A stretch of DNA of 64,000 nt from Watersipora subatra (taxonomy: Eukaryota; Bryozoa; Gymnolaemata; Cheilostomatida; Watersiporidae), in contig NC_088711.1 in assembly GCF_963576615.1 (NCBI RefSeq), positions 36,968,121 through 37,032,120 of the forward strand. Direction: 5' to 3'. Positions 1-64,000 of this stretch are shown here, piece by piece (position 1 is the stretch's first letter; every line of letters starts with the position of its first letter). Both the position numbers and the translations under genes were made by a program. Below the pieces are notes generated by a model that worked only from the letters and a program-made list of their open reading frames with translations, was not told the origin of the DNA and ran no database searches.

Positions 1-60
1 GACCACCCATGTTTTAAGGGTACATTGTGGGTGTAGTAAATGAATTGACCGGCTTCGTCT

Positions 61-240
61 TGACTCAATTTGTTTTATTTCTGTAGTACACAAGAGTTCT
101 TTAGTACACAAAAATCATTCTTTAGTACACGAGACATTACTTTTTCATTTACAAGAAGTCACTCTCTGAGAAACAAGTAGTTACTCTCTATGATATGCTT
201 AGTTACTCTCTAGTACACAGGAAGTTACTCCCAAGTCTAT
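61..240. repeat. Degenerate AGTACAC / AGTTACTCTC repeats
   Basis: Short motifs (TAGTACACAAG, AGTTACTCTCT) recur imperfectly. No unit length holds across the block, so it is an old decayed minisatellite at best. Confidence 0.35.
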
Positions 241-966
241 TTTGCACCAATGGCTCCCATGGTATGTTCTAAGGTCATTAAGATCATCAGAGATGTTGTC
301 TCAGAGGTTTGTAACTACTCATCTATGACGTGTAGCAATGTATTGTTGAACAATGATCTGGGCGTGTCTCCATATATTTAAAAAGCCATCAGTCTTCTCT
401 CCAATGACTGCTTAAGCTATAAATATCTGCTTTGTATTTTGTAGCCCAAGTGTGTCCATTCGATTCTCTTATTCATACATTGACGTAACAGACTACACTA
501 ACACAACCTTCTCTCAGTATGCCTGATTCTATAAACATTGTCAATACTAGGGGTCAGGATGATCAGAGTAGTACACAAACATTTTAGCAGATTAGATGTT
601 TTGACAGTTCATCTAAGATTTTTTCAAGTACAGAGCTAGCGCAACAGGCTTAAATATGTTAGAATCTTCTCCTTGGTGCCAAGTCATACAAATGCCTTAA
701 AATGTTTGATGCAGTTAAACTTTGATCTATGCAGACCTTTTAAGACAAATTTTTGGCATATTTGATACAAAATTTGATATTTGTTTAAGCATACGAACTA
801 CTTTTCCACATAGAATGTCCAAACATTTCTCAACACATTTCAGTTTTTAAAATCAGTATATACGTATGCAGTTCTTCTTTGCTTCATTTAATTTTATAGT
901 GCTTACAAAATGTCAAACAATGCTTCATAATTTTCATTTTTATTTGAAAATCACAAATATCCATGA
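241..966. other. No gene seen
   Basis: All frames carry dense stops and I see no exon with both splice signals and a coding frame. Upstream exons of the Lst2 gene could only lie here or before the window, and I found no match to its N-terminal region. Confidence 0.4.
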
Positions 967-1347
967 CTAGCCGAATTCCCGGCGTTGCATTGGTATTAAA
1001 AACAGCTTATAAACAGTAGCAGATAAAGTACACTAGTTGCCATTGGCTAATTTGAGTAAGCGTATTGCTAAACTTACTAATAAGAATGATGAGAGCAAGC
1101 TTTAGTCACTTGCGCATAGCGCAGAGTCTCTCTGTGTATTTTAACCCAGATAATGACTCATATCGCCTGATGAATCCGTTGCATCTTGTGTAACCTAAGG
1201 GGTTAGCTTGTCGACTTGTGAGAGGGATTTCGAAGATCAAATCTTCTGCGATACAAATTTTTCATTGCCAGATTTTAATCAGCTATAGCTGGACAGACAA
1301 CGAACGGACAGACAACGAACGGCGACAGACGATGACAAATTTTGAGA
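967..1347 (-). mobile_element. Non-autonomous Helitron, copy 1
   Basis: On the minus strand the element ends with a GC-rich stem (CCGG...CCGG type) about 10 nt before CTAG followed by host T, the usual Helitron 3' end. The other side ends near GA/T on the plus strand (TC start on the minus strand). Three more copies start near 39387, 52225 and 58634. Inside, around 1190-1256, is a tRNA-like A/B-box pair read on the plus strand. It shares more than half of its length with the 39.4 kb copy, including 'gctaatttgagta' and 'attaaaaacagctt'. The exact right end is uncertain because the terminal bases are mutated. Confidence 0.6.
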
Positions 1348-1359
1348 TTTATCTATATA

Positions 1360-2236
1360 GTTTAGTAGGTTTGGTAAAACAGTTGAAGGCAACGAGTTTT
1401 CTTAAAATTAAAACAAGTATAACTTAGGGTTTATACCTGAATATATAATTTAATCTATACCATAAGGTATATTAGCTTCTTATCTCTATCATTATTCGCA
1501 TCTACTTCTTATTACATTCCCTGTATAACCAAGGCTACACCTCTTTATGCCGGTTTTCAGTGAAGGAGCCTGGGAGTAGTCTAAAGTCTCCCATTTATTA
1601 TTTCTTTGTTAGTTTCTTACGTATAGTTTAGTTTCGTATTTATGGTATAGTCTTCGCTTTCTTTTGATGGTATAAAGTACTTATCATCAAGTTTTTTAGT
1701 TGCCAAACGAATTGAACGAAACATATTGTACAAGAATATTCTCCACAGTATGGTGTTCACTTATAATGAATATACCTAAACCAGATTACCTTTAGGTTTG
1801 ACCGTGTAGAGATTGATTTACCAGTGCAATGGTTGTATGAACTGTTATTGGGAGTGGTATTAGTGTGTTTAGTTATTGCTACCTTCAGAGTTGTTTATTT
1901 CATTTCCAAGCTTTTGGGCCAAGCGGATAAAGGTTTTGCTGTTTAGAAATTTCCTAAATCTACTCATAAATAATATTCATAGGTTACTGTTTGGGAGGTT
2001 TTAAGACGATGTCATTAAAGCATCTTCAAGTCTCTCATAGTCTCTTCCAACATAGTTTCACATTGTTTCAAGTTTGTCTCAAACGGTAGCCTAGTTCAGA
2101 CATACAGTATGTGTAGTTAAATGTGCCAATTAGGATAAATATAAACTTTATCATCACTGGTTAATACCGTTCAAAGCAAATTAGACCATGAGATAAAATA
2201 ATGCTTGCTAGAAGTAGGATCAGTAAGTTTATTTTT
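1360..2236. other. No gene seen
   Basis: AT-rich sequence with no supported exon, RNA gene or repeat structure. Confidence 0.4.
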
Positions 2237-2237
2237 A

Positions 2238-3115
2238 AAGGTTGACTTGCAACAAAATTCACATTACCGTAATTTGATATGAAAAGATTCACCATGTCTT
2301 ACTCTGTTGTGTTGTAGGTGCCAAATATGTGGAAAGGTGATTACAAGCTCTTAAAAGCTCAAAAACGGACAGAAAATCGCAGCCACACGAGACCGCCGTA
2401 GTTTGGATTCTCTTTTCAAAACGGCTCAAATGTGATGTAGTTGTGAGAGATGGTTTCTGTTTACACTTTCTTGCAACCTTATTCGTCGAAATAGTTTCAC
2501 AAGTATACTTCACGAATTCAATAAAACTATGTCTATTGATCTTACGCTTCTGTTTTATCGTCATCGTAATGCTGTCACTTTTAGCACTGATATCTTATAA
2601 CTTACCGTAAAAAATCGTTAAACTTTTTAACCTTACCTCGAATGAGTACATATCATTGTCTGATAATCATGACGAGCCTGTTGGTCACCTGTGATAATCG
2701 AAAAGTGCTGTAAAAATTATTTGCGAAGTATTGGGTCACATGATCACATTACGACTTGACGATTGAATAATGCCGAAACAAAACTGTAAAGTAGCGAGCA
2801 TCTATATTTGATACGGGGTCTTCGGTAAAACCCGAAATGTTTGTCATAAACTAGTACTACGACAAGTTTTATATTGAGCTTTGTATTGGCCTTTCAATTC
2901 ACATGAGAATATACGTGACAAGACGATAACCAAATTTCGTGGTTACGTCATCGAAATAAAGAGATTCCAATCTACGGCAGCTTTTCGTTTTTGAGCTTTT
3001 AAGAGCTTGTAATCACATTTCCACATATTTGGCACTTACAACACAACAGAGTAAGACATGGTGAATCTTTTGATACCAAATAACTGTAATGTGAATTTTG
3101 TTGCAAGTCAACCTT
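2238..3115. mobile_element. Palindromic MITE with long terminal inverted repeats, copy 1
   Basis: The first about 140 bases (from AAGGTTGACTTGCAAC) return in reverse complement at the end (GTTGCAAGTCAACCTT), making long terminal inverted repeats around a roughly 600-bp core without a transposase. A second copy lies at 34621-35521, and its core is reversed relative to this one, so the two insertions have opposite orientation. No clear target-site duplication is visible, so the superfamily is unassigned. It sits about 120 bp before a splice acceptor of the Lst2 gene, inside that gene's intron. Confidence 0.75.
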
Positions 3116-3233
3116 GAAGTAAAACTTAATATTGTGGCCTTTCAACATACTGGTGTCTGAATCCTGTAAGTTCAACCAGATCTTATAGACTGGACTGATT
3201 CTTGATGACACGCTTGGGTCTGTGTGTTTACAG

Positions 3234-6200
3234 GGAGCTCCTATGGACACTCACACAAAATGAGTTACGCTTCCTTGAGCGACTCCTTTGTAACCTCGAG
3301 CAAGCGGCGGAAGAGGACACAACCCCTGTGTCTACATCAAAAACACAAACGGCCGAACTGGATGCCCTGAAAACCCAGAATGCATCTCCTAGTTTATTCA
3401 ACGACATATCGAATGTACAAAGTTTCAATGGCATGAACTCGGAGAGTTCTCGCGCTGATGACTTTAGGGCAGCTCTGTTCAACATGCTTGACGGGTTGAG
3501 TTACCCTACTGACCAGGCTGCAGGTTCAGCGTCAGAGCAGCCTGCGGACTTACCTCCAGAGTTAGGTAACAACAACCTTTCTCAAACAACTAACACTTCG
3601 GATAATTCCACATTAATTGTCCTCAACGAAACAATTCAGCCATTGACTGAACTTAGCAATGAACCCAACCATGCAATAGCCAGGATTGATATGCCTTCTA
3701 CTCGAACTAGAGAACAAAACCCTAGCCATACTTCAGTCACATCGCGCAGCAGACGCGCGAAGAGGCAGCAATCAGCAGACCCCACCACTTCACAGCCTTT
3801 ATCCTCTGAGTTTGTCTTCAACCTTCCTGATGGCGCTGCTCAAGATGTTGACGATATGGAGGTTTCAGCTTTTGCTGGCCCGTCTCAAGTGACTCTCCAC
3901 AGGTCTGTCTCAAACATTCTTCCTGGCAGAGTCACCAACCTTACTATCGATGATGAGTCGACAGACTCATCGGAAATATCAATGAGTGACTTCGAAACAA
4001 GCTCAGGAAGTGAAAGTCCAACAATGCGACACAAACAGCTGTCTGCACGACCTCTGGGTGACGAGAAGGCGGATAGTCTGCGTGGCAGATATAGAAATGC
4101 TCAAGAGCTGCTTCATAAGTTATTTGTATGCATATCAGGTAAGCATGGCTGTTGCTTTTCTGGATAAAAGCTAATCCACACGAAATTAATGTGATGTTAT
4201 TAAACAATATTAGCTTGGCAAAAAAGTTTGCAATCTTTAAACAAAAAATAGAATTGTTTTCTACATATTATAAAATCATCTTACTCTGGTGTATTTTTGA
4301 AAGCACAAAAATTAAGTAATCTGATAATTCTATGGCACTCACAAGCATTGATGAAAGCAGCTTAATATATATGTACCAAAAGTAGTATTAAATTGTAAGA
4401 TGTTTGACATTTTTTGCGTGTTTGTAAATGGCCATCGGCCAGTTATTATTAGTTAGTTGTTATCAGTCAATGGTAATTGGTCAATTATTATTATTCGTTC
4501 ACTATTGGTCAATTATTATTAGTCACTTGTTATTGGTTACTAATTCTTAATCACTTACTATTGGTCAATTATTATTAGTCACTTGCTGTGGGTCAATTAC
4601 TATTAGTTACTTGCTATTGGTCAATTATTATTGTAAGCCATTCATTTTTTTTATAATTTTAGTTAAAAAATGGTTAACTGTAATGATAGTCATTTTCCAT
4701 TAATAACATTTTTAAAATTTTATAATGAACCATAAAAATGTTAAATTTAAGTTGGTTTGTGTTTAGATTAGTTGTATGTTTATGTAACTCAGAAATGTGT
4801 AATATCAACTTGAGAATACAACTTTACTTCTAAAAACCTCTTTCATCCATGCTCACGTGTAAAATCTTTACTGGCATTCAAGGAATTGAGTGACTTTCAT
4901 CAGCTGTTTGTAATAACGAAGATTTAGCAAATTTTGTAGTACTTTATATCAACTCTACTACTGAGTGTATTACAAATAAAACTGATTGGCTGTTTGCGCT
5001 TTTTCATTGGTTAGCATAGCTACATTAGGACCTGTTTAGGAAGTGTCTGATTGGCTGATCATTACAGCCTCAATGATCAGCTAATGAATATGTTAGTAAA
5101 TTCATCTTGAGAGAATAACTGACGATTAATAATAGGTGATTATGATGAGTTTGTTCAGCAATGGGTCATCTCGAGCTGTAATATTTTTATTTTATCATCT
5201 TTTTCAGGTGTTGCGGACCAGTTACAGTCTAACTTTGCCTGTGACCTTAGGAATATTCTTAAATGTGTCTTTGAACTGCACACTGGTGATGACACATTTG
5301 TCGACACCCTTGACAAAAAACCTTCGGCTGTTCCTCAGACATCTGACAATGAATCTGAGCCTCTCCAAGGTGAGTTACATGGTGGTGAAAATCAGATGCC
5401 AATCACCGTGATAAGGTGTTGACTAGTTGAGACTCGGAGGTTTACTATGATGTTAGCATGTTTTAAACATTTCATCGATCTATTTGAATTGATTACAAGC
5501 ATTATTATTGGATGTCACTCTGCCTATAGGTGAGCTGGTGATTTTTTTACATTCCTCTCTTGACTGCACATCGCTATAGACATGCTGGATAATGTTATGG
5601 TGTTTGTTGATTTGGTCATTGCGGTTACCTTTTGCTTTGTGATGACACCATTATTAAAATACATGTACAATATATTATTATCGCAATCGTGCACAGTATT
5701 ATAGAAACATTGTACGATATCCTGGAAACGTATGGTATCATAGAAACAATGTACAGTATCGTGGAAAAAATGTAGTATCGTGGAAAAAATGTACAGTATC
5801 ATGGAAAAAATGTACAGTATCATGGAAACATTGTGCAGTATCAAGTCAATTTGACTGTATTTTCCGGTCTGCCACGTTGTTTCTCTTTTTTTGTTGTTGA
5901 CTTTTTTATATCTTGCTAATTCTCTGCATTCCAATCCCGTTCAGCTTGTCTCTAAATGGCATGATTTCTTGTAGCACCGCCGGCGTGGGTTCCTGACTCA
6001 GAGATGGACAAGTGCTGCTCATGCAGATTGCCTTTCACAGTGATACGACGGAGACACCACTGCAGGAATTGTGGTCTCGTAAGTATCACCTACTGCGTTG
6101 TTACCAGTTCTTGCTAGATATTTGGAGTTACCAGTTCTTGCTAGATGTTAGGAGTACATTCTGTGCAAATTCTTTACACCGATATTACTCAGGCTTTATC

Positions 6201-6404
6201 TAGGAGCAGCCACTTCCTTATCAGCAATTATTTTAGATATTCTGTGCAAGATGCTCTGCTAACTCAGCCCCTCTGCCTAACTACGGGTATGAGCAAGCTG
6301 TGAGGATATGTAACCTATGCTATGTCTATAGGATTAATCCTTTTTTCATGGATGACAGCACCCAAGAGACCTATAACTCTGCCTCAAGAAGGCAGCAGTC
6401 CTAG
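3234..6404 (+). CDS. ZFYVE28: Lateral signaling target protein 2 homolog (ZFYVE28/Lst2), C-terminal part
   Basis: Four exons join in phase: 3234-4138, 5208-5369, 5975-6078 and 6237-6404 (stop TAG 6402-6404). Exon one starts with a helical piece ([18 protein letters not shown]) typical of the end of the Lst2 N-terminal domain. A long Ser/Thr-rich acidic region follows, then [11 protein letters not shown]. Exon two continues [18 protein letters not shown], a segment characteristic of Lst2. Exons three and four hold a FYVE finger: a WVPD motif, CxxC pairs and the [10 protein letters not shown] basic patch, continuing through CARC and CNLC, so all eight zinc ligands appear present. Lst2 proteins bind PI3P on early endosomes and promote EGFR degradation; their activity is regulated by mono-ubiquitination. 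That is family knowledge, not visible here. The N-terminal two thirds is missing, presumably upstream of the window. The tail after the finger is short, about 24 residues. Confidence 0.9.
4430..4640. repeat. GGTCAATTATTATTAGTCACTTG minisatellite-like repeat
   Basis: Imperfect copies of 'tattggtcaattattatta' with variable spacers fill this part of an Lst2 intron. The unit length varies. Confidence 0.6.
5690..5845. repeat. ACAGTATC(A/G)TGGAAA minisatellite
   Basis: About seven imperfect copies of an approximately 22-bp unit (acagtatcatggaaaaaatgt), in the intron just before the FYVE exon. Confidence 0.65.
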
Positions 6405-8276
6405 TGCCACGACATCCTTAATCAAAATTTAAACTTGTACTTGCGCTTCGTGTTTTTAAACGAACACGTGTTTTTTGCTTTCAGAGATTTTGCTGAATCA
6501 ATTTTGAGATATTTTTCTGCAATTTAGATAATTTTGTATGAAGTGTTAGTATGCCAAAGTAATCTCTTATGTATATTTTCCCATCTCTTTTTCATGGTAA
6601 ATTAGTTCTAACAATTATGTTATATACACGAGTTCTTTTGTTTTAGTTGAGTTATACGGATATTATATACTTCATTTAACATCTAATTCATTTGAGGCCT
6701 TATTGCCATCATTTACACCTAAAATATTTCATGCATGTTAAATGCATTCATGTTTGCTCTTGTGTTCACAATACCAGCTGCATAGGTCTTCCACGCTCAT
6801 CGGCTTGCATTTCAGTAATTATATGTAATCTTTCTACAGTTTGTAGCCATTTTTATATATTTTAAAGCAAACTAATACAATATGAGCACTTGTTGCCTGC
6901 CGCTGTCAACCCAATTCCTGTCATTCTTTTGACAATTGATGATTAAACTAGTCTAGTCTATTCACTTGTGCCAGGATGTTACTGCCTTGCCATTAAGGTA
7001 AAATAAACTATGGTACTGGCAGCAGTTGAGAGCATTATTGATTGCATGCAGTGTGCATTGCCCAAATAAAAATATGCCTTGCGTACTGAACTGGTTACGG
7101 CCAGGTTACGGCTAAGACGAGACAAACACCACAAGTAATCAGTCTATAGCTAATGGGCCAAAGCTTTCTCTGCTAAACGTACTCAGCTTTCTTAACTTCT
7201 TCAAAACATTTCTTCAGTCTTTTAGTTATCCATTCTTCATCAGCACCTACAACACTGAGTAAAATTTGAACCTATCGGTAACCGAAACGCTTCAAAGGGT
7301 TTGCTTGGAGTTGTCCTTACTGTTCTTAACTGTCATGTGAGAAAAGACAACTTCCTTCCTATAACGTTACAGCCGAGGTCTACAGCGATTAGCTGAGGTA
7401 GCTTTTTAACTTTCTAGAACGAGTTACCCAGTCTATGTAAGGTCTTTTACGAGGCTAACTTCAGCCTTCAGCAAACTGATCCTTGCTAATCCTTACTTAT
7501 TCGTAAATGAACTGCTAATGTCCGCTACCTGCAGTACATGAAAGATTGTAAATAAAATTTATGGAGCGATAAGCTAGCAGCTTGCAAACGCAAAATGAAA
7601 AAGAATGCAAGTCTTTTGTATGGGCAGCTTAATATTACAATATGGTTAGGATATAGAGCATAAGCTTTCATTAGTAAAGTTAATCAAACAAATTCCCAAT
7701 TGGGATGTTAACCACTACGCTATTTAGATTGCGTTTACAGCAGTGAGAGAGCAAGCCCTGGCGCACTCGTTCACCTCATTAAGTAGTACTGGAGATCTGT
7801 TTAGCTGCTTTGTGTATTTTCAAGGCTATAACAATGTGTTATACTCACTAGTATTTTGCACTGATAGCTATTACAAATTTTACACCGAATACTGTTACAA
7901 AGCTGTTGTTTTATTATTATATTTTGGTACTACAGACCCGTCAAAAATTTGAATGACAACTGCATTTTTAAATTAACTTTAATACAACATCTTTGATGAT
8001 CATTAACAGTGAGTACAGTGGTTTAAATGTCTGCAATTCATTGTTTCCTGTACAGAACTCCTCTACTGACCAGAGTCTGTTGTAAATTGTATAAAATAAG
8101 ATTTTAAAAACTACTTAATGTAAAATCTTTGTCAGGGTCTCATTCAGTTACGCAAGGTGCAGATTGCATATTAATAAAGTGATACAATAACTTAAGCTAA
8201 TAAAACTAGCAATATTCATAAACAATCAAATGTTAATAAAATCAAATTGTTTTTCTACAGATTTCTAAAGCAATCT
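6405..8276. other. Intergenic, no gene seen
   Basis: Lies between convergent genes (Lst2 on plus, the unknown gene on minus). AATAAA-type signals occur near 7000 and 7065 and could serve Lst2 polyadenylation, but this is unproven. Short open frames here have no splice context or recognisable content. Confidence 0.4.
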
Positions 8277-11200
8277 TCAAAGTGCTGACAGCCTGTCTAT
8301 GAACTCAGACGTGAAGGTTTCTATAGCCATATTTGAAACCGAAACTGTGTGCAAGTTTTGAGATTTGTCCAATCCTTCAGCATCAAAGGTTGCTGAAGTA
8401 ATCATAAGCTCTACTGACTGTCTAGGGTACATGCCAGCAATAAAGTTACATGAAATTTTCTTGGTTGTGGTCAGCTTGGTTTTATTGAGTATTCTGTATT
8501 CGATAAATAGTTGTTCCTCAGCGCTGTGTCCTCTCAGAAGGGAAGTCTTGTCAGCTGTCATTCCAGCTGCGCTCCGACCACAAGTGTAGATTGCTTCTAG
8601 ACCATCATGCAACCGGTTCTATGAACAATGGCAGAATGATGTACAACAGATCCATGTAAATAGTCTGTAATAATTCTATCATACATTTCTGCCAACTCAA
8701 TAATGACTTGGTGGCAAACGCAATAAATCTCAGGCATCATCTTTACTATGATAAAAGCTGTGTTGGTCCATCTGTCTAAAGCTATGCTTAGAAATTAGGA
8801 AAAAAGATTGCACCAAACAGGAATTGAACCCAAATGCTTGGTTAAGCAACCATGCACATTACCAACTGCACCACTCCAACACCTTGCTCCAATGCTAAAT
8901 AATTATGAACTTGCCAACTACACATGCCGATTCTCACGGCGCGCAGGATTGCTAGGGTGCTATTATGATATAGTAAACAGAATCCTGAGAAATTTACAAA
9001 AAATTCTTCTTTCTAGATGTTAATGCAAGGAATAGCAATTAGTTGTATTTATACAGTAAACAATTGAATTACATGGAGGTGAAAAGTAATTGTATTTTAA
9101 GAATTTTAAAATTCACTTTTCAGTTATGAAGCAGCATGATAGTAGCAAATAAAAACAAAATTTGTTAAAATGATATCGAAAAATCCTACTCAGTGCTACA
9201 AAAATTCCAAAAATGCTGCTTCACATTGTTTACTGGTTTCGTCTAAATCAACTTCAGCTTTACCTTATAAGCCATGATGGACAAGTCCTTGTATCTCTGG
9301 ATATCCATTTGACGTGTGCATATGTAGACTTTACACCCATCAGTACTCAGCCACTTATTAAGCAGCTGTTTCCACAATAGATATACCTGGCTGTTGCCAT
9401 CTTGCAGCCCCATCCAAGTAGTCAGCCCAGCATTAGAGGAAACACTGGCTAGCTGTAAGGCAAGACGTAAACAGAAAAATGAATATTTAATGACTTGAAA
9501 ATTCATTTAATGCAGCGGTTCTTAACCTGAGTTCCATCGAACCTTAGGGGTTGGATGAGTCAGTCACAGAGGTTTGGCGAATGTCGAAATATGTACATGT
9601 AAGTGTTCACTCAGAAGCAACAGAAGAAGTCACACTGATTTGCAAGGTCAGCTCTTTATGAAAAGATATGTAGTTAATTGTGAGTTCATGCATTTTATTG
9701 ATACATGTACTTTAAATGTAGTGATATTAATGCACAGCTCACTTTGTGCACCAGTGAAACATATACCTATGTATTTAATGTGATAAAAAAAAATTTTTAA
9801 TATGGAAGGGTTTGGTGAAATCACATATGAAAATGGCGAGTTTCAGTACGTCCAACAAGGTTAAGAACAACCGCTTTATTTTCTCTGTGACAAAAAATGT
9901 AAAACTTAATAAAAATGGAAAATCGTAAAAAAGTATTATTCCACAGATTTGATCTACATTAATTAGCGCAAAACAGTGAGAGAGTAATTAACAGCGTGTT
10001 TCCTTATACAGAAACTGATGATGGCTGAGATAAGTGGCAGAATAAGAAGGTAGCTGAAAATAAATTGGTGAGGTTGATATAGCATCAAGTAAGTTATATT
10101 GTGGTATTTTGAGAATATGGTCATTCAGCGAATGGAATCAGTAGGCTAGCTGCTAGTAATGAGCTCGGCAGCAAGCAACCACAGTTGTGCACGTAAATGC
10201 CTAAGAAACTGAATAGGATTAGAATACGTACGATAAATGCGATTTACTAACTGTAATACATGACATCTACTAACTGCGATACATGTAATCTACTAACTGT
10301 AATACATGTCATCTACTAACTGTAATACATGTAATCTACTAACTGTAGCACATGTCATCTAACTATAATACATGCCATCTACTAAATGTAATCCATGACA
10401 TCTACTAACTGTAATACATGTAATCTACTAACTGTAATACATGTAATCTACTAACTGTAGCACATTTCATCTAACTATAATACATGCCATCTACTAAATG
10501 TAATCCATGACATCTACTAACTGTAATACATGTAATCTACTAACTGTAATACATGTAATCTACTAACTGTAATACATGTAATCTACTAACTGTAGCACAT
10601 TTCATCTACTAACCTTGCCAGACTCTTTGTTTGCCGCAAACCTTTGATCAAGCTCAGTCATTTTTACATCAGAAGAAACAAAAGCCAATTTCTCATCAAT
10701 AATTTCTGGTTGAGCGTAATCCAGAAAAAGATTTTTTTTTTCTAAAAACAAACAAGATTCTTACTAACAATACATGCATAGTGATGGTTACTTTCCTGAC
10801 ATTCTAATGCAGTGATATACAATTATATATACAAACATCAAAAACAGTATATTAATATAATATATCTATTCTATGTTATTTTATACCACGTGCATTATTG
10901 TGCTCACACCGACATTTTGATTCTTTCTACATACTGTACTGTATATACGATGACTGTCACATGAAACTTGCCCAACTATCAACTCGTGTAGCTCTGAAAG
11001 ACACAGCTTAAGCACAGTAACTCAAAAGAATATTATATTTGCAATTACTGTACAGTATTTACTGTATATTTTACAGCAGTTGATATGCCATAGGAAACAG
11101 GCGCTAACTTAAACAGTAATATACACTTCAAATTGTTTTCATAAAGCTTCTTGCCTCAGTAAATAACAAACATTACACGAGTTGAAAAAAGTGAAAACTT

Positions 11201-12720
11201 GTTACCTTTCTTTTGTATCTCTCGCCGAGCATCAATGATGAGCTGATCATTGCGATAGTCTAAGGGAAGAGAATAAGTAGAATTGTCGTAGTGCTGCATA
11301 ACCTTCCTAAATATGACCTTGAACCATTCATACACCACATCTCCTTCAATAACCACTAGACCAGTCCGAAGGTATATCTTTATGGCATAATCATCGGCGA
11401 CAGTCTAGATGGAAGGTTAAGCTCATATTTAAGTATCAACACAATTCAACAGATATTACTAACATGATTCAACTGATATTACTAACATGATTCAACTAAT
11501 ATTACTAACATGATTCAACTGATATTACTAACATGATTCAACTGATATTACTAACTTGATTCAACTGATATTACTAACATGATTCAACTGATATTACTAA
11601 CTTGATTCAACTGATATTACTAACATGATTCAACTGATATTACTAACATGATCCAACTTATATTAGTAACATGATTCAACTGATATTACTAACATGATTC
11701 AACTGATATTACTAACATGATTCAACTGATATTACTAACACGCTTCAACTGATATTACTAACATGATCCAACTGGTATTTCTAACATGATTCAACTGATA
11801 CTACTAACACAATTCAACTGATATTACTAATACGATTCAACTGATATTACTAACATGATTCACATATATATACTGAAACATGATTCACGCAAAAACAAAA
11901 CTCACCGTTAGAACCTCAGAACCATGAGAACTGCTATAGTTCTTTGTGTACGTAAATTCAGGTGAAGGAAAATATGCCTGAATGACGCGAACCCAAAAAG
12001 CTCCCAATGTCGTTGAGCCGCCCTTTTTCACAGGTCTGATGTAAATGGATCCGATAGAAAAATCAAGGAAAACCTCTTCTCCAACTTTATTTTCAACAAA
12101 CTGTTTCAGATGATTTTCTAACACAACGGAACCTTGGGCAGCCATGAAGGCAAGCTGTAAATACATAGGCATTGGTTATACCAGAAAAAAGAAAAACTAC
12201 ATTTTGTTATATTCTAATAATAGTCACCTATATTGTTAGTATACTGATTTTGTACCTGTCAAAACCATGCAAGCATCCAAATTATTCAAGACTTTATGTG
12301 AAAATACTTATATTTACACAATAGCCACACAATTCAGTCTTGTCTTTGTCAGCCTCACATTAGAAGGTAGTAGTTACAATGATCACACTTTAAGGGAGAA
12401 CCTTCTAAGACTAAAAACCTATACAGTACATGAAAGCAAACCTTTCTTGAGCGTCCAACCTAGATGGAAACTTCCACCACCCTTCAAAAAGGTTTAATTA
12501 GAAGCATATTGTCTTTGTCAGGCAGCAACTCAGAAAAGGGAGTAAGTGTAGTGGTATGTGACTGAGTGGCCAGTAGTTAATATAAAAGCACCGCGACCTA
12601 TTCTTGTTCACAAACAGAGCCATCTTGTTAGCACGCTGAACTAGTTCATGCTGTAGTAAGTCATTCATTTGCACCTTTACATCATCCATGCCCAGTGGCT
12701 GGGAATGAACTGAGTGTTCT
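8277..12720 (-). CDS. Multi-exon gene of unknown function, 3' part
   Basis: Six exon candidates in transcript order: 12612-12720, 11906-12154, 11206-11404, 10614-10741, 9264-9452 and 8277-8740 (stop TGA 8277-8279). The five junctions agree in phase (0, 0, 1, 0, 0), which random open frames would rarely do. Together they encode about 420 residues with alternating hydrophobic and charged segments, for example EEVFLDFSIGSIYI, GLVVIEGDVVYEWFKVIF and WLSTDGCKVYICT. I do not recognise the family. There is no obvious transmembrane helix, zinc finger or signal peptide. The 5' end is not identified. In the last exon the frame changes near 8607-8612: the frame from MMPEIYC runs to HRTG, and the frame that carries on (LHDGLEAIYTCGRS) is shifted. 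So the gene may be broken, or the base call wrong, or a very short intron present. Introns carry the 10.2 and 11.4 kb minisatellites. Confidence 0.6.
8806..8884 (-). repeat. tRNA-derived SINE head
   Basis: On the minus strand TGGTGCAGTTGGT (A box) is followed about 40 nt later by GGTTCAATTCC (B box), as in a tRNA gene. The acceptor arms do not pair well, so it is a SINE or tRNA pseudogene, not a functional tRNA. Confidence 0.55.
10240..10610. repeat. CTACTAACTGTAATACATGTAAT minisatellite
   Basis: About 15 imperfect units of roughly 24-25 bp (catctactaactgtaataca), with higher-order repetition: a block with TAGCACAT and CTAAATGTAATCC variants appears at least twice. It ends directly at the donor of the 10614-10741 exon. 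Confidence 0.85.
11430..11868. repeat. 23-bp minisatellite (ATGATTCAACTGATATTACTAAC)
   Basis: About 19 tandem units of 23 bp with few substitutions, in the intron between the 11906-12154 and 11206-11404 exons. Confidence 0.9.
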
Positions 12721-12739
12721 CTAAAAGTAAATTTCTACC

Positions 12740-13285
12740 TGTTCAATTCTCTACATTTTCCACAAGTTTGCCAGATGTACACCTACATGAACGTAAGTGG
12801 AAAGAGCAAGACAGCTTTTAATAAACTCAGTCAAAATGCATGTTTTGGCAAGGTGTGACTTTCAAGTTCTTGCTAAATTCTCTTTTTTGGTTTCTGAACT
12901 GGCTATCCCAGGTTAACCACGAATAACACTGCCTAATAACTAATGCTACTAGCCCCTAGATAAGGTCTAATTTAAATTACTGACTCTTACAATCAATCTA
13001 TTTTGATGATTGAGGTAACCAAGATTTTAAGTTTGACCTTTCTATGAGTGAGTAATGTATATCCAGTTCTAAATGAGAATTACTATTGGTAAAGAATATT
13101 GTGAAGAAAAAGGCCGAGTTCCTCTACCTGTTCCCCAAGAATCAAACCACTTGAGTACAAGGCTATGAGAATATATATTTTGCAAAAATATATTTTTGGG
13201 TACAGGTAAATTTGCAATAAACATATAAGTAACAGCACAGCGTGAGACTTCCAAGCACTCTGCTTTCCTTTGCTAGTCTGGGCTC
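12740..13285. other. No gene seen
   Basis: No supported exon or repeat. A more upstream exon of the minus-strand unknown gene could be here, but I could not pick one with confidence. Confidence 0.3.
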
Positions 13286-13289
13286 TTTT

Positions 13290-14995
13290 TTATAGTCCTC
13301 GTCTGCTGCTAAGCCTCACTCTCAGTTGCAGGGCTGATTCATTAATCAACTTTCGGCCGACCAAAATTTTTAGTGAAAACCATGTTGTCGGCTGTGGAAA
13401 CCTATGCCCAGGAAGCCTTGCAGCTCCATGAGCCACCTAGAGGTCGCTGATTCTCAAACCGTCCTTGTTTTCTCAGGGTCAGTAGTCACCCCGTCAGTAA
13501 TGACCACATTGTCCAGGTAATTGATGAAAAAGCACCTGTGATTGAAAAAGCTCGCACTTGGCTGGTTTGAGTTCAGCTCCCTTCAGCTGCTAGAACACCT
13601 CCTCTAGTCGGTGCAGGTATGTATCGAAATCTGGTGCAACGACTATTATATCTTTCAGGTAAAGTAACAGTGTCCTCCAGTGCAGGCTATGCACCATGCG
13701 CTTTATCAGCTTATGAAAAGTGGCTGACACGGAGTAAATCCAAATAGCAGAACCTTCCACTTTCACAGACTGAAGTGAAGAGCAAACGCCGACTTTTTCA
13801 TAGCTGCGTCATTTAACAACACCTGCCAGTAGCTCCTGACCAGGTCCGAATTACTAAATGATTAGCTGTCAGAAATGGTCTCAAGGCTGTTGTCGATCCA
13901 AACAAGGGAATAGGCATCCTGATAAGTAACTGCATTCAGCCAACGGTACTCAACAAAGAACCGCCCAAACACCACTAAAAACTCTAAGCGTCTCCAGTGG
14001 GCTTGATGAGCCCTTTGTTGAAAAGATCTTGCACTTGTCACTCTGCCTCGATCTCCTCCTCTTTTCCAAGCTGGTGTGGAGGTTGACGTATAACCGAGTT
14101 CCCTCATTCAGTAGAACGGAATGCTCCATCTCATATGTCTGTCCCATGTTTTCCTCACCAGTGCTGAACGTCCTCTGGTAGTGTGCTAACAACCTTGCTA
14201 GCCGCTCGGCTTGCCCCAGCTCTGTGAAATTTTTTTTGCCTGCTTACAACAGGTCCTCCAGTTAGACTGGCACACCTGCCTCCGCTGTTTTTGCACTCAA
14301 TGTTGCAAAACTTGAGACAGAGAGGGACAGTTCTTTATCCACCTGACAGTCTTCCACACCTGTGTTCAAGTGACAGCTCAATGGTCTTTGAGCTGTCACA
14401 ACCATGGTGACAGCTCAAAGATGTAGAGGTTGGCTGCTAAGGTTTAGGCACCGTGTGACTGTGCTTCCCTTTGGCCCAGGCTGGTTCAATCTTGTAGCCA
14501 GCAGCAGACTCTCTGGGCAGCCCTTTATCAGTCCCAACATAAAGTAATTTAGGGTGGCGACTCAACATGAAATGGCCATCTGTGTCTGAGCCAGCTCCAC
14601 CATTTCTTTCATCACCTGTATTTTGCTAAGCAACAGCAACCCGTGAATATCCTTAGAAGTCAACGGAAGCTGCTGAAACTCCATAGCACACTGGTGGGCA
14701 AACAAAAAGTGCATCATTCCCAAGATGGCATCACTGCTTATGTGGCTCACCATAAAGACCTTCTCCGTTTTTACATCGTGAAGCCGCATGAGTAGGGGTA
14801 TGACTCCGTAGAATGGCAGTTGGTTCCTATCAGCCATAAAACCATGACTGTCACTCTCTTCAAGTAAATCTCTCCTGCTTTGAGAGAGCTTGTCAAAAAT
14901 TTGCTTACCCAGTAAGTTTATGGTACACCCTATATCAATCAGGCTATATTGGCACAGCCATTTCAGTAGCCCACCTTCGGCCAACCAAAAGTTCT
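13290..14995 (-). pseudogene. Decayed Ty3/Gypsy-like retrotransposon pol (protease, reverse transcriptase)
   Basis: On the minus strand, 14562-14984 is open and resembles a retropepsin (a LIDIGCTINLL patch in place of DTG, then ILGM further on). Downstream come reverse-transcriptase patches: EYRWLNAVTYQDAYSL near 13900-13960 and YLKDIIVVAPDF near 13635-13670 (the second position of the YxDD box is altered), then KPAKCELFQ. Frameshifts and stops separate these pieces, so no intact protein can be made. No LTRs were recognised. A similar 44-bp stretch occurs at both borders (see findings). Confidence 0.75.
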
Positions 14996-15019
14996 AGCAA
15001 AGGCCGTGTCATCGGCTGA

Positions 15020-17224
15020 GTCAAGGCTCAGCCCTGGTGTCAGTCGCTCTGTTGTCTTCTCTCCTCTTTTTTGTTCCTAGGCACAGCAATCGGCCGTCAC
15101 AATATAATGAGTTTTCCTAAAGCCTTATGTTTATTTTAGAACAACAAAACAGATACAATAATTATACCTTTAGACAATAAACTATAAAAATAGAAAAGTA
15201 ATTGTCTGAGACTAAAAATTATAGTCACCCTTTTGTTTTTTTGGGTATCGACTCTTCGGCTTGTTCGGCTGACACGTCTGTCCGCCATGATGAAGCTGTG
15301 TTAAAAGAGTGAAGATTATGAGTGAACGCTCCTAGTTTTATACTAAGCATTAGCATTGCTGTCCAGGAGTGAAACTATATGTCTCAGGTCTTTGATTGTG
15401 AGTCTTGGAGTTTTAGATAGTTTTTGGCTACGTCTTGGTGTTTTATGTTAGCGGAATTGTCATCATATCGAATGACTAATTATAAATTATTATTTGATGT
15501 CTGGCAATACCAAATGCACATGACACAAGTTGCTATTGTCTGGGTGCTGTTGTTGATAGGAAGTCTAGTTAGGCATAGATCTTAAATTGCACTCTTCAAG
15601 ATGTAATCCATGGTTTTGATCTGGGATTCAATTACAGGTTTTGGTGATTAGCTAAAATTTTTTCGATCCAAGCACTCAAAGCTGTAGTTTATAGAATGGG
15701 TGAGTCAAAATCTACGAGTTGACCTGCAATGGTGATTATCCCATGTCCAGAATTTGTGAGTGCTGTAAGCGTGAAATGCTTTTCCATTAAATATGCTAGG
15801 AGAGTTGCATTGATGGTGTATTGTCTTGTTCTTTCCTTATGTCTTACTGGAAATATTTGGTTCTAGATAAGACAGCATCATTCAGTAATGTCAGCTGGAG
15901 TCTTTTTTGACAACTGTGCATCATTCCAAATCATTAACCGAGGATGCTCTATGCTATAGGAGCCAACTATCTGATGTATCGTCGATTTATCTACCTATTT
16001 GAAATCTATCCATCTACCTACCAATGCCCTTTCATGCAAGGTGGCCAACTCATAATTACCAACGCCCTTTAATACCTCTGCCAGCTTGCTACCAAGTAAT
16101 GGTCCTGACTAAGTGATGATCTAGGTTTAGGCAATTAATTAGTCTATATCATAAACTTGCCACTGGTTTCTATGTTGAGAACATCTAATAATTTCACTAA
16201 CGCTGGTGTTCACTAAAGCTGTTCACTATTTCACTAATGCTGGTGTTTATCAACCAATCGCAGTCGTTCTACATATACAGTGATACTTTCTTCTAAAAAT
16301 TTACTACTAACCAACTTCTACAAAAAAAAACATGCTATACAATAAATGAATGCTTTCTATAGCTAAACATTCGTTAAATATCCCCATGTTACCTGAAAAC
16401 CAAGAGGCTGGTTATATGCTTACTGGGCCTGAAAAAGGCATGTTATTACAATGCATTTTTTGTCCCATAGATAACTGTAAGATTTTTTAATAAAATGCTT
16501 TCCTATAGTAGTAAATGATTATAAAACGCAAGGTACCAAATGAGAACGTGTTCAGATTTAGGCGTACGAGTCTCTGCATGTAGGGCTTCGTAGCAACTCA
16601 AATATTGGTTTCAAGAGTGCTGTCTGTCAAACAACGAACGACTAGAAATACAATTAAAACTGTTTTATTTATTGTTGTAAGTTTTATCGCTTTTCGTACT
16701 TGCTACTTTGGAAGCTCTGTGCGAATTACCAACTTACGAAGGTCGAGGCATAGATTAGAGATTCACGAGTAATTGCAAAGTAGCTGCGTTTCGATAGCAA
16801 CTTCAAGCGGATTCTTGAGACAGGTAGTAAGCGCCAATGAAGTTATCGTAAGAAATTCTGGTTTACGACATGTTCGAAGACGGTTGTGCTATATTAGCGT
16901 CCCTAGTTTTTTCTATGCCAGTTGAGCCGTTCGTTAGCGAGAGGCAAGAAAGGTGTCAAAAACTCTCGTGACAGGAGGCACAAAAGCGCGATTGTCCTGC
17001 GTAATATGATGCTGTTTGGGAAATTACTTACACGCAAAGTTGCTCCTATTTATTATACAATTTAATTTACCAACTCCAAAACTATCATGAACGATCACAA
17101 CTATTCAGAAATATCTCAAGCGCCAAGTAGTAGTACAGCCACGATGGATTGGCATGCATTATCGGCAATAGGCTTTTGTTGGTTTTCAAATCATGGATTG
17201 ATAATGAAAATTTAAATTATATAT
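15020..17224. other. No gene seen
   Basis: Unassigned sequence between the Gypsy relic and the hAT element, with no exon structure or repeat supported. Confidence 0.4.
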
Positions 17225-17232
17225 ATTATTTG
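17225..17232. repeat. hAT target-site duplication, left copy
   Basis: ATTATTTG directly before the terminal CAGTG. The same eight bases follow the other end at 22111-22118. Confidence 0.9.
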
Positions 17233-17897
17233 CAGTGTCTGAAGTGGAGAGAGATTTTTGGGGGTACTCTGTCATGCTAAGACGGTGGTGTCCAGGACTA
17301 ACAGCCCTGCTCGCGGGGTGAGTCCAAGAGGGGCGATGCGCCCTCTCGGTAGAGGGGGTCCGGGGTACCCCCCCGGAAAATCTTTTTAGCATGAATGCCC
17401 CTAAATGATGATGTTGTTTTCCATAACTTAAAACATAACTTACCACAGCATGCGTGTATTAAAAATGTTTATTTTACATACATAACCTGGATGAAAAAAC
17501 AACAACAACAAGACATGTTTTAATACATGAACAGAGTATCGTATGACCATCAACATTCACATGCTGACAAATAATGCAAAACAAGGTCAAAACAGCAGAA
17601 TGGGATTGATATGGGATTGATATGGTAAACTTACCTGAAATAATAAACAGTCGGAGCAAGAATGGTGAGGAAGGTATACTGTGAGCTACCCCATAGCAAG
17701 CTATCATCTATTGAATGAAAGCAGTACAAGATTGCAACCTACTATCCATGTAATGAAAATGACAACCCTACAGTGAGCTATCATCTATTTAAGGAACCCA
17801 CTAGCTTACAAAGCAAGCTATCACCTATAACAAAGCATAAGCATGTGCATAGTAGTTGTCACTACCTTCTGGCTTTTTCTTTTTCACCGATATAGTG

Positions 17898-20800
17898 TCA
17901 CTGGCTGCATGGTGACCTCTTTTCAGCCAGTTTTTCAGTTGGATTGAAAAGATGAATAGGAGGACCAACAATATTGACAACCATGAGGCCTGAAACTTGT
18001 TTAATGTTTAGTCTATTCTTTTTAGATGTGATGATGGTATTCATAAGACTAAACCCTCGTTCACACTCGGCTGTGCTTACTGGGATACACTTGACCATGT
18101 TTTGCAAATTTTTCAATGATGTATTAGAGGTCTTACCTCCCATAGCCTTGTACAGTCTAAAGCCATTGATGATCTGTTCTTTCACATCTACATCAACTCT
18201 GAACCTATCACAAAGACTTTCAATACTTACCTCTCCAAACCTGGGCACCTCTTCATAATTGGCTGGCCACAAACATGGGTCTAGGAGTGACACTTGAGAG
18301 AGGAGCTCAAAATATTCATCACTATGCTTTTGGCTATTGGCAGCCTTTTCACCTTTCCTTGAGCTCACTGTAAACAAGCGGGAACTAAGAGAGTTTGTCA
18401 GTGACTGAAAAAACCTACTTGCATGTATGAGTACAACCCTCTTGTTTGATAGTACCACTCCCTTGAACTCTCCAGACTCACAGGACACCAGGGCCTCAGA
18501 TTGATACTTACCTGGCACGTCTATGTATCCTCTCATTGCTTTGATTGTTTGGTCAATCAAAGAATTAGCAGTTACCAATGAAACATCCCTGTTCTGCAAA
18601 AGTAAGGAAAGCCTAGAAACCTCTTCCAGTGCATCTAACATAATGCCTAGATTGATGACGAAGTTTTGGCTTGTTAGAGTTGCAACAAATCCTTGAAACT
18701 TAGTATCATTTGGGTGGGACTTGAAGTGGGCAACAAGACTTTCAAAGGATACGTATATTGCTTTTGCTGTCCTCAGAGAAGATGCACACCACCTTGTATC
18801 TAGAAGCCTATCTTCCTAAACTGGCTGTCTAAAGATTCAGCACACTGCTTCACTTCCTCCTGCATCTTGGGAGACTGGCTATATAAAGAATGCAAGCTGG
18901 TGACAAATATCTTGAATGAGCTGATACCACCGCCTACCTCTTCAATTGCATCACCAACAGCAAGCTCTAATTTCTGGTTAGAGCAATGCCATAAAATGAT
19001 GTCTGGGAATCGGTCTAACAGTAGACGTCCAACCCCAGAAGTTGGACCAGTCATAACTGAAGCACCATCTGAGGCAAAGCAGATAAGGTGGCGCTTCAGA
19101 TATGAGTGGTCAAACCCGTGGTTGCTAAGCGTTTGTATCAAGCAATCTACAATAGATTTAGCATCAGCAGTTTTCAAATGTACCAAATCTAAAAATAAAG
19201 TGGTGGAAATGTCATCAACACATGCCCTGAGGTGGATAACAAGTCCCTCCTCATTGCTCACTGTACTGCTTTCATCAATCATTACTGAAATCTTTGATTG
19301 GTTCTGAATAATATGACCAACCAATACCCCTCTCATATCTGAAGAAATACTCGAAATCATACTTGCACATGATTTGTCACTAACGAGGATACCGCTCATA
19401 TTAATCCCATTCTGCTGGTAACATATAATATGATCAGACAGGTCACTGTATGGTCTATTCATTTTTGCAATGTTATAGGCTACATGAATTACTTTTTTTG
19501 TTGAGGTCTGGTGTTTGGCGGATTTATTTGCCAGCATCTGCTGAGTGATGCTGTTGCTCTTCTTAGCTTTAAATACTGCCTCTGATGATTTATGTGCCTC
19601 CGAGAATAAATGTTTGGCTATCTTACCCCTAAGCATAGACAACTTAGTGGTGCACTGTTGTTTAAAATTGGCAGCACCACTGTCTAATGGCTCAAAGCCG
19701 ACCTTAATCTCCATCCACTCTGCTGATGGGTTCATTCCTTTAGTGTGGTTCATCATAGGAATGGGGGCCTTCTGGCACCACAAGCAACCTACATGGTTAT
19801 TTTTTGCGATGATCCATGGATACTTGCTCTTCACATCTCGCAATGTTTTTGAATTCCTTCACCAGACATCAGGCCAATTTAAATATAATACAAAAAAACC
19901 ATATGACCCTACAATATTCAACAAACTAATCTTAGCATTCAGCCACTCACAGTTTGCACCACCACCATTCCTACCAATAAGTGAAGTTTAGATTTTAAAG
20001 AAGGAATTTTCACACACTACATTGAGGGGATAACCCATAGAAAGTACAAATCATAAATCAGAAAAGTGCCCATCACACCAATAATGATATATCAGGAGAG
20101 GAGTATTAGAAGAAAGAAGACATTGACGCCACATACCGTTACAAGCTGAGAAAACAGATTGGTTATGCTATATTACTGCTAGCTACACATTTGTTAGCTC
20201 AGATATACTTACACCAGAGAAGGTAATCTTAAGTTCCTTTGAATTGAATAGAGAAATTAACAAATATTTATATTTGTTTTTGAGCAGTGCATTATTTTTC
20301 TATCTAATCACAGATATCGTGTTTGCAACTCACCATCCACATTGCTGATACTTGAGATCACATCATTTTGTTCTTCACCATCTAACAAAAAGAATTAAAT
20401 GAGAATGGTTTGGGACAAAATGTGACAACATGTATAAGTTCTTACAGTTTTAAATTCCAATAAGCAGCCAAAATTAAATTGGTCGACTCACCAATCACTA
20501 TGGCCTCACTGAGATTTGATTCTGCTGACTTCTCAGCCTCATCATTCATATTAGATACTACAATAAGAATACATTGTATAGCACATTTGAATTAAAAAAA
20601 CTTTGTAATCTTTCCAATAAAGGACTTCGCTATCACGTTGGCAAGCACCACGGGCACCTGGGGAATCCCAATATAAACTACGCATCACCCACCAACACAG
20701 CCCCCTCCCTGTGTTGGTGGGTGATGCGTAGTTTATATTTGGATTCCCCAGGTGCCCATTGCAGGCAACCTACCATCTACATGTGGGATGTTGCTAACAA

Positions 20801-21623
20801 CAGATGTTGTTACAACTGAGTCGGATTCATCACTGGTTAAACTCTCAACCGCTGCATTGTATGTCGATTCTAAAACAAGGTTTTAAAAATAATGGTAATG
20901 TAACAACCTGTGACTAAAGAATTGAAAAGCCTATTGTGCATGTATGTGCATAGCATGGTGCCTACCCACTTTGTGTTGTTCCCTTATGATAACTCAAACC
21001 TGCACAGAAGCAATAGCACTTACTTACCACTTTTTGAATTACTAGATCCAGCATGTGCTTCAGCAGGGCTGCTGGTCCTTTTTACTATAATAAATAATTA
21101 AATAAATAAGCTTGTGACAATGATGAAATAAAAATCATATTTGTATAGTAAAAGGTCTGGACATGCAACATACAATAGGTGACTGGCCAACAATTTTTTC
21201 ATGATCATAATTGACCCTTTGTACTAAGCTAGTGACTCAAGTTGAGCCAAAAAAATTTTTTGATGGTATTACAGCGAAGTGAGCAAATCAGATACAATAC
21301 AAGTTTAAGTAGTTGGTGAGACAGACATCACTGACCCTGTGTTGTGTCCAGTAAAAACTTAAAAGTGGGCCTAGCTGCACAACCTGGGTGCTCTATAACT
21401 ACGGAGTCTCAAGATTGTGATGTGAGTGAGTCAAGAAACCCTATGGACAGTCCACACAGACCCCAGACACAATACAGTCTCATACCCGAGCCATCATGAA
21501 TATTATTATATGATAAGCTCAGTCACTCACTATTTTCTTAAATACAGACTCTAAACTCATGATAGTCACTAATTCTTACTCACCTTTGAAGAAGTTATCT
21601 ATTGGCCCATGCCGTTTCATCAT
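17898..21623 (-). pseudogene. KIAA1586-like hAT transposase, multi-exon, broken
   Basis: Start ATG at 21621-21623 (MMKRHGPIDNFFKG). Small exons 21584-21623, 21028-21084, 20774-20869, 20492-20557 and 20334-20381 all end in phase 1, followed by a large exon from about 19908 to the stop near 17898. The large exon holds a C-x2-C...H-x4-H finger (GCLWC, HLFSEAH) and the hAT catalytic acids in SVMIDESST, CFASDGASVM and the C-terminal TAECERGFS dimerisation region. Family members are linked to the human KIAA1586 (SUMO-ligase) protein. Two lesions are visible: an in-frame TGA at 19859-19861, and a frameshift near 18805-18815 where the frame ending FRKIG must pass to LLDTRWCASS. The acceptor at 19909 is inferred from phase alone. 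Confidence 0.85.
20652..20757. repeat. 49-bp-arm hairpin (inverted repeat)
   Basis: Arms 20652-20700 and 20709-20757 are reverse complements with one mismatch, around an 8-base loop (ccccctcc). It lies in the intron between the 20774-20869 and 20492-20557 exons of the hAT transposase. Confidence 0.95.
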
Positions 21624-22110
21624 GAATTGAAAGAAACAATGAAGAAACTAGTAAAATAAGCAAGAGTTTATTCAAAACTACCATCAAAAACACAAGAAAA
21701 GAATCCAAGCAATGATTATTCGAGGATTCCAGTTGATTGTGGGGCCCGTTGATTGTGTCGGTTGACAAAAAACTGATCGTTTCTCAGGCTTTTGACAAAA
21801 TAATTTAGTTGTTCCGCTATAATAGCGGAAAACTAACTGAAGAAATCAAAGATCGTCCTCTTTTATTTCTTCGTTTCCGAGATCGGTCTCTCGTCTCGAA
21901 AACGCGCACTGTTTCTTGGTGTAATGAACTCGGGCTAATATAAGTTTGGGAAAAAAAGTTGTGTGAATATTTCACTTCATTCCATTTTATCGCATTTAAT
22001 AAGATATGAGCAACCTTATATGAGGGGTACGCCTCCCAGGGAGTACCCCCACTAATTCTTCTTAGGGGTACGCCGTACCCCTGCGTACCCCCCCCTCATT
22101 TCGAACACTG

Positions 22111-22118
22111 ATTATTTG
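22111..22118. repeat. hAT target-site duplication, right copy
   Basis: ATTATTTG, identical to 17225-17232. Confidence 0.9.
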
Positions 22119-25100
22119 ATGTATATACTATATAGATATATATATACACAGAGAGAAAAAAATGATTGTAATTTGATTTAGCCAGGGTTAAGATTTAATA
22201 ATATGTTGATAATGATCTAAAAATCACTGTTACTCTTAACACATACCCTTACTGATTGAATAATGATTTGATAATGATAATTAATGGCAAATTAGTCAAG
22301 AGCTGGAGTAAATAGTGAGTCTATCCCACATTTAACTGATAACTCAAACTTCAATCACAACTGATCATTCTTAAATCAGTGAAGCAAAATGAAAAAATCA
22401 ATCATATGACACTGAAGATTGATTTGATACTGATCACTAATTAATTTTTGACAGCCAGGACTATCAAAATTCAATCGCATACTTCCTCATAAATCTGTTT
22501 TAAATCATTGTTGAAATGAATCAAATTTGAGACAGTTGCCATTTAATATTGATTCTACAATCCACAGCAGTTTAGACCAAGAGTTGTTCCCACTTAAATT
22601 TGATTATGCATATCCCCACCACTACTTTTATTACTACTAGTACTACTGCAAGTACTACAATGGTGCTGCTACTATTAATACACAATGAAATTTTATCCCC
22701 CAATAATAAATGAATCAACCTTTCTCTGGTCCACCTCTTGTCGGTACTAATTTTGTTATGTGTCAGAGTCAGCCAGGGTCTTTGGGTGGGTGAGCCAGAC
22801 CCTGGCTATGTCACAGAGATCCCCCAACACAGCTATACTTCTGAATCTTTTGATTTTAATGTCAAATAGTCTGGTAGCCAAGTCCCAGCCAAGCTACAGT
22901 TAGGGTGAACCGGTGCACAAAACATCCGCTCAATGCCCAGCAATGAGCACGCCGGACACCCTGCAGTAAGTAAGCGCTTTTTGGCTCTGGGCTGCATCCT
23001 CCTGTTAGCAAAGAGGATTTTTGAGATTGAATAGTATAAAAATGGTGCATAACGGCCCTTGAGTAGGGGGGGGAGGGGTTGAATTTTTAACCTAATTAAC
23101 CCTCATCTCCACTCCCTGCCTAGATTTGGTCGAGGCCTTGTTTTTGCGTTTTGAATTTCATGCTCCTAGAGATTCATTTTCATATTAGATAATTCTTAGT
23201 GAGCATCCGGTGTGAATCATTCTAACTTGTCTTGTCTCAAACTACCGCTCTTTCGACCCGCTGACCCTGCAACACTTAGTTTTACCTAAAGCAAAAATGC
23301 TCATTTCTGTGATTGTTGATGGAATGGCCTGTTTCATCAATATCTCAGTGTAAGCTTTTAGTATCTTGGTCTATCATTAAGAAACGAGTTCAACACAAAT
23401 AACAAAGGTGACTCCTAATGAAATCAGGAAACAGATACAAACAGGTCTTCAAACACCCTTTGACCACCAACGTGGAAATTCAAATGCATAATTGAGTGTC
23501 CAGGTCTTTGCTTACGAACCAATTGTCAATAGCTATAAAACCCAGACAAGGTTTATGAAACCTGCACTATTCATTCATGCAATGGTTGATATCTTGTTTA
23601 TATTGGGTTTATTTATGGTAGTCATACACAATTCAAAGTAAGAGCTGTGTTGCCTTTAGTGAAAAATAATCAGTGAGCAGATAAATCCTAATATCACGTA
23701 TGATTAGACTGAACATTGCATAACATTGTAATACTGAGCAGTAGTTGCTATTGTGTTACAAACTTGTTATCACAGCAATTTATTTTCCCCTCACCCAAGC
23801 ACATCTCCACTTCATGCCTGAATAACAGATTTTTTGTGAGGACAACTTATTTTGGCCTATCTGATAGTATGGTGACAAACAAGAGTGGCAATCATTCTGC
23901 TTGGAGACCTGGAGTATCGCTAAGTACCCAAATTTAGCACTTCACTTGCAACAATGATTCAAGTTGATGTAGAGGGACAGGTCATGAAACTTTTTAAGTG
24001 CCACTGGACTGAATTCTCTTATGAGCAAATGAAAATGAAAAAATTTGTTGAACACAATGAGATTGAAATCTTACAATTAGTTTTGTTGGTGCAGGCATTC
24101 TATGAAACAGAATATCATTTTTTTTAAATTAAATGATTATAGCAGGGCTGTAGGCATGGTACCCGCTGTTGGTGAAGTCAGGCCAATTTTTAGTAAGGCC
24201 AAACATTGAGAAACATATAAGAAATCATAATAGACGCAATGATAATCATAATAGACGCAAAGTGGGTCAGACCAGGCAACTTTAGTACTAATGATGCCTA
24301 CGGCCTGGGTGATAACATGATTGCTGATTTATTATCCAAGGAAATTTCTCTTTCATGTTTATTCACTGTTAACCCCTACTGGGTTTTATTATTATAGCCG
24401 GGATGCTGTAGATTATTATCTGTGAAATGTTATTATGCATGATTGTACAGTAGTGACACTGCCATGTTATAACAGTTCAGTTGTAATCACTACCTCATTC
24501 ATAATTCCGAGACCTTATTAATGCGGCTTTTCATCTTGCTTTAAAATTTGGCTGGAATACAATCATAGCTTAATTATATTCACACATTGATATGAAGGCT
24601 GTGTATCATATCATTGCCCGTGAGCTTTCTACAAGTTATGCCTGTAGCACAGAGGGTCGGGCAACCATTATTACTTCATGAACATTTCAATGGAAATATC
24701 ATGAACTATGATAAAGAAAGTTACAAAAGACAAACCTGATGGGAAAAGTAACAGTTTTGGATAGCTATTACCAATTGATTAGCGCCTATCAGGTATATAC
24801 TATTGACATTGCTTGGTTATATCAATTCAAAGGACTAGACTAGTGCTCTGACTTATGCAATGATAACAATTTTATAATGCTTTTTGTAAAAACTTAGACA
24901 CTGGCCAATGTAGTTCATCGTATGCAGCGAGCTCGGCTAACGATGAACTCATGATATATAGCCTGGGCAAGCCCACACAAATAAGGGTGTTTGTTGTTGT
25001 GTTGTATGCAACAACCACCTCCACCTAATAAAAAACTTGTAGTGGCTTGCCCAGGCTGGAAGATATCAAATTCAAACATGGTTATCTGCTAGTTTTCAGA

Positions 25101-28100
25101 TTGTTTTAAATCATAAACTTTGGTTGTATAATAGTTCAGTTTGTTCAAACCTAGCTAGATATTCTCTCAAGAAAGATTTTCAACATGGCACTGTTGAGTT
25201 CAATGAACTAAGGTTTCTTTGCACAACTTTGCGGAAATCGTGTGTAGCCAAACACCGTTTTTGGCCCAAGACTGCTCTGCTCTGATCGCTGGGGTAATGA
25301 AATACCGGAAAAATAATACACAACAGAGTAAATTTTTGAGAATTGTGTGATTGCATTAAGCTTTTGCCTAAAAAATTTAAAATGGTAAAATACGAAATTT
25401 CCTCTAGCAACTTATCTAAGAAAGCTTATAGGAAGCTTATTTGTTATAGAATTCCAAAAGCCAAATTAAACTCACTAAAAAATGGTAGTATGTAAATATG
25501 TGAATCTGTATTCACACTGTTGTTTTGATTTCATTTTATGAAACAGGTTTGAGCTTCACCAGATACTCAATCATAATATGTTTAGCTTGGATGTCAACAG
25601 TCTAGTAATATAAGGGCCAAGACTGGGATCTCATTAACAAATCCAGACTACCATATCATCAACTTAGCTGCACAGAATACAGCAAGTCATAGCTCATGTT
25701 CTACCTGCAACACAAAATTGAGCTGTCATTTACAAAGCTGTTTATTAATGAGCTTATGCAGAAGCAATGAAAGCTCTTCAGGCATGCTCTCCATCTAATG
25801 AATCCAATGAAATAGCTGGCCAAGGACTGACATGATCAACTTGCAATAGTTGTTTTAAATTTTCTATTAAACCTTGGACTTTTGTAGTAAGGAAATAGCT
25901 ATGATCAGAATATTGTTGAGTTTCAAATCTGGAATAATTGAAAAATCGCCTCATTGCATGTTATTGGTCTACTCTGGAATGTCAACAGCATAATTATTAT
26001 AGACTTATTTAATATTGAAAAAATTCATTTGAAGCAATTGAAATTTCACAAGCGTGACTAAGTTGTGTACATATTAATAATTAGAGCTTTGTATATATTC
26101 TCCTTGATAAACATAGAATTGTGTTGTGAAGCTCTTGGACTAAATAGTTGTACATGTAAAACTAGGTAAATTTATAGTATCACACCTTTTCACATTTGCA
26201 GAAAATTGGAAGGAGCTACAATAAAGGAATGTTGAAAACGGGGCAATCAGCCAAACATCGCTTTTGTAGGTAGTTTTAGATATAATTGATAACAATGTTA
26301 AAAACCCTCTGTCTAATATTATTGGTTGTATTGTTTTATTTATTATTTAGTTTTATTGTTAGCCTAAGCTCAGTCTCAGGTTAGTTGCAGTTGATATATT
26401 TTTATATACATGCTAGATGGTAAACTCGTTGGCTGTTATGCTACATCCTTTCTAATTCAGCCAGCCCAATATTATCTACTAGCCAATGCCCTAAAACCTC
26501 TGTTGGATTGTGCATAAACTGCTATCTTCCACAATCTAATACTACAATTATTTAATACTATATGATTGCTTATTTATAGCGTGGTTATACCTTGTCTCAT
26601 TAATAACAGATGCTATGAGTTACATAACTTAACTCAATGATGGGATTTATGTTGTATATGAAACAATGACGCTGTGAGTTATTGGGAGTGCTTGCTTTCA
26701 GTGTGGGCCAGCGCAACAACTAGAGTGACCTGGTAATATTACAACCACAGCTGAGAAGAACATTTTTATAGACAAGCATTTAGCTATTATTATCAGTTAC
26801 TTTGTTCTTTTAGATATCAGGATGTTTCTCTGAGCACTGTACACTATGATACCAAGCAGTCTTAATACGAATATTCTGTAATGTGCTTTTGCAGTAGAAA
26901 CAGGTAGTTGAAACCACCCCTTGATCGACAGCGAAACTCATGATGCTTTGAAATGAGTATGATTTAAATGTAAATTTATATATGGCTTGGCACTTCAATT
27001 ATGGTGGCCTTTTGAAGGGAGTGGTTTTTGGTAGAGCTTATTGTATGTCAGGTTTTGAGGCAACTGAAGCCATTCTCCCATTATCAATGAAAACAAAAAT
27101 AAAGTTTCAGCTAATCCTACAAAATTATTGGGCAATGCAGTCACAGTTGTTTAACCAATGCTTCATGGATATCATTAATGGCCAATTGATGTTTGTCACT
27201 AGTATGACTGTATTTCACCAGAGATACAATAGCTAAGAAAATTTACCATCTTGTTAAAATTCAAGAATAAACTTGACTCTGAAATCCTCTAATTGTAGCA
27301 TGTAGCTAATGTATCCAAACTGCTGCAATCTAAGCTTGAAGCTGTACTATTGACAACATTTTATTGCCTTAATATTTGAATGATGGCTTCAAACAACCCA
27401 TTCAATGGGCATTGTCTGACTCAAATCTCCTAATTCTACTTTCCTAATTCAACAAACAAAATTTAGTTTGTGGAGTCGAATATAAGTGAATAGTACAGTA
27501 TTAGTTGAGCCATCTGTAAGCTTTCTACTAGAGCTAAAAGGATGAAATACTACTTTAAATTACTACATTACACTTATTTAGGATTTTTTGCCTTGCCTGA
27601 TATCGATAAAATACACTTAATACCAGCAAAACCTTTGGTTGGGAGCAATGATCTGGCAATTGTTTTCACTTAATCTGATACATAAAAATCTTTAGTGCAT
27701 TTTATTTTACTGAGTGAAGATTGATTTTTCCTATTAAGTTGCATCGTCGTTTGTAGTACTCAGAAAATCTGTAATCTGTATGATTATTTGACATTTGTAA
27801 GTGTTGCTTAAAACATGGAGTTAAGGTAGTTATATGTGAGCCAAGGGGGTGGCCATGGTTGGCCATGAGCTGACATTTATGCACAGTATCATATAGATGT
27901 CGATTTCGCTGCTTATTGGTGCTATGTATACACAAAATTTGATTTACGTGGTAATAAGCAAAAACCATGATAGTAATGCATTCCTGACACCGCACATCTT
28001 CGCTACTGTTGCAACATCTATTTGATACTCAACCCAACTGAAATGATTAATGCATCCATAATACAATATTCAGTATAAGATAAGCTATTTGTTTTCAAGT

Positions 28101-28500
28101 CAAACCAAATAGCTACACTACACATATTGCGTGGTGGGGTAGAGGCACGGCTCTTTCCTTCTCCAAGAGAGCCTACCTAGACTAACTCATATCCATTATG
28201 TCTTTTTTTTACTTATGTTGCCATCTTAGGGTTTTTAAAATTCTCTGTATTCCTAGCTTAAAAATACAAACTAAAATCATTGCATTCCACGATTAACTAT
28301 TATTCACAGTATTTTTGGTCAATACATGTACAACAAATTGACCATGTTTTGCTTTACAGCTATAAATGTCCAATATCTATGATGATGATAAGCAGCTCAG
28401 GGGCTGGGCAGCCTATTCATCGCATTGACCAATGAAAACGAGGGAGGCATTTTCAAATCATCCTTGTAGAATTAAAGCTGGCAATGGTCATTTTGCACTT
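22119..28500. other. Long stretch with no gene seen
   Basis: AT-rich, with frequent stops in all frames. Open frames up to 97 codons (for example 27702-27995 minus) show no splice context or familiar motifs. The only structure noted is the short inverted repeat at 24960-25057. Confidence 0.4.
24960..25057. repeat. Short inverted repeat (AGCCTGGGCAAGCCCAC ends)
   Basis: AGCCTGGGCAAGCCCAC at 24960-24976 and GTGGCTTGCCCAGGCT at 25042-25057 are inverse with one missing base, and GTTGTTG/CAACAAC lies between them. The size fits a tiny foldback MITE. Confidence 0.6.
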
Positions 28501-28539
28501 GATACTGTTAAAGCGATCACCTAGTAGGATACACAACAC

Positions 28540-31500
28540 AATTGACAACTATTCAGATAATTACCAAATATATCGTAGTGACGACATAGACAATATTGAA
28601 GCAAGTAACCATGAAGAGCTTGTGTCATCTGTGCCATCACACTTTCTGCAGTCATTTGGATAATCAATTGTGAAAGCCTGTCGTGGTGAGTTTGTATAAC
28701 CTACAACATGGCACTATTTAGCCAAAAAATTATCATAAATGTCATACTAATATTTCTGTCACTAAGCAATGTAAAATTCCTGAGAACTACATCATTGGAT
28801 ATCACAAAAAATTATAGAACACACGCATACCCCTTGGAGCAAGAGTAATGGTGGCTGTATTGAGATTTTTAAGACTATTCACAATCCCAAATCTTTTATA
28901 ATTTAATATATATTAGCTGTTGTTTAAAACATATAATAGAATATTTAACCTCACAGAAACAACAGAACCACTATGAAGAAATTGCTCACATATTCAACCA
29001 AAATATATCATTTAATTTTTTATATCAATTTTATACCAAGACGTTGATGAAGATATTTTTATAGAACTGATGGAACACCAGCTGGCCAACCTTCAGCCTA
29101 ACATAATTTCAAGAACTCAAACTCTCCTTATTAGGAAACAGAAGGAGTTAAAACGAGTAAGTTGAAAAACATTAATTCAAATTGTAAGAGTACGTTGAGT
29201 AAATCAATATTCACCATTGAGTTAGATAACTCCGAATCATTAACGCAGAGTTAGATAACTCCTAATCATCTACCCTACCTACCCACATAACTATATTACT
29301 ACTTGTAGCCAGAGCTATTAGTTATGACTTGTATTATTATCATCACCCAGACCTTAACACAGAGTTAGATAGCTCCTAATCATTAACGCAGAGCTAGATA
29401 ACTCCTAATCATTTACCCTACCTACCGACATAACTATATTACTAGTTGTAGCCAGAGCTCTTAGCTATGAATTGTATTATAATTATCACTCAATTTTTAA
29501 CACAGAGTTAGGTAACTCCTAATCATTAATCCTACCTACCCACATCACTATATTGCTAGTTTTAGCACATTTACATGAGCTATTAGTTATGAACTGTGTT
29601 ATTACCTTTATGATTTTTACCTTTGTACCAATTTTTATCAATTTACCGTTGTGATTTTATAGGTGACAAGCTTGATGATGAAAAGCAATGTGTTTTGAGG
29701 GGCAAGTCAACAGCCACCAGCCTGTTTATGGAGAGACTTTCGCAAAGTACCTTGGATGAAACCAGCAGAGGAGCCATTGTATTGACAAATGAACAGGAAT
29801 GCATCTACCTGGTTTTGCCAACAGGAGCAGTGTTCCTGATGGCAACTGAGGTAGATGCATGTCTGGCCTATGTTAAGTGTTTGTTTGTGGTTAACCAGAG
29901 GTACCACATCCAAGCCCATTCATCAGTTGGGGTTCTGCATTGCATTCTACAACAACCTCTGCATTGCAGATGAGACTTCTTCAAATGATGGGGATAGTCA
30001 AGTAACAGCTTTTCTAGAACTCCAACTGATGGTATCTTGGCTGGTGTCGCTAGTACTCAATTAAAATATTTTCTCTTTTATAATTATTTGTAAACATTTA
30101 CATGTAAATGCTTCATTGCAAAACAGTTCATTTTTAACCTTTTTATTCATATTATAGCTTTAATGTTATCATAATATATTTTGCTTATACATATATTTAA
30201 CCTCAGTATTTCATGAAAATAAAAATAAGAAGTTCATAGTAATCAGTTCACTCAAGTGTGTAATTGTTTTCTCCTGGTATAAAATTACAATTTTATTGTA
30301 ATTTAAAAATGACAGTACCATGAGTGAACAGGGAGCATCCATAGCAGCACAGCACTGAATCACAGAATGATTTAGTTTTGGTTATTTCCACAAAAAGCAC
30401 CCCTGTACAACAACTTGACTATCAATCATAATATGATTGAAGAAGCCCTAGTATACCTGTACATTAGCTCAATTATCAATCATAATATGATTGAAAAAGC
30501 ACTAGCATACCTGTACAAAAGCTCAACTTTCAATCATTATATGATTGAACAAGCACTAGCATACCTGTACAAAAGCTCAACTTTCAATCATTATATGATT
30601 GAACAAGCACTAGCATACCTGTACAAAAGCTCAACCATCAATCATTATATGATTGAAAAGGCACTAGCAAAGGTGTACAAAAGCTCAGCTATCAATCATA
30701 AGATTATTTAATAGCCACAGTATGCGTTGGCATAGGTAAATCATTATTAAATGCAAATTAAATCAATTTTGAGGACAGTTTTGTCACCCTGAATTTAGAT
30801 TTATTAATGATTTAAAATTCAATCAAAATTTCTCTCTGTGTATATTTAAGGTGATTGGTATAATAATGGTTAATACTATACTTGCTTTAACCAAGAATTT
30901 ACATAATAATGTAATGTAAACTCTTGCTTTAGCATAACTTTTTATATTTATCAATATTAAATGAATCTATTGTTTGTAATTGTATTGGTAGAAACAAGGG
31001 AATTAGGAGGATAAATACAATCAAATTTATTATTTGTGACTTCCCTCAGAGCTTGACCAAGTATATCAATCTATGAGCTTTTTAATAATTTAGACATCAT
31101 GTTTTCAACATCAACAGTCAACAAGAGCTCGAGTGCATCACATAACCTGGAAATGTCTCTGTTATGTTCTGATGCACAGATGTCTTTTAGTGGGTGTACA
31201 TGGATATGGTATTCACCCTTCCTACACATTAACTCATACAATATCATATTCTTTTTAGGTTTGTGTGTGCGCATTTTATCGCGGAAGGGTTGTGTGCTGT
31301 TACTTTCTTCTACTATTTTCAGAATATACTACCAGATGGCTACACATATGAACAAAGGAATGAGTTACAGTGGAAAGAAAATGAGTTCAATTTCCATGTC
31401 AAAAAGCTCAGTAGTCAAGCCAGTATAGAAAGCTGGCTTACAAGATTTAAAAGCAATTTTCGTTTGAGAACTTGTTGCAAAAGACCCCCAACTAAGAAAC

Positions 31501-32897
31501 TGATATTCCGTGTAAGTATCAATACCCATCAAACCAAAACACTAAGTGTGCTGTATATTTTACGACTCACACAAAACCTTATCTTGTACTATGTCAATGA
31601 TTTTGAACAATGTATATGTTTGTTTAAAGCTATGGGACTGATAACAGCTGTTTATCGAAATACCCCAACTATGGGCTCTGTGTTATAGGCAGGATATGAT
31701 AACGAGAGGTTTGTTTTTTTACAAAAATTTCTTTAATAAAAGTGTACCCCAAATAGCACAGAAACCCGCACCGCATATTCAAAATTTTGTTGTTTGGTCT
31801 ATGTCTTACATGGTTTCTATTCAATGAAAGTAAGCTTTGTCATTTGCCAGGGGGTAGAAATATCATAGTGAAGGTAATATTTGAAGGAGTATACATCAAG
31901 GTACAAGCATTACTTTGTATCATATCAGAATTTGAAGCTGTGTGATCCACTCATCATCAGATATGCTGGAAAAAGGTTTGCATTTAATTGAGGGTTAATT
32001 TCCTAGATGCCTGTGCGACATATGTGAAAATACTTCCCTTCCCACTCGAAAGTTATTTGGGGAATGCCTCTAAGACAATAATTACTGGTCTCTAGACAAT
32101 GTCTCAATTCATTTCAACATATCTTTAAGAAGCCTTTTCACATTGTGCAGAGTTTTTTGCTGCTTTAAAAATCATTGTCATGAAAAAGCCAGTATATGGC
32201 ACAATATGTGTCTATAGGCTAACCTGGTCTACCGTCATGAGATTCATACACATGTTGTTTGAATCCAGGTTGCTGGTTCTGTTTATATAATGAATAGCAT
32301 TCCATGTATTTACTTGCAGGTAACAACACAAACAACTTTGACTGCTTCTGCTCTTCACCTCCTTAGTTTTTTAGGTGTATACATGGGCTATGGTCAATTG
32401 TATGTGGTGTTGCATTGCATGTCACACATATAGTGTATACCACAAAGTTCAATGCTTGGCATGAGTCTGCAATTGATATTACATACGATAAAAGATTGCA
32501 TGAAATGTTATTGTCCTTTCATTTGTCTAGTTTATACTCATTTAAGCCCGAATTGTATGGCTTTATAGCTTTATTATATATATGGCCTCTTGTATGATTT
32601 TATGTGGGCCTGTGCTGCCGAATTATTTTTTTATACTTAACATTTATGTTCGATCATTAAGGTAACAACAGCAACAATTTTGTGGAGGCAGCATTTAGAT
32701 TTCTCAAGGACACAGTTCTTCATCGAGCTAGAGCATTTAACTGTGTCCATTTGACTGAGTATCTGATCACAAAATTTGAAATATCAAGTTGTAATAAACT
32801 TCTTGATATTGCCCATGGCAGGAAAGAGTTGAGACACAGAAGGAAACGACCTGCAACCTCATCAGCAGTAATAAAGCATGTGAGTAGCAAGTGGTAG
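28540..32897 (+). pseudogene. Exon-like fragments of a transposon-derived gene (possible MULE/SWIM-type)
   Basis: Plus-strand pieces with plausible splice borders: about 29043-29155 (acceptor ACCAAG, donor GTAAGT; VDEDIFIELMEHQLANLQ), 29663-29973 (acceptor TTTTATAG; GDKLDDEKQCVLRGKSTATS), about 31320-31512 (acceptor TATTTTCAG, donor GTAAGT; LPDGYTYEQRNELQWKENEF) and 32661-32897 (NNFVEAAFRFLKDTVLHRARAF). The last piece resembles the region before the SWIM finger in invertebrate MULE-like proteins (NNxxEAxxRxLKDxxxxRxxAxN), but no SWIM cysteines are seen. An earlier piece near 28562-28662 ends in a stop. Whether these belong to one gene is uncertain. Confidence 0.35.
30415..30711. repeat. 54-bp tandem repeat, open in one frame
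   Basis: About five units of 54 bp, each with the palindrome CAATCATNATATGATTG. Because 54 is divisible by three, the array is open throughout on the plus strand and would encode an 18-residue repeat (NHYMIEQALAYLYKSSTF). No splice signals or start context support translation. Confidence 0.85.
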
Positions 32898-33699
32898 ATG
32901 AGGTGGATTAGTTCAATTTTTGTTATTGGACATAATTTTAGAGTAGGGTAAGTTGAGTTACATGGGGATGTCGTGTCAGATTTCTTGAAGGCATGCAGTC
33001 CAACTGCTTAGATAGATGCCTCCTGATGCGAGAGTTTTTGACACCACTTTTGCCTCTCGCGAGCCGTTAGGCCAGAAAAACATTTACAACATCTCTGGAT
33101 TTCAGTGAGTGACTGAAGAAACTGTTGTATTAGTCAGTCAGTACAGTCCTCGTTTCTTTCTCATCACCAGAACAAGTAATTATGACTGGGGCTCCTGAAT
33201 AATGAATGCATGAATTTTGTTTTTACATACTGGAACTTGTTAAGCCCACTCTGAGTTGTACTATTATCTGCTTACCGGCATAAAGACTTCAATAACCTGA
33301 CTTACTTTGAATGAAAAAGATAATAAGAATGGGATAAAGATTTGTGTAAGAAATGGCAACCACTGTGATAGGCACTAAGACATACCGATGAAAGCATAGA
33401 AGAGATATGAATGTAAAACAGAAAACGAATTGCAAGGCTAAAAGAAAGGTAAGAAAGTATTGTGTAATGCCGTGAATATCTAAATGTATATCGTATGTTG
33501 AGTAATGCGTATACGCCATCATCTGCTCAGAGTATATCCATAAATGTATTAATAATCTTATTCTGTAATATTATTGTAGATTACTGATTATTATTTCTGT
33601 AGCCCCATATTGACAAGGACAGGTGCTTGCAATAGTTGTTTTCATTTTATTTGGCAGATTTCTTGTCGTTATCTCTAATCTCTACTTTTATGCCTGTCT

Positions 33700-34060
33700 T
33701 CTTGTTGAAACAGATTACATAATATACTCTGTCTTGTATACCCACTGATAATAAGTATCCATAGTGTTTTATGTCTACTGTGAATGGTTATGACATACTC
33801 TGTGTTGTACATGCACACCTATTGTGAACAGGTATCACATACTCTGTGTTGTAGATCTACTATCAACTGTTACAAATATCACCTGCTTTACGTTGTACAC
33901 ATACAGTGAACATATATCACTGTATGTGTACAACGTAAAGCAGTATCACATTGTCTTCTTTTTGCATTACCAAATGTTGATTTTGTGTATTAAAACCAAT
34001 TGTGAATAGTGATTACATACTTTGTATTGTTTTACACCTCCTACTGTTTAGTACTAACTA
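33700..34060. repeat. Degenerate minisatellite (ATACTCTGTGTTGTACATACAC...GTGAACAGGTATCAC)
   Basis: Imperfect units of about 50-60 bp built on TACTCTGTGTTGTA and TGTGAACAGGTATCACA, enclosing the 61-nt palindrome. Confidence 0.55.
33883..33943. repeat. Perfect 27-bp inverted repeat with 7-nt loop
   Basis: 33883-33909 is the exact reverse complement of 33917-33943, with loop ACATATA. It is derived from the surrounding minisatellite unit. Confidence 0.97.
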
Positions 34061-34620
34061 CTGTAACTAGTAAAACATACATAGTAGTTTTGTGTTACAA
34101 AATAAAGAGAGCTCCTTTACTTTCAGAAACCTGTTATACTTATTGTTTAGCACAATACATGGAACCAGGCACACATTTTTGGTTTAAATTTTAAACTTCT
34201 TTTAAAATTAGAAATCATCGCAACAAATTCTGGTCCAAATCCCAAACAACATTCAGGTGGAAAAGGTATAGTGAGTGATCCATTTCTAAGAAGTTAAACC
34301 TTTTCATGTTTCTAGTAGAGGGCTCATTTGATGGTTCTCAGCTGTCGCTGGCACTCCTAAATTTGTGGTATGCGCACATTGAATCTTCAGTTTAATTGTA
34401 CAGTCACTCGAAGTTATGTAACATGGTCTGTTTGTTGGCAGAATGTATGGTTTGTATGGTTTTCTGGTACTGGTCTCTGTCACATGAATCCAGTGATTTT
34501 GCATTTGGAGTCACTGAAGTAAATCTTTCAAATGAATGCCTACTCGCACTGGTACATGAATGTGAAAAAGACCCAACTGAGCGTTCTACAGCGCTTAACA
34601 TATCATTTGTGTAAACTTAA

Positions 34621-35521
34621 AGGTTGACTTGCAACACAATTCACATTACAGTTATTTGGTATTAAATGATTCACCATGTCTTACTCTGTTGTGTTGTAGG
34701 TGCAAAATATGTGGAAATGTTATTAAAAGCTCAAAAACGAACATTTAATCGCAGCCATCTCGAAACCGCCGTAGATTGGAATCAGTTTGTTTCTCTAACG
34801 TAGTCAATCCATTTGGTTATTGTTTTGACACTTGATGTTCTCACTTATATTGAAAGGCCAATAAAAGGCTCAATATAAAACTTCTCGTAGCACCAGTTTA
34901 TGTCAAACACTTCAGGTTTTACCGAAGAGCCTGTATCAAATATAGATGCTCCCTACTTTACAGTTTTGTTCTGGGTTGGTCTAATCTCTAGTCTTAATCT
35001 GATCATGTGACCCCATACTTGCAGCCAAACAGCGCGAACAATTTCTGCAGCATTTGCCGACTTATCCCAGGTGACCAACGGGCTCCTCGTGTTTATCAGA
35101 GGATGATATGCAATTCTTCGAGCTGAGGTTTAAAAATTAAACGAATTTTTACAGTAAGTTTTGAGATATCAGTGCTGAAAGTAACAGCATTACAATGAGG
35201 ATGAAATAGGCGCATAATGAAAATAGACATGGTTTTATTGCATGCATGAAGTATATTTGTAAAACTATTCCGACAAATGAGGTTGCATGAAAGTGTAAAC
35301 AGAAGCCAACACGTTCAACTACATCCCATTTGAGCAGTTTTAGAAAGAGATTCTAATCTACGGCAGTTTCGTGATGGCAGCGATTAACTGTTCGTTTATT
35401 AGCTTTTAGGAGCTTGTAATCACATTTCCACATATTTCGCACCTACAACACAGCAGAGTAAGACATAGTGAATCTTTTGATACCAAATACTTGTAATGTG
35501 AATTTTGTTACAAGTCAACCT
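34621..35521. mobile_element. Palindromic MITE, copy 2 (reverse orientation)
   Basis: Same termini as the 2238-3115 copy (AGGTTGACTTGCAAC... and its inverse). The core blocks, such as the 'ggtgacca' and 'caaatatagatgct' segments, appear in the opposite order and strand relative to copy 1. There is no transposase. Confidence 0.75.
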
Positions 35522-37400
35522 ATCGTACCCAAAACTGTTCCTTTGTGAACCCATAATTCGCCGGTAGACCTGTAGTTGTCTCCCTCATTAAAAAACTAGT
35601 ACCCCGGCAGTATGGAGTAGCGTGAGAGACTGTCAGGTGTAATAACCGTATGTACAATTATTCTGGAATATCAGTGGGTGATCCATTAGCGCAGTTGTTT
35701 ATGTGTCCGTCATCCATGTTTAAAGTTGTAAGTACAAATTTCGTATGATGCAATATTTTTTTCCAAAAGAATCATCATTATACGGCTCTTATCAAGGTAA
35801 AGAGATTCAATAGAGATTAGTTTGTGGCTGAATCGTTTATCTAGTGCAGTAAATATTCACCAATGCCAGACACTATTACTAACTTCTGCACTAGCAATGT
35901 ATGCAGCATCATTTTGAGTACGTTGCCCTGCTACAAGAGTCCTTTGTTTACAGTTCTTATCATTCATCGAGGTTCTTCTAGGTATTGATAATAGCCTTGG
36001 TTGTAACCTATTGCATCTTCATTTGTCTCTATATTACTGTCTTGTTTCTAGAATGTTCTAGATGGCTGCCAACTGTTTATAAGATTTCATCAAGGCCATG
36101 TAAGAACCTGCTATCCTGTTTCCAGCTACCTTATTTATTCTGGTAGTTAGAAAGCAATGCCAGATAAATAAGTATCTGGGTTCAGACCTAGCAGCTAGAT
36201 ATGAATCTCATATGAATGCTCATGGTGTCTCCATATCCTGTATTGTTCTCTGTATTGCGTATCTTGGCACTCCCCAGTGATCATCCATTTTTAGAAAGAC
36301 AGAAATGTCTAAAGTTATATCTCCATGACAACCTCAGTAACATCATCAGTATCAGACTCATATTAAAGATAATAAACCCTCGACAGCCTGAACTTGTAAG
36401 ACTACTTCAATATATCTGTTTAGCTGAATATTTATTAATCCAGAGTTATGGGCGTGTGACTGGAGTTGTCAGACCATGTATAGCTTTCATCTATTCCAAT
36501 AATAAGGATTATTTATCATTGATCAAGTAAACCCCATGGTTTTATCACTATGGCAATAATGAGACAATAAGGTATGTATAGTGTTGGTATTTACTCTGAT
36601 AACAAGCTAACCTGATTAAGTTACCAGTATAAGAACTAGCTCAGCAAGTCACCGTAAAGACTACATTAATTTAGTATCTATCCATTGTTTTTACTATCCA
36701 TTTATTCACTTGTAAATATTTTTTAACAGAACTTCCTAATAAAAATTGTTGTACATTGATTGTATGTACAAGCTCATACGAGCTTACCTTGAAACGCATT
36801 AAGGTCATATGTCGAAGTATCACTGTATATTGGTTGTACGTGATGCTGGTGCACTTTGGAAACTTGAGGTGACCTGTGGGTTCTCTATATGCAGCCCAAA
36901 TATGTATGTGTGATAAAATACCATCTCATGTACGAGATAAGCATTTGTTTTAGCCTACACGCATTCCTAGACTTGGAGTTATCCTCTCCATGATCCTCTC
37001 AATGATGTACAACCTACACAGCTCACACTATTGAATAAGGATATGATCCACTAACAAATCTCATACTAAACACAGATTACCATTCATCTAACATGTTTGT
37101 TAGAAAGGAAGCATTCAGTTAATCTAGCCTACAAACTTGTGCTACTCATAAAGATCTCATGCAATGTCTTTGAAGGATTCATCAACATGGATATACATAT
37201 CCACTGCCAATGAGACCTGATTTGGTTATTACATACCCTCAGGTGTCCCAGTCAAGATAAAAATTACCATAATTCTTCTACAAGGTGCACATGGTTGGAA
37301 TCCAAATGCTGCTCATCTACCTCATTACGAGCCTCTCTGCATAGACTAGCATCTGAAAACATCTTAGCCAACCAAAAACATTATTAGTAATTATCCCCTG
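35522..37400. other. No gene seen
   Basis: Apart from a stretch near 36785-36830 (cattaaggtcatatgtcg, also at 55770-55800, so part of a dispersed repeat) nothing is supported. The 5' half of the Copia element may extend into the right end. Confidence 0.35.
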
Positions 37401-37419
37401 CAAGTATTTTGTCACTTTC

Positions 37420-39375
37420 CTTTGAAGGGTGTTCAGCACCAGCTCACACCACTCCATTCATCACAGCAGAACAGTGGTGCAGAGTGATACAATGGTACAA
37501 TCTGTGAGACCGCTAGAGCCATGATTGTTAAGTTTGTACTATCAAATTCACTGGGAGCTAGGGCTATACATACTGTTGTCTATGTATGAAACTGTGTTTT
37601 CACCACAATTTGCAAGAAATCAACCGCCCATTATGATGTGTAGTATGATCATAAACCTGATATCAGTTATCTCCACATAGTCAGCTGTGCTGTATAGGCT
37701 CACATTTTTATGAATCTTGCAAACAACTAGATGATAAAGCTGAAACCATGATTCAAGTTGATTACAGTGTAGTGTCTGGGTAAGAGCATAGCGATTAGTC
37801 CAGCCTGCAAAATATGAAGTTGTAGTACATCCCAATGTTATCTTCAATGAAGCTAAACTAAGAACATATACACAATATACGAGGGCAAACAACTACAATC
37901 TACAAGTGGGTGTAGAACAGCAATCAATCTGTATCAACTCGTACACCTCATCACAGTTCTTGAGGCAGAGTTGAACCGGTGAGATATGACATTGATGATG
38001 TCACTGGGCAGGGTCATTTAGCTTACTTCGCTGCTGATCTAACAGAACCAAAGTTCATATAGGAAGTGAAAGAAAACAACTCTCGACAGTAGCTAGAAGC
38101 TGCTGAGGTGGAGTACCAAGCTCATATTCATAATGGAACCTGGAAACTGATTGAACTCCTACCAAACTGTACTGCTATAGGATCTAGATAGGTATTCAAT
38201 GTCAATAATGGTGTAGACAAGAATATTTAGAAGTTAAAGGTTAGGGCCATTGGAAGGTCTTTACTTAGATCTATAGTGGTGATTATGAGAAGACAACTCC
38301 ACACGTGGTTCACCAGCTACATGTAGCTTATGCCGTCAGCCAAGATATGATAATTTTTAAGTTTATGGCAATACTGTATTTCTCAATGGTGGCATTTTAG
38401 AAGACATACATGTACATGTAGCAACATGAAGCACTCATTCCTACTAGCTAGGAACATCAGGTATGTAAGCTACAATGTTCTATATATGAACTCAACATCT
38501 CAAGTTAATTGGTTTCAAACAATCGGACACTGATCAATACACACGTCAACACTACAAAATCCAGACTAGTAATGCTGTATATGTAGACGACCTAGTTCTG
38601 ATCTCGAACAACCAGTCTGACCTCAACTTTCCCTTCAAGATGAAAGTTCTGTCTGGGTATTCAGCCTGAGTCTAGTGATGGAACACTCAAACTTCATCTG
38701 AGGCTGTACATAGAAAAGCTGTTGAGAAGGTTCAACAAGATTAGGTACAAACCCACAGCTACGCTCATGGCTGTCAATGTAAAGAAGGTGAAGAATAGCG
38801 GCAGCAGATTGGTAGACCACACGCTAGACAAATTTATTGTTGTTAGTTTGGTTTATGTTTATTACAAACCCACAGCTACCCTCATGGCTGTAGGGATGCA
38901 TTTCATCAATTACAAGTACGCTTGCTAATCACATGCACTGTGAGAGATTGTCAACAGTAATTAATGTGTGCATGATTATTCAACAAAGTGGTAAGGTAGA
39001 GTGATGTGGTGGTAGTGTGCTTGCTTTCGAATCTGATGCGCAAGTTCGATTCCTGTGTGAGGTAGTCTTTTTTCCTAACACTCTGAACGTGGCTTCAGCT
39101 TCCGGACAAACTCGGCTCTTCCCATAGTACAGATTGCAATGGTCCAATCAACTACCAGAACCAGAGAGCAACATAATGCAATAGTTCTCTTGACTGTAGA
39201 GGCAGACTATATTTAGTAGCAGCGAAAGAGGCAGCGTGGCTGACAATTATCAGAGAATATCACTGGCTCCCAATCAACAGTACTAAATGTTAACATTGAT
39301 AACTTCTCTGCCATAATCATTGCCAACAAGACCAAAGCTAGTAAATGATCTAAACATGGACATTTGATACTATTA
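37420..39375 (+). pseudogene. Decayed Ty1/Copia-like pol (integrase, RT, RNase H)
   Basis: In plus-strand order: an integrase-core patch near 37437-37500 (HTTPFITAEQ), the integrase tail near 37820-37850 (HPNVIFNEAKL), the start of the reverse transcriptase near 38110-38290 (NGTWKLIELLPN, VFNVNNGVDKN), FLNGGILEDIH near 38370-38410, the catalytic VYVDDLVLIS near 38580-38612, and RNase H near 39190-39370 (LLTVEADYI, VAAKEAAWLTIIRE, then KHGHLILLY). Many stops and frame changes separate them. A SINE head interrupts it at 39003-39062 and a Helitron abuts the 3' end at 39387. No LTRs were identified. Confidence 0.75.
39003..39065 (+). repeat. tRNA-derived SINE head
   Basis: TGTGGTGGTAGTGTGCTTG (A-box-like) and AAGTTCGATTCC (B box) spaced as in a tRNA, then a tail running to about 39140. 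It splits the Copia relic between RT and RNase H. Confidence 0.5.
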
Positions 39376-39386
39376 TATTAGACTAA

Positions 39387-39776
39387 CTAGTAAAATGCCT
39401 GGGTATTAAAAACAGCTTCTAAACAGTGGCAGGTAATGTAGTTGCCTGCTACTTGCCATTAGCCTGACACAATGCCAATGGCTAATTTGAGTAGGCTAGT
39501 ATTGTTAAACTTACTAATAAGAGCCGTGAGAGCAAGCTTTTGTGGTTTGCGCCGTAACGTAGAGTGCCATGAGTATTTTAACCTAGATAACAACTAATAT
39601 CGCCCAATGAATCAATTGCATCTTTTGTAGCCCAATGAGTTAGTTTATTGCCTAGTGAACGGGAGATTTCAGGTTCAAATCTTCCGCGATACGGATTCTT
39701 CATTGCTAAATACTAATCACTATAGATGAACAGACTGAATCACAGATGGACAAACTTTGAGATTTACATATTTAGA
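39387..39776 (-). mobile_element. Non-autonomous Helitron, copy 2
   Basis: Plus-strand order is host A, CTAG, TAAAATGCCTGGG and so on, the inverse of a hairpin plus CTAG/T Helitron 3' end. The right end ...TTTAGA|T gives a 5' TC. It contains a tRNA-like segment with the B box GGTTCAAATCTT at about 39671-39682. Confidence 0.65.
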
Positions 39777-40580
39777 TTTTATGTGGCTACTCCTGATGAA
39801 TATCCACAATAAAACTTTCTCTTTTGTTCATCTCTGCTATCAAGATGGCTGCTTGTTTTATTCATGTAGAATAAACCACAATCTAACTTGAAAAGTTTAA
39901 TAATATGTTCAGCCATAAAAGTGAAAATCGCATAATAACCACAGTAGTTATGTCCTCTTGTTTAAAAAGGACAACACCCAAAATAATAGCTGTCGTAATT
40001 GGTTTCTATATGTACAGCCAATGAAAAAGTACAACAGGGGTTTTGTTTTCTTATTCAAAAGAGAAAAACACAAAATAAGAGAAATATTATTTCTTATATT
40101 ATTGATGCTGACGAACAGCGATTAAGAATTAGCCTGCTCCTCATACACTCTGAAACAACTTAGTACAGTATATGTCTATGGTCAGCCTTCATAATCAACT
40201 GGACAACTGGAGGTATATTGAGAGATGGAATTATGTACATTATGTACAGGTGATAGATAAATAAACACTACACTAGTAATACCAGGCAAGGTTATAGATA
40301 CAGAGTCTGTGTACAGCAGGTAAGTTATCCTTTCACTTAAACACTCATCTTCATTGATTCTCAAACAAATAAAGTCTGCTGTTAAACATTAACACAAGTA
40401 TTTACAATAAGAAATGAGCCAATAGCATCAATGTTCTCCGCTATGTCAAGCTGACCTATTAACCAATGAGATGAGTTGGTAAGAAGTACAAACATGAAAG
40501 CAAAAGGAAACAAGAGGAAGTTTCATGATCATTCTAGTTGATGGTCTGTCTGGTGTCAATGTAGAAACAGTGAGAAGTTG

Positions 40581-40730
40581 TCAGTCCTTGCACTTTTTTA
40601 ATCCAGGAAAGAGATAGAGTTTACGGAGTTTTGTAAAGGTGTAGATGCAAGTTGGTACATTACCTCCCTGAGTTTCACATGACCTCGCATTCTGATCTGC
40701 CATACTGACCTGTCTCACCCGTGACTGTAT
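40581..40730 (-). CDS. Roco-caspase: last exon, caspase p10 C-terminus
   Basis: Phase-0 exon after acceptor TTTAAG. It reads IQSRVRQVSMADQN, then PTCIYTFTKLRKLYLFP and a short KCKD tail before the stop. The KLYLFP ending corresponds to the conserved RKKLYFFP strand of animal caspases, so the protease domain is complete at its C-terminus. Confidence 0.85.
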   Translation of the reverse strand: MQSRVRQVSMADQNARSCETQGGNVPTCIYTFTKLRKLYLFPGLKKCKD

Positions 40731-43700
40731 CTTAAACAGGTACATAAATATAGAGAAGCGACTGTACTGCCAACTCAAAGTATGGAGCCATATAATTGGT
40801 TGAGCGCGGCCAGGTCTTACACCAAACAAAGCGCTAAGGTAAACCAAACAATAATATGTGTAAACCAAACAGTAATAATATAACCAATCTTTACTATAAT
40901 AGGAGCCGTCTCTGTGTCTGTCAGAAGCCCGCTATGTCAGCTGTGAGGGTCAGAAAACTAAGATTTGAACTAGAACATTCAGATTCAAAGCGCTCCACGA
41001 CTGCGCCAGTCGCCCACCTTTTTACATCTAAGAATAATTGTACACATATGTATTACATATGCCCATCTCCATGGCTCACAGGTTGGAGAGTGTACTAGTC
41101 ATTAATAATATTTAGTGAATGTGGGGAGGGGTATGATTCAGCTGAAAGGTGATCGGGGAGTAGGAAAATACAAATACTGAAAAACAAAGTTACAAAGTTG
41201 AACTCGAAAAAGGTGAAACAATTATCTTTAAATATTAATACAACTTAAATAAATTGTACACTTAGCCTGAGGCCACTTTAAACTAGATATTCATCTGACC
41301 AATAAAGCTAAACATAGACGAAAAATATCTGGCTGAGGTTACAGAATATAAACTCACTATGTCAAAGAGAGTACGAACATCTCTATGATGAGCATGTTTA
41401 TAGAATGTTGCAACCAGAACTCTGATAAACCATGAGCCATGAGTGTGAGACCTCGTGGACACATAGCTGAAATAGACAAGAGAAAGATGTATATTAGTAG
41501 AGCAATGAGCTAATGACATACATAATAACATACACAATAACATAACAATGGTAATAGGTATGCAGATGCACAGTCCTTCTCCAAACATATATGAAGGAGT
41601 GTATCGTCAGAGACAAAGAATATCAATGAATACCAGAGGGGCTGTACATAAATAAACACGTGTATATACTCACATTAACAAGCACATCTGAGACTAGACT
41701 TTGTACTTACATTCACTGCTGGCCTTCATGATGAAGAAATCATCAACATTCAGAGTAGTTGGAGGTGGAACTGAAGTAGTTGGTGACTGAAAAGCTGATG
41801 TACTGTTAACTGTGGTTGACTGAGGAGCTGATGTACTGCTAACTGTGGTTGACTGAGGAGCTGATGTACTGTTAACTGTGGTTGACTGAGGAACTGATGT
41901 AATGTTAATTGTGGTTGACTGAGGAGCTGATGTACGGCTAACTGTGGTTGACTGAAGAGCTGATGTACTGTTAGCTGTGGTTGACTGAGGAGCTGATGTA
42001 CTGCTAACTGTGGTTGACTGAGGAGCTGATGTACTGTTAACTGTGGTTGACTGAGAAGCTGATGTAATGTTAATTGTGGTTGACTGAGGAGCTGATGTAC
42101 GGCTAACTGTGGTTGACTGAAGAGCTGATGTACTGTTAACTGTGGTTGACTGAGGAGCTGATGTACTGCTAACTGTGGTTGACTGAGGAGCTGATGTACT
42201 GTTAACTGTGGTAGACTGAGGAACTGATGTACTATTAACTGTGGTTGACTGAGGAGCTGATGTACCGTTAACTATGGTTGACTGAGGAGCTGATGTACGG
42301 CTAACTGTGGTTGACTCAGTGGATGGGCTGCTTATAATGGTGGATATTGGTGAATATGAAGGAAGCTCTCTACTTTCACCAAAATCTCGTCTCTCTAGAT
42401 AACAGTGTTTGATTAGTTAAGTGAAATTTTTATACTAAGTGAATCTCTGTAAACGCATGTTAATACTAGCAAGCAGAAAGTGCTCACATTTTCCAGTTAA
42501 AAACTGAGTGGTTATTGCCCTAGTATAGATCATAGCTTTGTTCATGTTTTTTATGTCTTTCTATGTTTTGTGGTTATCGACAAAACTTCATTGCCCAGAG
42601 TAACGTTCCATTCTGTAGACGATCACATTGCACATTTTATTTATTGTTTAGACATTAACCAAATAGCCATGCAGCTGATATTCAGAGCAGATTTTCTGTT
42701 GCAGTTGTAAAACTTGATCATATGCAGCTGTTCTTAAAACATACATTTGTTTCTGTCATCCAATGACTCATGTTTTGGAATACTATGACTCATCAGAGGA
42801 AGGTGCTTATATTTATGGTCCCTAACATACCCGTTTCTCAATTTCTCTTTAAAAATGGTGTTATTGATGCCGTCAACCATATCCAACGTAATAAATATTT
42901 GAAATTAATATATTGCCAAACACCTCTATTTTAACGCTCTACTATTTTAACCTTTCCCCTAGAGAGGTATTTTATTCGGGGTGACAGCCAAATAGAGGGA
43001 GGCATTGTATTTTTCAAATAGCTCCTCAAAATCTTCTGAAGCCAAATTTAGCCCTTGTACAGATGGGCGATGCAAATGTTGCATATATTATGCACTCTCC
43101 TTCGAACGGAACGGCATTAACTCTTTTGGATGCATTAAATCAGCTTAACTTACCTCCAACTTGGTCGCAGAGCTTTAAATAAATAAGCATTGAGAGGCAG
43201 AGAACTATCTCTACCAGTTGATACCTATCAATTGCAATTAAATTGCGATGATCTTATAGCTTGCGTTGCAATTTGTTCAAACTTTCAGCTTTTTATTTTA
43301 TTCTAAACTTGAAGGCATATTTTTATTTTAGAACGATATTTAACAATGTTGCAGAAAAGCTCATGACACTCATTGATATGTTTACTACAGTTTGCAGTCA
43401 AAACTGGCTTTTCATGTGCAATAGAAGAGGTGTTATGAGGGTTCATCCATTGTAAGCTGAGTTTAGATTACCGAAATGGTGCTATCAAACAATATGCCAC
43501 AAATCTGCAAATTTATAAATTATATAACAATAATCTATCAAATGCTATAAATATATATTCAAAAAAAGTGACATAAACAAACCATACTTATAACACATAC
43601 AGAAACAAAAATTACCTTTTTTAAAACAAAAATATTTGCATCGTTTGCTTGACCAGTTGCATTCTGATTGTTGCTTTATAGTTTGGAACCATTTAATCTT

Positions 43701-46700
43701 CTGGCTTTTCAATATCTTCCACAGTGTCTGCTGACCTCATTTCTTTCTCTGCACTGCTGAACTAATCAATATTTGCGTCCAAACAATTTGTATAGAGCAA
43801 ATCTTTTACGCGTTGCTATTTGGAAAACTTTCCGTGAAAACAATGATAAACTTTTAATCGCATGTGTGCTAAGCACAAGCTTATAATCTGAAAATGGAAG
43901 TACAGACTAAATCTTAATTGTAAACCATTTGTCGCATACGTCGAAGTATTGAAGCCTTATTAAAAAGGAACTACTATTAGTCTGATAGAGTTATTAATTA
44001 TTATCATTAATCTCAGAGTTTTAAGGAAAAAACCATAAGCTTAAAGACTTGGAGTTGGAAAATGGACTTTGATGCAAACAAAAACAACCGAACAAATTAA
44101 TTTGCTTTTAAATTTAAAAAAAGCTTCAAAGTGGCGGTCAAATGAAAGCGGCATTCAAAAAGAGGTTTTACGATATATGCGATGTAGAGCTACCCGGGTG
44201 GAAAAAAGAGCAAATGGTGGGAAGTGATTTTATTGGGGTCATTATCACAACTTTGGCAATACAAGCAACGATTGGTTATTAAGCTATGGCTGGATGCCTA
44301 AAATGAGACAATGCTTCATTTTACATATTTAGATGTGAAATAAAGATAATGTAATCTAATAATCTATAATAATATGTATAACAATGAGATAAAAATGATA
44401 TTCATTCAGAACTCTTTTGCTACCAAATTGACTTGTTTACCAGGACATAATTACATATTCAGTAAAAACTAATATTTGAAAAGTTCGCATACGAATTGTC
44501 ATAAATTTTTAATATTTTCATATTAAATTAATCAGCATAAACTTTACATTAGCGGATGCAATAAAAAATGCCACAAATGCGTTGCAGAATGAATGCAGAC
44601 ACTTTTTTGGTCATTTTTACTACTACAATGAGCATGTGCGAGTCAGATGAGTTATCAATATTTTTACAGATGACATTATTATTATTGCTAAATATAAAAT
44701 AATCACTCTCAGTAGTGCTATTGTTCAATAAAAATCACTCAAAGTCCATAGGTCTAAAATTAGTAAAAGTTCGTAGCTGTAGCCTAATGCATCTGATACA
44801 GGCCTGCCAACCCAAGAGTGGGGCAATGCGTGAGATTTGGTTTTGGGGCAGTTGATGTGTCAATGATAGTATATATAAAATTGTTGAAATTGGGGCAAAA
44901 ATCTCACGCCTTTCTCACGCATTTTCATTTTTTCTTTGGGGTGATTGCATGAGTCTCACGCCCAAAGCTTTAGCAAAATGAAACTACGCTCAGGATGGGC
45001 TTTAAACATATTTCCTATCATCTCAACACATGCTGATGTTTCCTTCTGTTGAAGTACAGATACTATAAGTTAATTGATCAACTACTTACTAATAAGATAC
45101 TTGTATTACACGTGCTAAAACCGCACTAGGTGGCTCCTGGCCATATGCAAACGCTGTGCTTAGCCGCACTGCACGGCTTGTGGTACACAAAGAGGTAGGT
45201 TATCAAAGAGTTGATGAAACTGATATTTAGTCAAATAGTACTTATTCATCTGGTTTACTGAATGTATAGTCTGTGTACCCAAACTGTGTATCCTTTATCA
45301 GGTGACATACCCCCTGAGCATGCTTGCAAGATCACCAACTTAGGCTTGTCCTTCATAGCAGGGAAATTCCGTGGAGAGAGAAGGTCTTGGATGTGGATGA
45401 AGGGAATCACGTTGCTCTCAACATCCAGCAGGTGGTTACCACTCGTACCATGAGTCATGATTACTAGGACAAACATGCCCAGATTCTGGTGTTCCTCTCT
45501 CGCTGTTTCAATCTGTATCTCTCTGTAGATATCCTGAGAAAAAATAGTAACCCTGACTAGAACAGGCCAATATTTTTATGAATTCACATTCTTTTGGATG
45601 ACTGCCAGATAGCAGGAAATCATTGATGTGTTGCTAAAAACCTTATCTAACATCCAAGGAATGAAAACAACAAATAAACAAGCTCTAAAACTTAGACTAG
45701 GTTTCCTGCAAACATAAATTACAGTTAGGAGGCTTTGTATCAATGTCCCTCCATCAGATGATCTATTAACACTTTGACTACCAGACCAAGACATACAATA
45801 GCCACAGAAGTGTCTCACTGCTTCTTATGAAATTGTGTACTATGAGTGTAAATCAGCCAAATTCTACAATCTCTAAGCAGAAACAAGACTCTGAAAGGAC
45901 AAACGGAGTACCTGTGCTCGTAGGTCTGTTAATTCGGCCTGTGACTTGGCAATATCAAACTTGAGGTATTTGAACATCGTGCTGAGATTTATGTAGTCAA
46001 ATTGGGAACCAGCTCTTTTACCATAACCACAGCCAAAGTTCATATTGTTGATGATTAGAACTCTGCCCCTCACTGGTTCACTCATAGCATAGACCTTAAT
46101 AATACAATCATAGAACACAGAAAAGTTGTAACATAAGAGAACACAACTCTTGCAGTTTGTGTTTTGATAAAAAACCTGATCATTAACCTTACCCATTAGC
46201 TGAGTTCAAGAGTCGTAAGTCTAAAAAAGGATATGGAGAGAAATAATTGCAGTAAGAAGTTGTCTGCTTTTGACATTTCAATGCTTTATCAAAATCAAAG
46301 ATTAACCATTCTTCTCTAATTGAGACATCAACAGGTAACTTCAATAATATAACGGTAATGTTATAGACATGGTATGATACGGTATGGTATAATGGTTCTT
46401 AACATTCTTAAAACGCTATATAACAACCATATAAGTTTTATGATCTTTGTTATTTAACAAGTTAACTCATCATGTCTATGCTCTTCCTCTGATGGAAACT
46501 GTCAGCAGCATGTTAGTTACAAGTTAGATATTAAACTGATTAATTATATTACCTTGTTAGACTGATACAGTTGCTTAATCTTCAGCTTCCTGACTATGCA
46601 TAGTCGTAGCCTCATGACCTTGTCTGCTTTGGACTCATCACAATATCCTTGAACATCCACATCTGACAAGTCACTTTCAGCCTCCTCAGAGGTGCTCTCC

Positions 46701-49700
46701 AGATGCCCTGAATACAACAGAGTTAATACTCTATGTTTCTGTTGTTACTATAGAGAATCAATCTCTTTCCTCGTATTTACTCCCATCTTTATTTACTCTT
46801 ATTCAAATAATATATAAATCAGAGACTTAATGAGAACATACACAGGGAAGAAGCTTACCAACTGTTTGGGGAGGACAACTCTCTCTTATTTCAGATATAT
46901 GGTTCTCAAGGCTTTGTACTTCATCATCAGTTAGTTGGTCACCTGTAGTTATGATGTAATACAATTATTAATAAATAAAATGTGTCGACAAACCAAAGCA
47001 TCTCATAATCTACAAATATGTCTCCAGAAATATTTTATCTATTTCCTATTTGCAATTGAAAAACATCATAAGGATCGTCATCAATACTATCCATCAAAAA
47101 TATTTTACTATCTGAAGGAAAAATGGTAAATTATTGCATTTAGCCAAACCTTGACTGAGACTAAATTCAAAGAAGAGAGTGAGAAATGTGACTCACAAGG
47201 AAGTCTGAGAGGCTTGGGCACGGAAGGTCTCAGATCAGCTTTCAGCTTGTCACAATCTGGACATACAACCTTGGACAGATGTGAGCGTGTAGCAGGGAGT
47301 TTAGTACAAGTAATGCTGTAGTTACAGTCACTAGGATAAAACCACTCAGGGTCGATATAGAAATGAGGTGCAGGGTTTTTTCCAATGAGACATTGAGAAC
47401 AATAGAGAAGAACTTCAGCATGACTCCCTTTCCACACGGCGTTGAGCTGGTTAAGAATAGCTTTAGTCGTCTTTATTAAATGTTTCCAGGCAGCTGGTAG
47501 CTGTGCCACTGTAGTACCAACTTTCAATAAGACCATTCGGTTGGTTAAGTCATGATTCAAAATTGTGGTAAACTCCTCACTGTGTACCACAGCTCCATCG
47601 TTCCACACCTTTATGTTTGACAACACACTTGAGCAGAGTTTCAGGACTGCAACAGTCATAAGTTGATATACATAAGGAGGTGGAGATAGACCACCTAAGG
47701 CAATGTCCAGTCGGAGAGGTACATTGTCATCCAATGGATATGTCTTATCTACAAAAGTAGTCGTAAAGTATGGAAGGATGTACGATCTTCTTCTTCCTTT
47801 GTACCCGATTGGACCAATCAAGATGGCGAAGCTCTTTAAAAGTTGCATGGATATTTCAACAGGTAACGCACTGCTGTTCTTAAGGAGATCTACTAGCAAG
47901 ACTTCATCCATGATGCCGCTAGTAGTAAACTGTGTTACGAATGCTTGGTACTTCCGTTTACTGACCCATTCTTCTTGGTGTGTGAAAGGAACCAACTCTT
48001 CGACCCTCTTTTTCCATTGTTGCTCAGCTGTGTGGTGGAACAAGAGAGCTATCATCTCAGTAATGATAGGAATTTTGTGGAAGACATAACTGGACAGACC
48101 TTGGGCTCTCTCGAACCACAAGATCTGCCCCGTATTATGCATATAGCGCAGAATGGTTTTAGAATCAGTGTCTGAGAATTCGTTCTCTACCTTCAATAAA
48201 GGAATGTAAGTTTCTTCCTCTCGTTCAATGAATCTCTCTACACGCTCCCAAAGTAGCGGAATTTCCACGATTAACTTCTTACACCGTGTCTCTAAGTTTG
48301 CTCTCAAACCTTTAATGTTAGATACTTCGCCGAGGTCATTGCCAAACTCGTAAATATCTTGAGGGTTAAAGAGAGGCTCGTCAGTGTTGGTAAGATGGAT
48401 GATACAACTGGAATCTTTTTGAAAATCCCCACAGCACCTCTCGTAGTCTCTGAGTAACTCTCTTCTTGCAGCTTCTGAAATTGAGAGCAACTTTTCCTTA
48501 CAATCTTTCACCAACTCAGTATCCAACTTGTCAGTGTGTGTGAGGACCAATACAGGTGGATCTAATCTTGGACTGGCCAAGTAGAGATGAGACAGCCAGT
48601 CTATACAGAGTCTTCTTGTACTTTCTCTAGTCCCTCCAGATAGATATGAGTTAAACTCTTCCATGTTAACTACAAGGAGTGGAATGCATCGTTCCTGTAT
48701 GACTAGCTGGTAGGCCATCTGATAGATATCATGGCCACCATAGTCTATAAACTTGAGAGGGGAGTCGTTCAAGTTTTCCATTTGGAACACTTTGGTTGTT
48801 TCATCAAATGGTGAATTGTTCTCTCTGTAGGTAAGTTCCCTTTTACCGGACTGGAGGCTTCTAATGAGACTACTTTTCCCTGCACCAGTCATACCGACAA
48901 CTGCGACTGGTACTTTGAGCTGCTCTACTCCTTTTCCTTCCAACAGATCAGCAAAGTATTTATTTACTGCAGCGATACCTTGTATGCATACTTCGTACGG
49001 CGGAGATTGGAGAGAGTAACAACCATTACATTTTAGCACTGTGAGTTGCTGCAACTCCGAGATTTCACTACTTATTCTTAATAACTTCCAATTGCTGGAG
49101 AAATGTAACTCCTTCAGATTAATCATGCGGTAGACGACGGAGGGTAGTTCCACCAGCTTGCTGTGTGATAGATTCAAGTACTTCAGCTGGGTCTCACAGT
49201 CCAGTCTGCAACAGAAGATATCAGAGACATATCGTTGTTAGAGTCAAGGTAGACACCATCGATTATAATGCTGTAAACTGGTTATGTTAGTTAAACTAAT
49301 AATATTATAACTTCCGAATAAATTTAACTTAAGATAAAATATGGTTGGTAGTTTTACACACGACTTAGGCAATCCTCGGCGTGCACGTAATGTAACTGCA
49401 AAAGATATTTAATATGAAACAAATAGTTAATGTAAAAAGGTATTTAATATGAAACCATAATATATTAAATATCAAATGATTGACTTAAGAGAACACTGGA
49501 GAGCAGGTTTTATAATAAGATATATTTAACTTCAAACCATAAAAAACAAACGTGTTATTTTCCAGCAATTCTTGCTGTTATACTGAGAGTATCAAACAAT
49601 GATCAACGGATATCTGCTATTACGTACCGCTAATTGATATCCTAAGTTTAAACAATGTTAAAAATGTTTACTTACAAGTTTTGATATAAAACTTATTTTA

Positions 49701-52700
49701 TTAGCTGGAGTTCACAGCATAATTAAAAGTATTCAGTGCATGGCAACCTTACTAAGTCTTCAACTGCATCTCAAGAAACAGACTATCAGACTATGAATTA
49801 TGAAGGGTTATGAAATGAAATGATAATAAAGAAAATACTTTTATAATAATCCTCTCAACTCTAATTTTAATAATAAACTATGTAAATAACAGCAGCAGCT
49901 ATCATTCAGTTTGTTCATATATAAACTACATGTATAAGGTGAATCTGTCCCTTTCAGAAATGGAATCGCAGCATTCTTATGTCTTTTTGTTATGGTTACT
50001 TGTGATGGAGGAGTTTTTGAGAAAAAAATATAAATACTGAACAGTGTCAGGGACCCATACAGCTCAGCATCTGTTGCTGGACATGACTTTGAAGGAGCAG
50101 CTCATTAAACTGAACAGGGTCAGGGACCCATACAGCTCAGCATCTGTTGCTAGACATGACTTTGAAGGAGCAGCTCATTAAACTGAACAGAGTCAGGGAC
50201 CCATACAGCTCAGCATATGTTGCTGGACATGAATTTGAAGGAGCAGCTCATTAAACTGAACAGAGTCAAGGACCCATACAGCTCAGCATATGTTGCTGGA
50301 CATGAATTTGAAGGAGCAGCTCATTAAACTGAACAGTGTCAAGGACTCATACAGCTCAGCATATGTTGCTGGACATGAATTTGAAGGAGCAGCTCATTAA
50401 ACTGAACAGTGTCAAGGACCCATACAGCTCAGCATCTGTTGTTGGACATGACTTTGAAGAAGAAGCTCATTAAACTGAAACAACATAGTAATTTAAAGCT
50501 GAATTTGCACAAAATTTTTAGCAAATTTTATTGGAAAGTATCAGTATTATCCTATCATTTGCGAGTGTTGTTGATGTTTGAAGTGCTCTGACTGCCAGTA
50601 AATTGCAAGATCAAAATTGCCAAAACTCGATTAAACGCTTAGTTTTAATCCTTAGTGGGTGGTGAATTCGTGACATATAAAGCGTCGTATGGAAAAGAAT
50701 CCATAAGCAATGAATATACGGTCTCTTCTTTAGCCAATCATCAGCATAAATTTTTCATTTAGGTCGTAATAATTGTTATGGCTAACAAGCTAGTTGTCTG
50801 TAATATCAAAGATTTTCGTTGTTAGAGAATTCACTATCCACAGTTAGACTTGGATAAGTTCCGTGTTAGCGTAAGCGAAGATCGTCTTTCAGGATGAGGT
50901 GGTGTGTGTTTCAGTAAATTATCAGGGCAAAACTTGAGGAGCGAAATTAGCAACACTATGAAACCGTCGTAGATTATGGGAAAATTCCCTGATTTACTGA
51001 ATGACGATTTGCTTCAATTCAAATCTCCTTCAATCATTGAACCAGCCCGATCTATTGAATAACAACAGAATTACAACCCGGCCTCTAGTTCCAGCGAAAA
51101 TGCCTCAGACTGTTTTAATCATCAGGTGGTGAAAGATTGGGGTAGACAGCCTACGGTTAGAGCTGACATGCGTTATGCTGCTGAGAAAGATATAAGAATG
51201 CAGGTATATCTATTATTGTGTTTGAGTCTCTCCTACATGTATCTACCAAACTAAAGTAAAAGGAATAACTTTACTACTCATGAATACTTATACTAACAAG
51301 AAATATTGCACAATTGATTGTAGTAAGTCGACTCGTAATTTACTACTAGACATCTCTAGTTTTAACAAACTTTATATTTCTCATTTATCCTAGCTATAAT
51401 AACTCACCATGAACAGGTAAGAGGGATGTAGTAACAAGAAGTCTAGAGATTCGAGGTCAATGATAATAATAATTGTTTTTAGTGTCAAATGATGTGTACG
51501 ATTTTATGGAGAAACTATTAATCAAATATTTTGCAGCCTCTACTTGCGGTCTAAAGACTTGATTTCAACTTTAACTAGCTGCAAGCTGTAGCTATAAACC
51601 ATGTAACTAGTTTAGATTTTCTCTGGTTGTTTTAGCTGGTGAATTAGATTAATTATTAGAATTCATGCCAACCCATTTGTAGAAAGTTAATCAAAATGCA
51701 TTGATCAATGCTCACTTTGGAATTCCAAAATCAAAGCCTCAAATCATTGGTTTGACCTATTTATGCTTTTGTTAAACATGTGTTCATTTTAAAATATTTT
51801 ATTCTCAATATATCTAACTCCCGAATTGAATAGATACATGTTAGAATATAAACTAATAATCAGTAGATTTAGTTTCCTAACTCTAAGAATAGATTTAGTT
51901 AACTCTATTGCTAGCCGCAATAGAGTTAACCCTTAATAGAGAGTGATTATGTTCATCCGCGAATATGCATGAAAAAGGCATTTTGCACGAAACTTAACTC
52001 CGTAAATATATTTATCCTGTAAGGTATTTTGATCAACTCAAAAAACCATTCGTTTTGTACTTTTCAACTCATAAAAAATGATCAGTAAAATATGTTCTGC
52101 AAATTGATACTAATAATGGCTAGATAACCCTGCCTACACAACTTTTTTAAGGATGCAGTCGGTCTCACCTCATATTCGAACATATTCTTTTCGAAGATGC
52201 GGCTGGTTAGTTTTTATCTAGTAACTAACCAAATGCCTGGCATTGCACGAGTAATAAAATAATCACCCAACGAATTTGAGTAACTTACCTGGTAATTTAA
52301 TAAAGGTAAGCTTGCCTTTACTAAAACAGTGTTTGCAGACAGCTTATAATCGTGTAACTGTCACCCATCCTAGTTAATGACCCAAAGCACTTTTGCTGGT
52401 CTGCTGAGCAGCAGGTTCCGAGATGAAATATCGGAAGTTAGTAGTTATATTGTAACTGACAGAATCTTAGTCTGATACTCATAGAGTATGAGTATCTACA
52501 TATACACAGCATTTAGAGGAAACTAATGGAACAAACTTTAATTACCTTATTTAAGACATTTGAGACACCTATAGCAATACATATGTAGCTGAATTAAAAA
52601 ATTTATTCGAAAAATCATGAGCAAATACAAATTAAATATACGGTATGCCAATAGAGCTGCACAGTACTCAACTTTGATAGTAATAGCCATTGTAAATACG

Positions 52701-55700
52701 AGCCCGAGACAGCCAGCCTCGCGGCTATGTACACCATTTTGGGCAAGTCTGGGCACATAATTTTCTTCTGAGCATTTAACTGCGATAAAGTTTTGTCTAT
52801 TTTAATCTTGAAACATCTCAGCAGTCGGATCACCTCAAACATCAAAAACAATCGCAAATAATAAAATTATACCTATACTTTCTAATAAAGTTAACAAAAA
52901 TTTTGTGCAAGTGTTTAAAGCTAAAATTTGCTGATTTTCTTTTTGATAGTTTTTGGTTATTGGTTGCAAGAGTTTCCCCATTCCGGCCAACAAAGCCATT
53001 TAGACATTGCTACTGTTTACATCCACATATCTGTTTGAGTTGATCTTCCCAAGCTTTACAGTAATAAAAACTAAAAACAGAGAGATTGAGAACTGTTGAG
53101 CAAGGGCTTGGGGTCTGTCTTTCTATCATTCCTGCAAGGATATCCATGTATTTATTCAGGTCCATGTTTTCCACTAAGGGAGTGTAAAAAGACATTAAAA
53201 ACTTAACTATATGTATTACAGAGTTAGAGTGTCATTCCGTGTCATTTTGCTTCGCAGTGTGACTCGAGATTTTGTAAATGTGAAAAATGTGCTGCGGCTC
53301 AAAAAAGGCTGATAGTTACTGGTATAGATATACGATGAGTCTACATGCTGATGTTTGTCAGCAATATTTATAGTTAACCAATGAAATATCCATACATTAA
53401 ACATATCATCCAAATGAAAATCCTTAAAAGCTCCAAAGATAGACAAGGTTTGAGATTCTATATTTTACATGCTAGCAGAATTCTCTTCTAACAATTCACA
53501 TACATTATTCATATCATGTGTGTAAAATTCCCTAAGAGCTCCGAACAAACAAATATTTAAACTCTTTTAAACAATTTAATCAAATGAGTCTTTTTAAAAA
53601 TTTGAGACATATTTTGTAACCCAACTTTGGTAATGAAAAAATTATCACATACAGGATGATAACAACTATAGACAACATAATAAAAGGGTCATGATTCATA
53701 CACATGTCCTACACTACCAATGTATAATCTGTATATATCTGTATAATAGCTTATCTACCAGACTAATAGAGCTATCCAATATTTGTACAGTACCTCTGTG
53801 GGAGGTCTCTCAGCTGACACCTCTCGAGTGAAAGACTCTCCAGTGTTCCTAATTCCCCAATCACTGGAGGTAGTCCTGTACTGAAGTTGTTGTCATTAAG
53901 GTATAACTCCTTCAGTTCCTTGAGAGACTTGAGACTATAGAAATATATTCATAATACTTTAGTCTGTAATCCCATGACCAAACACGAGCGAAGGGAGTGT
54001 TTGGGAGCTTTATGATAAATGCATATGTGCACACAACCCACGAAACTTATTCATCAACACGGTCGCAAACCCTTGTACCGAAATCTCATCAACAAATTTA
54101 ACCATTTTTCAATGGAATCGTTTAAGTATAATAATGATACAAAACACATTTACAAAACAAAACCCATACACAACACATACAAAACCTATTTAAATATGTT
54201 ACCAAGTTTTTGAAATTTGTAGACAATATCCTAAATGTTACCCATCTGATCGGATAATACATAACTAGACAAATTAATTTGGCCTAAAATTGCTATTAAA
54301 TCCTGATAAGCCTATTTTATTCAAAATTAAGACTGCCCAACGAAACATCGATAAAACCGTGCGACCGAGAGTAGAACCATTAAGTCGTGCGCATTTCACG
54401 AGAAAAACGTCCACATTTCACCAGTCTATGGCATTGTCCAATTGCCGAAGGTTTCTAATATCTTTCCGTTTTTAATATCTTGCAAAAATATTTAATTATA
54501 AGAATAGTTATTCGATCTTATAAAATTATTATAAGATTTAATTATAAGAATAATCATTCGAATTTATTTGTCCAAAGGTTTCTGTAATAAACATAGACCG
54601 TTTGAGGCGTAGATCGATTTACAGGTACGAAATTGTGGTACACAGCCTATCAGCCTATGTTTTATTTGTCCAATTACCGAAGGTTTCATTAAATTATTTA
54701 GAACATTAGCCAAAATTCTTTACATCCTAGTTACAAGCTAGGGCCGAACTACAACGCCCCTTTAAGTTCAGTTTGCAGAAAACTTCCAGAAGCGTGAATT
54801 CTGATGCTCGCTTTCTGTTACAGATCGCTATCAAAACCATTCTACATTCAACACAACCAACTTTCAAACTGTGTATATTACACAGCAGCTTGCCATTTTA
54901 CTTTTAATATTGCATTTCAGAGATATAATAAACATATTTCATTATTGATGTTGTTAAATTACATACAGTACAGTAGGTTAAGCCTACAGCTTTAATTATT
55001 ATTTATTTTATTATTGTAAAACATAGGTTTGAGACAGTAGTAGATTAGGTCTGATTTTTATACAACATTTTGTTTTGCATAATTGACTTTTTGAATTTAG
55101 TTTCAAAACAACTTGACAACTACCATGGACATACAACTTCTCAGAATACCACGTCGTCGCCGATGCAGTGGCCGTCCACGTGTCTCTCAATTATTACAGC
55201 TCAACAGGAGGAGAAATAGAAGGTCCTCACAGCAACCATCAACATCAAATGCTAATGTTCAACAACATGCTACTCAAATTAATAACAACAACTCATCTGA
55301 TTCAGAGAATTCTTTAGTAGATGTTGTAGGCGATGTAAATGACATGGACTTGGCAGCCCCTTTGTTTCCAGATGATGATGCTCCCTCAAATTTATTTTAT
55401 ATCATCTCGAACAACTCTCATTTACACTATACTCTGTCAATTCCTGCTGACAACTACTTTTTCAACAACCATCAGTACCCTTTCTTTTTTCCATTATAAC
55501 TTTGGTCGTGGGCTGTACGACAGGGGAATTTCTAGTTAATTTACATTTTAATTAATCACATTTCTTTGCATTATTTTGCATTTGTTGCTTTTTGAAAGCG
55601 TGTGGTAAGTTAGGACAATTAGCATCATGTTCTTTCTGTTACAATATCTTGTTTTAAGTGTTTTGTTTTTTAGAGTATGGAAACCAATCAATATATATTT

Positions 55701-58700
55701 AATTATTCTATATATAAATAAATTGCACTAGCATGCAAGTAAATTAACATATGAGCTCAGTCCCAGAATGCATTAAGCTCGTAAGTCGAAGTACGACTGT
55801 AATTGCATATTCAATGATAGAAATAAAAATGTGTAGCAGGAGGGCTTTTGATTTTACCCAGAAATAGAACAGATGCAGCTGAAAAGCCTGAAGAGAAGAC
55901 ATAACTCGCAAATCATGTACCATAATTATAGTAATGTAGCCGTACCACCATATACCCTGTTAGCTGTCAAGTCAAGTACTTTATCTACATGTATAGCACC
56001 AAGCCGACATGTAATTAATCAACCACCAGAGTTGTCTACCCTTTGAAGGAAAACCGTCCAATCACTAGAAGTAGTAAGTTTTGCTGTAGAGACAGTATTT
56101 AAACATGAACTAGTGTCTAAAGCTGTATCACTAGCAGTTAATCAGGTTAATTTTACTCTGAAACTAGATCAACCAATCATTCAGAGTAATTTTAGATTAC
56201 AGCTGATGAGAAACTTTCCAAATAATCAGTTGAATCTCAAATTGCTTGAGTTTAATTATTAAAATATTACTGTGCAAGGTAGAAGAAAGATATTCAGATC
56301 TCTGCTATTACTAACAACTACTGATATTCTCATTTAAAATAATGTTAAAATGTTTACTTGCAAGTTTTGATATAAAACATATTTTATTAGCCGGAGTTCA
56401 CAGTATAGTTAGAAGTATTCGATGTATAGCAACCTAACTAAGTCCTGAACTGCATGTCTAAAAACCCACTATCAGATAGTCTACATGTAGCTTTAGTCAC
56501 AAGTTTAGTATTTTAACTCTTTGTTTTACAAATCATAATACAAGACACCATCACAGAAGGGAAGGAATCACTTTACTCATATTTTATAAACATCTTCATA
56601 ATATACCTATCATGGTATAAATAAGATAATTACACACACAATACATCAGGGAGTCTATTAATAAGTTCAACTTATAAACTTGGCTGTTTTAAATAAAGTC
56701 AGCAAGAGAGAAAAATCCAGTTATCTGCAGCAGATGACCAAATGACTACGATTATAATCTCAAAATCTCCTGGATGTGAAAATAATTAACTGAAGACTAA
56801 TTACTTGTTAAATTTTTTATAAATATAAAATAGCGCATTAAAACTGAAACAATAGCATATTCATATCGTGTGTGTTAAATTCCCTATATAAGAGCTCCAA
56901 ATCAACCAACAAAAGTTGCCTAGAACTTTAAAATATTTACAACAGTTTTAAACAATTTAACCAAGTGAATCTTTTTAAAATTTTAGAGATATTTTGCAAC
57001 CCAACTTTGGTAATGAAAAGAATAATCATGTACAGGATGATAACAACCATAGACAACATCATAAAAGGACCATGACTCATACACAGGTCCTACACATCCA
57101 GTGTATAATCTGTATATATTTGTATAACAGCTCATCCACCTGACTAATAGAGGTATCCAATATTTGTACAGTACCTCTGTGGGAGGTCTCTCAGCTGGCA
57201 GCTCATGAGTGAGAGACTCTCCAGTGTTCCTAATGCAGCAATCACTGGAGGTAGTCCAGCCCTGAAGTTGTTGTACTCAAGGGTTAACTCCTTCAGTCTT
57301 TTGAGAGACTTGAGACTATAAAAACATAATAATAATACATTAGTGTGTAATTTAATATATTTTACCACGACTTACTACGACAGCTGGCCCTGTGACCCCA
57401 ACACGTCAATAAACATATAGTCCCAGAGCATGCCTAAGGAAGACAGATATAATGAGTTTATGGCTGCGTGTAGACATAAATAATTGCATATCCAATGTTA
57501 GATATAAAAGTGTGTAGTAGGAAGGTTTTTGATTTTACTCAAAAATATAACAACAGATACAGTTGAAAAACCTGAAGAGAAGACAGCAGCAAGGAGAGGG
57601 AAGCCGTCACACAATCTTTGCTTGTAATCAGTGAATCTCTAACAAAAGTTGAGGTAGAATAATTCATAAATCATATACCTATATAATAATGTGCCTGTAC
57701 CAACATATACCTGTACCACCATTTATCTGTACCATCATATACCCGTACCATCAGGCACCTGTACAATCAAGCACCTGCCCGCCATATAAAACTACAGTAT
57801 ATCTTCTGGAATTGTGAATAATAGGTAACTAATTTCAAATAGAAGTAAACTACACAGGCACTGTAAACATGAGCTTTTAAATACAGTTTGTATCTAAATA
57901 TCATAAATTTATAAATTGTTACCATGAAAATTTTGCAAGCAAAATCAAAATTCTATTGTGTTGAGCATGAAAAATGTAAATGAAAAATGGAAACTTATAA
58001 ATAAAATTCTGAAACAAGATTTTACAAGTTCCAATCTGGGCCCTACAACCATAGATGTAGAGAACACCAAAATTACAGATCCTTTAAAGATTTCTCAATG
58101 TATTAACAACCATTTTATAAATATTAGAGTAGATCTTGCAGCAAAACTTCTTAAATCTGATGTACCTTATCAATCCTTTTTACAACTACCAATATCTAAC
58201 ATTAAATTTAAATTTGAGCAGGTCTTAAAGGATGATGTAATAAAAGTGATAAATCAGTTGAACAAGTAAATACGTACATATATGGAAGACTTAAACATGT
58301 TGGTTGATAACCAGTATGTATTTTATAAAAAGCGCAACACCACAGGAGCTAATAGTGAAATGCTTGAAAAACTATATGTTAATTTCGATAGTGGCACAAT
58401 TACAAATGGGTGTTTTAGGTTTTTTAAAAGATTTTGATACGGTTGACCACACCATTCTAATTAACAAACTTAAATTCTACAACTTCCTAATGATGCTTGC
58501 ACTTTAATCACAAGCTATTTAATCAATCACAAATTATGAAGAATAATAACACATCTTCATCCCTAAAACATGTAATAATTGGTGGTCCACAAGGTTCTAT
58601 CATGGGCCCACTGTTATTCATTATATTTATTAACTAAGAGAATACCCGGCATTGCCCGGGTAATAAAAAAGCCTTTGAACAGCAAATTTATTTTTATTTA

Positions 58701-61700
58701 ATATACAACATTTACCATTCTAACTTTCAAACTTCATATCATGAGAAAAGTGTTTTTGTGCAGGTCAAATAAATTAAGATAAAAAATAAAACAACTGTAA
58801 AGGTTTTCAAACTTTTTCAAACAACTGTAACCTTTGAAGTTTCATATCATGAAAGAAGTGTTTTAGTGAAATAAATTAAGAAAAAAATGAAACTGTAAAG
58901 ATGTTTAATTTTAAATGTGAAATAATTAGTAAGTAATGGTTAAATATAGTCTGTTTGGCTACGATTACAATGAAAATTTATTTGGTATCATATTATTTAT
59001 ATGATTTTAGATTGTTTCAGTGTTGGCATCATAATGCGAAAATATTGTATAGAGAGGTATAAAAACCCATAGTAATTATCTAATGCAAACCCCTGGTAAA
59101 AATCATCAAAATCATCATAATCGAAAAATAGAAACAAAACAATATGTTAAACTTAGTAACTATAGTTAAATACAATAACTTTAGTGCATTTTGTGGTTAT
59201 GATCTGCGAAAAAATGTAACATTACAATGTACTACGGGAAATACGTACCGTGAAGAGTTTTTACCTTCGAGACAGACAACTTGTGTAACATAAACGCTGA
59301 ATCTAACTTAAATGAATTTAGCTTACGAAACACATACTTGAAGGACATTTTAGTATGTATTTTAGTAAACTTCAAACTTTGAACTAAAATTTCACCACTT
59401 ATCTGGTTGCGAATCCGTATTTACCATAACGGATAATGCTGAACTGAGATGGCGAGCAAGGTTTATCTCTTAATAACAGATATAATAAGTACAACAGTCG
59501 CCAAATTTTTAATTTTGAAAGAAACTTATTGTGATATTGTATGCCGAGGATGAAAAAGCATCGTGCTTCATAGAGCTAGGCAAAAAATAGTTTTAAACAG
59601 GCATCGTAACCTGTGGGCGCAATGTATCAATTAATATGCCATTTACCGCATGCAATCGAGAAAAGGGTATACGGTATACAAGAGGGATGTTTTTTGTAAT
59701 TCCTGAGTAGTTTTGTGGTTAGATTTGGTTTAGAAACTTTGCATTGTGATCTTTGCAAGTTCAAATCCAGCACTATGCAAGCTTTTCATTCCAAGATTTT
59801 AATAGCAATAGCTGGAAAGACCAAATCACAGAATCACAGACGACACACAAACACTGATTGATGTATAGATTATCTAGTAAAGCGTACTCTATCACAAAAT
59901 TGCATACTTTTTGCTGACGATACTACTGTGTTTACTAGTGATTTTTCTCTTTTACAAACTGAATTAGAGGAAAATGAAAAATGGCGTTTGGCAAACGACC
60001 TTACTCTCAACAGCCCAAAACATTACTTGTAAATTTTAAAAACCTTCAGAAACATTCTCTTGATTCACTTGGTCAAGTTTTCATTAACAAAATACCAATT
60101 TTTGTAAAAGGTCATCAACAGGTTTTAGGAATAACAATTGATGAAAACGTATCATTTCAAAGCCATGTTACAAATTAACCAATAAATTGCATTGAGTACT
60201 TTTGATGATGCGTCATCTGAAAACATACTTACATACAAATTGTTGTTATGATCTTCTCATAAACAACTTCTCTTTGTTGTTATGAGATGTTAGGCGATGG
60301 TATAAAACAAATGAATCAGTGCTTAATGGTTATTATTAGTAGAAAGTTTGATCTATCAACCGAATTCTGCTAACCTATCATTTGATCAAATGGTAAAGGA
60401 AATTCCTTCGAAATGGGAGCTTAGGAAGAAAAATAAGTTGCAAGCTGGTAGCCTAAATTTTGCTACAACTAAAAAGAGGATGCATAATATCTACTGGGAA
60501 TGGAGTAGACAACTCCTTCTTCAAGAAGCAAATAGTATAACGACTTGTCTCATATGCTGTAGGCAAAGGTATAAAACAAAGGAATCAGTGCTGAACGATT
60601 ACTCTGAACTGATGGCAAAGCTTGTCAAATTGATCAACTATTTAAGACCTCAATCTACTTTGATGTATCGACAGGTGATGAATTTTCTGCAAGGAAATGA
60701 TGCAGAACACGGTGACTTGCTGACTCATAACAATATGAGGTATGTGGTAGTTACATAGAAACTCCTAACCTTTTGCTTAAGCTATCTGAGTTTGTACTGG
60801 TTTTATGTTTTTATATCTTGTTCACATACAGAAATTGACTTTTATACACCATCAACATTAATTGATATTCAGATGCAGGATGGCCGTCTAAAGGGTGAGC
60901 ATTGGAGAGGGTGAGGAAAGATCAGAAGGAACTGGTACAATCTTAGAGGACACTAATAATGATAAAGTTAGGACTCATTTGGTTTTGTTTTCATGAAAAG
61001 ATCTTTCAGATAGATTTGATGTTTCTAGTGAACATAATGTGATATATAAACAAATTAAATTTAAAGTTACAAAAAAGATAAAAAATGGTACACAAATGTG
61101 ACAAACAGTGAAGGGATTTGTTACTAGGCTCAGTGTATTTTATCAAAACAACTGAATCCAAAAATCACTTTGCAGCAATAAGAAGGTTTATCGAGGAAAA
61201 AGTGGAACATCTAAATATGGTACAACAAGTGTGCAAAAACACTGAAAAGTTTATAGCTGAAAAAGAAAATGAGTTTACACAACGGTTTGACACCTGGAAG
61301 GAAATAAATATCAAGATTGACCTTATCACAGTTATGAGAGCTACAGACAACAAATGATAAAAGAAAACTCCTAGAGTCCATAAGAACCATAAAAGTACCT
61401 AAAAGGGAATTAGAATGCTATGATTTCTTAGTTGACAGAGCAAGACTGCATGAGCTGGAAATAACAAATACTTCAACATTCTGATCCAATGTAGCAGTAC
61501 ATAAGAAATATCAGCAGTTTTTGAAAAGTTACCATAAAGCTGTTGAGTCTTTCCAGGAGCACTTACAGTACATGTATTTATGTGAAATTCTGTTTAGTAA
61601 TCTAAACTTTATAAAGAATTCAAAAGTACCTCCCAGGGTGATGGCTGTGTGAGCCTTACTGAATTACAAGAAAAGGTAATGGAGCAGTAAGATGGTGAAT

Positions 61701-63349
61701 AAGAAAGTACAGAGGATAGAAACTAGCAACTCTTCCCTACTACAGAGTTGGTCTCAATGCTTCTTACAGAGCTTACTAGTGTTTGTAATGAAGTCACTGT
61801 AATTCACACAGTTTGTTGAACAATTGTTGGCATCTACAGACCACATATACCATAGTTAGGGAGGTCCATCAGAATATATAACACTATTTTATACAGAAGT
61901 TGTTTTAAAAGGAGAATATCTCGAACCATAAACATCTGCTTCTGATGAATTCAAGTATTATAAAGTACGAGCCACTGGCGGACAGAAAGACATATAAATT
62001 TTGCTCACAGCTGCCTCTGGTGAGACTTTACTATCATGGCAACTGCAGTGGAAGCAGAACTGGACTGAGTACCAACTCTATAGGATATTGGCTAATTTAC
62101 AACAACAAATTAAACATGATAATGCTAATGTTTGTGTGAAGTGATCATCTACAGTACAGAACACCTACACTAGGCAGTGGAGCACCTATCACTAGACATC
62201 TAATCACAGAATACTAATGCTACATGCATGCTAGTGTAAACACACATTTACACTGAAGTAGATTAATGGAGTGACTCAGAAGAGAAGATAACTCCATATA
62301 TGATAACCATACCCTAGGTAGAGGGACCACCAAGTTGGCTAGAACAAAAAAAGAAGAACAGACATACATATTGCTGAGCAGAAGAGATCTGAGAACCAGT
62401 GGAGATAGAATAATGATAGGTTATAACACAAACATTAAATATAACGGCTGCATGCAGGAAGAAAAAGGGCCTAATAAAGAACCTTATCCTACATAAACAG
62501 TGTTAGTTTTCTCTCCGTAGAATAGTCACTAGGAGTAGAAAATGGTGAAAATATTCTATGGTTTTAAAAAGAATATTTGTAAAATATTATTTAACATTCT
62601 CCCAATATTGTGGAATTGTTGTGCGTGATCATTCGCTGAACTTTCCAGCAACGTACTTCCCACACCGTTGCTGGAGCCTTAAAACGGTGTCTACAAATAA
62701 TCTTGTGACAACGTTACAATCAAACGTTTCTGAGATTTTTCGGAACACCTCTGGAGTGTGTTGGGCACATAAAAATGGTAGCTGGGCAGCTATGCTGTCA
62801 TCAGATAAATGGAAGTTGTCCAGTAATCAGCCAATCAGAAAGCAGTAAAAATTAAACACTGATAATAGATCATGTGACTTTTAGCTAGTCAGTCACATAG
62901 GATGATGGCATTTATATAATTATTACTCATGGCCTGTGACATCACAAGATTGGATAATTTAGTTAATGATTCCGCACTTGGCTATGATATTCACTAATTC
63001 ACTAGACTAATACAACTAGTAGAAGTATCAAATACTTGTATAATTAGTAAATGATTAGGGAGACTCTAGTCAATATGCTGTCAATATGTCAGTCTTACTA
63101 ATTTAATTAATCACAAATATAATCAGTTAAACTTCTTCAACCTACAGTCAAGCTAAACAGTAGATACAGACTCAGTATGTACACGGTACACTGTATATTA
63201 CACACTACCTCTGTGGGAGGTCTCTCAGCTGACAGCTGCTGAGTATGAGACTCTTCAGCGTTCCTAAATTGGTAATCACTGGAGGTAGTCCTGTACTGAA
63301 GTCACTGACGGCAATATTCAAAGCCTCCAGAGCAGTGAGAGAGCTGAGA
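40581..63349 (-). CDS. LRR-Roc-COR-caspase protein (Roco-caspase fusion), 5' end beyond the window
   Basis: Eleven exons in transcript order: 63209-63349, 57175-57315, 53794-53934, 47197-49205, 46859-46942, 46553-46707, 45912-46094, 45311-45533, 41707-42394, 41358-41466 and 40581-40730 (stop 40581-40583). The phases agree across all ten junctions, if the second GT at 41705-41706 is used for one donor. They encode at least 1340 residues: LRRs, Roc GTPase, COR, a four-cysteine knuckle, an acidic linker, caspase p20, a Thr/Ser/Pro repeat and caspase p10. The catalytic His (MTHG) and Cys (QACSG) are both kept. By family knowledge, LRR-Roco modules sense and switch through GTP, and caspases are cysteine proteases that cleave after Asp. 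A sensor that directly releases its own protease is my inference. No signal peptide can be judged because the start is missing. Confidence 0.88.
40898..41018 (-). repeat. tRNA-derived SINE
   Basis: On the minus strand ACTGGCGCAGTCGTGGA (A box) and TAGTTCAAATC (B box) are about 30 nt apart, followed by a body with GACAGACACAGAGACGG and a TATTATAG end. It is located in the last intron of the caspase gene, sense to it. Confidence 0.65.
41358..41466 (-). CDS. Roco-caspase: caspase p10 core exon
   Basis: Reads YVSTRSHTHGSWFIRVLVAT and continues to the donor after TLFDI. It matches the YVSWRxxxxGSWF motif of caspase small subunits, with the substrate-binding Arg kept and the Trp before it replaced by Thr. 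The exon needs two bases from the previous exon (phase 2 entry), which bears on the tandem donor at 41705-41710. Confidence 0.87.
41707..42394 (-). CDS. Roco-caspase: Thr/Ser/Pro repeat linker exon between p20 and p10
   Basis: Begins ERRDFGESRELPSYSP directly after the catalytic QACSGG, continues through at least 15 copies of an 11-residue repeat (TSAPQSTTVNS) and ends in NVDDFFIMKASSE, which fits the start of p10 (compare ADFLxxxST in caspases). The repeat is about 170-180 residues, rich in potential O-glycosylation or phosphorylation sites, and nearly free of charge and of Asp. It replaces the short activation loop of ordinary caspases. Confidence 0.85.
41788..42330. repeat. 33-bp coding minisatellite, 15 full units
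   Basis: Exactly 15 units of 33 bp run from 41821 to 42315 without any length change, flanked by partial units. Variant units (CTGCTAAC, CTGTTAAC, AATGTTAAT, CGGCTAAC) recur in the same order about every five units, a higher-order period of about 165 bp. Confidence 0.95.
42395..45310. other. Intron of the Roco-caspase gene
   Basis: About 2.9 kb without exon signals that fit the gene's phases. Near 44815-44970 the motif TGCGTGAGATTT and its inverse AAATCTCACGC recur, so a small foldback repeat may be present. Confidence 0.5.
45311..45533 (-). CDS. Roco-caspase: p20 exon with catalytic His and Cys
   Basis: Reads DIYREIQIETAREEHQNLG, then MFVLVIMTHGTSG (catalytic His in HG) and KPKLVILQACSGG (catalytic Cys in QACxG). 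Spacing between the two is about 50 residues, as in animal caspases. Both catalytic residues being present argues for an active enzyme, not a pseudo-caspase. Confidence 0.9.
45912..46094 (-). CDS. Roco-caspase: p20 N-terminal exon
   Basis: Symmetric phase-0 exon of 61 codons. VYAMSEPVRGRVLIINNMNF matches the YxMxxxPRGxxLIINNxxF opening of caspases. The following KRAGSQFDYINLSTMFKYLKF corresponds to the RxGxxxDxxxLxxxFxxLGF helix, with the substrate-pocket Arg kept. Confidence 0.88.
46553..46942 (-). CDS. Roco-caspase: two linker exons between COR region and caspase
   Basis: 46859-46942 encodes (C)DQLTDDEVQSLENHISEIRE and on to PPQTV. 46553-46707 encodes GHLESTSEEAESDLSDVDV followed by a basic stretch MRLRLCIVRKLKIKQLYQSNK. 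The acidic then basic segment stands where caspases have a prodomain. No CARD or DED fold is recognisable. Confidence 0.8.
47197..49205 (-). CDS. Roco-caspase: large exon with last LRRs, Roc GTPase, COR and CxxC knuckle
   Basis: Entry LDCETQLKYLNLSHSKL continues the LRRs. Counting from the base at 49177 as residue 1: LRRs to about 60, Roc about 88-290 with P-loop GMTGAGKSS (95-103), G3 DYGG (145-148) and G4 THTD (213-216), then COR about 305-500 with the LRYMHNTGQILWFE signature. The C-terminal part has CSQC and CPDC pairs that could bind zinc. The length and order resemble MFHAS1-type Roco proteins rather than kinase-bearing LRRKs: there is no kinase. All GTP-binding motifs look intact. Confidence 0.93.
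50036..50473. repeat. 73-bp tandem repeat, six units
   Basis: Six contiguous 73-bp units starting at 50036, 50109, 50182, 50255, 50328 and 50401, a few substitutions each (core: gacccatacagctcagcat). Located in the intron. Confidence 0.95.
51898..51930. repeat. Small inverted repeat (GTTAACTCTATTGC)
   Basis: 14-base arms GTTAACTCTATTGC and GCAATAGAGTTAAC around a 5-base loop. Confidence 0.85.
52225..52450 (-). mobile_element. Non-autonomous Helitron, copy 3 (degraded)
   Basis: Begins on the plus strand with CTAACCAAATGCCTGGCATTGCACGAG, the inverse of a hairpin plus TTAG/T end. It shares 'aatttgagtaa' and 'cagcttataa' with copy 1. The right end is not clear. Confidence 0.5.
53794..53934 (-). 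CDS. Roco-caspase: LRR exon C
   Basis: 141 nt, entering and leaving in phase 2, two leucine-rich repeats: KELKELYLNDNNF then LGTLESLSLERCQLRDLPQR. It has the same length and phase as exons A and B. Confidence 0.9.
55113..55499 (+). CDS. Orphan 128-codon open frame, unknown
   Basis: Starts ATG with a strongly basic Arg-rich segment (IPRRRRCSGRPRVSQLLQ) followed by Asn/Ser-rich then acidic sequence. I recognise no family. It lies antisense in an intron of the Roco-caspase gene, beside the motif CGAAGGTTTC repeated near 54445 and 54675. It may belong to a transposon insertion and may not be translated. Confidence 0.25.
   Translation: MTTTMDIQLLRIPRRRRCSGRPRVSQLLQLNRRRNRRSSQQPSTSNANVQQHATQINNNNSSDSENSLVDVVGDVNDMDLAAPLFPDDDAPSNLFYIISNNSHLHYTLSIPADNYFFNNHQYPFFFPL
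56340..57600. repeat. Duplicated LRR-exon unit with its introns
   Basis: 57420-57590, exon B, 56860-57170 and 56343-56480 match in the same order 55750-55930, exon C with 53490-53793, and 49653-49800. So this whole unit of about 1.3 kb was tandemly duplicated. The other copy was later stretched by insertions. Confidence 0.8.
57175..57315 (-). CDS. Roco-caspase: LRR exon B
   Basis: 141 nt, phase 2 to 2: KRLKELTLEYNNFRAGLPP then LGTLESLSLMSCQLRDLPQR. Nearly identical in its second repeat to exon C. Confidence 0.9.
57958..60178 (+). pseudogene. Jockey/CR1-type LINE reverse transcriptase relic, split by a Helitron
   Basis: Pieces of one reverse transcriptase: 57958-58269 (WKLINKILKQDF, KISQCINNHFINI), 58420-58490 (FDTVDHTILINKLKFYNF), 58588-58633 (GGPQGSIMGPLLFIIFIN) and, beyond the Helitron, 59870-60178 (LFADDTTVF with the catalytic DD, then LNSPKT and a GITID segment). 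The frame changes several times, so it was already decaying or has decayed since. It is antisense to the host gene in an intron. The endonuclease was not found. Confidence 0.85.
58634..59869 (-). mobile_element. Non-autonomous Helitron, copy 4, 1236 bp
   Basis: Minus-strand 3' end: stem CCCGGGCAATGCCGGG, then TATTCTC and TTAG before host T. Minus-strand 5' end: host A, then TCTATACATC. Removing 58634-59869 joins ...ATTAA to TTATCTA and restores an open reading frame through the LINE reverse transcriptase with no duplicated target bases, exactly the A/T insertion rule of Helitrons. It encodes no Rep/helicase. A tRNA-like segment lies near 59700-59780. Confidence 0.85.
60270..61357 (+). pseudogene. 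hAT-like transposase relic
   Basis: The open frame 60348-60758 contains YKTKESVLNDYSELMAKLVK and on to a LRPQSTLMYRQVMNFL and HGDLLTHNNMRY stretch, resembling the mid-domain of ZBED5/Charlie-type hAT proteins (HGxLLYHxxVRWLS). 61118-61357 (EKVEHLNMVQQVCKNTEKF) may be a downstream part. A 45-bp segment at about 60287-60330 is repeated at 60559-60603. No termini found. Confidence 0.45.
61400..63200. other. Intron, no feature seen
   Basis: The frame 62558-62848 (96 codons, plus) shows no motif I recognise. The rest is stop-rich. Confidence 0.4.
63209..63349 (-). CDS. Roco-caspase: LRR exon A
   Basis: 141 nt, phase 2 to 2: SLTALEALNIAVSDFSTGLPP then LGTLKSLILSSCQLRDLPQR. It enters in phase 2, so more upstream LRR exons are expected beyond 64 kb. 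The flank near 63455-63560 resembles the duplicated X block next to exon B. Confidence 0.88.
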
Positions 63350-64000
63350 CTATAGAAATATAATAATAATAATACTTTAGTCTGTAATTTAACATACTAA
63401 TACTAGGGCAGCTCCGTATGCACTACAGACGACCTCTTGACCTCAGCATGTCAATAGACATAATAGCTTCAGAGTATGTTAAAGGATGGCAGACATTACA
63501 CGTTTATGTGTCTATGTAGACATAAATGATACAACTACAGATACTTTTAGATAATGTTTCATGCTCACCCCTGACGGTTAGACACAGGAATCTGAAAATA
63601 CACTTATTGATTAAAAGAGACATGGAGAAAGGAATAAACCACAGAAATAGGCCATTTTCATAAATTCTTAGCATTTTGTATTTACCTTGTTTTACTTTTA
63701 TTCATGCTAAACAAGAGGTAATTAGGACACAGTGACAGCAGCGACATGTGCTGCCATGAGTACAGTTACTCTAAACACAGATGAGACCTCATATTTATAC
63801 CTGACACACTCTCTCTAGTTACTAGTTTAATAAAAATAAAAGTATTGCTGTAAGATATTTTAAGTTCTGAATGTAAAGGAAACAGCTAAATATTATTATA
63901 TTTCTAACAATTATTATAGTCTGTTTACTTTAGTCCTACTTAGCAACCACTTTTATATCTATGAAAAACTTATGTTAAAACTAGGTTTGAACACAGGCAC
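63350..64000. other. Intron upstream of LRR exon A
   Basis: No exon with the 141-nt LRR signature here. The gene start lies beyond the window. Confidence 0.5.

What the first reader, a model, noticed from the sequence alone, without database searches (positions are those of the whole stretch)
40581..63349. A single gene joins LRR, Roc-COR GTPase and a complete caspase
Eleven minus-strand exons with agreeing phases read LRR - Roc - COR - CxxC knuckle - linker - p20 - repeat - p10 - stop. All GTPase motifs and both caspase catalytic residues are kept. Known Roco proteins carry kinase, death or ankyrin partners, and known caspases carry CARD or DED prodomains. I know of none with this order. It would be an NLR-like sensor that contains its own executioner or inflammatory protease, without an adaptor.
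Basis: partly seen in the sequence, partly recalled or inferred. Interest (0 to 1): 0.93.

Follow-up and report, generated by a model that had tools for sequence, protein, structure and literature searches.

The report
Bryozoan sensor gene with built-in caspase
A sea-mat (bryozoan) gene joins a leucine-rich sensor, a GTPase switch and a cell-death protease in one protein, and its genome shows the same GTPase-then-protease layout at well over a hundred places, which looks like an immune receptor family not recorded in the papers searched.

Summary
The window lies in the bryozoan Watersipora subatra. The 11 minus-strand exons are real. NCBI's own model of the locus also joins Roc-COR to caspase p20. 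Predicted structure matches both LRRK1/LRRK2/CtRoco and caspases.

Genome searches found at least 129 Roc-COR exons. Of these, 124 are followed, on the same strand and within 15 kb, by their own caspase p20 exon; none has one upstream or antisense within 20 kb. In the C8 array these exons show purifying selection. CARD, DED and NACHT gave 5, 3 and 2 matches.

Corrections. The p10 junction of this copy is one base shorter than in 16 of 16 paralog loci readable there, and NCBI's model stops before p10, so this copy may be p10-defective. The last exon starts at 40730, not 40709. The 5' end lies outside the window. LRR-caspase without an adaptor is known from amphioxus, and Roco-TIR from anemones and molluscs.

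Best reading: a new, hugely expanded Roco variant, probably an immune or death receptor carrying its own protease, activated by GTP-controlled dimerisation. Activity and transcription are untested.

The parts
63209..63349 (-). LRR exon 1 (141 bp, phase 2 both ends); first LRR cassette inside the window, not the first exon of the gene
   Evidence: splice sites and phase; Pfam LRR_1 0.0051, below cut-off; tblastn to P0002 65%
57175..57315 (-). LRR exon 2 (141 bp, phase 2)
   Evidence: Pfam LRR_4 1.1e-4, below cut-off; duplicated with intron flanks, 87% to exon 3 region
53794..53934 (-). LRR exon 3 (141 bp, phase 2)
   Evidence: tblastn to P0002 66%
47197..49205 (-). Large exon: last LRRs, Roc GTPase, COR-A/COR-B, CxxC motifs
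46859..46942 (-). Linker exon L1
   Evidence: same exon in NCBI model P0001 and in 19 of 20 paralog loci fetched
46553..46707 (-). Linker exon L2 with acidic ESDLSDV..GYCDE motif (candidate self-cleavage site)
45912..46094 (-). Caspase p20 first exon (S1-pocket Arg in GKRAGSQ)
   Evidence: Pfam C14 5.2e-5
45311..45533 (-). Caspase p20 second exon (catalytic His MTHG, catalytic Cys QACSG)
   Evidence: Pfam C14 1.3e-11
41707..42394 (-). Inter-subunit exon: GERRDFG.., 33-bp S/T-rich repeats, p10 start LNVDDFFIMKASSE; consensus donor would end it at 41711
   Evidence: (period 33, 16.2 copies)
41358..41466 (-). Caspase p10 exon (YVSTRSHTHGSWF); one base shorter at its start than in 16 of 16 paralog loci with a genuine p10 match
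   Evidence: Pfam 8.4e-4, below cut-off
40581..40730 (-). Last exon, p10 C-terminus and stop (acceptor corrected from 40709 to 40730)
   Evidence: alignment; tblastn to P0002 E 1e-21

Best explanation
The locus is one dispersed copy of a bryozoan gene family that encodes, in one chain, an LRR sensor, a Roc-COR GTPase dimerisation switch, an acidic linker and a C14A caspase. Shown by computation: the fused architecture in this locus and in NCBI paralog models; at least 124 genomic places with a Roc-COR exon followed by its own caspase p20 exon (the upstream LRR cassettes and p10 were not checked at each place); conserved splice sites; catalytic residues; purifying selection in the C8 array. Inferred: the LRRs sense a microbial, self or damage cue; nucleotide-controlled Roc-COR dimerisation or oligomerisation brings caspase domains together (induced proximity, without CARD/DED adaptors); the caspase matures by cleavage in the p20-p10 linker and may free itself at the conserved SD[LVI]SD site; the outcome is cell death or inflammatory processing. 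Some members carry an N-terminal MGxxxS myristoylation motif, so they may act at membranes. This particular copy probably makes Roc-COR plus p20 and reaches p10 only through a weaker splice donor, so it may be inactive or a regulator.
Against: No cDNA was seen and no activity tested. This copy's p10 junction is out of frame with the consensus donor, and NCBI's model lacks p10. Lys replaces the last S1 Arg in 2 of 11 p10-bearing proteins compared (P0002, P0036) and in 14 of 15 C8 loci with a p10 match, so Asp specificity may differ there. The S2-pocket Trp of known caspases (recalled) is not kept. Seven of 19 Watersipora models lack C14: P0003 and P0011-P0013 stop just before the caspase exons, P0005 diverges earlier, P0018 ends with the Roc-COR exon, P0031 is short (542 aa); these may be truncated models or real short isoforms. 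In the window copy itself dN/dS against the others is higher for several exons (L1 0.76, L2 0.57, p20a 0.52, last 0.46, rep3 1.10), though 0.19 for p20b and 0.15 for p10. Roc and COR stay below Pfam cut-offs in the window protein. Immune function is inferred from architecture only.
Confidence: 0.65

Rival explanations
1. Two neighbouring genes (an LRR-Roc-COR gene and a caspase gene) that the exon chain joins by mistake.
For: No transcript was seen. The Roc exon's frame meets a stop in the following intron (47108), and some NCBI models stop before the caspase. No AATAAA or ATTAAA was found in the 581 bases after the predicted stop.
Against: One-to-one same-strand order in 124 of 129 genomic copies with 0 upstream and 0 antisense; linker exons and splice sites kept in fetched loci; NCBI models span the junction; no AATAAA or ATTAAA in the Roc-L1 and L2-p20a introns, one AATAAA in L1-L2.
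Confidence: 0.03
2. This copy is a decaying or p10-less member: it makes Roc-COR plus p20 only, and acts, if at all, as a decoy or inhibitor of its paralogs, like a pseudo-caspase.
For: p10 exon one base short compared with 16 of 16 paralog loci with a genuine p10 match; NCBI P0001 ends ..ECKYKV before p10; a lone copy away from the C8 array; in the last exon it is 1-3 residues further from each of seven paralogs than P0002 is.
Against: Both p10 exons remain open. In the first p10 exon WIN is about as close to the same seven paralogs as P0002 is (28/36 and 28/36 vs P0004), and dN/dS of that exon is 0.15. A weaker in-frame donor exists 4 nt downstream.
Confidence: 0.45
3. The family is a real one-chain protease receptor, but for a non-immune job, such as colony self/non-self recognition or the cyclic degeneration of bryozoan polypides (recalled), rather than pathogen sensing.
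For: Large expansion in a colonial animal; allo-incompatibility in bryozoans is mentioned in PMC8195603 (passage).
Against: No expression or polymorphism data either way; tandem arrays and LRR cassette duplication also fit pathogen receptors.
Confidence: 0.25
4. The Roc-COR GTPase restrains a caspase that is activated by an outside protease, so the fusion is for targeting or inhibition rather than induced proximity.
For: In DAPK1, GTP binding to Roc lowers kinase activity (PMC6320773, passage).
Against: CARD, DED and NACHT matches are few in the genome, which leaves few known upstream activators.
Confidence: 0.2

Closest known systems
Amphioxus LRRs-caspase and TNFR-caspase proteins (PMC2575513, passages)
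   Same: Sensor repeats joined directly to a caspase with QACXG, proposed shortcut from recognition to death without an adaptor
   Different: No Roc-COR GTPase is mentioned in the passages seen; family size there not compared here; whether a Roc-COR was overlooked was not tested
LRR-Roc-COR-TIR proteins of anemones and molluscs (PMC5094078, PMC9334734, passages)
   Same: LRR-Roc-COR scaffold with a C-terminal immune effector or signalling domain
   Different: The effector is TIR, not a protease
MFHAS1/MASL1 and LRRK1/2 (Roco family)
   Same: LRR, Roc, COR order and fold; NCBI names several paralogs MFHAS1 homologs
   Different: MFHAS1 has no C-terminal effector and LRRKs have a kinase; here a caspase follows
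Animal NLRs (NACHT-LRR with CARD/PYD/death)
   Same: Proposed logic: sensor, nucleotide switch, death output
   Different: GTPase of the Roco kind instead of NACHT; the protease is in the same chain; only 2 weak NACHT matches in this genome
Brown algal LRR-ROC-COR candidate immune receptors (PMC11378527, passages)
   Same: Expanded ROCO family with phase-2 LRR cassette exons suited to shuffling
   Different: 72-bp exons and no effector domain there; 141-bp exons and a caspase here

Membership tests
Roco GTPases | Roc GTPase motifs (P-loop GxxxxGK[ST], DxxG, THxD as in LRRK2, recalled) | tested here: met
   GMTGAGKSS, DYGG, THTD in the window; similar in the paralogs aligned, except P0038 (degenerate P-loop and G4) and P0016 (model lacks G1 and G3)
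Roco GTPases | Roc score above Pfam gathering cut-off | tested here: not met
   Window 21.2 vs 27 bits. Metagenome relatives P0034 33.2 and P0032 28.3 pass. A sequence-score criterion; the fold test below is met
Roco GTPases | Roc followed by a COR domain, always in tandem | tested here: met
Roco GTPases | GTP binding and hydrolysis | not testable with these tools
   none
Caspases (C14A) | Catalytic His and Cys (QACxG) | tested here: met
   MTHG and QACSG; Pfam C14; best PDB sequence matches CED-3 and caspase-3
Caspases (C14A) | Asp-binding S1 residues Arg, Gln, Arg (positions recalled) | tested here: met
   GKRAGSQ, QACSG, VSTRS in the window; Lys for the last Arg in P0002 and P0036 and in 14 of 15 C8 loci with p10
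Caspases (C14A) | p10 subunit read in frame with p20 | tested here: inconclusive
   In frame in 10 NCBI models (P0002, 4, 6, 7, 8, 9, 16, 36, 37, 38). In this copy only with a weaker donor
Caspases (C14A) | Proteolytic activity after Asp | not testable with these tools
   none
NLR (NACHT-LRR) receptors | NACHT NTPase | tested here: not met
   No NACHT hit listed for the window proteins or the 13 paralog/relative proteins scanned
MFHAS1 orthologs | Orthology to vertebrate MFHAS1 | tested here: inconclusive
   Only NCBI's names; no vertebrate MFHAS1 among the hits. PMC4104024 says only deuterostomes have MFHAS1 (passage)
Amphioxus LRRs-caspase proteins | LRRs joined to a caspase without Roc-COR | not tested
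   Sequences not at hand; one search returned Watersipora only, but candidates must share exact 5-residue words

The most novel reading that the evidence does not exclude
In this bryozoan the NLR system is essentially replaced: a genome with very few detectable NACHT, CARD or DED exons carries 124 or more one-chain LRR-Roc-COR-caspase genes, most in tandem arrays and with exchangeable LRR cassettes. It would be an R-gene-like repertoire in which every receptor holds its own executioner protease, switched by GTP and freed at a built-in DxxD site, probably from the membrane.
Probability: 0.4. Interest if true: 0.93.

Novelty: new variant of a known kind. Interest (0 to 1): 0.82.

Why it matters
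A single polypeptide that senses, switches and executes would be a very short route from recognition to a caspase through a GTPase switch, and would let the induced-proximity idea be tested without adaptors. More than a hundred such loci beside very few NACHT, CARD and DED matches would make a Roco-caspase family, not NLRs, the main candidate for the intracellular receptor repertoire of an animal group whose immunity is little studied. It also gives a natural protease read-out for Roc-COR activation, which is still debated for LRRK2.

Tried and rejected
Separate genes: rejected. Chance exons: rejected by paralogs and selection. First pairing with the general Pfam caspase list gave only 41 of 75 Roc exons (132 p20-type rows kept by hand, p10-only and first-exon-only rows dropped, and one search did not list all its matches). 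Five of its unpaired loci were read and all had caspase exons (L025, L027, L028; L031, L032), so the shortfall was the scoring cap; the family-specific query gave 75 of 75. Two overlapping rows were merged by hand, so 76 rows became 75 exons. The five Roc-COR exons left unpaired were not read.

VIA search of the P0004 model listed LRR proteins, because the LRR domain fills the list. Relatives outside Watersipora: searches returned, besides Watersipora, one cyanobacterial Roco, one Roco-like JGI ORF and unnamed metagenome ORFs (P0017, P0019-P0030, P0032-P0035) that cover only the Roc-COR exon; whether caspase exons follow there is unknown. Word-based candidate choice makes the absence of other animals weak evidence. 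LRR cassettes: dN/dS 0.87-0.95 between the three exons, too few sites to claim diversifying selection. Upstream N-terminal exon (WYRHSGQ-like) not found; 2,500 bases next to the window read N. Selection counts used 18 of the 20 fetched loci and only gap-free full-length exon matches (13-19 copies per exon including the window, 4 for rep5). Of 17 rows with both rep3 and p10 matches, L021 was a spurious 40% match and was left out; L009, L012 and L027 gave no p10 match in the fetched 10 kb. The 20 loci were picked from the top, 19 of them on C8, so they are not a random sample of the 75.
Full report
What is there. The window is C4:36968121-37032120 of a 783.7-Mb assembly. NCBI's protein model for the locus names the organism, the bryozoan Watersipora subatra, and the assembly size agrees with the published genome (783.70 Mb, PMC12902671, passages). 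Against Pfam the p20b exon scores 1.3e-11 for Peptidase_C14, p20a 5.2e-5 and p10 8.4e-4; the large exon scores 3.1e-6 for MMR_HSR1 and sub-threshold for Roc and COR-A.

Corrections to the model. Alignment to paralogs moves the last acceptor from 40709 to 40730. At the repeat/p10 junction the consensus donor T^gtaagt is out of frame with the p10 exon. The frame is kept only by the donor TGTAA^gtacaa, which yields SSECNY where the ten p10-bearing NCBI models are one residue shorter (mostly SSE-SY). In 16 of 16 fetched paralog loci with a genuine p10 match, two bases stand between the acceptor AG and the first p10 codon; in the window there is one. NCBI's model P0001 starts at MTGAGKSS, so it lacks the LRRs, and ends ..ECKYKV, so it lacks p10. 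Both p10 exons of the window are nonetheless open. The first is about as similar to seven other paralogs as that of P0002 is; the last is 1-3 residues less similar to each of the seven. I treat p10 function in this copy as open.

One gene, not two. Three lines agree. First, NCBI's P0001 joins the Roc-COR exon, both linker exons, both p20 exons and the repeat exon at the same junctions. Second, of 19 Watersipora models returned, 12 carry C14 with Roc-COR sequence (P0001, 2, 4, 6, 7, 8, 9, 10, 16, 36, 37, 38) and 7 do not (P0003, 5, 11, 12, 13, 18, 31); P0002, 4, 6, 7, 8, 9, 36, 37 and 38 also have LRRs and p10. Among 11 sequences (the window model standing for P0001, without P0010), Roc-COR and caspase distances correlate (Mantel r 0.911, p 0.0001). 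Third, the genome. A search with the window's Roc-COR exon gave 76 rows, 73 without stops, merged to 75 exons. A search with the window's p20b exon gave 150 rows, 149 without stops. All 75 Roc-COR exons have a same-strand p20b exon downstream within 15 kb, each its own; none has one upstream or antisense within 20 kb; random placement gives a mean of 1.07 and a maximum of 5 in 1000 trials. Adding a second Roc-COR query (81 rows, 79 without stops) gives 129 exons on eight contigs, of which 124 are paired, with a median distance of 2.2 kb; 26 of the 150 p20b exons have no partner in the lists. The five unpaired Roc-COR exons are four on C9 and one on C3 with five stops; they were not read. Counts are lower bounds, because only the best candidates are scored. 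LRR cassettes and p10 were not checked at all these places; the large exon itself carries the last LRRs, and a P0002 query matched it from residue 170-179 on in 34 of 35 large-exon rows (P0002 residues 178-238 are LRR).

Family anatomy. Arrays: 32 and 8 copies on C9, 19 on C8, 16 and 12 on C3, others smaller; the window copy stands alone on C4 (grouping within 1 Mb). In the 20 loci fetched (19 on C8, one on C7), ROC, L2, p20a and p20b were found in 20 of 20, L1 in 19 and p10 in 16; one ROC (L016) and one p20a (L026) match contains a stop. In 18 C8 loci GT and AG signals are kept at the exon ends listed, the spurious L021 p10 match apart, and all 20 p20b exons printed end in QACSG. Pooled dN/dS among C8 copies plus the window is 0.26 (ROC), 0.54 (L1), 0.22 (L2), 0.26 (p20a), 0.18 (p20b), 0.24 (p10), 0.34 (last exon), about 0.6 for the repeat-exon ends. 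For the window against the others it is 0.30, 0.76, 0.57, 0.52, 0.19, 0.15 and 0.46 in the same order, so this copy may be less constrained in places. Copies are not independent and no significance is claimed. The three LRR exons are each 141 bp, in phase 2, duplicated with flanking intron. A presumed 5' exon (MGSSQSRS..) lies about 3.9 kb outside the window. It and the starts of P0002, P0005 and P0006 fit a myristoylation pattern that I recalled; 8 of 11 model starts tested do not.

Mechanism. Residues for caspase catalysis and the Asp pocket are present in the window (GKRAGSQ, MTHG, QACSG, VSTRS; which positions matter is recalled). P0002 and P0036 have Lys at the last position, as do 14 of 15 C8 loci with p10, so specificity may vary. 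A linker motif SD[LVI]SD precedes the caspase; a strict DxxD is present in 13 of 17 proteins examined, also in models that stop before the caspase. It could be a self-release site or a phosphorylation or docking motif. The 33-bp S/T repeat between p20 and p10 is seen in the window and P0002; P0004 and P0006-P0009 have shorter non-repeat linkers. I infer activation by Roc-COR dimerisation (induced proximity). Nothing here measures it.

Context. Matches in the genome: CARD 5 (10 candidates scored), DED 3 (16), NACHT 2 (31), one of the latter with six stops and the other a partial match of 47 profile positions, against at least 150 p20b exons. The six-frame exon search can miss split domains. Scarcity of the usual adaptors fits a one-chain design.

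Literature. Closest are amphioxus LRRs-caspase and TNFR-caspase (PMC2575513), LRR-Roc-COR-TIR (PMC5094078, PMC9334734), Trichoplax Roco with CARD, death and TIR (PMC4104024) and brown algal LRR-ROC-COR (PMC11378527); of all these I saw passages only. Passages of PMC8195603, PMC7159879, PMC6320773 and PMC2246300 were also seen. Searches listed, by title and abstract start, no paper on LRR-Roc-COR-caspase or on bryozoan Roco proteins; several matched far more papers than were listed, and most subscription papers are not held. The Watersipora genome note has no occurrence of 'caspase' in its main text, and a Flustra genome paper none of 'caspase' or 'immun'.

Verdict. Observation confirmed with corrections; interpretation right on architecture, doubtful on completeness of this copy, too strong on what was known. 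The larger finding is the family.

Noticed in passing
L018 (C8:6170100-6180090), p10 exon: Its p10 exon is 94% identical (protein) to the window's, while the other 14 C8 copies with a genuine p10 match are 67-72%; p10 exons seem to be exchanged between copies (gene conversion or mosaic)..
   Followed up: partly
P0037 (1869 aa, another Watersipora contig): LRR-Roc-COR-caspase followed by six fn3 matches and a hydrophobic C-terminus: a possible membrane or extended variant, or two genes merged by the annotation.
   Followed up: no
C3:67351135-67351953 (L001): A full-length caspase match in one open frame of 364 aa without Roc-COR in the fetched 3.8 kb: a caspase of another kind in the same genome.
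   Followed up: no
C6 (own genome): 10 of the 26 p20b exons without a Roc-COR partner in my lists are on C6; more divergent Roc-COR exons or other partners may sit there.
   Followed up: no
Metagenome ORFs P0017, P0019-P0030, P0032-P0035: Unnamed metagenome contigs hold single ORFs matching the Roc-COR exon at about 33-48% identity, so the Roc-COR part seems to exist in other organisms.
   Followed up: partly
window 17898-18815 (-): hAT transposase C-terminal dimerisation region (Pfam PF05699, 4.7e-5), with a further 352-aa open frame beside it (18800-19858, no Pfam match).
   Followed up: no
window 50036-50479: 73-bp tandem repeat, 6.1 copies, in the intron before the Roc exon; 23-bp arrays at 10245-10613 and 11444-11887.
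   Followed up: no
window 3199-4167 (+): 322-aa open frame without Pfam match.
   Followed up: no
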